From NCBI GenBank assembly GCA_003665825.1, contig QPFY01000021.1:1-64000 (forward strand): a stretch of 64,000 bases of DNA, in the 5' to 3' direction. Shown here in pieces: positions 1-64,000 of this stretch. The translations under genes and the position numbers were made by a program. Within the stretch, counting starts at the first letter, position 1. The number at the start of each line of letters is the position of its first letter. The DNA is from Microbotryum silenes-acaulis. Taxonomy: Eukaryota > Basidiomycota > Microbotryomycetes > Microbotryales > Microbotryaceae. The notes below the pieces were generated by a model. That model made no database searches and was not told where the DNA came from. It was given only the letters and a program-made list of their open reading frames with translations.

Positions 1-1417
<1,417 letters not shown>

Positions 1418-1545
1418 ATAGTTCCCTTGCTAGTCGCTACCGCCCCAGCGACGCTCAAGCCGCCGCGACCCTCGTTGGCGAGTTCTGGAACCTTCCGCCG
1501 ATCCCCACAACCGAATCGGGCTTCAATCAGTGGGCTGTCATGTCC
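1418..1545 (+). other. Short coding-like flank between LTR and hAT copy 1
   Basis: An open frame (1408-1599) reads a normal-looking peptide including SDAQAAATLVGEFW and FNQWAVMS, cut off by the hAT terminal repeat at 1546. It could be the start of the copia gag if the LTR at 1095 is shared by two internal regions, or a fragment of an unrelated gene. I cannot decide. Confidence 0.3.
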
Positions 1546-2097
1546 CAGGGCTTCGCATTAGATCAGATAGATGCCTATCTATATCTACACCTCCTATAAC
1601 TATCGTTCATCTATCTATATGGCATAGATCATAGATGGACAGATACGCTTGGACGTAACTACGCAGATATCTAAAGCATCTGCCAGGAATACACATTGAG
1701 GAGACAGGTTGTCCATGGTCAGAGGGGTTCAAGCATATTCAGAAGCATATCCGCTTAAGTTTCCAAGACCTTATCAAGTCATTGGCTTGGCTCCGAACGG
1801 TGGCGGTGAGACAGAGGCCGCCCTCCTGGCTACCCAAGGCCGCCCTCCCGGCTGCCCGTTGTGCCCTACTAGTTCGGTCGGCTTCTATCTCGGAAGCGAA
1901 GCAAAACATTGCCTATCTTGAAGGCATGAGGCCTGAGACCTGAGCTCCTGAAAGGAAATGGGCAAATGAGCCAGAAGATTTTGGAGTCCGCATATTGCCA
2001 CTGGTCGTCTGCCGGTTTCACTTCTCCCCTTTCTAGTACCTCCCCGTCTTCTCCCTCTCTAGCTCATAAATCCCCAAACTCCTCATCTTGCTACAAC

Positions 2098-4784
2098 ATG
2101 GCTACTCCTACTGCCGCAGAAGATCTTGTCGCCACTGTCTTCAGCACGGAGGCGGAAGCAAAAGTGTTCTACACCGAGCTTCGGTCTGCTGGCCCCGAAG
2201 ACCGATTGCAAGCGAGGTGCGCCGACGTTGCTCGGCGGGCCTTCCTTTTCTCCCGGACCTCGGGAAAGTGGGATCATTTCGATGTCGTCGTGTTTCGATC
2301 GAATGGCAAATTGAAGATCCGAGCAACGTGCAAGACTCGTCCAGCCTCTCATTGCGAAACTGTTGACTTCGAGACCGCACACCAACACGGCGTATCGAAC
2401 TGGAACAGGGGCATCAAACAATGCCTGGCATCCAGGGGGGAAGGGGTGAACACGGTTAGTTCGCTTGAAATAATGTTTGCAGGCTGTTACAGCAGGTCAC
2501 TAAAGATTTTTCTGTCTTGTACTTTCAGAACGTGTAACCATTGCTTTCTGCTGCAATCTTCGACAATGCGTTGTTCATGTTATACATCGTTCTTCACGTT
2601 GCAATCTCGAAGGAAGCGTTCACCCACGTAGACCCCCAACTTCAAACCTGGCTCGCCTACTCCTATCACGTCGCCAATGTGAATGCTATCCTCGGTAGTC
2701 ACGACACCGTCAAGAGGCTACTCGTTCATCTACATAGGGAGCTGTCGGTTCAATTCGGCGAATTTCTTGTCAAGCGAAATCGCGGGATTCATCTGGTTAT
2801 CGATGGTTGGACCGCTCCCAACTGCATCAGTGTTCTCGGGGTCGTCGTAGTGTATGAACAAGATGGCGTCGTTCATCGTCACATACTCAAGTTCATCGAG
2901 TCGAAAGGTCGCCACGGCGGGAAAGAGCTCGCAGCGTCGCTTCATGAATGCGTCGAAGAGTTCAAGATCTCGCATCTCGTTCGAACCCTCGTGATGGACA
3001 ACGCCTCGAACTGCAACAAGATGGCGGTGGAGTACAAGAACCTCAATGACTCGTGGTGGGGACCCGAGATGCGAGTTCGCTGCTTCGCCCACATTCTCCA
3101 GCTAGTGATGGGCGCACTTTACGCTGCCTTTTCCATGGCCCCTGCTCGTCCGCCTACTCCTCGGGCGCGCAAGAACACGACTGGCAAACATATATCTGCT
3201 TTCGACGGTCATCCCAACGTCGAAGATGATTCGGATGCTGAAGATCAGAGGATCGACGACGAGATTGCTCAAGCTCTGTCCATTGCGACTGCCTCTGGTG
3301 ACTACGACATTTCAGCATTGGAATTTACGGTGAACAATTCGAAGACTTGCTTGAGAGAGGCTTTGGATTGGGGCGAGTCGGTCGGCATCAAGATTCAACC
3401 CATCCTTCGACGAAAATGCATGACCATCATTCCTACGATCGCCGATTTTGCACAACACGTTTCGGGACTGAGAGTCAAATCCTCCGACAAACACAGATGG
3501 CAGCAGTCGGTCGTTGCCACCGCCAAGGACCGACCCGATTCCAAGGCGACGGAGCTTTCCCGCAAAAACGAGACGCGTTGGAACTCTATTCACCTCTGCC
3601 TTCAGAGCCATGTTCTGTTCTCGAGTGCCATCGACTACTATATGGCGCGCGACGACGAACCCTCGAACATCGTGGACAAATTCGCCCTTCCTGATGACGC
3701 ACTTGATATCGTTAAAGAGCTCCTTGACATTGGCGAATACCTCAAGACCCTGACGGTTCAGTTCCAAGATGCAACGCCTCGCACTTGGGATGTCATCGCC
3801 GAGTTCGAACGAGTTGAAGGCATGCTTGACAACAAGGCTCAAACCGCTTCTCCCATGGTGCGCATCGCAGCCAAGTCCGCTTTGATTGTTCTGGGCAACT
3901 ACTACTCGAAGGTTGGCGACGATTCGATTGCTGCATTTGGGTCGATGTTCTTTCATCCTCGTCACCATCTGCGATTCTTTCAGCGACCTGGAACTGCTTG
4001 GGCCGAAACCGATATCAATGAGAAGCAGAAGAAGCTCCATGAAATCTACAAGAAGGTGTACCTTCCTCTCTATGAGGACATCCCCGAAGCTGGTCCTCCG
4101 TCCCCGATTGATTCCGATGCTTGCTCCGACCACGATTTGTATGGTGATGAAGGAGGTGACACACAAGGCTCTCACAACTACTACGAGCCAGATGCCTTCC
4201 TCCAGTACTGGGCTAGGGGATGCGTCAGACTGAACAAGAACGACGCCTACAAGGGGTGCCCTATCAAGTATTGGGTGACACAACGTGCGATTCTAGGGCA
4301 GAAGGCTCTTGCCGAGATGGCAATTGACTTCATCACAATTCCACCAACTGCGTGCGATGCGGAACGCGCTTTCTCCACCGGCCGCCGGACGATCAACTAT
4401 ATGCAGCACAGCACCTCTGCCGAATTTCTGAACGCCAAGATGTGTCTCGGTAGCTGGGCTAACCCGACCGCTCCTATCTTCGGGGGCACCCCCGAGGGCT
4501 TCGCTCGTCATGCCCGACCCATCATCGCAAGTGAGTTCAAATGAGAGGAGTCATGCTAGCCCCAGCTACTTGCAGCGACTGAGGACCCAATAATCTTTCT
4601 TGCAGGCAAGCTCCGTGCTCCATCGAAGCGTGTCGTGGCAAAGAAGAGTTCTTCGGCAGTCCACAAAGCGAATAAGCGGCAGCGCCACGACGTCACTGGA
4701 GAATCCTCGCGATCGACCTCGCTCTCGCAAAATTCGCCGATTGAGGAGCTGGAACTCTCAGACACGGACGAAGAATCGTCTTGA
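2098..4784 (+). CDS. hAT transposase, multi-exon, possibly intact
   Basis: Exon 1 starts at the ATG at 2098 and runs to about 2454. It encodes an N-terminal region of about 119 residues that I do not recognise as a classical BED finger. The main exon (within 2541-4544) carries hAT core motifs: LVIDGWTAPN, LVMDNASNCNKM, RCFAHILQLV, and the C-terminal dimerisation motif ACDAERAFSTGRR followed by LNAKMCLGSW. A last intron (about 4531-4605, GTGAGT...TTGCAG) joins a short exon with a basic stretch (KRVVAKK, NKRQRHD) and an acidic Ser-rich end, stopping at 4782-4784. The exon 1/2 junction is uncertain: the obvious acceptor at about 2528 meets an in-frame TAA at 2535-2537 if exon 1 ends at 2454. Either another splice pair is used or the copy is dead. 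Confidence 0.85.
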
Positions 4785-5261
4785 GCGCTACCCAAGTATG
4801 CAACAGAGGAAATCTTCGTTTCTCCCATGTACATAATAAACCCTTAACAACATATTTTCTCTCTGTTTCTCTGTTTCTGCCCCTTCATAGATTTTTCAAC
4901 CGAGTCCTCTAGCTTTCCCTCATTTGCACTTGCTCTCCGTCGTCTGTCAATAGAATACAAGGCACGGCTGCCATTCTTCCACTTCGTCGAGTTTTTCTGG
5001 CGGCAGCTGGAGAGATCTTGTCATGGCTGCAAAGGCCTTTTGTGTCGAGGACAAGGGAACAAGGGTCCGCCCTGTCATATCTATACACGCACATCTATGC
5101 ATGCCTCCACACATCTGGTCATCATCTATCAAGTGGCGTTTATCTACGTAGATATCCACTAGATATCTATCTTTCCTCTATCTGTTCTGCTGTAGATGAC
5201 AGATCTATAGATAGCCCGAAAAAAGGCAAAATTATAGATAGATAAAAGATATCTACGCGCA
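4785..5261 (+). other. hAT copy 1 3' subterminal region
   Basis: No gene is seen. The stretch contains a polyadenylation-like AATAAA near 4834 and a run of TATCTA/TAGATA-type short motifs (5080-5260) mirrored in the left subterminal region. Such motifs are candidate transposase binding sites by analogy with other hAT elements. Confidence 0.5.
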
Positions 5262-5289
5262 TATCTGATCTAATGCGAAGCCCTGCCAG

Positions 5290-7165
5290 TGAGTGCAGTC
5301 ATTCTCCCCACCCGGGCTACAATTCTCACCCATCTCGCCTTTGCGGACGATGCGATCGTGCTCGTCTCGTCACCGGCAGCACTCGACCTCCTGGCTGGTC
5401 TAGCCGTCGACTGGCGCTTGGCTACGAACGGACGCTCGAACACGGCCAAGACGACCGCTCTTCCTCTCGGCTTGGGTTGGACCCAAGACGAAGGGGCTAG
5501 CGGGATCGCTACTGTGCGCGCTGGTCGGAATGCATGACGTGGGCTGGCTATCCGGTTTTCATCGACGGCAATCTCTCGCTCTTCTGGAGCACGACACTCA
5601 ACCGAGCAAAGGCTCGACTGGAGGCGGCAGCGGCTCGACATGTTCCCCCACAAGCCCGAGCGATGTACGCCAACTCGTATGTCACTTCGAGGATCATCCG
5701 CTTGCTGTCTTTCAACATCCCGCCCGTCACGTTCATCGACGCTTTCGAACAAGCTCTCAGCTCCTTTGTGTGGCAAAACGACTCTTTCCGACCGGTGGCA
5801 AAGGATGCAGTCTTTCTTCGTCGCGACCTTGGGGGATTGGGCCTACTAAGCATCGAGGACATCGTCTGCTCTATGGCGATCCGATTCTGGGACTGCGTCG
5901 CTCATGGCTTCGAGCCGATCTGGGCTGCACTCGCACGACTCAGCTGAGAGCACACTTATCCGGAAGAAACGACGATTTGGTCGACATTGATTGCCTCGCT
6001 CGCCGCGCACCCACGCGCGGTGGACGAAGGCAATTAAGGTTGCTCGACTGACGCTGCCCCATGTGTTCCCAGAGCTCCTTCAGTCAACGAGGTGCTATTG
6101 GTCCCACCTACTTTGCCTTCGCTACACCCACAAGGCCTGTCGGACGACGTGCGAAAGCGGGCTCAAAAAGTTCGGGGCAATCATCGATCTTTACCGCGGC
6201 GCCTGACGACAGGGGAGCCCGTGCATCTAGGACTGCAACCAGACTCGCTATTGGGAAAGCTTTGGGCAGATGTGAGTGCTTGCTCTCCATTGGGCTTTTG
6301 TTGCCTCAGCACACCACCGTCCGATCCACCATGGCGACCCCTACTTCCTGCGACCCTGCACCTACTCGTTCCTTGGAGCGACCCGCCCCTATACGGTCAA
6401 AGCCCTCCGCCGCTTCATCAACGAGGTCCGCTAACCCCCGCTGGACGACGGTGTCCGACTAAAATGGCCAACAGATCTTACAAGGGAGCAGAAGCAACAG
6501 TTCTGGCTCTGGCTGAACAGTCAATGGGCAACAGCGGTCGAAAAGGATGTTCACTGGAAGCTTGATTTTCCCATTACCAACCCCGTACTGGCTTGCTCGC
6601 GAGGTCCACTCGCATCTCAAATTCCCGCATCTCAGATTTCCGACTTCGACGTCTGCCAGATGGCGAGCTTCTCTGGAACGGATGATGTGACTTTCCTTCT
6701 GATGGGTATCGGGCTTGGGAGTCCTCTTGCCTGAAAACTCCTTCACTCTCCCTCTCTCTCTCTCTTATCGATTGTGCCTATTTTTCAAAACTATGGAATA
6801 GGAAGGGTGGTTGGGGCTCACATTTTGGTGGTTCTGTGAATGTGAGGGCTACATAGATCCAGTGGCTTTGACTTTACATAAGTATAACCCCCCTTTTCAA
6901 GAAACATTGACTTTGCGTAGATAATCGAATATGTGAAATCTGATCAGGCTTGATACAAAAACCAAAAAAGGCAAACCTCGGCGCTTTTGGGGTGCGCGGA
7001 GGTTTTCACCCGACCAACTTTTTCTGGATTTTTCAAATCCAATACAAAACTTCCAAACCACAAACTCCCAATTTTTTAACCCTTCTTAAATATTCCCTCT
7101 TTGACTTGTTTGGAAATTTTTCTGAGGACCACATGCGCTATAGCGCGATAAGGTCTTGAAATGAT

Positions 7166-7200
<35 letters not shown>
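5290..7200 (+). mobile_element. LINE retrotransposon, 5'-truncated copy A, with (CT)n tail
   Basis: The fragment starts inside the reverse transcriptase just before the catalytic HLAFADDAIVL box (5335-5370). It continues through the conserved post-RT region (MTWAGYPVFIDGNLSLFW, then RPVAKDAVFLRRDLGGLGLL), with frame changes that show decay. The 3' untranslated part (6740-7168) ends in a CT microsatellite at 7169-7199 instead of poly(A). The same 3' end occurs in copy B at 30193. The left boundary abuts hAT copy 1. It is followed at 7201-7212 by ctcccgttaacc, the same 12 bp that flanks copy B. Confidence 0.85.
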
Positions 7201-7201
<1 letters not shown>

Positions 7202-7340
7202 TCCCGTTAACCCGTGGTCGCCCAGCGGTCGCCCGCCACGCGCCACAGGCAGCCTCGCCGCAACGCCCTCCGGCCTTCTGTGGCCACCTGCCGACCAGGA
7301 ACTCTGCTACCCTCTCGTGCTCGTCACTCAACTGTGATCC

Positions 7341-7380
7341 CTGGGGCCTTGGTAGCCCGGGCACGTGGCACGGTGGTACT
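7341..7380 (+). promoter_or_regulatory. Conserved upstream block with CACGTG E-box, FamX
   Basis: About 40 bp upstream of the start codon contains CACGTG at 7362-7367. The same block is kept in copy 2 (CACGTG at 17404-17409) and copy 3 (36454-36459), although sequence further upstream diverges. This makes it a candidate promoter element, probably for a bHLH-type factor. Confidence 0.45.
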
Positions 7381-7419
7381 CAAAGTGGTGCCCAACAGCA
7401 AAGTCCAATATCAGCCACG

Positions 7420-10089
7420 ATGTCTGCCACAACTCTCAATCTACCTATGCGCCACCTCTTTTCATGCACTCCACACACTTGGTTTCGAGCCACCTCCGCC
7501 CGGCGACGCGCCTGATTACTCAACCGCTCCGCGCATGCAGGCCAACGCTGGAACTTCGTTCGATTGCGCCGCACGTTTGGGAGGACTGAGATGGGCGAAT
7601 ACTCTTCTCCTGGCGACAGGATCGTCGACTCGTTCTTTGGTCTACTCGACTTACACCCATCGCTGCTCGAGCTCTTCGAAGCCAAGATCGCCGTCATTGA
7701 GGCGACGAGTTTGACCAGTGATGGCTGCATGCCTCGGATTACCGAAGAAGAGGTCCGAGATGCATTCACGTCCATTTTCGATGGCGGCCTAGGAGGTGCA
7801 ACGTGCGAGCTGCTCGACCATTATGCCTCGATCAGCGAAGCCAACTTCACGCTCACGACCAGTGGCTACTGGGTAACGCCAAGTAGCGTCCAAGGGCTAT
7901 CATACCGAACGCGGGGCGATGCCATCCTGGAAATTGGCCGTGGGGTTGACGACTCAGCAGTTGTTGTCTCGTCAATCGCGATCGAGTTCAAGCGGGGACC
8001 CGTGCATCACACGGCGGCCAAAGGGCCCCCTCCATCCGGATCCAACTCGGCGATCCCAGTGCTCGATCACGCGTCGCCGGTGCCGCTGCAGAATTTGGAG
8101 ACGCAAGTCTCGGTCGGTCCCGACGCCATAGCCACGAAGGTAAGACATGCGACGTGCTCATTTTCATTCGAATCGGCCCTGGAGCTTCCGTCTGATCTAA
8201 CTTTGTTCGCGTGTTTTTTTGCAGGCCATCATTCAGTGCGCTTCCCAAAGCTGCCGGTTCTTTCTCCTGTTCTCGGTGCCGTTTTTTCAGATCGGTGAAC
8301 TGGGTACGTTGCGCCTTCGGTTTCGAGCTGTGCATGGTGTAACGGTCACGCAGTGCCACTGATGCATGCAACTGCGCAATCTTGGGTTCTTCACACACAG
8401 TTGAACACCAAACGCCGACGCTGCAAGAGCAAGCGATGCGGCAGCTTCGACCGCGTAGCCTCCACCTCGACGGCACCAATGCCTGGCACGTCCAATCCAT
8501 CGACCCCCACCCCCCCTATCACGACCGAGGCGAGCGCCCCACCCACTGTTCGAAGACAGTATAGCCTGCTCCTCCAAGAGTTGGCGCGATGGGTCGAGCG
8601 CTATCCAGGCACCTCGCTCCAGCCCGCCGAGACCCTCGGCGTTGACGTCCCGACGCGGTCGTTCGTCGTGTCTTTCATTGCTCTGGCGTTCACAGCCGTG
8701 ATGAAGGTGCCCGACCCGGGCAAAGCTAGCGTCAAAGAATTGCTCGACGCCAACGCTAACACATCGAATCAGTCGCGACCTCGCGCCGACTCGGACTCGG
8801 ACCGTGAAGATCCCTCCTACGAGCCGGCATACAAAGCACCGAAAACGTCGGCCATCGGCATCGGTACTCGCTCTTCAAGGCGACTGGCAGGCGACCCCCC
8901 GCTAACTCAAGCCAGGGATTCGAATCGGCCCGTCACCCCGCCCGTCTCCGAAGAGGCCGGGTCCGACCTCTCCTCTGGCGCGCTCACTCCTGAGGCTCTC
9001 TGCTTCTCGTCCCCTCCTGCGTTGACGGACCGGAGTCCGACGACATCGCCGGTTTCCGGCTCGCTTCCTTCATCGAAATCGATCACAATCGCTCACGATC
9101 GCAATTTCGTGATCCAGGCGAGGGTGTCGAACGCCCACTGGTCCATGATGGTGCGTCACACATTTTGACCCATGCTGCTCCCGTCCCTGCACTCGTGGCT
9201 CCGCTCACCGAACGTGTCCTCTTGTGCTCTTTGCAGTCGTACACGGGCACGAGCCGCGTCAATCTGGTCGAAATCGACTTTGATATCGTCTCCTCCGTTC
9301 GTTCCGACTCGCCCCTTCCGTCCGTTCTGTCGTCGAACCCTTCCCCGGCCACCGACTTCATCCGGAGCCTCCATTTGTCTGATGCCGTTTTGCGATGGTT
9401 GACGGAAGACCCCAAGGATGAGCTCGAAGACGATCGGATCCCGCTGGAACTCTTCGATCACTTCGAGACCACGGCGGATCTTCGCCTGGAGAAGCAGGTT
9501 GGGACGGGAAGTACGGCTGACGGGTATCTTGCAAACGTGTTGCGAGTCAACCCACGTTGGTCCTCCCCGGCCGATCGCGAGGTCCCCCTTGTTGGCCACC
9601 CTACTCCAAACACGAAGTACTTTCTCAAGCTTGTGACGTGTAACTATGTTGGCTCGGTCGTCCGGGAGACGCTGTTTTATCAGCACGTTTTTCCCCACCT
9701 TCCCGATCGGCTCCAACAACATCTGCCACAATATCACGGCACGTACCGCGGTATCAACGGCAATGGGTACGCTATGGTGCTTGAGGACGTGGGGACCCAC
9801 ATGAATTACTCCGAGTTTTATGAACGGTCTGGCCAATGGCAGTAAGTCTTCGGGTCGCGGCAAGTTGTCGACGACACGATCTTCTTTCGCGATGAAATCC
9901 AGCTCAGCGTGATGCTGACACCTGTTCTTTCACTTCGTACTCGCCATGTGCAGGGAGATCGAGAAGGCTTTCGTTGAGCTTGGAATTGTTCACAACGATA
10001 TCCGCCAGGGGAACGTCTTGGTTCGACCCGACGACGGGGGCTTTTGCTTCGTCGACTGGGGACGATCTTATCTCAAACTTCGAGCGTGA
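7420..10089 (+). pseudogene. FamX nuclease-kinase gene, copy 1 (frameshifted)
   Basis: This has the same five-exon structure as the intact copy 3. The N-terminal exon carries the PD-(D/E)XK-like GDAILEIG...IAIEFKRG, and the last two exons carry the kinase-like region ending HNDIRQGN and FVDWG. Copy 1 has an extra T near 7483 and a missing G near 7592 relative to copies 2 and 3; these cancel but scramble about 35 codons. Two further single-base losses in the third exon (about 8430 and 8456) shift frame again for about 9 codons. It is unlikely to make the full native protein. Confidence 0.8.
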
Positions 10090-11045
10090 AGCTCCCTCTC
10101 TCCCCCCTCTACTCTATTATCTCTCTCTCTCTCTCGGCAATACTCGTGATCTCTTCACTTCCTCTCCCTTTCTCTCGGCAACGCTCGTAAGATTCACCCC
10201 CTCTTCTAGACCTGTCTCTCCTCTACTATAGCTTTATATATCATATGCACTTCCCTCAGTTTTGTCTGCAATGCGCAATGCTCAATATTTTGCTCTGTCC
10301 AGCTTCGTAGCTGGACTGCGGCCCCCAGACCCAAACGGGCGACAGCTTCTTACCGGTTCGGCTAGGACCATAGCAAGCATTGAGGCGCCTACAGACCACG
10401 TGATCTCCACTTAACAGTCATGGCTAACTTCTGATAATTTTCTTCAAAAAGTCCGAGATTCGGATTCGAACCGTTATTCTCATCAGCTTTCTGCCCTATA
10501 AAACTCAGGCTACTCATAGCGCATTGCTTCTTCAAGTTGTGGAAGGCCAAGGCCTCGGAAGCGCAAGTACCTGCTGAGTTTAAGTTGTCTGAAAATGAAA
10601 CAAGTGCACTGTTATGCAGCTTCTACGCACATAGTCAACTCTTCATCCGTCTCACTTCAAGTTTATAATCCATTACTCACAGCGCAGAGCACGGACAGTC
10701 GGACACAGTCTGGCATGACTAGCGCTTTAGCGTCAATGTCGATCAGTCCGAGCTCGAGTACTAGTAGTAGTAGCAAGTGTCGGCGGCGGCGGTCATTATA
10801 TATGGGCACCTCCAATATACCACTGCAGACGCCAAATTCTCCGCCAACTGCTTGCCAGCTACTCCTCTCTCGCGCTGTCCAACACGATGCTCCCAGGCTG
10901 GCAGGCTCGCACAGATGCAACGACTCACCAGCACCATTTGTCATTTGAGACGAGGGCCGGCCGGCGAGGGTCGGCCCAGCCTGGCCTAGCCAGCGTTTTG
11001 GGCCTGCTCAGCCTGGCACAACTTCGGCAGGCTTCGGCGCGCCTG
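10090..11045 (+). other. FamX 3' flank, no gene
   Basis: A CT-rich stretch follows the stop codon, with a short repeated tctctcggcaa.nctcgt motif (10130-10190). Next come conserved non-coding DNA and a 117-codon ORF (10595-10948) that is also found behind copy 3. The ORF contains a Ser-rich run and an AGT/TAG repeat and is probably not a real gene. TATATA-like sequence lies at 10797-10802. Confidence 0.5.
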
Positions 11046-11326
11046 TTGCGCTTTTCCCCTCCGATGTCTCGATCGGATGCCAATGGGGTTCTCGAGCGCG
11101 GGAAGGAAATTGCAACCTTCCTTGTGTATCTTTCGGTTTGTTTGGTTGTGTTGGGATGAGGAAGATGATTAATCTTCCTGGACGAGACCCTGGGATGATG
11201 CGTACACCCCAATTCCCGAGCCCCCGGTTCGGACAGGCGCCCTGGCGCCGGACGCGTACCACAGGTCACGCCCCCCACATTCACAACCAAAGAAACACAG
11301 CAAAAGATGCCTACGTTACAACGCAT
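11046..11326. other. Spacer between FamX copy 1 and the DIRS-like element
   Basis: No gene is seen. The stretch is the 3' side of the tyrosine recombinase gene and may hold the terminal repeat of the DIRS-like element, but I could not match it to a partner. Small perfect hairpins (aagat/atctt near 11163, gcgcc/ggcgc near 11239) are present. Confidence 0.4.
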
Positions 11327-12776
11327 TCAGGCTCTAACCGAATCGAGTGCAAGCTTGCCAGCCTTGCTCAGCACTTGGATCGCAATCTCCTTGTGCTGCC
11401 GCCAATACCTGTCAAAGGCATTCGATGACCAACGGCCAAGGTTTCGGATGTGATCCGTGTGTACACCTTCTCGAAGGTAAAACGTGGCCCCCACCGGACC
11501 TAAAGGAGTGGTTATTCAAGGGCGCCCTTCCGCTCGCCTCGAGAATGTGTTTGATTCGTCGCGAGAACGCCGAGGAGGTCAGCTGTCGATGACCTCCCTC
11601 GCGCGCCCGATATGAGAACAACCGCCCTGGTGGAGGGTCGTTTAGGCGGAAATGGTTATCGATGCCACCGACCGGGCAGAAGGGCTCGCCGTCTCGCGCC
11701 GAGACTATCAGCGTGCGGCCGACACGCCGACGCACCTTGTCAAACGGGAGGTCCAACTCGTATCGGAGAGGAGCTTCGCTCGTCGCATCGATCCGGCGTG
11801 CATTGGCCACCGCTAGATGCCGCTCGGCTATGAACTCTTCGTCCGCCGAATGCGCCGTAAACTCGCCCAATCTCGCCATCGCGAAGAACGCCGCACACGC
11901 TGCAGAAAACACGGCCGTATCGAACGGACTGCACTTGTCGATCCCCGCGGCCAGGCACCTGAGGTCGTCCAAAGTCGCCGCCAATTGCTCTGGTTTGGGG
12001 CCTGGAGCTGTGGCCGCAGCCGCAGCCAGTTGCATCGTCCACAGCTTCGGATCGTAGTTCATACGCAGCCCATGCGTCGTGTGCCAAAATTCTAGGGCGG
12101 TACGGAATCGGCGGAAGTGGCTGACGCTATAGGCTCCGACGCCATTTCCCGACAACGCGATCCGAGTGAGAAATCGCCTGACGACGTCAGGATGTGCGGG
12201 GAATCGATCCCTCCGGTCGACCAACTCGTCGTCACAGTACTCGAGGTATCGTAGAATGCACCTCGCGTACATCTCGTTCGACTCCGCCGTTCGACCTGCC
12301 GCAACCATCACCGCGTGCTCTGTCGCAGCCACTGCACACGCAAGGAGCGGACGTTGGACCGGAGTCGTCGGTGTGAGAACGAGGATTCGGTTGATACCTC
12401 GATGCGCCTTGGCGAACGCGGCGCACAGCCGCTCCTCCGGCGTGCAATTCGTGGATGAAGCCATCGGGGCCATCTCGTTCCCGTCTGCCTCAGGTAGGTA
12501 AACGACGATGTCCCCCGAATGGGAACTGCGCAACATCGGCAATCTTGGATTCGACGTCGACGTGAATCCCAAACAAGCCCCTGGACTACGATCTAGTTTC
12601 ACAATCGGAAGTGGCGCCGCAGCCGGTGCTCCATCGCGCAGCGCCGAACTCGACGCGTCGGCCCGACCGGTAAGCGCTCTTCCTGACTTGAACGCGCGCT
12701 CCCTAACGGCCATCGTCGGGTACGGAACGGCTCGTTGACGAAGCCTCGACGCGGCTCGTGAATCCTCGAAAGACAT
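11327..12776 (-). pseudogene. Tyrosine recombinase (YR) of DIRS-like element, one-base frameshift
   Basis: From the ATG at 12776 the frame encodes an N-terminal core-binding region (YARCILRYLEYCDDELVD...) and a catalytic domain. Visible catalytic-type residues are the Arg in MARLGEFT and the HSFRSGG box. After that the frame is lost in a run of five C on the plus strand (11480-11486 region). One base fewer restores a classic YR end, GRWSSNAFDRYW, with the presumed nucleophile Tyr, and a stop at 11327-11329. In DIRS-type retrotransposons this enzyme integrates the circular cDNA. Either the gene is dead or the homopolymer was misread. Confidence 0.85.
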
Positions 12777-13081
12777 CTGTATTTTCGAGACGGCGTGCGA
12801 CCCCCTCGTCCGACAAAGTGTGGGGGGAGGCCGAACGTGCCAAGCACGCGCCCGCGATCACGCGATTGTCTCGCGGCGGAGACGGGATAGGACCGGATAA
12901 CCGCACAGTCGCAACCGAGGCATAAGAGCGCGGCTCTGAGTCATGATAGCGTGACATTGACAAAACAGGACGCAAGAGGGTTCGACCTCACAAACAAGCA
13001 AAGGTACACGACTTCGCAGACACAGGGATACGCAACTCCGTACGAACGAGGCTCCACCTTCCACGAAGGGAGTCAGATATC

Positions 13082-15352
13082 TCAGCCTATCGTCCACAGG
13101 GGCTCTCCCGCCGCCAGCAGCAACTCGCGCCCCGCCGGAAACTTCGACAGTGGGTGCGCGATCATGAACGGGAACGGTTCGTACTGCCGCGGGCGGTCCG
13201 GCTGCCGGGACACGACGTCCGCGGGGTTCACCTTCGTCATCCGCGTGACTTCGGCCTTCCCGCGCCTCGGACCTCCTCTCCCCGCTTCGGCACCTGCACT
13301 GCTCTCTTCTCCTCCGACTACACACTCACAACCCTCTCGCCCCCGACTTTTACGTGATCCTCAACCAAGCTCTATTACGTGATCCCCAGCCTCAACACTA
13401 TTACGTGATCCTCGTGCCTCGCCTCCTCAAGCTCGCCACCTCGTCCCCGACTCCTCTGGTCTAGTTCCCCATTTCCGTAGCTTCTTTCTCTCCTTCCCTT
13501 CCGCAACTCGAATCTCGTCAAAGGTCACATCCTTGCACTCGTCCCTCGTCCTCGCCTCTTGTGAGAAGTCCCTAGAACATCTCTCAACTCGTCACTCGCC
13601 CTTGTCCTCGTCTCGAGCCCCTACGTCCGGCTCACCTCTCCTATCTTTGTCCTTTGTGATAGAATGCCCTTTCCTCCATCCAAGCACAACCCCGGTGTTG
13701 TCGCATTGTAGAACGAAATGTCTATCGTCTTTAGACATTCGTAACGCAGCCTCGGCCAGCGCCTCGACCGCCCACGCCTCCGCGTTCGTGATCGAGACCG
13801 AGTGTCGAGGCGGTGGCAGATCCGTCCACCCCTCGGGGAGGGCGAAGTACGCGGAGTATCCGTTGATGACGATGCCTAGTCCGTGCATACAGGCATCCGA
13901 CGCTAGCGCAAGCTTCGATGGGATCGGGAGGGCCTCGAACGACGTGGAGAATGGGCCTTCCGACAAGAGGAACCTTCTCCAGTATTCGAGTTGATCGTAC
14001 GTGCGACGGTCCAGGCGACGCGCCCGCGAAACCGCCTTCCGGTCCCCGTACGCGATACACTGTCTGTATAGACAGTTGAGATGGGTCCGTAATGCAGGTA
14101 GGATGTAGGCGACATACCCCAACGACCCAGTGACCGACTCGACCTCCGAGCGTTCCTTCGGATCGGCGTGGCTACCTTTCACCAAGGTGTCGATCTTGTC
14201 AATGTAGCGCAGCCGCTTCTGATCGGTGACCGTCGCGGTCATTAGATCCAAATCCCATTCAATCCCGACGTGGACAAATTGACGCGTCCACGTGAAGCCT
14301 TTCTGCTCCGCGAGGCGCCAGCCGAGGGATCGTACGAAATGAAGAATGGCTTCTTGCGATATGGCATCCGACGTTCGGACCGCGCAAACATCGTCAACCA
14401 TCTTGAAGATTGACACGCCGGGGAACTTCCATTCGACCAAGTCTTGGGCCAGGTCCGCAACGTTCCCAAAGACACCAGGAGTAGTCCTGCCACCGAAGCA
14501 TGGGACTCGTCGTACGAAGATGAGGCCGCGCCACAAGATGCACATGCTCGATCGCTGGTCCCATCGCAAAGGGAGTTGGTAGAACGCATCGGCGAAATCC
14601 CAACCGCAGACTTCCGCCGTCAAGGGAAGCTCGCGCAACTTGCGGTACAACATGGGCAAGGTCGTCCAACGGCAAGGGAAATCCGCAGATTTCGGGTCGT
14701 CATTAATGGAAACGAGTTCCGGACGGCTAGACGAACCACTCCGTTGCGACGGTCCATGCCCGCTCGTCGACGGATGATTCGCTTCGTCAGGGTCTGTAGT
14801 TCGATCGATCGGTTTCGCCTTCGGGTAAGACAGATTTTCGATCTGTCTCCACTTCGGCGGCATTCCGGGCGCTACTGACTTCGGCACATAGCTGATCGGA
14901 TTCGTGCGGAAAGGACCGATCGCGGCCTCGAGCTCGTCCTTGTCGTACGGGCCCGCGATGTACCCGAGATCGAGCATGCGCTCCATCTCGCCGTCCATGA
15001 CCAGTTGTTGCTCCTCACTGAGCGGTGCGTTCTTCGCGATGTGACGCTCCGACGGAGGGTCCTTGATGCCGAAATCAAAGCCCTCTCGGATCTGCTTCGG
15101 TATAGCGGCCAGGTACGGCGCGACGTGCGCGACCCTTGCGAGTGCCTTAATGTTGGCTTCGAACGCACCAGCATCGAGCGGCGTAACAATCTTGTACATC
15201 GCATCATGGAACGAGTCGACTTCGCGGGCCATGATTCGCATGCGAGCGGAAGTTTCGGGCACTGGCGAAGAGCCCGGCGCGGGCATTGAAGGCACGAACG
15301 GGACGTCTCCTTTGCTGCCAGCCGCGACAGGTTCGAGTGGAGCCCTGCCCAT
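13082..15352 (-). pseudogene. DIRS-like reverse transcriptase-RNase H, split by an insertion
   Basis: The RT shows WRQIENLSYPKA, then VCGWDFADAFYQLPL with the first catalytic Asp, then FKMVDDVCAV (a VDD version of the YxDD box). RNase H follows: [13 protein letters not shown], then [10 protein letters not shown], then [17 protein letters not shown]. At that point (about 13658) a 430-bp repeat interrupts the frame. On its far side (13228 down to a stop at 13082) the missing end resumes with NPADVVSRQPDRP. The polymerase would copy element RNA in the cytoplasm or nucleus. A reading frame of 586 codons remains open up to the insertion. Confidence 0.88.
13229..13658. repeat. 430-bp repeat inserted in RNase H; second copy at 59006-59443
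   Basis: In RNase H orientation the block starts CACAAAGG and ends GACGAAGGTG. A closely similar block lies in the opposite window orientation at 59006-59443, starting CACGAAGG and ending with the same bases. Both begin CAC and end GTG, but I see no good inverted repeat and no target duplication. It contains three TTACGTGATCC-type units (13349-13412). Confidence 0.75.
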
Positions 15353-15857
15353 CCACGGGGTGGGCAGGTCGGTGATGCTCGGAGGGTCTGCCGGAGCAGC
15401 GCTTAGCGGGTCTGGAAATTCAAATCCAGCACGTCAGCCCTCGGCTGCGCAGGAAGGGGCAACGCCCAGCCGGTCCGTCGGGACCGGGCATCTACACGTA
15501 CGCGGACGTGAGGAAGCGCGAACGGTGGGGGATTCGACCCCTGAACCAGAGAACGGAGGCACGCGACGCGATGCCTGAGAGGTAACGACCTCAAAAAGCG
15601 GTTCGAATCGTACGGGAAACGGGTATTTAGCGTGCGGTGAGGCCCAAATTCGAGGCGAGCCGGGAGCGGGAATCGGAGGCGCGCCGGGAGCGAGAATCGG
15701 AGGCGGAGTCGAGAAAGACGGTGGAATCGAAGGCGAAGTAGGAAAGCCCGGCATGGTAGTGGGACCCGAGGAGGTTGTTGGTACATCGGAACGGGGCGGA
15801 AGAGACTGCACGACACGAGAAGAGGGAAAGGATGGTGATGCAGACGCGCCAACTCGG

Positions 15858-17108
15858 TCATGCGAACCCGACGTGGGTATAAGCCTCGTGCTGGCCTTTA
15901 CAGAAAGAACACGCGTGTTCACGAACGCAGGATTGGACGCAACCCCTGACGTTATAGTTGGTGCAGTATCGCTTGGTAGCGTCAGACTTGTCGACGAGCC
16001 CACCACCTTGGAGAGCGGACAAGGTTTGGTTGAAAAACCGGCACGCGGAAACGTTGTGCTCGTCGCTTCGGCAACCTGCGCACATCTGGTAGCCTGGGGA
16101 GCCCGTGCCTTTGATGGCCTTGAAGTCCCTTGAAACCGTGGGAAAGGAGGTGTTTGCGCTGGCACGAAACGGGAATCCCGGACGGGCTGGCGAGCCTCGA
16201 AAGCCGGCCGTCTCGAACGCCCTTTTTCGGAGACACGGCGGTGGCAGGCGCGGCAGCAGGCGCGGCAGCCGCAGCGCTGAGCGGAACCACCGAAGTTACG
16301 ACTACCGCTGCAGACGCAACCACTACAGGTTTGAGGAGAGGAAGAATCGGCTTCCAATCCTCGCCCCCCAGCGTTGCCTCCTCCATGGCTTGAATGCGGC
16401 CACGCGCCTCGATGAGATCGTCCACCGGGCGCTCCATCGCCCGGGCCCACGATGACTGGTGCTCGGCCGCGAGCTCAGCCCACTTCATGGCGGGCACGTT
16501 GAGGGCAGCCGAGACCTGAGCCATGATCGACTGGTCGAAGGGTCCGAAAACCTTTATCTTCGAGACCTTGAATCCCGACCACCACAAAGAACGGACCGTC
16601 AAGTCGTATTTACGCATGATAAACCAGTTCGAGTCACAGGTCCGCATCGCAACGGACTCGAAGTGTCGGTCAAACATCTCCGAAGGCGACAGTGCGCCTC
16701 CGACGATGATCGAGGCCGTCATCGGGTCGACCGCCTCCTTGACAAGGAGCACATAGGAATAGCGCGCGTCCTGCCATTGCGTGCGCGGCAGGCAACCGTC
16801 GAAGACCAGACCCGCCTCCATCCGCGCCTTGAAACCCACACCATAATGCAGACTCACTTGACTTTTTGGTGTCGTGACAGACACGACATCGGAGGATCCT
16901 TGCGATCCTTCGCCCACTTGATCATTTCGGCAGAGATGCCGAACAAGGCGCCATCGTAAGTGGTACACGCCGTCGTGTCCAGGGCGCCGGAGAGTTGCAT
17001 CGGGGGCAATTGCGGGGCCACGCCCGCGGCGCCACCGATCGTTGCCGCCGGCGACTCTGTGGATGAGAGCGCAGCGTGGTCGTTGGTAGAGGTCGAAGCA
17101 GTCGTCAT
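15858..17108 (-). pseudogene. DIRS-like gag (ORF1) with zinc-binding motif, frameshifted
   Basis: The ATG at 17106-17108 opens a Ser/Thr/Ala-rich N-terminus, and the frame moves twice. The central part (GFKARMEAGLVFDGCLPRTQ...ARAMERPVDDLIEARGRI) is in a second frame. The Cys/His-rich end (CAGCRSDEHNVSACRFFN, then RYCTNYNVRGCVQ and CSFCKGQHEAYTH) is in a third. Such a C-x2-C...H-x-C-x2-C...H module is usual in the first ORF of fungal DIRS-like elements. The Pro-rich stretch between this and RT (about 15430-15850) may be a linker. Confidence 0.7.
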
Positions 17109-17259
17109 TGTCGGTACCGATAGGGTCGATCGAAAAGTTTCGCGAGTGTAGAGGCAATGAGCACTGTCGTTCGAGCGAAACGAATAAGGTGCAGAAGCGA
17201 ACAGGCATTTCTCTCGCCTACTCCACTCTGAGCGCATGCGCGCCACCCCCAGGGGGGCG

Positions 17260-20200
17260 GCCCACCCGTGCTCCCGTTGGTCGCCACTGGCAGCCTCCGG
17301 CCGCGACGCCCTCCGGCCTTCTCTGGCCACCTGCCGAATAGGAACTTTGCTTCCCTCGTGCTCGTCACTCAACTGTGATCCCCTGGGGCCTTGGTAGCCC
17401 GGGCACGTGGCACGGTGGTACTAAAAGCGACGTCAACAGCACGGTCTAATACCAGCTACAATGTCTGCTACAAGTCTCAATCCACCTATGCGCCACCTCT
17501 TTTCATGCACTCCACACACTTGGTTCGAGCCACCTCCGCCCGGCGACGCGCCTGATTACTCAACCGCTCCGCGTATGCAGGCCAACGCTGGAACTTCGTT
17601 CGATTGCGCCGCACGTTTGGGAGGACTGAGATGGGGCGAATACTCTTCTCCTGGCGACAGGATCGTCGACTCGTTCTTTGGTCTACTCGACTTACACCCA
17701 TCGCTGCTCGAGCTCTTCGAAGCCAAGATTGCCGTCATTGAGGCGATGGGTTCGACCAGGGCTGGCCGCAGGGCTCGGATTACCGAAGACGAGGTCCAAA
17801 ACACATTTGCCATTCTCTCTGACGGCCTAGGAGGTGCAACGTGCGAGCTGCTCGACCATTATGCCTCGATCAGCGAAGCCAACTTCACATCCACGACCAG
17901 TGGCTACTGGGTAAAGTTGCGCAGCGTCCAAGGGCTATCATACCGAACGCGGGGCGATGCCATCCTGGAAATTGGCCGTGGGGTTGACGACTCAGCAGTT
18001 GTTGTCTCGTCAATCGCGATCGAGTTCAAGCGGGGACCCGTGCATCACACGGCGGCCAAAGGGCCCCCTCCATCCGGATCCAACTCGGCGATCCCAGTGC
18101 TCGATCACGTGTCGCCGGTGCCGCTGCAGAATTTGGAGACGCAAGTCTCGGTCGGTCCCGACGCCATAGCCACGAAGGTAAGACATGCGACGTGCTCATT
18201 TTCATTCGAATCGGCCCTGGAGCTTCCGTCTGATCTAACTTTGTTCGCGTGTTTTTTGCAGGCCATCATTCAGTGCGCTTCCCAAAGCTGCCGGTTCTTT
18301 CTCCTGTTCTCGGTGCCGTTTTTTCAGATCGGTGAACTGGGTACGTTGCGCCTTCGGTTTCGAGCTGTGCATGGTGTAACGGTCACGCAGTGCCACTGAT
18401 GCATGCAACTGCGCAATCTTGGGTTCTTCACACACAGTTGAACACCAAACCGCCGACGCTGCAAGAGCAAGCGATGCGGCAGCTTCGACCGCGGTAGCCT
18501 CCACCTCGACGGCACCAATGCCTGGCACGTCCAATCCATCGACCCCCACCCCCCTATCACGACCGAGGCGAGCGCCCCACCCACTGTTCGAAGACAGTAT
18601 AGCCTGCTCCTCCAAGAGTTGGCGCGATGGGTCGAGCGCTATCCAGGCACCTCGCTCCAGCCCGCCGAGACCCTCGGCGTTGACGTCCCGACGCGGTCGT
18701 TCGTCGTGTCTTTCATTGCTCTGGCGTTCACAGCCGTGATGAAGGTGCCCGACCCGGGCAAAGCTAGCGTCAAAGAATTGCTCGACGCCAACGCTAACAC
18801 ATCGAATCAGTCGCGACCTCGCGCCGACTCGGACTCGGACCGTGAAGATCCCTCCTACGAGCCGGCATACAAAGCACCGAAAACGTCGGCCATCGGCATC
18901 GGTACTCGCTCTTCAAGGCGACTGGCAGGCGACCCCCCGCTAACTCAAGCCAGGGATTCGAATCGGCCCGTCACCCCGCCCGTCTCCGAAGAGGCCGGGT
19001 CCGACCTCTCCTCTGGCGCGCTCACTCCTGAGGCTCTCTGCTTCTCGTCCCCTCCTGCGTTGACGGACCGGAGTCCGACGACATCGCCGGTTTCCGGCTC
19101 GCTTCCTTCATCGAAATCGATCACAATCGCTCACGATCGCAATTTCGTGATCCAGGCGAGGGTGTCGAACGCCCACTGGTCCATGATGGTGCGTCACACA
19201 TTTTGACCATGCTGCTCCCGTCCCTGCACTCGTGGCTCCGCTCACCGAACGTGTCCTCTTGTGCTCTTTGCAGTCGTACACGGGCACGAGCCGCGTCAAT
19301 CTGGTCGAAATCGACTTTGATATCGTCTCCTCCGTTCGTTCCGACTCGCCCCTTCCGTCCGTTCTGTCGTCGAACCCTTCCCCGGCCACCGACTTCATCC
19401 GGAGCCTCCATTTGTCTGATGCCGTTTTGCGATGGTTGACGGAAGACCCCAAGGATGAGCTCGAAGACGATCGGATCCCGCTGGAACTCTTCGATCACTT
19501 CGAGACCACGGCGGATCTTCGCCTGGAGAAGCAGGTTGGGACGGGAAGTACGGCTGACGGGTATCTTGCAAACGTGTTGCGAGTCAACCCACGTTGGTCC
19601 TCCCCGGCCGATCGCGAGGTCCCCCTTGTTGGCCACCCTACTCCAAACACGAAGTACTTTCTCAAGCTTGTGACGTGTAACTATGTTGGCTCGGTCGTCC
19701 GGGAGACGCTGTTTTATCAGCACGTTTTTCCCCACCTTCCCGATCGGCTCCAACAACATCTGCCACAATATCACGGCACGTACCGCGGTATCAACGGCAA
19801 TGGGTACGCTATGGTGCTTGAGGACGTGGGGACCCACATGAATTACTCCGAGTTTTATGAACGGTCTGGCCAATGGCAGTAAGTCTTCGGGTCGCGGCAA
19901 GTTGTCGACGACACGATCTTCTTTCGCGATGAAATCCAGCTCAGCGTGATGCTGACACCTGTTCTTTCACTTCGTACTCGCCATGTGCAGGGAGATCGAG
20001 AAGGCTTTCGTTGAGCTTGGAATTGTTCACAACGATATCCGCCAGGGGAACGTCTTGGTTCGACCCGACGACGGGGGCTTTTGCTTCGTCGACTGGGGAC
20101 GATCTTATCTCAAACTTCGAGCGTGAAGCTCCCTCTCTCCCCCCCCTCTACTCTATTATCTCTCTCTCTCTCTCGGCAATACTCGTGATCTCTTCACTTC

Positions 20201-20594
20201 CTCTCCCTTTCTCTCGGCAACGCTCGTAAGATTCACCCCCTCTTCTAGACCTGTCTCTCCTCTACTATAGCTTTATATATCATATGCACTTCCCTCAGTT
20301 TTGTCTGCAATGCGCAATGCTCAATATTTTGCTCTGTCCAGCTTCGTAGCTGGACTGCGGCCCCCAGACCCAAACGGGCGACAGCTTCTTACCGGTTCGG
20401 CTAGGACCATAGCAAGCATTGAGGCGCCTACAGACCACGTGATCTCCACTTAGCAGTCATGGCCAACTTCTGATAATTTTCTTCAAAAAGTCCGAGATTC
20501 GGATTCGAACTGTTATTCTCATCAGCTTTCTGCCCTATAAAACTCAGGCTACTCATAGCGAATTGCTTCTTGTGGAAGGCTTCGGAAGCGCAAG
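17260..20594 (+). mobile_element. FamX repeat unit, copy 2
   Basis: Similarity to copy 1 begins around 17270 (gttggtcgcca...ggcagcct) and ends at cggaagcgcaag (20583-20594), where copies 1 and 3 continue for about 450 bp more. The left edge lies next to the DIRS-like gag start and the right edge is about 120 bp from the CACTA element. A GC-rich palindromic patch (17236-17262) lies at the left edge. Confidence 0.8.
17461..20126 (+). pseudogene. FamX nuclease-kinase gene, copy 2 (one-base frameshift)
   Basis: Exon 1 is open from the ATG at 17461 and reads the PD-(D/E)XK-like region in frame. It differs from copies 1 and 3 in a short patch (NTFAILSDGLGG instead of the AFTSIF version). The third exon has six C instead of seven after CCCCCA near 18550, which shifts the frame for the rest of the exon. 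The kinase exons downstream are otherwise intact. The copy is broken by a single homopolymer change. Confidence 0.8.
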
Positions 20595-20749
20595 CCGACG
20601 ACATGATCCCATGCTTATTTCTCGACGAAGACCAGGACTGCTATTTGAACGGACGATGACTGATCGATTATCGCCGCTCACCAACACGACGATCGCCGAT
20701 CTCCTCGCCTTAAGGCGAGGGCCGTAGAGAGCGGGGAATTCCACCCTCG

Positions 20750-21065
20750 GAGGGAAATACCCGAGGTCTCGTCTGGTATTTACAAAAGCGCGCTTGGGTA
20801 ATACCCGACAGCCTGGTATTTCCAGTTTTACCACGCGCCTGGGTATTTCCAGGGCGCAGGGTGTTATTTCCACGCGCGCGCTGATTTTACCCAAGCGCGT
20901 GGTAATTCCAGCCGTCACTTGGAAATACCAGGCCGTCGGGTATTACCCAGACGCCTGGGTATTTCTAGGTCGCGAGGTGATATCGCCCAGGCCGAAGGAG
21001 ATTCTGCCCAGGCGCGTGGTAATACCAGCCGGCACCATTCTTACCATCGCCCGGTGGTTTTCCCA
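20750..21065. repeat. CACTA left subterminal repeat array
   Basis: Many copies of a 9-10 bp motif in both orientations, such as GGTATTTCC, GGTAATACC, GGGTATTACCC and GGAAATACC, are separated by GC-rich spacers. They lie within about 350 bp of the left end. CACTA elements need subterminal motif arrays for transposase binding. Confidence 0.85.
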
Positions 21066-21959
21066 GCCAGGTATGGATCTAGATCCTAGTCATACCGCTA
21101 CTCTCAGCTGTCTCAGCATGAGCCAAATGACTTCTAGCCTAGCAGATGGAAAACAGCTGGGAATGGATTACAAGTTCAAGAAATTGGGCCGAGCTTCGTC
21201 CTCCAATCGGTCAAAAATATACTCGCGAGGCTCCTCTCGACCCACCCTCCGATAGATGCGACCAGCTGAGCCTAAGATGCAGCGCAGATCTATAATCTCG
21301 ATCGCTCCCAGAGTTCCTTGACCTCGAGTGAAAAACAAGTTTTGGTGCCTCTGCGCACTGACAACAGATGCAGCCTTTCTTTTTTGCCGCCTTTGCGTTG
21401 GCTTGGCCACCGGAGTCCGCTCGATAGCGTCGACGGCTTCCAATCGACTTAGATCAAGAGACCTGACCTTCCCTACCAGGAAAGTCTTTGGAGTAAGAGG
21501 CATAAATTAGCGTTTGTACGAGCGGGTGTCACGACTGTGTGGCGCCTGAATGGGTATGCGCACCTGTCCCCGATACCGGAACTCATAGATTGCCAAGAGT
21601 TGGCCAAAATGCTTGACACGATCAGCCCCTTCGCCTTCACGAGGGAACTCCTGAGTGTTGTCCCTTGCACGACGTCGATCGCTGTCTATCAAAAGGTCGT
21701 ACTAAAGGCAGCGTATTAGCGTAATACTTGACTGTGAGATGGTGCAGAGAGCTTACTGAAATCCATGTAGCGTCCCGAGTGTCTGCAGAAATTCGAGCCT
21801 TGGACAGACGCTCCGCCGCGACGACGCGGTCCCGCCCCGAGTCCATGCGGTAGCTTTGGGAAGAATCGATCGTCAAATTCTGGATGGATGCTTTGATTTG
21901 TTTGGTCTATGCAGCGTAGACCCGAGAGGGCAGCAAATCAGCGCTTGAGAGTGTAGGAA

Positions 21960-24900
21960 TAAATGTGAGTACGCACCTCCCGCTTGAAGATCATAGGGGC
22001 TACCTGGCCGCACAACTGGCGTGCCACAAATTGCGCAACTCGTAATACATCGCTGATGCCTGGACCCTGCTTCAGCTTGTCACTTTGCCGTCCACATAGA
22101 GACAGTCCTTGCGCATCCGACTCCCCGTTCGCACTCGGAGCTTGGCTTGAGATCAACGTAGATGAAGTTTGCGTTCGATCCCCCATGGCTTGCATCAATG
22201 GACTCTGTGTCTCTGGCACGCGCCTTGTCTCCACCCGCTTGCGTTGTTGATGCTTCCTCAGGTTCGGTAAACTGATGGGATACGAGAAGCGAGGAAATCG
22301 CGAACAAGCCATTTGCAAGGCAGCATCCGCACACACATCTGCGAAAAGTCACAAAGAAAGGGTCAGCTAATTTGATGGGCTGCAGGAGGGTTAATGAACA
22401 GGCTTCTTACAATGATTCACTGCTTCGTACGGTAGACGATGAGCCTTACTTGCAGCACGCTTGACTGTTTGATTGAGCCTCTCCATGGCAAAGCACCAAG
22501 TCATGGCAGGTGGTCCATGCCATTCAATGAAGTCTGCTATATGAAGCACGGCGTGGATTGAGTGCGGTAGATTATTCAAGCGAGCTGACTTCCCGCAGTA
22601 GTATAACCTGTGCCGGGGCGAACAGTGGGGGCTCAGTGAAGATTCGGTTCAGATGAATACCATGATTAGGGAAACATGGTATGGAACTTACGATTCAAAC
22701 TCAGTATACCAATTGGCGATGTCACGTCGGAGCGCCCCATTTTTAGCTACATCCTCCTTCTTGATTGTCATTGCCATACAATCTTTAACCCATCTCCGGA
22801 GCGCCAAGAAGTGGGTGAAATATTTGGCAGGCAGTCGATCATGAAGAACACAGGGGCCGATGTAGAGAATCCAATTTGACCAATCCTCTGCTGTCATTGA
22901 CCCAGTCTGCAGATGAATGTTGGGCATCTTGCGAGCAAACAAGTGTGGTATAGTCTTTGAGGCGCTGACAATCTCTTGTCCGATGACCTCCCAAGTTTTG
23001 TTTGGTATCACCCAGTCGGGAGGCTCCGATCCAAGCAAGTTGTCTAGCGCGGCAGAGGAGACTGTCGTGATTGCACCGCTCCCGGGTCCCGCCTGACCTT
23101 GCGTTACGGTGCTCCTCTGAGTTTGCAATGCCCGCTTGTTGGGTCCCCTTGCTTTCAGACCCGTTGGTTCACTGTGCCACATGTTGAAGAGTCTCCGAGC
23201 AACGTTTTCGAAGACAGCGTGCATGAAATCCGATGCTCCGTCTTGATGAAGCGAGAATCCAGGAAGGTGCGCTGCCGAGCTCAGCTTGCCAAGACCGACT
23301 GTTGGCTTCTTTGAAGAGGCGGCTTGGCGAATGGTTGCGTCCGAACGCATGGGAAGGTCTAAAGGGTCCAGATCGAATCGGTGGGTATGCGAGGAGTCGA
23401 GAGGCATCTTTAGTGGATAGTAATTGTGATTGTGGCCAGCAGCGCAAGGAACGCCTTGGATAAGGCAAATCCGGCAAGGCCATTTGGCAGTGGGGCCCTT
23501 GAAACCGAGCATCTTTGAAAGAGCAGGTCCATCACCGCCAATCATGTGAATGAACCATCGCTGCAACACCATCCTCTGCAAAAGTCGTATTACTCATCAG
23601 CATTCATAGATTACACTTCAGGTCAAGCTGACTTCAGCGACTGGTACACACCTCCGTCACGCCGTCGAAGACCATGTGGCCATTCTTAGCCGAGGCACGA
23701 GCATCTTCATAAAGCGGATGAAGGAAGGAATCGAGATCTTTGGGTCCCTTGGGGCCCGGTATGATGCCGACAACCATGAGGTGTTTCTTCTGGTAACGTA
23801 TCTCCGGGGGTAGATTGTAGTTGATCATCATGATTGGCCAGCATTCGCTCTGGGTCTTATTGAAGAGCTGGATGCCATCGGTAAACAGCCCAAATGCAAC
23901 GTCAAGATCACCCTCGTAGTACTTCACGTTGATGGTAGTGGCGGTCGGCTGGGATTCATCCGTGGCAGATGGATTCGTCCAAGAGATATACTGATCTAGC
24001 TTCTGGCGATATCGATCACCATCAAAGATGTCCACGACCTCTTGAGGATCTCGCTTGCGTTCAAAGTCGGATCTATACCGCATTGAGGAAGCATACGCGT
24101 GACCGCGCATGTAGATGCGCAGATAGACGCTTGGCGAAAGGTAGAGAAAGGTCCTCCGAGGATTGTCGTTTCGATCTAGCTTCGGCTCGTTGCACATTGG
24201 ACAACGCGTCAATAATTCTCTTGGCCCGGTGAACGCGACACACGTTCTGATACAGCAGGGTATCCGAACAGGTTCGAGACCTGAAACAATGAGCTATCAG
24301 CAAGTGTACCATCCTCAAGACGAAGAACGACAGCTGTCAGAGTTCAACAGGCAGCTAATGCACTCACCCGTCAAAGCGAACACTCGAGCACGTATTTTCT
24401 TCAAACTAGGCCTACTCCCCAGTATCTCCCAAATCTCGCTCGCCTGGCGCGTCATGTTGTACATATGCCGAAATGAAAAGTCGAATAACGTGTCCATATC
24501 GTAGTACGGAAGATCTTTGTCTAGGGATGGTAATGCTAGGAACCAGTTCAGCGGCGCTTCTCTCTCCCAAGCACTGCGACACTCCTAGTGCTCACCCGAC
24601 TGGATCTCTTGACGGATTTGCTCCTCTGCCCCTGCACGCTCCGGAGAGCTGAATGCATGAGAAACGCCGCGTCGGCTTTGCTCATTCTCGGTACTGATCG
24701 GTTGATTAGTTCCCCATAGTGTTCCGGCGGCCGGTGGGTCGTTGTCGTTGTCGTCGTCGTCGTCGTCGTCGTCGTCGAATGGGAGCGAGCTAGAGCTGGA
24801 GCGGTCCTCGTATTCCAGGTCAGGAGACACCATTCCCCAATCAAATGCCGCGTCAAACTGTTGTGTCTCGCTAAAATCTTCTTCGTCCAATCCTAGCGCT

Positions 24901-25264
24901 TGGTCCTCCCCATTGATCCCCCGACCGAAGTAGCTCGCTCGGACTCGTGATCTCCTTGAGGAGAGTAGGGACCCTTGGGACTGGTGGGCACTCCATATTG
25001 CGCTTCATTTGTGGCTGATTGTGGAGGCGAGCGACTTGCAAACCAACCAGGAGTTGGTGAAGGGGGCTGGAACGATTGGGCCTCAGGAGCAAGCAATGTT
25101 GGAGGTTCCGATGGCTGCCGCGAGAACTCGAGGATAGCTGTTGCGTCGGCTCTGGAAGAGTCAACAGATTGTAGGCGTTTGTGGCGGTAGAACGTCGCTC
25201 TTGATACCGTTGCATCGTTGCACAACGAACAATGGCATAGGCGAGAAGACTGGTTGCGTGTCAT
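21960..25264 (-). CDS. CACTA Tnp2-type transposase, multi-exon
   Basis: From the ATG at 25264 the N-terminus carries a Cys/His motif CSLCNDATVSRATFYRH, as is usual at the start of Tnp2 proteins. A poly-Asp segment (from the CGT/GTC repeat at 24739-24775) follows. Core Tnp2 text appears as LTRCPMCNE, DVAFGLFTDGIQLF, CWPIMMINYNLPPEIRY and GIIPGPKGPKDLDSFLHPLY. After an intron (about 23580-23635) come WFIHMIGGDGPALSKMLGF and KWPCRICLIQG, then DGASDFMHAVFENVA. The C-terminal HSIHAVLHIADFIEWHGPP lies at about 22400-22590, with more exons down to about 21960 and perhaps to 21720. Introns are numerous and some exon borders are unresolved, so intactness is unknown. The enzyme cuts at the element ends. 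Confidence 0.85.
24739..24775 (-). repeat. GTC/GAC trinucleotide run encoding poly-Asp
   Basis: The CGTCGTCGT... run reads on the minus strand as an Asp/Asn tract inside the transposase N-terminal region. Confidence 0.85.
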
Positions 25265-25877
25265 GGTGGCGCAATCGAATGGTTAATTACGGTGAGACGT
25301 GAGACTTTAGAGCAACGAACGACGCTAAGTCCGGCAGGCCATCCGGAACATTCGGGCTACAGTAATGCGCAATAGGAGCAGCGATTAGGCAGATTTGATT
25401 ATGTGCGCTGAAGAATGGCGCCATGCGTCCGCGCGCTTCTTTCCTTCTTGCGCCTTCGATCCACTTGTGCCCACGTCGAAGCTCCACCCTCCCCGCCTAC
25501 GTCTTCCTACCATGACACGAACATCGTCGACCACGGCAAGACGTACAACAAGGATGGACAAGGAGAACGAACCACCGCATGAATGACGCCCACGTGTGTA
25601 CAGAGATCGCGGTCTGCGTCTGCACCGCCACAGTTGAGGGAATCTGCTGACGTGTTCTTTTTCAACCCCGCCGCCGTCCTTCACTATCGGCCCACTGCGG
25701 CTACCTGTCTTCTTATTTTCATCCTCTTTTTCAGCCAGATAATACGTTGAAAAGACAAGGGTTCTATGAGCCTGCGCGAGTATACTATACTTGGGTTCGC
25801 GTGAGTACCGGCGGCTCAACGATCGGGGCGCGACGCCATCTCGTCGATCTGACTCCTCAGTGCTCACCATCTGTGTG

Positions 25878-27008
25878 ATGTCCTTCGACCAGTCGGTTGT
25901 GCGAGATACCCTAGTAAAGGCAGGCATCACTACCCCCGACCCGATCAACCTTTATGGTCGGCATGCCGAGGTGAACCAGACGTGGACCCGAATACCACAC
26001 GCCTGAGGACTTCAACCTCGAGGACGCGTTCAGGCTTATTCAAGCCAAAACGCAAATCAACACTACTGTTTGGGGACGTCTTGGACCTGCGAAACAACGA
26101 GAGATCGTCAAATATGTGAGTTACGCGGAACCTGCCAGTTCTTGTACGGAGCGTGCGCTTGCTCGGGCACTCACTTGTCACTCTCGTTCAGATTCGTGAA
26201 CGCACGGCTTTCTTAAGGGTCACATCGGGCGATTGGCTCTATGAAGAACTTGCCATTGATGTGTTGGCGAATGTCCGAGCCGCGTATCGACTGCAATACG
26301 ACCGTGAGGCCTGTCGGTTGGCGGGGATCATGGGACGGCTTTCCAGGGCGTACATCACAAGATTGCGCAACGAGCTAGGCGTTGGATCTGCTCTGAAGGT
26401 TAGTCACTACTCCCGATTGAACAAGACTGAAAGGCCCGGGGCTCTGAGAATCTTTTGTTGTGCTTCAGACAAGCGAGCTTGTCTTGTCCGAATCTGACCA
26501 GGACCCGGGCGATCTCAGTGAGGAAGACGTGCTGGAGAATAGTAATCGGGTGCTTTTGTCCATGCCCCCGAAGCGAGCGCCGCAAGCATCAACCTCGCAA
26601 CAGTTCAGTGCCTCATCGCAACAGTCCCAGCAAGCCAGCGCTCGCGCAGATGGTCGACATGCAAAGACACCGAATGCAGGGGCGATTTCAAGTCCCGCAG
26701 CCCGCGGTCTAAGAGGCCCGGGTCAGTCAAAATCGACGAAGGAGGCGAACGCTAAGCAATCCTCTCGCATTCGCCAGAAGACCATCACCAGGCGGGTCCG
26801 CCGCAGAGAAGAAAGCGAGGAAGAGCAGTTTCGGGAAGAGGAGGAGGAAGAGGAAGAGGAAGAATTAGAGCCGGCTAAAGGGTATAAGAAACGGGCAAGA
26901 GGAGCGGCAGCCGGAGCTTCGGGCGGTTTAGATCTTGGTCAACCTGACAATCCAGACGAATCGGAGGAGCCTTTGACGGAAGTGGACACTCAGTTTGCTG
27001 CTTTGTAG
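25878..27008 (+). CDS. CACTA accessory protein, acidic/basic nuclear-type
   Basis: This gene is divergent from the transposase within the same element. Exon 1 starts at the ATG at 25878 (MSFDQSVVRDTLVKAGITT). The text then continues as DFNLEDAFRLIQAKTQINTT (about 26009), IRERTAFLRVTSGDWLYEEL (after an intron ending near 26192) and TSELVLSESDQDPGDLSEED (after an intron ending near 26468). The C-terminal half is Gln/Ser-rich, then strongly basic (RIRQKTITRRVRRREE), then a Glu tract, ending TEVDTQFAAL. The first junction needs a very short intron (about 39 nt) or a frameshift. I do not recognise a family. By position it may play the TnpA-like DNA-binding role known from plant EnSpm, which is inference. 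Confidence 0.6.
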
Positions 27009-27195
27009 TGTACTTATATCATAATACAGTAGAAAACCCTGCATTGAAAAACTACAATTCGGATATGAGCATTAGTAAATTCAAGTGTAAGCATTAGTAA
27101 ATTCGAATATGAGCATTAGTACTACAAAGGTGACACCCATTACAAAAAACCTAATGCTAATTGCGCTCGGTCGTGCTCCGCACAAGAGCCCCTAT

Positions 27196-27412
27196 TGAGA
27201 CTTCTCCGGTGGAAATACCAGCTGAGAAGGTTAATACCCAACCGACAGAAATACCAGCGGCTTGGGTAATACCCCTCGTGGAGTGGTAATACCCGCGCGG
27301 CTGGAAATACCAGTGGGTCGGGTATTACCACCTCACGAAGGTATTACCCAAGCCCCTGGTATTTCCAGGCGCCTGATATTTCCAGCCGCGCGCCTGGAAT
27401 TACCAGGCCAAA
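27196..27412. repeat. CACTA right subterminal repeat array
   Basis: The same motif family as at the left end (GGAAATACC, GGTAATACC, GGTATTACC, GGTATTTCC) occurs about a dozen times in both orientations just inside the right terminus at 27425. Confidence 0.85.
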
Positions 27413-27425
27413 AAGGCCCTCAGTG

Positions 27426-28180
27426 CTTCGATGAATCGTGTCGCTCCCGCCGACGCGTCTCTTCGCACCGAGCTGTCCAAAGACAAGCCTACCCAGTAAT
27501 CGACCTACCCTACCCGACTCTCCAGACCAGAGACGCGTTTCTCGCCACCGATGCTCTGATCAACGCACGCAAGAATGGATATCGACCTTTGGCCGTCGCG
27601 TCGACAAGCAGTACGGAGCGCTAGCACAACGCTATCGTCATTTTGGATCGCTAGACGGAGTTGTGACCACTGCCACACCATTGGAGATCGGATCTCTGAT
27701 CTGCTTTGGCCTCAAGCGTGGCATGCAGCTGCGATCAAATTGCTTATGGAGAAGAACCGCTGTCCATAGGAGCTTCGCCTCATCGAGAAAGCATGCTATT
27801 CCACTCACATTGATGGCACTATGCCGTTCCGCATGATTGATGGTCGACAGGTCATCGAGTCATTAGGCCCGCCAACGACTACATATTGTCCCACAAGGAC
27901 CTTACCTCATGTTACCCCGACGAGCGCATAATCAGCACGTGCGCACATGCCGAGCAAAGATTGCCGCCCTTCGTGTAACGGTCTTGGTGAGCCGAAGTCC
28001 AACTCCGGTCCGGCTCAAAGAGCAAGCGCGACTGACTCCGATCCTCCTCAACTTCCTCTTCGAGACAGCACGCCGAAACCCGAGAGTCGTCTTCGTTCCA
28101 TGGGATTCCACATCGTTCCTCAACCTTCCATCTGGCAACCCGGACATCGGGCATCGTGATCTCTCGCTTGTATAAAACCT
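27426..28180. other. Gene-poor stretch right of the CACTA element
   Basis: Only short overlapping ORFs are seen, none with a recognisable domain. The interval 27480-27840 has fairly even codon-like composition in one frame, then stops; it may be an eroded coding sequence. I cannot name it. Confidence 0.4.
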
Positions 28181-28440
28181 TCCATCACATTCCATAACAT
28201 TCCACGGTTTTTACTATAAAAGCCGGCCATTGGATAGTTTCTCCTTTGCTTCCTGCAAGCAACAACTCATACCAACAACTCATACACATCCTTACCTATC
28301 TCGAGAAACCCTACAGTTCAAGTCCTGCTTCAGTTGCTTCGCAGACCTAACCTGATCCTCCCTCGAGAACTCCCTCGCACCTCGTCCCTGAAAGTCTAGT
28401 CTCAGCCTAGACCTCTCTCCTGCCGCGAGGACCGTCATAC
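28181..28440 (+). promoter_or_regulatory. LTR- or promoter-like stretch with two TATA boxes
   Basis: TATAAAACC (about 28170) and TATAAAAGCC (28216) are followed by a pyrimidine-rich leader with CAACAACTCATACC repeats (28258-28290). This has the look of a retrotransposon or gene promoter and leader, but no matching coding sequence lies downstream. Confidence 0.3.
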
Positions 28441-28669
28441 TTCGGAGCGTGCCCGGGCCGCGAGATGCCGCCGGTAGAATCTCTACAAGCCGCACAACTG
28501 CCACCGCGGATACAAAGAGCTCAAGTTCAAGAAAACGGAAGTCTGACAACGAAGTAGCGAGCCCGCCAGTAGAGCAAGGACGGCCCTCTTGATGCCTGGA
28601 GCCACCCGCGACACCAGCCGAAGCGACGCGCGCCGCAACCCACTTTCGATCAGCCGCCGCACGCCCGCA

Positions 28670-28960
28670 AACGTTCGGAACGCGTTTTCGAGGAGTTTTG
28701 AGCGATTTTTTGAGCATGTAGAACACATTTTGATAATATTTTCGAGGCGCATGTGAAATTTTGACATTTCGGGGCCAAAATAGGATAAAAAAACTTTGAT
28801 AAAAAGGCCAAAAAAGGGCGTTTTTCCACATGCGCCTCTGGCTGGGCTTTCTGGGGTCCTGGCGGACGAGGACCCCCGAAAGCCCGGCCTGAGGCGCGTA
28901 GCGCCCGACTGGACAAATTTTGGGCCTCAGATGGGCCAAAATCGCCAAGGCGCGTAGTCA
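28670..28960. repeat. Interspersed repeat with a strong hairpin, copy 1
   Basis: An AT-rich tract is followed by a GC-rich hairpin at 28832-28897. The arms GCGCCTC/GAGGCGC and 28840-28860/28869-28889 pair with only two mismatches around an 8-bp loop. A diverged relative lies at 29950-30180, where only one hairpin arm remains before the LINE target site. Confidence 0.6.
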
Positions 28961-29940
28961 GCAGCTGGCAGGGGTGGACAAATCAGGGTGCGCCGGTGTG
29001 GGTGGGGTGCTAGGCCCGTAGGTGTCAGTGTACAAATCGGGACCCATTTCGGCCATTCGGCTTGGAAGGCCAAAGTTTGCCGACCCTCAAGAATGTGCGG
29101 GAGCGCGCGCGAATCATTCTGGGCTGTACCGAATTCACAACAACGGCTCTAATTGATGTATTTTTTGCACTTATAACCTCTTGGCTGGTTGAACGAAGCA
29201 TTTGAGTGCGCGCGTCTCTTGCCTTCCCCGCCGCGTCGCGTCGACGTCGTCTGTGCCATCATCGCCAACATCCTACATTCTCGGCACGACTTGCTTGGAT
29301 GAAACGTATCTTGAGATCCGGATATCGATCTCCTTGACGATATTCTTGAGCGAATGGCACCCCTCATGGACGTGAGGGTGTCTGAGCTTCTCGCCTCCAG
29401 CTTGACAAACCGAATACCTGCATACAGCTTTCATGGTCGACAGACAAATGATACTCTTGCTAGGCCGCTCGATGCTTGGAGGGACAAGTTGAAGGATCGT
29501 GGAGCAATCATTGCGGCACGTAGGCAAGGCCATCAGTCTATCACTATCGGCTGCCTTTCGATGTCAAATCTGGCGACATATAGATCACGCCGAGCACATG
29601 CGTTCGGTTGTTATCAGTAGCCAAGAGTTGGTGAAGTTATCTGCGTGTCGACATCGAAGATCAACATCTCATCGTTAGAGCTCTGGAGGTGATGCCTTCA
29701 CTGCTCGTTGAGGAGCAATTACTCCCTCAATGATCCTCGGGTTTCGTAGATCTCACGGTAGCTAGCTTACTGCTTCGCAGAGTGACTGCAATCGATCTTA
29801 CCTCTCGTAGTACGTTACATGTATACCAAGGCCATTTTACCAAGGCCACGTCAAATCGAGTCAAAAAGGCAGGCAGCAAGTGCAGGTGAGGAGGCCTCGG
29901 CGAAGCAGAACGGGTGACGCGCGCGCGGGCTCCGCCGATT
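28961..29940. other. No gene recognised
   Basis: There are short ORFs only. The interval 29340-29620 is open for 88 codons on the plus strand with no recognisable motif. This is probably old repeat DNA. Confidence 0.4.
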
Positions 29941-29949
29941 CGGTCCGGC

Positions 29950-30180
29950 CGAAAAACGTCCGGACGGCGTTTTCGCGATTTTTGAAGATGTTTTAGAGCA
30001 TTTGAAGCAATTCTAGAGCTATTTTTGGATACGCGTAGATGGACTGGACATTTTGGGGACTTTTTGTGCGGAAAAAATCCAAAAAATGGTGGACAAATGA
30101 GGTCCAAAATCGGGGATTTTGCCGGATTTTACCTACGCGCCTCAGGCCGGGCTTTCATGGGTCCTGGCGGGCGACCAACG
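29950..30180. repeat. Interspersed repeat, copy 2, directly beside the LINE target site
   Basis: The stretch shares with 28670-28920 the order GCGTTTTCG, a long AT-rich tract with TTTTTTGG-like runs, CGCGCCTC, then GGGCTTTC.TGGGTCCTGGCGG. It ends at gcgaccaacg, where LINE copy B has inserted. Confidence 0.55.
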
Positions 30181-30192
30181 GGTTAACGGGAG
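30181..30192 (+). repeat. 12-bp target site duplication, LINE copy B, left
   Basis: ggttaacgggag is repeated exactly at 32762-32773 on the other side of the LINE. Confidence 0.9.
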
Positions 30193-32761
30193 GAAAGAGA
30201 GAGAGAGAGAGAGATCATCATTCCAAGACCTTATCGCGCTATAGCGCATGTGGTCCTCAGAAAAATTTCCAAACAAGTCAAAGAGGGAGTATTTAAGAAG
30301 GGTTAAAAAATTGGGAGTTTGTGGTTTTGGAAGTTTTGTATTGGATTTGAAAAATCCAGAAAAGTTGGTCGGGTGAAAACCTCCGCGCACCCCAAAAGCG
30401 CCGAGGTTTGCCTTTTTTTGGTTTTTGTATCAAGCCTGATCAGATTTCACATATTCGATTATCTACGCAAAGTCAATGTTTCTTGAAAAGGGGGGTTATA
30501 CTTATGTAAAGTCAAAGCCACTGGATCTATGTAGCCCTCACATTCACAGAACCACCAAAATGTGAGCCCCAACCACCCTTCCTATTCCATAGTTTTGAAA
30601 AATAGGCACAATCGATAAGAGAGAGAGAGAGGGAGAGTGAAGGAGTTTCAGGCAAGAGGACTCCCAAGCCCGATACCCATCAGAAGGAAAGTCACATCAT
30701 CCGTTCCAGAGAAGCTCGCCATCTGGCAGACGTCGAAGTCGGAATCTGAGATGCGGAATTTGAGATGCGAGTGGACCTCGCGAGCAAGCCAGTACGGGGT
30801 TGGTAATGGGAAAATCAGCTTCCAGTGAACATCCTTTTCGACCGCTGTTGCCCATTGACTGTTCAGCCAGAGCCAGAACTGTTGCTTCTGCTCCCTTGTA
30901 AGATCTGTTGGCTATTTTAGTCGGACACCGTCGTCCAGCGGGGGGTAGCGGACCTCGTTGATGAAGCGGCGGAGGGCTTTGACCGTATAGGGGCGGGTCG
31001 CTCCAAGGAACGAGTAGGTGCAGGGTCGCAGGAAGTAGGGGTCGCCAATGGTGGATCGGACGGTGGTGTGCTGAGGCAACAAAAGCCCAATTGGAGAGCA
31101 AGCACTCACATCTGCCCAAAGCTTTCCCAATAGCGAGTCTGGTTGCAGTCCTAGATGCACGGGCTCCCCTGTCGTCAGGCGCCGCCGGTAAAGATCGATG
31201 ATTGCCCCGAACTTTTTGAGCCGCTTTCGCACGTCGTCCGACAGGCCTTGTGGGTGTAGCGAAGGCAAAGTAGGTGGGACCAATAGCACCTCGGTTGACT
31301 GAAGGAGCTCTGGGAACACATGGGGCAGCGTCAGTCGAGCAACCTTAATTGCCTTCGTCCACCGCGCGTGGGGTGCGCGGCGAGGCGAGGCAATCAATGT
31401 CGACCAAATCGTCGTTTCTTCCGGATAAGTGTGCTCTCAGCTGAGTCGTGCGAGTGCAGCCCAGATCGGCTCGAAGCCATGAGCGACGCAGTCCCAGAAT
31501 CGGATCGCCATAGAGCAGACGATGTCCTCGATGCTTAGTAGGCCCAATCCCCCAAGGTCGCGACGAAGAAAGACTGCATCCTTTGCCACCGGTCGGAAAG
31601 AGTCGTTTTGCCACACAAAGGAGCTGAGAGCTTGTTCGAAAGCGTCGATGAACGTGACGGGCGGGATGTTGAAAGACAGCAAGCGGATGATCCTCGAAGT
31701 GACATACGAGTTGGCGTACATCGCTCGGGCTTGTGGGGGAACATGTCGAGCCGCTGCCGCCTCCAGTCGAGCCTTTGCTCGGTTGAGTGTCGTGCTCCAG
31801 AAGAGCGAGAGATTGCCGTCGATGAAAACCGGATAGCCAGCCCAAGTCATGCACTCCGACCAGCGCGCACAAGTAGCGATCCCGCCAGCCCGTTCTGTCG
31901 CAGAAATGTTCTCGAGTGGTAACTGATGATGACCACGACTCAGTCCAATGAACAGGGACGAGAACAGAGTGGCCAGAGACTAAGGGACAGACTCGCGGAA
32001 GGCTAGAAAGTGAAGCGAAAAGCTAATAAGGAGAGAGATTAGAGACTAGTAAAGTAGGGAGATTGAGCGACTAAGGAGTGAATGACACGCCGCTAGGCTC
32101 AATCCCAAGTACCATAATAGGAACAATAATCAGATGAAGGACGGGACAACCCATATGACCATATAAGAATGACACGTTCGTCTTGGGTCCAACCCAAGCC
32201 GAGAGGAAGAGCGGTCGTCTTGGCCGTGTTCGAGCGTCTGTTCGTAGCCAAGCGCCAGTTGACGGCTAGACCAGTCAGGAGGTCGAGTGCTGCCAGTGAC
32301 GAGACGAGCACGATCGCATCGTCCGCAAAGGCGAGATGGGTGAGAATTGTAGCCCGGGTGGGGAGAATGACTGCACTCAGATCAAGAGCAATCTCTTTTC
32401 TCACCAGAGCATCGAGGTAGGGCTGGAAACACACGTTCCAGATGGGACAACTCACGGGATCTCCTTGTCCGAGGTCACAAAGCATGCGCACCGCCTCAGT
32501 TCGGAGGTATCCATTGATGATGTAACGAAGCGACACCGATGTGTAGATGACGCTGAGGAAGCCAATGAACCGTTCTGGCGCTCCTATCGCTCGAAAAACG
32601 CTTGTAATCCAGTCATGATCAACCAGGTCATACGCGCTTTCCTGGTCAAGCGACAGGAGAGCCGAGTCAGCAAGGTCAAGTGAGCGAATCTGTTCGAGTA
32701 GCAGGGACAAGGCTTTGCCGCCAAGTCGAAAGCAGAGATCGAGTTCGAAATCCGAATGCTT
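30193..32761 (-). mobile_element. LINE retrotransposon, copy B, 5'-truncated, with 12-bp duplication
   Basis: Read on the minus strand the element begins at FELDLCFRLGGKALSLLLEQ and carries RT motifs DQESAYDLVDHDW, GQGDPVSCPIWN and LAFADDAIVL. It continues through the post-RT region seen in copy A and ends in a CT tail (plus-strand GAGAGA at 30197-30213). Perfect 12-bp duplications flank it. ORF1, the endonuclease and the N-terminal RT are missing, as expected from incomplete reverse transcription. A 279-bp solo LTR at 31896-32174 interrupts it. Confidence 0.9.
31896..32174. repeat. Solo LTR in LINE copy B, 5-bp duplication cgttc
   Basis: The insertion is absent from the matching place in LINE copy A (about 5498). 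It starts TGTCGCAGAA and ends GAATGACA (TG...CA). It is flanked by cgttc at 31891-31895 and 32175-32179. Size, ends and 5-bp duplication are those of an LTR-retrotransposon solo LTR. Both ends read TGTC inward, so orientation cannot be set. Confidence 0.9.
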
Positions 32762-33223
32762 GGTTAACGGGAGCCAACAGGCGCGCCGAAGCTTGCCGAA
32801 GCGGCGCCAGGCTGGGCAGGACCCTAAAACGCTGGCTAGGCCGGGCTGCGCCGACCCTCGCCGGCCGGCCCTCGTCTCAAATGACAAATGGTGCTGGTGA
32901 GTCGTTGCATCTGTGCGAGCCTGCCAGCCTGGGAGTATCGTGCTAGACAGTGCGAGAAAATAAATGGCGAGAAGTTGGTGGGAGAATTTGGCATCTGGGA
33001 TTTGGGAGGTGCCCCTATATAATGACCGCCGCCGCCGACACTTGCTACTACTACTAGTACTCGAGCTCGGACTGATCGACATTGACGCTAAAGCGCTAGT
33101 CATGCCAGACTGTGTCCGACTGTCCGTGCTCTGCGCTGTGAGTAATGGATTATAAACTTGAAGTGAGACGGATGAAGAGTTGACTATGTGCGTAGAAGCT
33201 GCATAACAGTGCACTTGTTTCAT
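32099..33223 (-). other. Chimeric ORF: FamX 3' flank fused to LINE reverse transcriptase
   Basis: A 374-codon frame starts in the FamX 3' flank, crosses the LINE 5' junction at 32761/32762 and continues through the RT boxes into the solo LTR. The N-terminal 150 or so residues are low-complexity translation of non-coding DNA. The fusion is an accident of insertion and I do not regard it as a gene. Confidence 0.6.
32762..32773 (+). repeat. 12-bp target site duplication, LINE copy B, right
   Basis: ggttaacgggag is identical to 30181-30192. Confidence 0.9.
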
Positions 33224-36200
33224 TTTCAGACAACTTAAACTCAGCAGGTGCTTGCGCTTCCGAGGCCTTGGCCTTCCACAACTTGAAGAAGCAATGCGCT
33301 ATGAGTAGCCTGAGTTTTATAGGGCAGAAAGCTGATGAGAATAACAGTTCGAATCCGAATCACGGACTTTTTGAAGAAAATTATCAGAAGTTAGCCATGA
33401 CTGTTAAGTGGAGATCACGTGGTCTGTAGGCGCCTCAATGCTTGCTATGGTCCTAGCCGAACCGGTAAGAAGCTGTCGCCCGTTTGGGTCTGGGGGCCGC
33501 AGTCCAGCTACGAAGCTGGACAGAGCAAAATATTGAGCATTGCGCATTGCAGACAAAACTGAGGGAAGTGCATATGATATATAAAGCTATAGTAGAGGAG
33601 AGACAGGTCTAGAAGAGGGGGTGAATCTTACGAGCGTTGCCGAGAGAAAGGGAGAGGAAGTGAAGAGATCACGAGTATTGCCGAGAGAGAGAGAGAGATA
33701 ATAGAGTAGAGGGGGGGAGAGAGGGAGCTTCACGCTCGAAGTTTGAGATAAGATCGTCCCCAGTCGACGAAGCAAAAGCCCCCGTCGTCGGGTCGAACCA
33801 AGACGTTCCCCTGGCGGATATCGTTGTGAACAATTCCAAGCTCAACGAAAGCCTTCTCGATCTCCCTGCACATGGCGAGTACGAAGTGAAAGAACAGGTG
33901 TGTCAGCATCACGCTGAGCTGGATTTCATCGCGAAAGAAGATCGTGTCGTCGACAACTTGCCGCGACCCGAAGACTTACTGCCATTGGCCAGACCGTTCA
34001 TAAAACTCGGAGTAATTCATGTGGGTCCCCACGTCCTCAAGCACCATAGCGTACCCATTGCCGTTGATACCGCGGTACGTGCCGTGATATTGTGGCAGAT
34101 GTTGTTGGAGCCGATCGGGAAGGTGGGGAAAAACGTGCTGATAAAACAGCGTCTCCCGGACGACCGAGCCAACATAGTTACACGTCACAAGCTTGAGAAA
34201 GTACTTCGTGTTTGGAGTAGGGTGGCCAACAAGGGGGACCTCGCGATCGGCCGGGGAGGACCAACGTGGGTTGACTCGCAACACGTTTGCAAGATACCCG
34301 TCGGCCGTACTTCCCGTCCCAACCTGCTTCTCCAGGCGAAGATCCGCCGTGGTCTCGAAGTGATCGAAGAGTTCCAGCGGGATCCGATCGTCTTCGAGCT
34401 CATCCTTGGGGTCTTCCGTCAACCATCGCAAAACGGCATCAGACAAATGGAGGCTCCGGATGAAGTCGGTGGCCGGGGAAGGGTTCGACGACAGAACGGA
34501 CGGAAGGGGCGAGTCGGAACGAACGGAGGAGACGATATCAAAGTCGATTTCGACCAGATTGACGCGGCTCGTGCCCGTGTACGACTGCAAAGAGCACAAG
34601 AGGACACGTTCGGTGAGCGGAGCCACGAGTGCAGGGACGGGAGCAGCATGGTCAAAATGTGTGACGCACCATCATGGACCAGTGGGCGTTCGACACCCTC
34701 GCCTGGATCACGAAATTGCGATCGTGAGCGATTGTGATCGATTTCGATGAAGGAAGCGAGCCGGAAACCGGCGATGTCGTCGGACTCCGGTCCGTCAACG
34801 CAGGAGGGGACGAGAAGCAGAGAGCCTCAGGAGTGAGCGCGCCAGAGGAGAGGTCGGACCCGGCCTCTTCGGAGACGGGCGGGGTGACGGGCCGATTCGA
34901 ATCCCTGGCTTGAGTTAGCGGGGGGTCGCCTGCCAGTCGCCTTGAAGAGCGAGTACCGATGCCGATGGCCGACGTTTTCGGTGCTTTGTATGCCGGCTCG
35001 TAGGAGGGATCTTCACGGTCCGAGTCCGAGTCGGCGCGAGGTCGCGACTGATTCGATGTGTTAGCGTTGGCGTCGAGCAATTCTTTGACGCTAGCTTTGC
35101 CCGGGTCGGGCACCTTCATCACGGCTGTGAACGCCAGAGCAATGAAAGACACGACGAACGACCGCGTCGGGACGTCAACGCCGAGGGTCTCGGCGGGCTG
35201 GAGCGAGGTGCCTGGATAGCGCTCGACCCATCGCGCCAACTCTTGGAGGAGCAGGCTATACTGTCTTCGAACAGTGGGTGGGGCGCTCGCCTCGGTCGTG
35301 ATAGGGGGGGTGGGGGTCGATGGATTGGACGTGCCAGGCATTGGTGCCGTCGAGGTGGAGGCTACCGCGGTCGAAGCTGCCGCATCGCTTGCTCTTGCAG
35401 CGTCGGCGGTTTGGTGTTCAACTGTGTGTGAAGAACCCAAGATTGCGCAGTTGCATGCATCAGTGGCACTGCGTGACCGTTACACCATGCACAGCTCGAA
35501 ACCGAAAGCGCAACGTACCCAGTTCACCGATCTGAAAAAACGGCACCGAGAACAGGAGAAAGAACCGGCAGCCTTGGGAAGCGCACTGAATGATGGCCTG
35601 CAAAAAAACACGCGAACAAAGTTAGATCAGACGGAAGCTCCAGGGCCGATTCGAATGAAAATGAGCACGTCGCATGTCTTACCTTCGTGGCTATGGCGTC
35701 GGGACCGACCGAGACTTGCGTCTCCAAATTCTGCAGCGGCACCGGCGACACGTGATCGAGCACTGGGATCGCCGAGTTGGATCCGGATGGAGGGGGCCCT
35801 TTGGCCGCCGTGTGATGCACGGGTCCCCGCTTGAACTCGATCGCGATTGACGAGACAACAACTGCTGAGTCGTCAACCCCACGGCCAATTTCCAGGATGG
35901 CATCGCCCCGCGTTCGGTATGATAGCCCTTGGACGCTACTTGGCGTTACCCAGTAGCCACTGGTCGTGAGCGTGAAGTTGGCTTCGCTGATCGAGGCATA
36001 ATGGTCGAGCAGCTCGCACGTTGCACCTTCTAGGCCGCCAGCGAAAATGGACGTAAATGCATCTCGGACCTCGTCTTCGGTAATCCGAGCCCTGCGGCCA
36101 GCCCTGGTCGAACCCATCGCCTCAATGACGGCAATCTTGGCTTCGAAGAGCTCGAGCAGCGATGGGTGTAAGTCGAGTAGACCAAAGAACGAGTCGACGA

Positions 36201-36540
36201 TCCTGTCGCCAGGAGAAGAGTATTCGCCCCATCTCAGTCCTCCCAAACGTGCGGCGCAATCGAACGCAGTTCCAGCGTTGGCCTGCATGCGCGGAGCGGT
36301 TGAGTAATCAGGCGCGTCGCCGGGCGGAGGTGGCTTGAACCAAGTGTGTGGAGTGCATGAAAAGAGGTGGCGCATAGGTGGATTGAGATTTGTGGCAGAC
36401 ATTGTAGCTGGTATTGGACCGTGCTGTTGACGTCGCTTTTAGTACCACCGTGCCACGTGCCCAGGCTACCAAGGCCCCAGGGGATCACAGTTAAATGACG
36501 AGCACGAGAGGGTAGCAAAGTAAAGCAAAGTTCCTGTTCG
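32774..36540 (-). mobile_element. FamX repeat unit, copy 3 (inverted)
   Basis: This is the reverse-complement relative of 7213-11045 and 17260-20594. On its 3' side similarity with copy 1 runs to caacaggcgcg (32775). On its 5' side similarity fades near 36540 (the ctgccgaacaggaactttgc region). The LINE has inserted directly at its 3' edge. Confidence 0.8.
33730..36402 (-). CDS. Predicted PD-(D/E)XK nuclease-kinase fusion protein (FamX), intact copy
   Basis: Five exons close exactly in frame: 36402-35683, 35597-35519, 35421-34670, 34584-33980, 33865-33730 (2292 nt, 763 residues), all introns GT...AG. Residues about 155-195 contain GDAILEIG (D167) and IAIEFKRG (E189, K191), the spacing and hydrophobic setting of a PD-(D/E)XK nuclease core. 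Residues 260-515 are a Ser/Thr/Pro-rich linker with a helical patch (QYSLLLQELARWVERYPG). Residues 598-763 are a minimal protein-kinase-like fold: glycine loop QVGTGSTADGYLA, Lys648 in YFLKLV, Glu661 in RETLF, catalytic loop HNDIRQGN (D734, N739) and FVDWG (D753) in place of DFG, ending 8 residues later, so most of the C-lobe is missing. Nuclease plus kinase-like combinations are known in Crinkler-type effector families; assignment here is by motif only. Confidence 0.72.
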
Positions 36541-37058
36541 GCAGATGGCTGCCAGGACCTTAGGCTGCCAAGGGCTGCCACTTCGGGGAAGGATCAGGAC
36601 AGCGCATGACAGCGCGCGAGCTCGCGCGAGAGCAGCTGGCCCCATGAGGCGGGAAGTAGGCGGGATGGGGTAATTACCAAATTCCAAATTCCAAAACCTC
36701 TGTATAGTTTCAAAGCTTTGCAGCACACTCGAGCGAGTTTTTGTTCAGTTTTAATCAATCAAAGTGGTACTTCAAAATGCGGCAACCAAAAGGTGAAAGT
36801 CGAGTGATCGTCCGAGCAGCTCCATCATCGCCGGCTTCGCTCCGTCCACCGCCAAGACGAGTCCGCCAGTCTTCCTCGAGTCCAGCTTCCTTTTTCGATG
36901 TTCTTGTTGAGTTCAGATACTCCTCGGGCCCCCACACACGAACGTAGCTGCACAAGGCGTCTTTTTCGACGAGTCTCTCAGCCCAATAAAGGTCGTAGTA
37001 CTGGATTAGAGACGAATTGCATACTGAGAATTTTTGAAAGGCCGAATATTCTATAGGT
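36541..37058. other. Spacer between FamX copy 3 and prefoldin gene
   Basis: Short ORFs only. A tandem ccaaattccaaattccaaaa patch lies at 36678-36697. The part from 36740 to 37058 is probably 3' flank of the prefoldin gene. No second gene is supported. Confidence 0.45.
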
Positions 37059-38037
37059 CACCGTTGTACTACAACTGCGAATGAACGAGACACAAAAATG
37101 GGGTGTCAGTCGATCGATAGATGTGATTGTACGAGGTGGTGGTCAACTGTCGCTCACTGTTGTTGTCCCTCTGCCAATCTGAAAAGCTCGTTTCCTGAAG
37201 GTCGACGACCATCGGGTATTCGGATCAGCACACCTCGAACCGGTTGGTTGGGCTTCCCATCATCCGAAACGAAACAAGCAAACGCGGACTCACCTTCTTC
37301 TTGTACTCCCCCAACAACGTCCCCAACACGCCCTTCAACTGTACCCCCCCAATAAAACAAACCCGCGATACGCCCCCGACAGATCAGCTCCGATCCCAAA
37401 ATCAAGTCACTCGGCAGGACGTCGACAAAAGCGTACCTGTTCCAACTGCGTCTTTAGAGCGGGCAAGACGTCGGCGACGGTACGTTCGACGAGGATTCCG
37501 CCTACGAGGCGAAAACATTTACGGTCCGGGGTTGTGGCGTTGGCTTCGGTGAGGGTTTCGATTACGAGACTGCGGGAGGGGGAGGAGGGGAGAGGGATTA
37601 GCGGGGGACTTTGGGGAGGGGAGGTAGTAGAGGGAGACGGTAGGACGTACCCATGTTCTTCGGCTTCTCGTTCCAGTTCTCCGATCTTCTGTTGACGGTG
37701 TAATGCCATGGCCGGAGGGGAGGTTCGAGACAAGTCAACGGCGTTAGCTCCCCACTCGTCGTTCTCTGGAGGTGGAGGATTAGGCGACCACGTGTATGAC
37801 GCACGCTTGCTAGAGCTTGTAGCTCCCCGGTCTTGTTCCTGAACAGAGCGTTGGCTTCTATAGACGTGATCGACCCGATATCAGAGAAAGGTGGGGTCCA
37901 CTTGAATCAGTAACCTGCTCCAGAGGACTCTTCGTCGCGACGAGGTCTGGGCGGCACGTACCCTGTTCTGTCAATGCTGGTGAAGACGTCGATGTGGAGG
38001 CCTTTGCGGTGGCGGGTGCTGTTGTTGGGGTGGACAT
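37059..38037 (-). CDS. PFD2/GIM4: Prefoldin subunit 2
   Basis: A beta-type prefoldin subunit; the hexameric prefoldin complex passes unfolded actin and tubulin to the cytosolic chaperonin CCT. Seven exons close in frame (38037-37962, 37857-37805, 37688-37651, 37569-37437, 37338-37294, 37194-37158, 37075-37059; 399 nt, 132 residues). Conserved text includes ELQALAS|KIGELE across an intron, then EEHGLVIETL, then RKCFRLVGGILVERTVADVL and PALKTQLEQ, the family signature, followed by the second coiled-coil LKGVLGTLLGEYKKK. The family has two long helices joined by a beta hairpin, matching this order. The last exon is 17 nt and gives the ending RDNNIVVQR. An alternative read-through end after the sixth exon is possible but fits the family less well. 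Confidence 0.93.
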
Positions 38038-38626
38038 GGTGGTGGTACGTGGACGGTGTGGGGGAGAGGATAGCGAAGAGGAGAGCTGCGCGAGGTGGAG
38101 GCGACGAGCCGCTCGCTCAAAGTCAAGAGGGCCGGTCCGAGCTCAAAGTGCGGGTCGGCTTGGGTCAGAGCCACTTTTCATTCGTACATGGTGTCTCGAC
38201 AACAACTCTCACTCTCACTGCTCTAATGGAACCGAAAGCGGGGATGTGAAGCAAGGCAGTGTTGGATTTTGCGACCCCCAAAACAAAAGAAGAAAAGAAA
38301 CAGCGCCAGGGACAAAACCGAGAATGATACGTAGCAAATTGCGCCGAGAGTAGTGCAGAGGGCAGAAAAGCCAGAAAAGCCTGGAGAAGCAAAGACGAGG
38401 CGAAGGAGAGGTAAAGAAACTCTCTAGGCGTGAGTAGAAGGGATGAGAGGGGTAACGGTGGTCCACGCGCGTTCGTCATAACAAGGGGATGGTGGGAGGA
38501 ACGAAAATATATTCTACTGCTGCTTCTAGGTTGCCAAATGTGTGTATGAAAAGACCGAGAGGTGGGACGACGTGGGTTGAGGGTGTCGAAAGCAGTCGAG
38601 TCGAGTCGAGCGCTGAGAATGTCGCT
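38038..38626. other. Intergenic: prefoldin promoter and desaturase 3' end
   Basis: No gene is seen. Both neighbours are on the minus strand, so this holds the 3' untranslated region of the desaturase and the promoter of prefoldin. A gtcgagtcgagtcgag microrepeat lies at 38595-38610. Confidence 0.6.
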
Positions 38627-40645
38627 TTAGTTGACCTCGACACCAGAGTCGCTCGGTGCGTCGGCGGGGACGACCTTCCTCGACGTCCTTCCCAAAGCAT
38701 CGCGGAAGAACACAACGTCGCCCTCGTCGTCAACGTATCGGCACGTCCTGAAGTTCTTCCACAACGACACGAACATGTTCTCGTCCGTCGACTGGTAGTG
38801 CTCGCCGAGGAACTCTTTGAGCGCCTCCGTAGCTTCCCAGGCATGGTAGTGAGGGATCTTGGAGCAGACGTGGTGCGCGACGTGGGTCTCGCAGATGCCG
38901 TGCATGAGGTAAGGGCCGACGGGGCCAAGCATGTTGCGGTCGATGGTGCAGATCGCGCCGCGCTGGAAGTTCCACTCGTTCGCGCGGTAGTGGGGCAACA
39001 TCGGGTCCGTGTGCTGCAGGTAGGTGATCATCACGAGCCAGTGGTTGACGAACAGGTACGGGATGCCGTAGTACTTGACGACGGCCGAAAAGCCGCCCAT
39101 CTTGAGTCCAAACCAGGTCAAGGCCGAGAGCATCACGATCAAACCGGCGTCCGAGATGAGGACCTGCTGGCGGTGGCGGGCGTCGAAGATGAGCGAGTTG
39201 GGGTCAAAGTCTGGTGGATGGGAGGGGGAAGTTCAGATCAGATGAAGGAGCGAGCGAGAAATCTTCGATGCGCTGCAACTCACGGTTCGTTCCCTTGGGG
39301 TACCAGTTCTGTCCGGAAGCGTTGCTGAACAAGTACGCGGGCCAGCCGAACAATTGCTGCACCAGGAGGTGGAACAAGCGGTACGCGGGTGCATCCTCGA
39401 GCAACTCGTCCAACTCGGCGCCGAGATTCTCGACAAAGACCTTGCGACCCGTACCGGCGGCCTTGGTGACTTTTTCGGACTTGGTCGCGGGGACAAAGAC
39501 CTCATCACGGGTCATGTGGCCCGTGGCGGCGTGGTGCTTGGCGTGCGAGATGCGCCACGAGTGGTAAGGGACAAGAACGAAGGAGTGCAGAACGAGCCCG
39601 ACGGTATTGTTGATGGTCTTGGAGGGGGAGAACGATTGGTGGCCGCCTAGAAGAGATGTGAGGATTTCCAGGGTCAGCTCATCTGTGAAATCGGGTCGGA
39701 GGATCCGCGGCGATCCCCAAGGGACCGGCCAGCACGGGCCAAGGCGTGGCGCAGAACTTACATTCGTGGGCTGTAGTAAGGGGCAGAGCATGGGGATGAA
39801 AGCGAAATGCATGATCAGCTCCAAGTACATTGGGCAGGAATCGCGAACATGTTTGATATGCGGTCCAAGAGGCGGCGTCGCGAGAGAAGAACTCCAACAA
39901 GGTGGGAAAAAAAATCTAGAATCGCGGCGATTGCACGCGGGACGGACAATGGAGAGCTTCAGAGACAGTCGGCCGCAGGGCCGTCGCCGCACAAGAGGCC
40001 CAGCGCGTGTCGTGTCAAGCATGGGCCGCCCCCGTGGTTATCGCGGAGACAGCGCGGTGGGTCTTTGAAGGTCGCGCCCCGAACGGCCGGCGCCAGCGGC
40101 GAGCGGCCAAGCACTAAGGCGACCCAAGGCCACCCGGAGAAACGATACCCAACGAGAACGGGCGAAATGGACCCGAATCAACCCGTAGACGCGGTGTCGC
40201 CCCAAGAGAGCGAGAGGAGAGAAGTGGATACAGCACAAGGTAAAGATGAAAACGGACCAATGATCCAAATGCCGGTCATGACCCAACCGGCGAGGATCCA
40301 GTAGACGGACCAGGCCGCCCACTTGGCGACGACGCCGGCCGCGCCTTGGAGCTGCGTGCCGTTGCTACCGAACAGAATGTCGATGTGGGTCGCGGCGTAG
40401 AAGAGAGCGGCGAGCATGGAATAGTCGGCCACGACGTAGGTCGATGACCGCAGCGCCGAGCGCTCGAAGCAGTGCGCCGGAATCGCGCCCAACACGTCCT
40501 TGACGGTGAATTGCGGAGGCGTGAAGGGCGGGAAGTCGCCATAGGTCAGTTCGTCCGAATCGCTCGACGACGTGATGGACGCCGCGTCGTCGTTCTTGTC
40601 GACCTTGTGTACAACACGTTGGCGGAGGGCGGCGGAGGAAGACAT
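38627..40645 (-). CDS. FAD2: Delta-12-type fatty acid desaturase (oleate to linoleate)
   Basis: A membrane-bound endoplasmic reticulum di-iron desaturase that introduces a second double bond into oleoyl lipids. Four exons close exactly (40645-40258, 39770-39762, 39646-39284, 39210-38627; 1344 nt, 447 residues). The three histidine boxes are present: AHECGHQ, HAKHH and HVAHH. Box one is assembled across two introns with a 9-nt exon supplying His-Glu and the first base of Cys. Hydrophobic segments surround VYWILAGWVMTGIWII and later DAGLIVMLSALTWFGL. Delta-12 and delta-15 fungal desaturases are close relatives, so exact specificity is inferred. Length matches fungal FAD2 proteins. Intron 1 (487 nt) is much longer than the others in this window. 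Confidence 0.93.
39762..39770 (-). other. 9-nt microexon of the desaturase
   Basis: The exon CCCACGAAT lies between acceptor ...TACTACAG and donor GTAAGTT. With G from exon 1 and GC from exon 3 it gives Ala-His-Glu-Cys, the start of the essential first histidine box. Skipping it would keep the frame but delete the box. Confidence 0.88.
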
Positions 40646-42441
40646 GGTGGAAGAAGTAGGGTGGGTAGGAGAGCGAAAGGAGGAGGAGGGGAGGAGGGGA
40701 TGGGGGAGGGAAAGGCAGAGAGATGGGGCGAGCGAAAGAAGACCGTGCCAAGTGTGGCGGTACGGAGCACCCCGCGCCACGTACTATTATTTAGTTTTGG
40801 GGGCGGCCCGGGTGAAACGTGCTATCGCAACCGGCGACGCGTGGACGCGGTTGCGCGCGACAAATTCCGGCGTTTCAGCAGGCTCGCGGCTCGTCCTAGG
40901 GCACGCGGGTCTTCTGTGGGGTGATAATCGTGGGTTGGAGTCGAATCCGCCGATCATGAAAATCTTCTTGGTAGTTTCGGGTGGACCGCAACGGAAGAGA
41001 AAAAAAAGCCCGGGACGTTCGCTTTTCCAGGCCTGGAAGGGGAAGTCCGGCGGTAATGAAATCGGGTTCGCCGCCGACCGTCGCCCGCGCGAGAAGAAAA
41101 GGTGGTGTGAAACGCGCTGGCTATCAGATTCGTCGGATCTTCGTTCTTTCAGTTCCATCTTCTCTCCTCTTTTTTATTTATTTATTTGATAGATTTCAAT
41201 AGCAGTATAATTCTATTAATACCTAGAAACCTTTGGAAAAGTCGGAGGGAATGCAGTTAAGCACACTGGCTAGGCCAGTAGTGTAGGACTCATCGACCCT
41301 GAATCAGAATCAATCATACCCACTTGATTTACAGAGACACCCGCGCTCTGGACGCTACAAGGCCTTCCTCTTTCTAGTCGTACGGCTGTGAGCTAGTGGC
41401 GAGTGGCGTCGACGACTCGGCAGCACCGATTTCCGCCGTCGATGTGCGAAGAAAAATTCAGACGTGTTCCTCCCGTTTGTACTTCTGCCGCAAAAGAGAA
41501 GATGTTCTCGCGGACATCACCGAGCTGGTGGTGCAGCACTCTTGACCCGTCGTACAGGTTTTTTGATGTTCAGAAGCAGCCGCTCGTCGAGAGCAGCATT
41601 TACGGCGGATCTGGTTGGCGCGAACGGGCGGCAATAACCGGTTTCGCTTATGTGCTCTGTAGGCGGAACCTCACTTGATCTTGGCTAGTCGGGTGGACCA
41701 TACGATCGCCTCATTAATAAACTCAGGACGTGATGTTCCGCGAGCGCTAATTCGCCACGCCATATTTTAAGCATACCAGGCGCATACACCCAGCTCCGCC
41801 TGCGCGTGCGACGCCACACTTCGTCGCGCTTCGGCCATCGCACTCCGACCATGCCCGACCAGGGACTCGGGAGGCTGCCAGCGACGAGGTTCGGCTTGGC
41901 CTAGGCTTTGAACCTATCTTTTGCCATTTTCAACAAGGGTGGCATCGGCGAATTCAAAAATTAGACCTCCCTTGTTTAACAAAATGTACTGGGATCCCTT
42001 AAAATGAATTGTAAGTGAACGTGAGATGCGAGCTGCAATTCGCCACTGCTTCCTTTGGATCAGTCAAGCTTGCGCTCGAAAGCCCTCGGAGCAGGACTGG
42101 ACGGGATCCGGCCGTAACTCACGGCTCGGGCAGCAGCTTCTCACGATCGGACCTGGGTTTCAACGGGTCGCATGTCTGGAAATGTGATGTTCGTTCTACC
42201 TTTCAGCGCGTGACGTACTACTCAAAGTAGGCAGCACGAAGAAAGACAAGAGCCTTTTTGCCACTCGAGCGAAGAGCGATCCGACCGAGACTGAATTGAG
42301 CGAACAGAGATTGATCTTGATAAATGGAATGGAATGGCAACAACAAGGCCCAAAAAAATACACTGCGGATAAAGCAGAAAGCAGTTGTTGATACAACAAA
42401 GCACACGAACCGAATTGAAGAACCCTTCCACCTCCCGTCCA
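40646..42441. other. Desaturase promoter region and gene-free stretch
   Basis: A pyrimidine-poor run (40655-40720) lies just upstream of the desaturase start. I see no convincing gene; the short ORF at 41403-41678 has no recognisable feature. A 5S-rRNA-like patch lies at about 41250-41320 (see findings). Confidence 0.5.
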
Positions 42442-44122
42442 CTACGACCGCTGATCCGTATTCCCACTCGTCGAATTCCAATACCCCCACCAACCCTTCC
42501 CACCCGCCGCAGTTCCATTCCCTCCATGTCCATCCTTTGCTACGGTGGCCGAGTTCCCAACGCCCAACCGTTCCTGCTGTTCCAACAGCTTCCTCATCGC
42601 CCCACTCTCGTTCCGCTGATGACCTCTCGTCGTCGAACGATCCCCACCCCTTCCTCCTTCATTCTGATGAGGCTCAGCGAAGATCATGGAGCTGTCGCGC
42701 GTGAGACTCGCCATGGCCGTTTTGGAATGGATGCGATTTGCTGAGTCGGGGAGACGGAGGGAAACGCTGGAAGAACGGCGTCGGTGGTGCGTGGTTAGGG
42801 AAGGACGGACAAGCAGTTCGGGAAGGAGTTCGTTCTCTTCCCTTTCTACTTGGGGAACGGGTGAAGGGTTTGTAGATCTGACAGGACCGGGAGAGAATGA
42901 TGTGTCGGATATTGAGATAGAGGCGGAGGAGTCGGCGATGAGGCGGATTTGGTACGTGTTTGCTCGGATCGGAGTGGCGAAGGGGGACACCTCGTTCGAG
43001 GTTAGTGATCGGGTGTTCATGGTCCTTCGGCCGAGGGGCGAAGGCGTTGTCGGACGGCAGTCGTATTCGTCCAAGTGACCTAGTCGAGGTGAGCCGTGGA
43101 GTTCTGAAGATGCGCAAGGTGGCAAGGGCGAGTACGACTCACATTCGAACGAAGTGTCGGCGAGCGATGACGGTGCCGTCGAGGTGGGTGAACCTGGGGA
43201 GAAGGAGAACGAGTTGTCGGTGGATGAGGTGGGTGATTCAACCGGGTCCGTGTGAGGGGGTGACCATGGTCGATCCGCCGACGTCCTCAATGATGTCGAA
43301 GCAAGACTGGGTCGAGACTGGGCGAAGGACGATGTTGAAGGTGAAGACGAGATTGTGCGAAGGAGCGCCGAGGCACGAGAGGGCAGTGTGGAGGAGATAG
43401 GGGCGGATGGAAGCTCGGGTGTGGGTGAAGATTTCCGTGCATTCGTTACAGCCAAGATTGGGCTTCGGCCCCTATCGAATGTGGACCGTCGATCCTGAGT
43501 CCAGTCGGGTAAGCCCTGCAGCCCGTCCCCTTCCTCCGTCGATACCTTGGGAGCCTGCAGCTTGCTTCTCAGGGATTCGACCGACCTCGAAGACCCAGTT
43601 CCGTCGTGTTTGACTCCCCCGGAGAAGCTGGTTGGGTTGGAGGGAAGCATCAACAAAGCCTTCGAGTCGTTACGACGGTGCAGTGTCGACGAAACGGACG
43701 ACGATCCATGCAGCACGAACGCTTCGACGTGATTATCCAGATGGCTCAGGTCCGATTCGGTCATGCTGAAGCGTTCAAAGACGGGTCGTAAATCTGTGCT
43801 TGTGGACTTGTGGATCGAGTCGTCGCTAAGGCTGCATATGCGTTCGATCGCCCTTCGTGTCGATCGTGTGGACGCGAGGAGCGATCGGGATGTCTCGAGG
43901 ATCCTGGATAGATTCCGAGCACTGCGAGGTCAGTCATCCTTATTACATGGACCAGCTCAATCTTGAATCTACTGACTGTGACGTCCTCAGAATCAGAGAG
44001 TCGAGCGGATCGCCGTCGTCAAGGTCGGTCATGGCCAACTTGGTCTCCTCACGTGCTTCGAAGCGCGCCTTCGGGTCATCGAAAGCCCCCCTTGAAGTCA
44101 TAGATGCGAGTGTTGTGGTCAT
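42442..44122 (-). CDS. Ser-rich hypothetical protein
   Basis: A 1.5-kb open frame forms the main exon (43921-42442). A 61-nt intron (43982-43922) joins it to a first exon from the ATG at 44122 (MTTTLASMTSRGAFDDPK...), giving 1620 nt and 539 residues in frame; the donor GTCACA is unusual. The N-terminal 100 or so residues look folded (ARNLSRILETSRSLLAS, then IERICSLSDD). The rest is Ser/Pro/Thr-rich and probably disordered, with a basic patch HHRRRSSSVSLRL and a C-terminal MRKLLEQQERLG helix ending in Gly/Trp-rich text. No family is recognised. It could be a regulatory or cytoskeletal scaffold of the kind fungi have in number, but that is speculation. Confidence 0.55.
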
Positions 44123-44991
44123 ACACGTGCCTGCTCTGTGTTGTAGTGTTGAAGATCCGATGGAAGTGCTCGCAAGTCGTGCTGTTGTCAGCCTGCTGAG
44201 GCTGGACTCCTCGCAGCGTCGCGGGTGGGGAAGTGCTCGCTCGAGCGAGGTCGTGCCTGGGTCAGGGGGACGATGCTACAAGATGTAAGCGAGACCGAGT
44301 GAAAGTAACAGGCTGCCGAGCGCTGGATGAATGTGCCAGGATGGACGAGGTTGGTGATATAATGTCCGGTGCGGTTGGGTCGCGGGAATGACTGTGAACG
44401 AGGTCGATGACTTGTGACGGCGCGCGCGTACACGTTGGTACGAGTGAGGGCGTTGGGTCGACCGGGGGAGGGGAGATGTGAGTCGCACCGAGACGTCGAG
44501 GTGTGACGAAGCGTGATAGGCGTCCTTCACCCCAGAGAGGATGGGAACAAAGGGTGCAACCAACGAAGCCGATAGGAGACGAGCACGAAGCGATGAGCGT
44601 GTGAAGGCTTCGATACTCGACCCTCAGGGGCAACAAACGCACGGACCCGCTTGGACCGGGCGCCAAACCCGGTGACACGCCTGCGCACACGCAGCGCACC
44701 CCCACGCGTTCACGCCCGCGGCTCAGGCCAAAGTCACGTGCTGGCTTCGGCGCCCGTCGAACCCCGGCCATCGAAGCAGCAACTCAAGATCCAATCGGCA
44801 CTTCATCATCATAGTCCAAGCTGTCTTAATGTCCAATAGTCCAATATCAAGTTGACGAAGTAGTAAGTGGAAGCGTCTTTAGCCTAAGCGCGGTGCTGAT
44901 TTCGAGGTTCCTGCTTCCTCGGAAAAACGCAGCAACACATATTTATTCGCGAAAATTCCGACCGTTCTGAGATTTGTCAACGCACTTTGAC
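44123..44991. other. Upstream region of the Ser-rich gene; no gene supported
   Basis: A 169-codon minus-strand ORF (44262-44771) is open but Pro/Ser/Arg-biased without recognisable sequence. It ends in the region expected to be the 5' untranslated leader of the neighbour, so I treat it as chance. Confidence 0.4.
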
Positions 44992-45330
44992 TCATGCATC
45001 AGTCCTAGCTCGATCGTATGCAAAAGCCAAGTACGCAGTATAGCCTTGGATCACATCATATTTACCCGCTTCGAGTTCTTGTATGTCCGTTGAAAGCGTT
45101 TCTGTGAGAAATGCGGGAAGATCATGCCAATTGGCAGTCCGAGAAGACAGCCTCACCTGCCATGTATGACACTTGTTCAGCTCACCGGTTTCAATCTTGA
45201 CCGTGATCGCATGAAGACTAAATGGCTGGAGAGGACTTGCAGAAACAAGCGTTTCCGTCATGGGTGTGACCAAGAAAGAAGGTGAGCTAGTAATAGAGCC
45301 TAGGATCAGACGGCGCCGCCGAGGCGGCAC
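44992..45330 (-). CDS. Small hypothetical protein (112 residues)
   Basis: A single open frame begins MPPRRRRLILGSIT and ends QGYTAYLAFAYDRARTDA. The middle (HAITVKIETGELNKCHTWQVRLSS) alternates like beta strands and the end looks helical. No family is recognised. It ends about 190 bp from hAT copy 2, so it may be a truncated host gene. Confidence 0.35.
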   Translation of the reverse strand: MPPRRRRLILGSITSSPSFLVTPMTETLVSASPLQPFSLHAITVKIETGELNKCHTWQVRLSSRTANWHDLPAFLTETLSTDIQELEAGKYDVIQGYTAYLAFAYDRARTDA

Positions 45331-45509
45331 CCTTGTGTAACTTCCATGCTGTTGTGCTATAGGCTACCTTGACCGGACGGTACAAAATTTCCCAGTCTCG
45401 TCACATTGGAATCCAAAGCTTCCGGCAATCGAAAGACTTGCCGCAGGGGCCTAAGTGGCGCAAGGTGGCGCGGCTGGAGTTGCTGGCATCCGAGACCGGA
45501 GTTCTGCGC

Positions 45510-45517
45510 CGCATCTG
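45510..45517 (+). repeat. 8-bp target site duplication of hAT copy 2, left
   Basis: cgcatctg is repeated exactly at 49367-49374 just outside the other end. Confidence 0.95.
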
Positions 45518-46832
45518 CAGGGCTTCGCATTAGATCAGATAGATGCCTATCTATATCTACACCTCCTATAACTATCGTTCATCTATCTATATGGCCATAG
45601 ATCATAGATAGACAGATACGCTTGGACGTAACTACGCAGATATCTAAAGCATCTGCCAGGAATACACATTGAGGAGACAGGTTGTCCATGGTCAGAGGGG
45701 TTCAAGCATATTCAAGAAGCATATCCGCTTAAGTTTCCAAGACCTTATCAAGTCATTGGCTTGGCTCCGAACGGTGGCGGTGAGACACTGCAGAGGCCGC
45801 CCTCCCGGCTGCCCGTTGTGCCCTACTAGTTCGGTCGGCTTCTATCTCGGAAGCGAAGCAAAACATTGCCTATCTTGAAGGCATGAGGCCTTAGACCTGA
45901 GCTCCTGAAAGGAAATGAGCAAATGAGCCAGAAGATTTTGGAGTCCGCATATTGCCACTGGTCGTCTGCCGGTTTTACCTCTCCCCTTTCTAGTACCTCC
46001 CCGTCTTCTCCCTCTCTAGCTCATAAATCCCCAAACTCCTCATCTTGCTACAACATGACTACTCCTACTGCCGCAGAAGATCTTGTCGCCACTGTCTTCA
46101 GCACGGAGGCGGAAGCAAAAATGTTCTACACCGAGCTTCGGTCTGCTGGCCCCGAAGACCGATTGCAAGCGAGGTGCGCCGACGTTGCTCGGCGGGCCTT
46201 CCTTTTCTCCCGGACCTCGGGAAAGTGGGATCATTTCGATGTCGTCGTGTTTCGATCGAATGGCAAATTGAAGATCCGAGCAACGTGCAAGACTCGTCCA
46301 GCCTCTCATTGCGAAACTGTTGACTTCGAGACCGCACACCAACACGGCGTATCGAACTGGAACAGGGGCATCAAACAATGCCTGGCATCCAGGGGGGAAG
46401 GGGTGAACACGGTTAGTTCGCTTGAAATAATGTTTGCAGGCTGTTACAGCAGGTCACTAAAGATTTTTCTGTCTTGTACTTTCAGAACGTGTAACCATTG
46501 CTTTCTGCTGCAATCTTCGACAATGCGTTGTTCAGGGACCCGAGATGCGAGTTCGCTGCTTCGCCCACATTCTCCAGCTAGTGATGGGCGCACTTTACGC
46601 TGCCTTTTCCATGGCCCCTGCTCGTCCGCCTACTCCTCGGGCACGCAAGAACACGACTGGCAAGCATATATCTGCTTTCGACGGTCATCCCAACGTCGAA
46701 GATGATTCGGATGCTGAAGATCAGAGGATCGACGACGAGATTGCTCAAGCTCTGTCCATTGCGACTGCCTCTGGTGACTACGACATTTCAGCATTGGAAT
46801 TTACGGTGAACAATTCGAAGACTTGCTTGAGA

Positions 46833-47104
46833 TGTCGTATGAGTGATGCAGGCGGAAGCTAGGCGCGCGGGTGCTTAGGCTGGAGTGTGGGCGCACAGCT
46901 GAGGGTTGGCTGAGGCCAGGTGGATGGCTGGATTAGGAAGGAGGTTCGCTTAGCGACAGAGGCTTTTCTTAGTTGCATCTTGGGGCTACTCTCTTGTTCT
47001 TCTTCTCATCACTTGATCTTACAACTTCGTGGTCCTGACTTTGGCGTGTTATCACAACGCATCTCTGCGCCGCTTAGGAGCGCGAGACTATCAAATTCAC
47101 AACA
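46833..47104. repeat. Solo LTR in hAT copy 2, 5-bp duplication tgaga
   Basis: The insertion is absent from copy 1. It starts TGTCGTATGAGTG and ends TTCACAACA. tgaga flanks it at 46828-46832 and 47105-47109. Its 272 bp with TG...CA ends and a 5-bp duplication fit a solo LTR. It has no obvious similarity to the LTR at 31896. Confidence 0.93.
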
Positions 47105-48305
47105 TGAGAGAGGCTTTGGATTGGGGCGAGTCGGTCGGCATCAAGATTCAACCCATCCTTCGACGAAAATGCATGACCATCTTTCCTACGATCGCCGATT
47201 TTGCACAACACGTTTCGGGACTGAGAGTCAAATCCTCCGACAAACACAGATGCAGTGGCAGCAGTCGGTCGTTGCCACCGCCAACTTAAGGACCGACCCG
47301 ATTCCAAGGCGACGGAGCTCTCCCGCAAAAACGAGACGCGTTGGAACTCTATTCACCTCTGCCCTCAGAGCCATGTTCTGTTCTCGAGTGCCATCGACTA
47401 CTATATGGCGCGCGACGACACACCCTCGAACATCGTGGACAAATTCGCCCTTCCTGATGACGCACTTGATATCATTAAAGAGCTCCTTGACATTGGCGAA
47501 TACCTCAAGACCCTGACGGTTCAGTTCCAAGATGCAACGCCTCGCACTTGGGATGTCATCGCCGAGTTCGAACGAGTTGAAGGCATGCTTGACAACAAGG
47601 CTCAAACCGCTTCTCCCATGGTGCGCATCGCAGCCAAGTCCGCTTTGATTGTTCTGGGCAACTACTACTCGAAGGTTGGCGACGATTCGATTGCTGCATT
47701 TGGGTCGATGTTCTTTCATCCTCGTCACCATCTGCGATTCTTTCAGCGACCTGGAACTGCTTGGGCCGAAACCGATATCAATGAGAAGCAGAAGAAGCTC
47801 CATGAAATCTACAAGAAGGTGTACCTTCCTCTCTATGAGGACATCCCCGAAGCTGGTCCTCCGTCCCCGATTGATTCCGATGCTTGCTCCGACCACGATT
47901 TGTATGGTGATGAAGGAGGTGACACACAAGGCTCTCACAACTACTACGAGCCAGATGCCTTCCTCCAGTACTGGGCTAGGGGATGCGTCAGACTGAACAA
48001 GAACGACGCCTACAAGGGGTGCCCTATCAAGTATTGGGTGACACAACGTGCGATTCCAGGGCAGAAGGCTCTTGCCGAGATGGCAATTGACTTCATCACA
48101 ATTCCACCAACTGCGTGCGATGCGGAACGCGCTTTCTCCACCGGCCGCCGGACGATCAACTATATGCAGCACAGCACCTCTGCCGAATTTCTGAACGCCA
48201 AGATGTGTCTCGGTAGCTGGGCTAACCCGACCGCTCCTATCTTCGGGGGCACCCCCGAGGGCTTCGCTCGTCATGCCCGACCCATCATCGCAAGTGAGTT
48301 CAAAT

Positions 48306-48618
48306 TGTGAGGATCTATTATAGAACCTTTCTTGTAAATCTTTCCAATGAGGCCGCACATAGCTGCCGGCGCTGCCGCAGAAGCTTGACACAGAGTCCAA
48401 TTGGGATTTAGAGTCGATGCATTGCAATAGCCTGGCAGCAGTGCAAAGGTCTAAGGGGAAGTGTTGAAGGTGTTAGTAGACCTTGCACTGATATCAGGGG
48501 CCGGATAGCTTAGTTGGTCAAAGCTTTTCTAATGAATGAAAGCGACCCAGGTTCGACTCCTGGTCCAGCCGTTCTTCTTCTTTTGTTGATCATTTCGGGA
48601 TCATCGTTGATTCCAACA
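48306..48618. repeat. 313-bp LTR-like insertion carrying a tRNA-like core
   Basis: The insertion lies in the last intron of the copy 2 transposase gene and is absent from copy 1. It starts TGTGAGGATC, ends GATTCCAACA, and is flanked by caaat at 48301-48305 and 48619-48623. A purine-rich patch aaggggaag followed by tgttgaagg (about 48456-48475) resembles a polypurine-tract/LTR junction. A tRNA-like sequence is at 48499-48571. It may be a solo LTR or a very short terminal-repeat element. Confidence 0.88.
48499..48571 (+). tRNA. tRNA-like sequence (probably not a functional tRNA)
   Basis: The acceptor stem GGCCGGA/TCCAGCC pairs 6 of 7, the D stem GCTT/AAGC is perfect, and the T stem CCAGG/CCTGG with loop TTCGACT is perfect. 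Box A (TAGCTTAGTTGG) and box B (GGTTCGACTCC) match Pol III consensus, and TTTT follows at 48582-48585. The anticodon arm TTTTC/GAAAG closes an 8-nt loop TAATGAAT instead of 7, so no isotype can be assigned with confidence. An Ile-like origin is possible. Confidence 0.5.
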
Positions 48619-49366
48619 CAAATGAGAGGAGTCATGCTAGCCCCAGCTACTTGCAGCGACTGAGGACCCAATAATCTTTCTTGCAGGCAAGCTCCGTGCT
48701 CCATCGAAGCGTGTCGTGGCAAAGAAGAGTTCTTCGGCAGTCCACAAAGCGAATAAGCGGCAGCGCCACGACGTCACTGGAGAATCCTCGCGATCGACCT
48801 CGCTCTCGCAAAATTCGCCGATTGAGGAGCTGGAACTCTCAGACACGGACGAAGAATCGTCTTGAGCGCTACCCAAGTATGCAACAGAGGAAATCTTCGT
48901 TTCTCCCATGTACATAATAAACCCTTAACAACATATTTTCTCTCTGTTTCTCTGTTTCTGCCCCTTCATAGATTTTTCAACCGAGTCCTCTAGCTTTCCC
49001 TCATTTGCACTTGCTCTCCGTCGTCTGTCAATAGAATACAAGGCACGGCTGCCATTCTTCCACTTCGTCGAGTTTTTCTGGCGGCAGCTGGAGAGATCTT
49101 GTCATGGCTGCAAAGGCCTTTTGTGTCGAGGACAAGGGAACAAGGGTCCGCCCTGTCATATCTATACACGCACATCTATGCATGCCTCCACACATCTAGT
49201 CATCATCTATCAAGTGGCGTTTATCTACGTAGATATCCACTAGATATCTATCTTTCATCTATCTGTTCTGCTGTAGATGACAGATCTATAGATAGCCCGA
49301 AAAAAGGCAAAATTATAGATAGATAAAAGATATCTACGCGCATATCTGATCTAATGCGAAGCCCTG

Positions 49367-49374
49367 CGCATCTG
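49367..49374 (+). repeat. 8-bp target site duplication of hAT copy 2, right
   Basis: cgcatctg is identical to 45510-45517. Confidence 0.95.
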
Positions 49375-50043
49375 GTGGCCGCTCACCGTGAGCAGGTGAG
49401 GTATGAGACTCTTGGCAACGTCGTAGCGTTCCTAGCTCCCACAGTGCTGGATCATGCCAAGGAAGGCAGATGCCCACGCTCTCAAGTGAGCTTTCAAGTC
49501 GGGCCAATCCGCCGAATCCGGCTTGAAACGCTCGAGGTCCTTGCCGACAGGGGGCACAAACTAGCGGGCCCGGATCGACTCGGATTTGACTTCCGACCGA
49601 GCTGGGAGTTTCGGACGCTTTCAGGTCGCCAATCCCTCGGAAATTACAGCACGAGCGAGTTCAGTAACCATGACATCACCCGAATTGCTGCATCGTCTCG
49701 TGACTTGTGTGTTCAGCGTGTAGGATCATTTTCCCAAGCGGTTTGATCGATTCCGGAACAAGTCGCGCGCAACCGTCCGTCGGGCTCGGTTGGTTTCGGA
49801 AGCAAGCTCGCGCCTCGGTGCTGGCTTGAGCGCGCCCGAGCCGCGTGCTCTTCGGGTCTTGATCGATCTCTTTTCCTCTCTCGTTCTCCTGCGCTTTCGT
49901 GCAACACACCTACACCTACACCTTCACGACACATCTTTGGCCACATGTGCATTCCCACTCTAACCACAGGCTTGATACTCGCTCGCTCCTTCCTACCTCG
50001 AGGGCCGATCACGGCGTCGTGTCACGTCGACTTGACTCGTCGC
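49375..50043 (+). promoter_or_regulatory. Alternative oxidase upstream region
   Basis: About 570-670 bp lie between the hAT right end and the candidate AOX start codons. The last 150 bp are pyrimidine-rich with CACACCTACACCTACACC (49903-49920), like fungal leaders. No other gene is seen. The hAT insertion sits upstream of this promoter. Confidence 0.5.
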
Positions 50044-51925
50044 ATGTGGAGCACCGCTAGGCTAGCAGCGACGCCCGCCGGAACGACTTCCCGCGGTATC
50101 ACCCCCACCTCTACGCGCACTATCACGACTTCTCCGCCAGCCCAATCAAATCAGTCTCAAGACTCGGAGGCGTCGTTTCAGCCTCATCCCGCAGGTACGT
50201 TCATCGCTGCTCGAGCTGGCGTGGTGGTGGCGGCATGTGGGGGTCGTACCTCGGTGCTCTGCCACACGGGCCCGTGCACGTCCATAGCGCAGGACCAAAG
50301 GGAACGCGCAGACTAGCATCATTTCAACTGATACTTCCGATGTCTTGTGGGAATGCAGACGTCAAGTCGATCGCTCCGACGGGAGAGAAACAAGGATGGA
50401 CCAGTTCGCGACCTTATGAAGGTCAGTTCCGCCCTGCTATTAGCGATGTACCGATCACCCCGGGGACACTGACCCTTACATGCAACGTTTTTCAGACTGG
50501 GTCGCGACCCATCCCGTCTATTCACCCGAGGAAGTCAACGCCGTAAAGGTCGTGCACCATCCTCGCATCACCACCGGCGACAAGCTCGCGGCAGGTCTTG
50601 TCTGGTTCGCAAGAAGGATGTTTGATGTCGTCACGGGGTACAAGGTGAGTACAGTCTGGATCAGCGAGGAGAGAGAGAGAGCGCGCGATGTAGACTGAAG
50701 AATGTTTCCTTTTACCATTCTCACCCCAGCACGCCTCACCGGAAGCGGCGCGAAAAGCTTTGGCCAAAGCGGGCAAGGAGAATGCTTCTGTGCAAGATCT
50801 CATCAAGGAAGGCTACAGTGAGCATAATAAGCACAAAATGGATCCAGTCAAACAACAGCTACTGACTACTCGTCCCATACCGATGTAGTCATGTCCGTCG
50901 ACCAATGGATGGCCCGCATCCTCTTCCTCGAATCGATCGCCGGTGTACCTGGGATGGTCGCGGGGACGTTGCGGCATCTCAGGAGTCTACGATTGATGAA
51001 GAGGGATGGAGGATGGATTAATACGCTACTGCAAGAGGCTGAAAATGAGTGAGTGGCCACTTGAGTCTGCGCAGTCGAGTTCCTCACTTCAATACGCTAA
51101 CTATTGACACCTTCCAATTCTCAACACAGGCGCATGCATCTGATGGTGAGTGGACTCGATTCGCAGAGACTCGTTATCATCCTATCGAACCTGAAGTATG
51201 TACATGGCTATCCCAACCTGCAGACTTTCATGAAGATCAAAAATCCCGGGCTCTTCTTCAGAGCTTGCATCATCGGCGCTCAGGGAGTTTTCTACAATGC
51301 CTTCTTCCTGGTGCGTCAATTCATCTTTCAGTTCTACAAATTCGCCAGCTTGAACTGAGGCCGCCGCACTCATCTTCCCGTCTAGGCGTACATCATCTCC
51401 CCACGCTCGGCGCACCGCTTCGTCGGCTGCCTCGAGGAACAAGCGTGCCTGACCTATACGCAAATCATTGACGAGATCGAACGCGGCCACATTCCCGAAT
51501 GGGACGCTAAACGTAACCCTGAGACGGCGACCAAGGTTCCAGGCATTGCTTTGGACTATTGGAGGTTACCGAGTGAGGAGACGACGATGCTCGATTTGAT
51601 CAAGCAGGTTCGCGCGGATGAGGCCGGACATAGGTGAGCTCACCTATTCTTTTCTTTTGGCAACTAAACCCTGCCAAAAAACTTTTTGAGTTACTCTTCT
51701 GACCCCCGCCCCCTGTTCACTTAAAACCTCGCCTGATTTAGGTTCACTAATCATACTCTAGCGAACCTTGATTACACAAGCGACCACAACCCGCTCGGCT
51801 TCCGCCATGCGAGCGCCAAAATGCAAGGCGAGGTTCCCGGTCTCAGCCGCGAGGAATCGATACGCTGGTCCGAGAGCGTCGAGAAGGAGATGAGGCAGGA
51901 GATTGACGCACAGGCAAAAAACTGA
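50044..51925 (+). CDS. AOX1: Mitochondrial alternative oxidase
   Basis: An inner-membrane di-iron ubiquinol oxidase that passes electrons to oxygen without pumping protons. Nine exons close in frame (50044-50194, 50359-50421, 50496-50644, 50730-50817, 50889-51048, 51130-51145, 51224-51310, 51386-51633, 51742-51925; 1146 nt, 381 residues). Iron-ligand motifs are present: [35 protein letters not shown] and RADEAGHR. The start at 50044 gives an Arg/Ser/Thr-rich N-terminus ([18 protein letters not shown]) suited to mitochondrial import. The ATG at 49945 is in frame and would add 33 residues. The NERMHLM box is split by introns around a 16-nt exon. The family is usually induced when the cytochrome path is blocked; no specific control site is visible here. 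Confidence 0.95.
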
Positions 51926-52264
51926 GTGGAATAGATGAGGTCGGGGAGGATAGACAAGGAAAACAAGGGAGACATGGGGCCGATCTCAAAGTTACGAGGA
52001 AGGAGATTCGACTCGCAGAAAGAACGGTCGGCTTGGTAGCTGCGTTCGTTTTCTGGTTGGTCGAGATTGTCGTTTTGAGAGGTGCGCGGCCTCCCTATAA
52101 ATGTGGTTCCGTTTGGTCTTCAGTATTGCTCCTTTTGGTATCTTCTGACATGTTGTGTTGCATTTTTATATCTCAATCACCCCTCACTTCCGAACTCGTC
52201 AAACGCGCGATTGATGTGCCCGACAAAATGAGTCAACAAAAGTAAACCCTTGAGTGGAAACATT
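51926..52264. other. AOX 3' flank
   Basis: No gene is seen. The stretch is a purine-rich 3' region and probable transcription end, running into an interspersed repeat. Confidence 0.5.
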
Positions 52265-52600
52265 TACTCGACCCTACCACAACTCCCGCCAGACAGAGAG
52301 ATCGTCCCGACCGAGGAGACGTGCCGAACAAAGAAACAGCTGAGGGGCACCTGGACCGAGTTGTGAAGACAGACAAAGGGACTCGGAGGCGCCGAGAGTA
52401 GAGAAAACGCGATGGCCAAAGCGAAAATTCCTTCTTTCCTTCCCAGCACACCTTCGAGCTTTATCATTCCCTCACCTCCTCAGTTTCTACGCCCATCCTT
52501 CCCTGTGCACTGTCCGGCACCGTTTCCACCGAGCGGCTCGAGTGGCGCAATATTCACGCAGTGCGGACCACATGAAGCTTCTCAAGGCCCCAGTTGTCAC
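52265..52600 (+). repeat. Interspersed repeat R, copy 1
   Basis: The sequence from acaactcccgcc...cagacagagag to cggaccacatgaagctt recurs at 57838-58072 (+) and, inverted, at about 58480-58660. Shared landmarks are gtgccgaacaaagaa, ccttctttccttcccagc and gagcggctcgagtggcgcaatattca. It contains short ORFs but no recognisable domain, and looks like a short non-autonomous element. Confidence 0.75.
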
Positions 52601-53331
52601 AAACGGAAGTTCGCCACTCCGCGTTCGGCCTCTGAGCTAGTGCGCTCAGGTGCGCTTTGGCGCGGGGACTCGGGGAGGCTGATGACGCCCAAGCTGTGCT
52701 TTGAGTGCGCCGACTCCGAGTCGGCGGGTTAGCCACCGGGCTCGTGGCCACTGGCCATTGAGAATTAATGATCGGCGCTTAGCCTGTTGAATTGCATTCT
52801 GCCTATCCTTCGAACACTCCAACCCGGACCGCCGTTTGACGGACTTGCCCGCCTTTTCGCCTCGGCGCTTTTCTCGCCTCGGGCGCCTTTTGTCCTCGCT
52901 GCCAAGACGCCCCCTTGTCTTACTCGCGCCAGCCTGTTTCAACTCACGCTCGCGCGCCGCCGCCTCCACATCGGAACTTAGTCGATCTACCTCTCCCGTC
53001 TTGCCGAGCCGTTGCCTCCGCCTAGCTACCGCCAGCTTGCCGCCACCGTCCTCATGTCTCATCGGCCATCCAGCGTATCGCCCATGCATGACGCCCGTCG
53101 TTCGCAACCTGGATCTTGTCGCTACGGATTGCCCAGCTCACCAACACTCGACCAAGGTAGATAAGTTTCCCTTCGTGTACGTCGTCCAACACGACACCCC
53201 TCAAGAGCCTCGATGGTCCGCTTGGAGTTCGGTCTTGAAGCTTCGCATTGTGTTAGCCCAGTTTCTTAGCGCGGCCCCTTGCTAGAACCTCACCCGACTC
53301 GCGCGCCCCTGTGCCTTTCTTCCTCTTCTCT
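52601..53331. other. No gene recognised
   Basis: Overlapping ORFs (for example 52646-53107 minus and 52836-53285 plus) mirror each other and have biased Arg/Ser composition. I consider them chance ORFs. Confidence 0.4.
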
Positions 53332-53444
53332 ACCGCTTCCCAACATTAGCCAGACAGCTAATCTTCGGTAGAGAACAGGTTAGCTGCAATCACACCCACC
53401 GCTTCCCAACATTAGCCAGACAGCTGATTTTCGGTAGAGAACAG
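53332..53444 (+). repeat. 47-bp direct repeat pair
   Basis: A unit beginning ACCGCTTCCCAACATTAGCC occurs at 53332-53378 and 53398-53444 with two base differences. Confidence 0.85.
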
Positions 53445-54598
53445 ATCGTCCAGCCGCGCCGCGTCCGTCTCGTCAGACCGCGCCTGTGCCGCCTCACGAC
53501 TTCTCCCCCCCGGCCCGTCCGTCGCACACTGTAGCCACGTCAACGCTCCACCAGTAGCCCAAGCGGTCGCTACTCCCAAGTCCGAAACCTCTTCGGCATC
53601 CACTCAACATAGCCGAGGTCCTCCTATCCGGGGAAGGATTGTTTTAACCGATCGGCGCTGAAATTGGGCTCCCCTATTGCGCTCTTTCTCCTATGGCACT
53701 TGAATAGCCACGCGCGTGCGGGATATTTCGGCCATTTCGTCCAATAAAATCTCAGAAACGCACCATTTTCGAGGCTGGACCCCCACCCCCCCCCATTTTT
53801 CGAAACGAAACATTCAGCTCTAACGAGCTTCAGGGATTACACCTCGTAGGAGTGCACACCGGAGCGACAACGAGAAAGATCACAGGACCAAAGTATGTAG
53901 GATTGACACTGGACACTCTACGTTAGTCGCTGCTATGACAATGCCTTCTGATACACCTGGGCTCACCTGGACACCACAAGTTAGTCGCTGAGGAGAGACT
54001 ATAAGAGTGCCCAGGCGCGCGTCTCCTCTCCTAAGGGTCAGGCGCACGGGCCTTACAGATATGTGTCTTTAATCAGGGGCGACGCGGGGAGTGTCTGGCT
54101 TTTGTAGTCCTTGCCGGCGCAGGGGAGCACGCGGCTGGATACGACAGACAGTCAGAGAGGAGTCTCATGGATGTCGAGCAGTACGAATGAAAATCGTAAA
54201 GGACACTGTAAGGGGATGCCTTACAGGAACAGCCCCGCAAGTAGCCATGAGTAGCTAGAACTATCGAATTTACTTTTAGCCTAGCGGTCAAGAACGACAG
54301 ATTGTATTATATGCACATCAGAGGCGCATACCTTACAGACACCGAGTGTATACCGTTCTGGGCGATGTTTTCCCAATAGAGGCTGTGTGAATGAAGGGGG
54401 TTCGGTCATTGAAAGGAGTGCAGCACCGCTTTCGATAGGTACCTAGCCGTTATGCGTCGATGCGATGCACTTCGGGGTAGCGGCCCGGGGTCGGCAAATC
54501 ATTGACAAATCAGGCCGAACTAGACCGAACTGCGCCAACGCAAGCGATCGCTCTCTCGTCTGCTTCATACCTAACTCTCCTTCGATCCACCATCACCG
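53445..54598. other. Repeat-derived stretch; no gene
   Basis: A 9-C run (53787 region) and scattered short repeats are present. The block 54207-54302 (aaggggatgcctta...tagccatgagtagctagaactatcga...gcggtcaagaacgacag) recurs in diverged form at 55236-55334. No coding sequence is recognised. Confidence 0.45.
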
Positions 54599-55205
54599 AT
54601 GCTCTTCTACATGCCTTCCCTCGGCTGTGCCGTCGTCGTGGGTTTGGGATTGCTATACTCGTTAGCCAACGCCCAGACTTTTGACGATTCGTGTAAGGAC
54701 TATGCGGATCAAGCTGTGAGTCCATATGCTTCGAACCTAGTCCTCGAACCATCTGCGATGCCTTGCTCGCCGGAATATAGCTGACTGACCCCCTGGCTCA
54801 TCGAGGGTCGCAGACTCTGATCACGATCGCTCATCGAGGGTCGCCGCCTCGGATCGAGCTCACACAGAGTTGCTTTGCCCTGTTAGGGCCGAGCATAGAG
54901 CCAGATTACAGGGACGACCGGAATTACATGAAATCCTGCATGTGTGGCAACTCCCACTGGTTCGGGTACTACTCATACTGTCTGAACAACTGTATGTTCG
55001 CGCCGAACGTTCGGCGGCCTCACCTCGGCCTAAGACCTCATCAGCTGACCCTAGTCTCGCGCCAGAAACCATCGCCGTGTGCTGACTACGTGCCACCCTC
55101 TCCTGCGTCTCAGACGCTAAAAAAAATCATCCGAAGTGGATCGAAGACGATGAAGCAAGACGATGCAGTGACTGCAACAAGAGAATCAGTGAGTCAGCAG
55201 CATAA
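54599..55205 (+). pseudogene. Truncated secreted Cys-rich protein gene
   Basis: The ATG at 54599 opens a clear signal peptide (MPSLGCAVVVGLGLLYSLANA). Three exons fit in frame (54599-54715, 54868-54991, 55114 onward): mature text QTFDDSCKDYADQA, then YRDDRNYMKSCMCGNSHWFG and YYSYCLNN, then EARRCSDCNKRIS. A further donor GTGAGT at 55189 suggests more exons once existed. Instead a repeat begins within about 20 bp and a stop follows at 55203-55205. The Cys pattern resembles extracellular N-termini of some fungal membrane reductases, but I cannot assign a family. The gene is probably broken by the repeat. Confidence 0.5.
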
Positions 55206-56101
55206 TACAATCGTACACCACTGGCGAGCTGGTGCAAGGGGATGCCTTAGAGCGCTCTATGTAGCCACTGGAGTGGCTTGAACTATCGAGTTCTAGTTAC
55301 GTCTTGCTTTTGAGCTTGGCGGTCGAGAACGACAGATGGGGTTGTGCTGACTAGTCGTTTCCTAACCATTGAGTCCCTGCCACGAACTGCACGGGCTCCA
55401 CTTGATCGGCATAAAGACGAAGATCGCATCGACACCGTCGTCCCACGACTCGTCATTACATTTATCCATCAAGCATCTCATGATCGGAATCCGTCTTTCG
55501 TCTTCGGTTGCAGCGGTCTTTTTCTTTGTGCATCTCCCCTCAATCTCGCCATCATAAGTTCCCTTCGCCAAGGCCCTTTGTCAGGGTCACTCCGTCAAGT
55601 TCCTTCGTTGCCTCGGTCGCAAGCGCGCGAAGTCTCCTCGTCGTTTGGTCTTGGTCTCTTTCTTTGTTACATGTTCACCTTGATCAGAGTACACATCTAG
55701 CAAGCGCAATTTCCACACCTAGCACGTGCAATTTACGTACGTGCCCATTTCCAGCCCGTTCATTTTCGTTCTTTTCCCATTACTCTTGTCTCCACATTTC
55801 GAGAACCGCCCTTGGGTTCGTGTTGAGAGTTACGAAGCCCCTGTCGTCAGAGTCTGCGAGCCCGGGCCGGCGTCGAGTTCAACTTGTCCGACGAGGCGAA
55901 GATATACCTCACCGCGCGACATGAGACAGTATGAGCGTTATTCGAGAGATTACCGATACGAGTTACGGAATGCGGTACCTGTGTGCATGCAATTGGAAGA
56001 GTCGTCGTAGAAGCCCCACACTGCAGTCGGCCGCGCTCGTGCGCGATCCCGCGATGTCGACGCAGTGGCCGGCCCTTCGCGGCCGGGCCCGTAACCATGT
56101 C
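55206..56101. other. Repeat remnant and gene-free stretch
   Basis: 55206-55340 matches 54207-54302 in part. The rest has only short ORFs in pyrimidine-rich DNA, with no recognisable gene. Confidence 0.4.
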
Positions 56102-56226
56102 GGGGGGGGGGGGAGAAAAAAAAAAAAAAAAAAAAAAAAAAGGGAGAGGGAAAGGAAAAAAAGGGGAAAAGGAGAAGAGGGAGGGGAAGAGAAAGAAGGA
56201 GAAGAAGAAGAAGAGGGAGGGGGAGG
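56102..56226 (+). repeat. 125-nt uninterrupted homopurine tract
   Basis: A run of G, then about 28 A, then mixed G/A continues with no pyrimidine until 56227, and purine-rich sequence goes on to 56249. The mirror-like GGGAGA/AGAGGG content could allow triplex DNA. Confidence 0.85.
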
Positions 56227-56350
56227 TGAAAAAGGAGGAAGAGAGGAAGTGGTACGGAACAAGTCATTTTGACAACATACATCATATTACAGGTATTATG
56301 AAGCTACAAAGTTGTGACACTTCTTTTGATGCCGAGCTCGGCCATTCATC

Positions 56351-57401
56351 TCAGCCCTTTGTCAGTCCTCTACAGAACCTTCGTGATTGTGGGTCGTTCG
56401 GATCCATCTCGTCTGTCAGCCCGAAAGGCTTCCCGCAGTCCAAGCACGCCCCTTCACACCCAGTCACCGATCCATCATCGCTTAGTTTTGACCCCTTTAG
56501 TCGACAAGTAGTTTGACCACAGAATCGACAGTGCCTTGCCCCTTTTGTGGTACCCGCGCGCGTCAAAGCGCTGCTCGTGCCCAAGTCCGCGCTCGAACCA
56601 GTGTCGCTCGAGGCAGTTGCAACAAAGGGGCGGATGGATGACATTGGCGGATCTGAGGCATCGACTTCTACCTCCGTAAGCCTCTCCAAGACTGGCGGTT
56701 TGTGACCGAGTAATGGCTTAGCCGCTAGCATGCTAACATCACGACCGCGGGAGGGGTCGGTAAGCAAAGCTTGAATCACTCTGACGTCGTTGCCACCCAT
56801 GTTCATTGTGGCTTGAGCATTTGCCAGCGACGACCATCTCGATGCCCATGTATTAATGTGCCCTGGCATCTGTATGAGAATTGCGCTTTAGCTCAACATC
56901 ACCATTCAGTGTGACACAGACGCGACATACTTTGTTGAAGATGTCTACTCCGTTGGCATACTTTTTCCAAAGCTCGGTAATCTCCAATATCCGAAGATTT
57001 TGAGGAGCTCCCAGTCGTACCTTGCTTGAAAGATATCTGTATAGCGCTAGTTCGCTGGGTGTATGGACATGTAATACAGCGAATCGAGTACCCTGACGTT
57101 CCGCGAGCCAGTCGTGGCGAAGCTTGCGATCGGTTGGCAGCCGGCTTTGCATGTGCTGTATCGCCGACGTATTGTTTTGCAGCAAGTTCCGTGGCGACCA
57201 CTTGACGGGCTCCAAACGCAGAGTCCCGCGCTCGACGTGATAGGGCTCGATCAAAAAGCGCATTTGCGCTGTTGGCGACTGAACAGGTACGATGCCGAAT
57301 GTTTCGGTGGATGGGGTGTAGAGCAGCGGGTTGACTATATCTAACACAGTGGTTGAGTGCCGTGGGAGAGACTGGAGACTGGAGACTGGAGACGAGGTCA
57401 A
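56351..57401 (-). CDS. Unidentified two-exon protein with Cys-rich end
   Basis: Exons 57401-56931 and 56869-56351 join in frame through a 61-nt intron (GTATGT...CATACAG) to give 329 residues. The first exon ends LRILEITELWKKYANGVDIF, and the second starts MPGHINTWASRWSSLANAQA. The C-terminal part has a zinc-ribbon-like set of cysteines (CRFCGQTTCRLKG, then GCEGACLDCGKPFGL). No family is recognised; repeat-rich surroundings suggest transposon origin. The start codon is the first Met of the frame and could be wrong. Confidence 0.5.
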
Positions 57402-57827
57402 ACGAGACTTGAATCACGTAGAAAGTGAGAGCCGGGAAAGATTATGTATTGGATCCTGGAAGTGGTCTGGCTAAGAACAAGAAGCAAACTCCCCTCAAAC
57501 GTTCCGACCATTCAAACGGCTGCGCTCCTTCCATTCCCCTTCACCCCTTATTTGCCCATCCGGCCCCGTCTTCCATTCAAATCCTGCCACACAATTCGTC
57601 GCTGACAGTCAATCCTTGGTCATCAAAGTACTGAGTTTACCCGGGAGCGCTTTATCGATGAGAAATCTGCCGAAACCGTTGTTTGATCCTGTCGGAACCG
57701 GTGGTGACCTTGACAATTTAAAACGACTCCGGAACTCGGCCCCGCTACAACCAAAACGACTCCTGAACCCGGCCCGCTACAGCCGCTGCTCTCTTGAAAA
57801 TCTGAAATGTCAATTCCGATGGGATCT
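57402..57827. other. Upstream region of the unidentified gene; no gene
   Basis: A short tandem GGAGACT repeat lies at 57369-57395 near the ATG. A repeated aaacgactcc.gaac.cggcccgctaca unit occurs twice (57721-57751 and 57753-57781). No coding sequence is supported. Confidence 0.45.
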
Positions 57828-58300
57828 CGAGTACTACAACTCCCCCCCGACAGGGAGGTCGTCCCGACCGACGAGCCGTGCCGAACAAAGAAGCAGGGGC
57901 ACCTGGTCCGAAAATTCCTTCTTTCCTTCCCAGCATACCTTCGAGCTTTCTCCTTCCCTCACCTGCTCAGTTCCTACGCTCATCCTTCCTTGTGCACTGT
58001 CCGCGATCGTGTCCACAGAGCGGCTCGAGTGGCGCAATATTCAACGCAGAGCGGACCACATGAAGCTTCACAGGGTCCCAATCAAAGATCTCCAAGACTT
58101 CTTCAGACAATCCATCGACCAATCCTACGCTGATGCCATCACCGAGGGCCTGAAGGAGGTAGTACAGATTGTGAACTGGCAGTTCGCCGCCCTTTTTTGC
58201 CGCATCCTCGTTATCGAAGCTCAGCTAGGTATCCCTGACGACGACTTCTGGGGGGGGCAGCAACCCCGCCCCCTATGGGCTCCCGAAACATCAGACGTCG
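57828..58300 (+). repeat. Interspersed repeat R, copy 2
   Basis: This is a longer version of the repeat at 52265. It continues past cggaccacatgaagctt into tccatcgaccaatcctacgc...gaactggcagttcgccgccc and the taggtatccctgacgacgac end. It meets copy 3 tail to tail near 58300. Confidence 0.8.
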
Positions 58301-58665
58301 TCGTCAGGGATATTTAGTAGTCGAGTTTCGAGAACGAGGATGCGCCGAGAAAGAGCGGCGAACTGCCGGTTCACAATCTGTACCACCTCCTTGGGGCCCT
58401 CAGTGATGGATTCGGCGCAGGATTGGTCGATGGATTGCCGGGGGTCTTGGAGATCTTTTGATTGGGGCCTTGAGAAGCTTCATGTGGTCCACTCTGCGTT
58501 GAATATTGTGCCACTCGAGCCGCCGCTCGGTGGAAACGATGGCGGACAGTGCACAGGGAAGGATAAAGCTCGAAGGTTTGTTGGGAAGGAAAGAAGGAAT
58601 TTTCCCTTTGGCCATCGCGCGCTTGCTCTACTCTCGGCGCCTCCCTTGGTCTCGGCTAGGTATCC
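58301..58665 (-). repeat. Interspersed repeat R, copy 3, inverted to copy 2
   Basis: This is the reverse complement of the copy 2 body (ggatgcgccgagaaagagcgg..., aagcttcatgtggtcc, ggaaggaaagaaggaatttt). Copies 2 and 3 form an inverted repeat several hundred bp long centred near 58280. Confidence 0.8.
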
Positions 58666-58877
58666 CTGACGACGACGTCTGGTGTTCAAGAGCCCATAGG
58701 GCGCGGAGGTTCACTGCCACAACATGCTCGTCAGCTTTCCAGGCATCTCGCTCGGAAAAGTTGGCCAGCAACCCCGCCCTATGGGCTCCTGATGCCTGGA
58801 AAGCTCACGAGCATGTTCTGGCAGTGAACCTCCGCGCCCTATGGGCTCCTGAACACCAGACGTTGTCGTCAGGGATA
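58661..58877. repeat. Foldback with 86-bp arms
   Basis: The left arm 58661-58746 (from tatccctgac) and right arm 58791-58877 (ending gtcagggata) are near-perfect reverse complements around a 44-bp loop. The loop repeats accccgccctatgggctcct, also seen at 58264-58288 in the smaller foldback of copy 2/3. Confidence 0.88.
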
Positions 58878-59005
58878 TTTAGTAGTCGAGTTTCAATAAC
58901 GAGGATGCGCCGAGAAAGGGCGGCGATCTGCCAGTTGACGATCTGTACCACCTCCTTGAGGCCCTCGGTGATGGCATTGGCGCAGGATTGGTCGATGGAT
59001 GCTTT
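58878..59005 (-). repeat. Interspersed repeat R, partial copy 4
   Basis: atatttagtagtcgagttt, ggatgcgccgagaaag and aggattggtcgatggat repeat the order seen at 58311-58435, up to the start of the 438-bp block at 59006. Confidence 0.75.
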
Positions 59006-59443
59006 CACGAAGGGCGAAGATAGGAGAGGTGAGCCGGACGTAGGGGCTCGAGACGAGGACAAGGGCTCGTGACGAGTTGAGAGATGTTCTAGGGACTTCT
59101 CACAAGAGGCGAGGACGAGGGACGAGTGCAAGGATGTGACCTTTGACGAGATTCGAGTTGCGGAAGGGAAGGAGAGAAAGAAGCTACGGAAATGGGAAAG
59201 TAGACCAGGAGTCGGGGACGACGTGGCGAGCTTGAGGAGGCGAGGCACGAGGATCAGGTAATAGTGTTGAGGCTGAGGATCACGTTAAAGAGCTTGGTTG
59301 GGGATCACGTAAGAGTCGGGGACGAGAGGGTTGTGAGTGTGTAGTTGGAGGAGAAGAAAGCAGTGCAGGTGCCGAAGCGGGGAGAGGAGGGCCGAGGCGC
59401 GGGAAGGCCGAAGTAGGCCGAAGTCACGCGGATGACGAAGGTG
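59006..59443. repeat. Second copy of the repeat found inside DIRS RNase H
   Basis: This matches 13229-13658 in inverse orientation with small differences. One is a duplicated gccgaagta near 59407, another a changed run near 59285. It begins CAC and ends GTG. Confidence 0.8.
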
Positions 59444-59828
59444 CTCAGAGGAGCTCCTGATCGAGGAACTTCATCAGGAACTTTACCACTTGCCGGTGCG
59501 CGGCTAAATCTGTCTAGATGACTTTACCATCTGAATCGTTCTGAATCGTTCTGGATCGTGTCTAGATCCACCACTTCGTCACACTGAAGTAGCAACTTGT
59601 GCAATGAATTGTTTTCGCTGTCACGGTCTTATACACACTAGTCAGAGTCTTGTACTACACGGCAGGCAGTAGTGCTCACATCCTGATGTAGTCATTGCAA
59701 ATACAGCCATAAATTTTATCTAGCAAGTGCGTGCCATTGATTGCAGCTTACACATGATATACTGACATTCCAAATGCTATATAGGGGCTCCTTTGTTCGT
59801 CGGCCCACCCGCCGCACGTTGCTTCGCA
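59444..59828. other. No gene recognised
   Basis: A local tgaatcgttctgaatcgttctggatcgt tandem lies at 59532-59560. The stretch is otherwise plain non-coding DNA at the 3' side of the transposase-like gene. Confidence 0.45.
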
Positions 59829-62800
59829 TCACCGCTCCCTCTGATCTTTGAGGATATTGACTCCAAAAATCTTACCGATGCAATGAAATATATGCTGATC
59901 TTTGACCACGTTCATAGTGAAGTCATCTTGCCATTCATCCATGATGTTCATGAAATCCCAGTCCGGTGATAGCTCTGCTTGACCGAAGAGCGGCTGGACG
60001 AACGCTGATCGCAATACATCTTTGACTGGAAAGACGCGTCGTTTCCTTCGACCGTCAGGTTCTCTCTGGAAGCGGAGTATCGGAGTCAACAATGCACTGT
60101 TTTGAGGAGAGTGCTCATCCTGTGAAGTGTAATGAGCTTACGCAGTGGTCAACTGCAGAGCGGGAGCAACCACAATACAGCAGGTACTCACCCATTCAAA
60201 TTCCTCTCCAACGCACAACTCATGCCATGTGTCCCCAATTTTTACGGAGAAGAAGCCCTTGATGTGCAATACGGTGAACGGTCGAAGCGCGTTCCAGGCT
60301 CTGTCCCAATAAGTGTCGGGTTGCCGCGCCCGTTCACGTGAATGATTGTGTACGAGCACACAATCACATCTTGGTCCCTTCTTTCCTTCACCGCGATGAG
60401 GATAATTCGGATGCGCCCAAACTGTCTGCTCCAGAGCAACTGAGGCAAAAATGGGTGTCAGCTCCGCCAAGACAGACACTCAAGAAAATTGAAGCGGCTT
60501 ACTGGCGGAGTCACGTGTCGCTTGTGGAGGGTTTGGATACATGGCATGCTTGACCTTTAAGCTGTAGAACGACTTCGCAGGATACGTGGCGAAAGCGGCT
60601 TGACGGTTGGACACTCCGAAATGCCTTGATGTCTACTCGAGGCCAAAGCACGGAGGCGATGTAGAAGAACGGTCTCAGATTGGGTTCGAGCCTAAGCTTA
60701 AGCACAAAATCACGGAGATGAGGACTTACCAACAGCACTAGGTCCTGTTGCCCCATTACACCAGCTAGAGTTTCAAGGTTCACGATCCGGCGGGATTGTC
60801 CGGCTGGAGGAGCAGATGCCAGAGTCAGTGCTCGATTCGCACGGAGGGCAAAACACATAATCTTACCTGCTCGGTCAGGAAGCGTCATCATCCTCGTTGG
60901 GCGGACCGGTATCTTGATGACATCTGTGGCCCCGGTGGCTGCAGTGTACTCAGATATCTTGATCACATCAATGAGTGCCTGCATGACCTCCGATCGAGTC
61001 ACTCCTGCACGGATCTGACCATCGGCGTTGTACTTGTTGCTCGAGCGATAGTGGACCTTTGCGTTGTCAATGTGAGCGCGCTTCCGGGACACAGTTAGGG
61101 CCAGTTCGAAGCAACAAGCCAATGCCAGACTCAAGTACTCACTTCACCATCCGCCGTGTTCGAATGAGGGGCCACTCCCCACTTGCGAGTCCACTCAGCG
61201 TAATGCCCTATCGCGTGCAGTCGCGGCCAATTGAATCCAAGATTCTTAGTCTGACCGGTCCGGCTCGATATTTGCTCGCGGTTGAAGTTCTCAGTGAGGA
61301 GCTGCGTGTTCATTTGAATCTAATTAGTTGGTCTTGCGGGTCATCTCCGTCTACAGCACCTATGAAATCACCTTCATATATATTGCATACAGGAACTCCA
61401 GGTTCTCCAGGTCGGCTTCAGTCGACTCCAATGAGGTAGCGTACATGATGATTTGAGAGAGGATCGCAAAAATGACCGATATGTCGTCAACGATACTCCG
61501 TATGTGGTTATCGTCGTCAACCCATGAAACATCTGTTGGTATGAAGGATAGCATGTAAGCTCGAGGAACATCATTGTCAAGGGCTTGGTCGTCACGTCTC
61601 GGACTGACCCCACAATGCCGCGCCAAAGACCTGTGCACGATCGACGACCAGCAAGATCTTCAGTGGTACTTGATATCCATCACAGACAAGAACTGAAACC
61701 CACATTCATAAGTTTGCGAGTATGATCTCCGGTCCAATTCGTGTGCTGGAACCCATCCTTGAATCTTCGCTGCAGCGCGTGCATAGGCATCAAGTTGAGG
61801 CTGCTCAGAACGAAAACAGAAACATCAGTGCACCGCAACGGAGCTGATTTGTATATTATGCATTAAGGAACTGACATTTTCGCAATTCGAGTCATGATCG
61901 TCTCAAAAGTTGCATTCGTCTCGTTGTCTTTAAAGAAGCCCATCAGGAGGGTGTCGATGGTAATATCTTTCACCATTCCTGCCAAGCCAAAAACCAGTCA
62001 GCAAAGGCAATAATGAATGACTTAGAAGCACAGTGAAGAGATCACCTTTGATCAACTGATGAAGTGAATCAGAAATACAGAGCTCATGGCCATCAACTTG
62101 TAGCGCATCCCACACGGTCTGTGCGATCGCGAGCTTACGCATCAGCACCGCACTCGTCGAGTTCCTCGATCTCGGGTGGCTCGATCACGGGACAGAGTTA
62201 CTTACGCGACCGAAATTGAGCCCATATTTTCGTAGAGCCGCGATATTGCGACCGAGACTTCCGCCCACGTGCCTCGCTTCATCGCGGAGCGAGGCAGAGC
62301 TAGTGCTCGTCCGAGGTGTCCCTGGTCCTAGGTGGAGCTCCGAATGCTTGCGGTCACAACTGTGGAGGCGAATTTAAACAAACGGATCAGCTACAGTTCG
62401 TCAGCCAGACGACTAAGATGACAATACTGACCAAACAACATTTCCTGATGCCACACCAGTCAACCAACACGCCTCTGGGTAGTCCACAGCCGTTGGGCCG
62501 AAATAGACGCGTGCGAAGCGGTAATGACCATCGGCGAACTGAAACAAATGCCGGCCCGAGAGGTAGCGCTTGATGGGTTGCCACAGTTGCCTGTAGATCC
62601 GTCACCAGCTCGTTACAAAATGAGCAGGTATTGCATGCCAGAAGAACGTCACTCACTCCAAAATGCAGTGCTTCACTCGTCGACAGTACATCCGCCACAA
62701 CTCGTCATTGCCCTTGTCGGTGCCTATGAAGATACACGCAACGTAAACATCGATCTGATAATCGAAGTAGAAGAAGTTTGATTCACTAACGAGTTATTTT

Positions 62801-63978
62801 CGGAAAAAAGCCGATGAGAACTAGGCCGCCACGATCCTCCCGTTTGAGAAACCCCGCATTGATTGACAATGAAAGATAGATGGGGTGGGCAGATGCGGTG
62901 CCGGTACCCGCTGAAAGAGCCGTTGCATCATGACTTGTATCGATCCGGATTCCCAAATCACGTAAGCAATCTAGACTAGCCTGTAAAAATTGAGTCAATC
63001 CCGACAGTGACGTCGGGTTAGAGACTTGGACCATATCATAAGGTCCGACACGCGCGCGCTCACCTGAAAATTCCACGCCTTGGTACCAGTGTGAGGTTCC
63101 GAAAAGAATTGAGTCTCGGTGCCATCTTTGCAGACTTTGAAGTGTTTTTGTGGCGCATACGTCTGGTGTCCCGAAAAGATGGGCGACGACAGAAGATGGC
63201 ATAGGACCTCAGCCGTGTCCCGAACCCAAAATGTGTGAGACTGGCATTATCGACCAGTCAGCAATTCGACTCCTCATGATCACCCGTACAATACAGGCTT
63301 ACCTGTTGCAAGAAGGGCAAGGTGGACAAGTGTTCAGGCCAGCCAAGGGACGGAGCCGTCAATTTCAGAGTCGCTTCATGGAAAGTAGTCCACTTCGCTG
63401 CAAAATGTGCTGCCAGAGGGGGTCTCGGTCAGCAGGGATATCGGCATCGAGTTGGACGGACTAACCATAAGGAACCTTATCCAAGATCACCCGATACGCG
63501 TCACGATTTGCATACTGATAGTCGATCTGCAAAGACTAGCAACAGATGAGCACAGAGACTGATACGCCACCCGTTGCCACTTACCCCGACGCCCTTGTGG
63601 ATTCGAATCAGGTTGTTGAACTGGGATTCTGACAAGCGATATTTTTTCCGCATGCTTGGCAAATTCGAAGGCGGACTCGGACTCGAAAGGATAGTATGGA
63701 TTTGTTGGATCGTGCAACTCGGTGTGCGGTAGTGGCGGTGGCGTTTGGACTTCGCAGTAATTGCCAGCGGCGTCGCACGCCCAGCCGGCTTGAGGGTGCG
63801 TTTCGGTGCGCAACTTTCTGCGTTGATTCCGTTCCCAAGGTGTACGGTATTGACCTAAAGGCAGGTCTTCGTCCTCCGAGGACGAGTCGTAGAATTGCTC
63901 GTCTTCAGAGGACGAACTTGAGTCGCTCGCTTGGTTGGGCGGACGCTGTCGAGGCCCACGGGCTCGCTCACGTTGCAT
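59829..63978 (-). pseudogene. Plavaka-like transposase, many exons, probably broken
   Basis: From the ATG at 63978 the N-terminus is acidic/Ser-rich (SDSSSSSEDEQFYDSSSEDE), then PTNPYYPFESESAFEFAKHA, similar to the NPYYPF-type start of basidiomycete Plavaka transposases. Further on are TALSAGTGTASAHPIYLSLS...LIGFFP (about 62800-62930) and GPTAVDYPEACWLTGVASGN (about 62430-62500), in the order expected of the family. C-terminal pieces (ARQPDTYWDRAWNALRPFTV at 60260-60320 and FQREPDGRRKRRVFPVKDVL near 60050) follow. Exons are small and separated by many introns. At least one frame change lies in an A-run near 63645 (the LSESQFNNLIRIHK text is in another frame). The assignment rests on motif resemblance only. 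Confidence 0.55.
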
Positions 63979-64000
63979 TCGCTTGATGCTGTCGTTGCGT

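What the first reader, a model, noticed from the sequence alone, without database searches (positions are those of the whole stretch)
7213..36540. FamX: three near-identical intron-containing copies of a nuclease-kinase gene in under 30 kb
The copies at 7213-11045 (+), 17260-20594 (+) and 32774-36540 (-) share exons, introns, an upstream E-box block and long 3' flanks. The protein (763 residues) joins a PD-(D/E)XK-like motif set (D167, E189, K191) to a minimal kinase-like fold (K648, E661, D734, N739, D753). Retained introns rule out copying through spliced RNA. Gene duplication together with non-coding DNA in both orientations points to a mobile, selfish or effector-like unit that spreads as DNA. 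Crinkler-type families combine such domains, but a self-amplifying genomic unit of this kind would be new to me.
Basis: partly seen in the sequence, partly recalled or inferred. Interest (0 to 1): 0.88.

Follow-up and report, generated by a model that had tools for sequence, protein, structure and literature searches.

The report
Chromosome-end gene family, possible fungal killer
Three copies of one gene near a contig end of an anther-smut fungus belong to a family seen only in that genus, which sits mostly near chromosome ends, appears to be copied as ordinary DNA, and looks like a toxin-type nuclease fused to a kinase, as in known fungal spore-killer genes, but no activity has been shown.

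Summary
The three copies are real: 97.4-97.9% identical, five exons, four introns, an E-box 57-58 nt upstream. Only the third is intact in the window. The genome is, by its best protein matches, a Microbotryum (anther smut). FamX has at least 22 non-redundant loci there; three capped searches of 5.8 billion proteins found relatives only in four Microbotryum species. Of 18 loci on large contigs, 11 lie within 50 kb of a contig end (1.6 expected); five lie beyond 100 kb. FamX is not a unit with ends of its own: ends are ragged, and the one shared junction is best explained by a LINE inserted between two head-to-tail copies, with a LINE-free junction kept elsewhere. Spread is best explained by tandem and chromosome-end duplication plus gene conversion. 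The C-terminal kinase has profile support and purifying selection. The nuclease rests on conserved D-ExK residues alone; two structure predictions failed. A hypervariable segment before the nuclease-like core carries allele types shared between species, while the rest is homogenised among the three copies. The best reading is a SPOK/Crinkler-like nuclease-kinase conflict protein. It is not shown to be a SPOK or a Crinkler: no sequence match; SPOK Cys cluster absent; no CRN header seen.

The parts
7241..11048 (+). FamX copy c1 (gene about 7420-10088; frame broken in this contig, open in contigs C46/C35)
17282..20594 (+). FamX copy c2 (gene about 17461-20126; frame-shifted in exon 3 in both C21 and C46)
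32775..36549 (-). FamX copy c3, the only intact copy in the window (763 aa)
35683..36402 (-). c3 exon 1 (residues 1-240; N-terminal domain and most of the nuclease-like domain)
35519..35597 (-). c3 exon 2 (AIIQ helix of the nuclease-like domain, Q244)
34670..35421 (-). c3 exon 3 (linker)
33980..34584 (-). c3 exon 4 (kinase N-lobe: G608, K648, E661)
33730..33865 (-). c3 exon 5 (catalytic loop HND..N and DWG: D734, N739, D753)
36016..36135 (-). hypervariable segment, residues 90-129
35830..35904 (-). nuclease-like motif D167...E189-x-K191
36454..36459 (-). E-box CACGTG at -57 of c3 ATG (c1: 7362-7367; c2: 17404-17409)
5290..7200 (+). LINE fragment on the 5' side of c1, its 5' end abutting a hAT element; the CTCCCGTTAACC that follows (7201-7212) matches the target-site repeat
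30181..32773 (-). LINE on the 3' side of c3, with CTCCCGTTAACC on both sides (32762-32773 and 30181-30192); marks an inferred old copy-to-copy junction

Best explanation
FamX is a gene family seen only in Microbotryum and concentrated near chromosome ends. It encodes a nuclease-like domain fused to a C-terminal APH/eukaryotic-like kinase. Copies arise as DNA by head-to-tail tandem duplication, then by chromosome-end segmental duplication and gene conversion, not by a transposase or RNA of their own (best supported by the anatomy; the order of events is inferred). The protein most likely acts as a genetic-conflict protein like SPOK spore killers or Crinkler-type nuclease-kinases. In this reading the nuclease-like domain would damage DNA, the kinase would restrain or protect, and the hypervariable segment before the nuclease core would set which variants recognise each other (all inferred).
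For: Copying route: ragged ends; a LINE at a FamX-FamX junction, with a LINE-free junction in C10 that matches the FamX 5' flank over 37 of 38 nt with one 7-nt gap (score 54; best of 500 shuffles 29); 11 of 18 loci within 50 kb of contig ends vs 1.6 expected, 0 of 20,000 draws; a FamX relic in a 96-98.6% identical block near five contig ends. Kinase: APH in 9 of 11 annotated members at E <= 1, best 1.8e-5; median dN/dS 0.26 over 78 pairs of B paralogs in exon 4. Nuclease-like: over 21 non-redundant loci with that exon, D in 21, E in 19 and K in 20. Conflict: exon 1 dN/dS 1.26, 2.28 and 1.13 among c1, c2 and c3, next to 2.4 kb that is 99.3-100% identical; a hypervariable segment in the same place in two subfamilies, 0 and 1 of 10,000 shuffles; its allele types shared with other species. 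SPOK analogy: same domain order; D-to-K span 24 vs 21 residues; a conserved Q 53 vs 54 residues after K.
Against: No sequence or profile match to SPOK, Crinkler or any nuclease family was found. Both structure models failed, pLDDT 33 and 37, and Foldseek's best match had E 0.36. The SPOK Cys cluster is in 0 of 19 annotated proteins, no coiled coil was seen, and FamX has four coding introns where the SPOK intron is in the 5' UTR. E189 or K191 is lost in several relatives (P0002, P0007, P0009, P0012, P0017). The other seven A-type pairs have exon 1 dN/dS 0.51-1.14 and B pairs a median of 0.64, so ratios above 1 are confined to a few pairs with few changes and could come from conversion with divergent donors. 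B paralogs are also variable in the exon-3 linker. Five of 18 loci lie more than 100 kb from a contig end. No expression, killing or segregation data were available.
Confidence: 0.5

Rival explanations
1. FamX is a Crinkler-like effector that acts inside the host plant; its position near chromosome ends and fast N-terminus reflect a plant arms race.
For: REase+kinase is about one sixth of CR C-termini in a survey cited in PMC5289972 (passages). Microbotryum is a plant pathogen. Fast-evolving families near chromosome ends are common among effectors (background knowledge).
Against: No signal peptide or LxLFLAK/ubiquitin-like header is evident in the N-terminus by eye (no predictor was run). No Crinkler profile hit. 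Among c1-c3 the differences are concentrated in the first exon and absent or nearly so from the kinase, though B paralogs also vary in the exon-3 linker.
Confidence: 0.2
2. FamX is a kinase with a non-catalytic N-terminal domain, working in chromosome-end or transposon control or another housekeeping role.
For: The kinase is the only domain with profile support and exon 4 is under stronger purifying selection than exon 1. The nuclease fold is unproven. K191 or E189 is lost in some relatives.
Against: D, E and K are kept in 21, 19 and 20 of 21 non-redundant own-genome loci. Hypervariability and allele types shared between species are unusual for housekeeping genes.
Confidence: 0.2
3. FamX is itself a mobile DNA unit with fixed ends.
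For: Copies with non-coding flanks in both orientations; c1, c3 and C10 share one 3' break.
Against: Ragged ends elsewhere. The shared break fits a tandem junction with a LINE insertion and a LINE-free version. No transposase frame was seen in the shared unit, and no target-site repeats of FamX itself were evident by eye at its ends.
Confidence: 0.04

Closest known systems
SPOK spore-killer family (Podospora, Fusarium; Vogan et al. 2019 PMC6660238)
   Same: Order nuclease-like then C-terminal eukaryotic-like kinase; similar length (SPOK length recalled, about 766 residues); D...ExK with a similar span and a conserved Q about 53-54 residues later; multi-copy, gene conversion, pairwise dN/dS 0.66-0.98 between SPOKs, pseudogene copies.
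   Different: No detectable sequence match; basidiomycete; four coding introns (SPOK has one intron, in the 5' UTR); SPOK Cys cluster absent and coiled coil not seen; clustered near chromosome ends rather than in a Starship element; no killing shown.
Crinkler/RHS-type (CR) effectors with REase+kinase C-termini (Zhang et al. 2016, known here only through PMC5289972 and PMC12693581)
   Same: REase-like domain coupled to a kinase domain.
   Different: No secretion or translocation header evident by eye; no profile hit; seen in one genus only in our searches.
APH/RIO/Bud32-type small kinases
   Same: Catalytic loop HND..N and DWG, APH profile (best E 1.8e-5).
   Different: Fused to a 590-residue N-terminal part with no known family.
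wtf spore-killer genes of fission yeast
   Same: Multi-copy, rapidly evolving (from background knowledge and paper listings).
   Different: Unrelated proteins; no nuclease or kinase (background knowledge).

Membership tests
SPOK | Sequence homology to SPOK proteins | tested here: not met
   Three searches of 5.8 billion proteins returned only Microbotryum; seeds are 5-residue words and candidates were capped, so remote homology is not excluded. No SPOK sequence was held for a direct profile comparison.
SPOK | PD-(D/E)XK core with catalytic lysine | tested here: inconclusive
   D167/E189/K191 in 21, 19 and 20 of 21 non-redundant loci; no profile or structure support.
SPOK | C-terminal kinase with catalytic Asp | tested here: met
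   APH profile and HND..N/DWG motifs.
SPOK | Cys cluster C-x3-C-x13-C-x5-H-x7-H upstream of kinase | tested here: not met
   0 of 19 annotated proteins match the pattern or a looser form of it; pattern.
SPOK | N-terminal coiled coil | tested here: inconclusive
   Not seen by eye in the alignment; no coiled-coil program was run.
SPOK | Killing and resistance shown genetically | not testable with these tools
   No crosses or expression available.
Crinkler (CRN/CR) | N-terminal header for secretion/translocation (Ubl/LxLFLAK) | tested here: inconclusive
   Not seen in the N-terminal 100 residues by eye; no predictor was run, and the review says atypical N-termini exist.
Crinkler (CRN/CR) | REase+kinase C-terminus | tested here: inconclusive
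   Kinase met, REase by motif only.
Self-mobile DNA element | Fixed ends with target-site duplications | tested here: not met
   Ragged ends; the shared break fits a tandem junction plus LINE.
Self-mobile DNA element | Empty sites in other strains | not testable with these tools
   No second genome of this species was held.
Chromosome-end multigene family | Enrichment near chromosome ends | tested here: met
   11 of 18 within 50 kb, 1.6 expected. Of 10 contigs with a (TTAGGG)4 array at a verified contig end, 9 carry a FamX gene or pseudogene 2-192 kb from it and the tenth, C15, carries a relic.

The most novel reading that the evidence does not exclude
FamX is a nuclease-kinase toxin-antidote (spore-killer-like) family in a basidiomycete, amplified near chromosome ends, whose specificity lies in a hypervariable segment with alleles kept across species. 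Inverted kinase-exon relics near chromosome ends might feed RNA interference as suppressors.
Probability: 0.27. Interest if true: 0.88.

Novelty: new variant of a known kind. Interest (0 to 1): 0.6.

Why it matters
If the conflict reading holds, nuclease-kinase killers evolved or persisted outside the Ascomycota, in a genus that is a model for mating-type chromosome evolution. Allele types shared between species in one short segment would give a direct handle on how such proteins tell self from non-self. Even if not, it is a family enriched near chromosome ends with a sharp contrast between a homogenised body and a diversified segment. In the listings of 9 library searches I saw no paper on this family; only openly licensed papers are held, and I opened passages or sections of six.

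Tried and rejected
Structure: AlphaFold2 on P0001 with 11 sequences (pLDDT 33) and on P0014 with 15 sequences (pLDDT 37); Foldseek of the second model against PDB gave no match at E <= 0.001. Profile searches found no nuclease: Pfam (exons; 11 and 15 annotated proteins), NCBIfam and PADLOC (4 of the 19 annotated proteins each), PDB profiles (best E 0.029, casein kinase II catalytic loop). PF04313 HSDR_N has no match in this genome at E <= 10.

RIP: the RIP-like index of PMC10502011 (passages; I read its 'TGCA' as TCGA) is negative in all 26 FamX stretches, -0.24 to -0.52, but also in all seven transposon stretches of the window that I measured, -0.03 to -0.40, so it does not set FamX apart.

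LINE transduction: rejected because FamX keeps its introns and the LINE family is spread over many contigs away from their ends. Retrocopying: rejected because introns are kept.

In the motif table the exon-5 letters of c1 and c2 come from a wrong alignment piece; one search shows them identical to c3. That table also holds four redundant stretches (C35 x2, C46 x2), which I dropped from the counts. The coarse open-exon test passes c2, which is frame-shifted; I dropped c2 from the count of open loci. Of the genome matches only the best 30 of each were fetched as loci; weaker matches are not in any count.

After the filing check I mended these points: motif counts now leave out redundant stretches; the identity range beside the hypervariable segment is 99.3-100%; the exon-3 variability, the other dN/dS pairs and the loci far from ends are told; the tandem-junction reading is called best explained rather than shown, with a new comparison.
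Full report
What is there. The window is contig C21:1-64000 of a 29.85-Mb genome of 88 contigs. Its closest relatives are Microbotryum proteins, so it is most likely an anther-smut fungus; the best identities (91% for c3; at most about 87% for locus translations) suggest a species not among the four with annotated proteins. The three FamX copies are real and pairwise 97.4-97.9% identical. Each has five exons and four GT-AG introns. Only c3 encodes the intact 763-residue protein in the window. c1 carries several one-base indels in this contig but is open in contigs C46 and C35, which match C21 there with 1 substitution and 25-26 one-base indels over 5.6 kb. I therefore treat C21, C46 and C35 as one locus assembled more than once, and do not count C46 and C35 as extra copies.

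How many, and where. Exon searches of the genome gave 82 kinase-exon and 32 N-terminal-exon matches; the best 30 of each were fetched and merged to 26 stretches, 22 after dropping the four on C35 and C46. There is an A group (c1-c3, C1, C10) and a more diverged B group of paralogs: kinase exon mostly 71-75% identical to the query, N-terminal exon mostly 47-52%. Of the 22 loci, 11 have all five exons open in the assembled letters after removing c2, or 12 if c1 is read from C46/C35. For placement I used 18 loci on contigs of at least 200 kb, counting the C21 trio once. Eleven lie within 50 kb of a contig end against 1.6 expected, 0 of 20,000 random draws over the contigs that carry FamX; 13 lie within 100 kb and five farther, one of them mid-contig on C1. 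Loci on smaller contigs were left out. Of 12 contigs with a (TTAGGG)4 array, 10 have it at a verified end; 9 of those 10 carry a FamX gene or pseudogene 2-192 kb from it and the tenth, C15, a relic. The window's own contig end has no telomere, so its position at a chromosome end is likely but not shown.

How it spread. In c1 coordinates the copies break at 7128 (C10), 7241 (c2), 7283 (c3) and 7299 (C1) on the 5' side, and at 10425 (C10), 10567 (c2), 10715 (C1) and 11048 (c3) on the 3' side. C10 resumes homology up to 11048 after a gap, so c1, c3 and C10 share one 3' break. offer an explanation. A LINE sits downstream of c3, with CTCCCGTTAACC on both sides, and a copy of it sits upstream of c1, followed by the same sequence and then the FamX 5' flank. 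The 3' flank of C10 keeps a LINE-free version: a FamX 3' end running into a stretch that matches C10's own FamX 5' flank over 37 of 38 nt with one 7-nt gap (score 54; best of 500 shuffles 29). The simplest reading is that copies were once head to tail, with a unit of about 3.8 kb, and that the LINE marks the junction; this is an inference from short sequences. The LINE copies beside FamX are 98-99% identical; the next genomic copy is 93%, and the family is spread over many contigs. Separately, a FamX relic lies in a block of at least about 2.8 kb that is 96-98.6% identical near five contig ends. Tandem and chromosome-end duplication explains retained introns, flanks and both orientations.

The protein. 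The C-terminal part is a kinase: Pfam APH matches 9 of 11 annotated members at E <= 1, best 1.8e-5, P0001 itself just under the curated cut-off, and catalytic residues K648, E661, D734, N739 and D753 are kept in the full-length annotated members. It is under purifying selection, median dN/dS 0.26 over 78 pairs of B-group paralogs in exon 4, against 0.64 over 91 pairs in exon 1. The nuclease claim is weaker. Over 21 non-redundant own-genome loci with that exon, D167 is kept in 21, E189 in 19 and K191 in 20; Q244 is found in 17 of the 20 that could be read, and in all 11 proteins of alignment A1. Some relatives have lost E or K (P0002, P0007, P0009, P0012, P0017). No profile search found a nuclease family, and two structure models failed. 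The predicted secondary structure order, helix-strand-strand-strand, fits a PD-(D/E)XK core but at very low confidence.

A hypervariable segment. Copies c1 (read from C46), c2 and c3 are 99.3-100% identical over alignment columns 600-3000 but only 90-98% over the first 600. Exon 1 changes among these three are mostly amino-acid-changing (23.5:6.5, 13:2 and 14.5:4.5 non-synonymous to synonymous; dN/dS 1.26, 2.28, 1.13), whereas exon 4 has no non-synonymous and 0-1 synonymous differences; the other seven A pairs have exon 1 ratios of 0.51-1.14. Amino-acid diversity peaks at residues 90-129 in the A group (5 sequences, 0 of 10,000 shuffles) and at the homologous 105-144 in the B group (12 sequences, 1 of 10,000), just before the nuclease-like core. 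In the B group the exon-3 linker is a second variable stretch, window ratios up to 1.57. Two allele types of the exon-1 segment occur, one in c1 and C10 and one in c2 and c3; the first also occurs in M. silenes-dioicae (P0001, P0015), the second in M. silenes-dioicae (P0014) and M. saponariae (P0002). The exon-1 tree joins c1 and C10 with P0001 and P0015 (98/97), and, with weaker support, c3 with P0014 (88/88), while in the kinase tree the three window copies are identical. All four combinations of two neighbouring cassettes occur in c1, C10, c3 and c2, so they recombine. Gene conversion from divergent donors can produce clustered changes, so I do not read the ratios alone as proof of selection.

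Comparison with known systems. SPOK3 has folded domains at about 40-170, 210-400 and 490-700, a PD-(D/E)XK motif at 219-240, a QxxxY at 294-298, a Cys/His cluster and a kinase with D667 (PMC6660238, section 17; section 19; other passages). Published work ties killing to the nuclease domain and resistance to the kinase (passages of PMC9972908 and PMC12693581). FamX shares the order, roughly the length (SPOK length recalled), and the spacing of D to K (24 vs 21) and of K to Q (53 vs 54); it does not have the Y of QxxxY. It lacks the Cys cluster (0 of 19), no coiled coil was seen by eye, it has four coding introns, and it shows no sequence match to SPOK in three searches. The Crinkler class also pairs REase and kinase, in about one sixth of C-termini according to a review (PMC5289972 passages); the primary paper was not held. 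FamX shows no translocation header by eye. So it works like, at most, a SPOK- or CR-type nuclease-kinase; membership in either is not established.

Verdict. An ordinary copying mechanism, an unusual family. The mobile-unit interpretation is not supported. The conflict-protein reading is the best single explanation, at about even odds, with the killing step entirely inferred.

Noticed in passing
L075-L079 (C8R, C13L, C15L, C16L, C18R); L031, L030: Inverted, hairpin-forming copies of a FamX kinase-exon segment lie in a block shared by five contig ends and beside the C3, C11 and C13/C8L loci. M. lychnidis-dioicae has Dicer, Argonaute and RdRP (PMC4469406 passages), so small-RNA suppression is conceivable; untested.
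   Followed up: partly
window 1-37000: Contigs C46 and C35 repeat the left end of C21 almost exactly; of the 25-26 one-base indels in c1, 16-17 lie in runs of three or more. Likely redundant assembly and lower base quality at contig ends.
   Followed up: yes
1546-5286 and 45518-49367: Two hAT transposons (Pfam Dimer_Tnp_hAT in the first), about 97-99.7% identical over shared stretches, with inverted ends of about 24 bp as judged from matches on C1, where a third copy's end lies upstream of FamX.
   Followed up: partly
P0015, P0004: Annotated M. silenes-dioicae P0015 joins an A-type N-terminus to a B-type kinase, and M. saponariae P0004 is B-type with an A-type C-terminal end, suggesting A/B recombination, or gene-model errors (read by eye).
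   Followed up: no
11412-15352: Tyrosine-recombinase-like and reverse-transcriptase-like frames between c1 and c2, perhaps a DIRS-type element; labels recalled, no Pfam hit.
   Followed up: no
22688-24212: tnp2-type transposase fragment (Pfam Transposase_21, E 1.1e-14).
   Followed up: no
38627-40780: Fatty acid desaturase gene beyond the repeats (Pfam FA_desaturase).
   Followed up: no
C5:78623-80920; P0002, P0007: Some long copies have lost the putative catalytic K191 or E189; P0002 and P0007 keep K648, E661, D734, N739 and D753, while C5 has also lost K648. Candidate protection-only variants, or decay.
   Followed up: no
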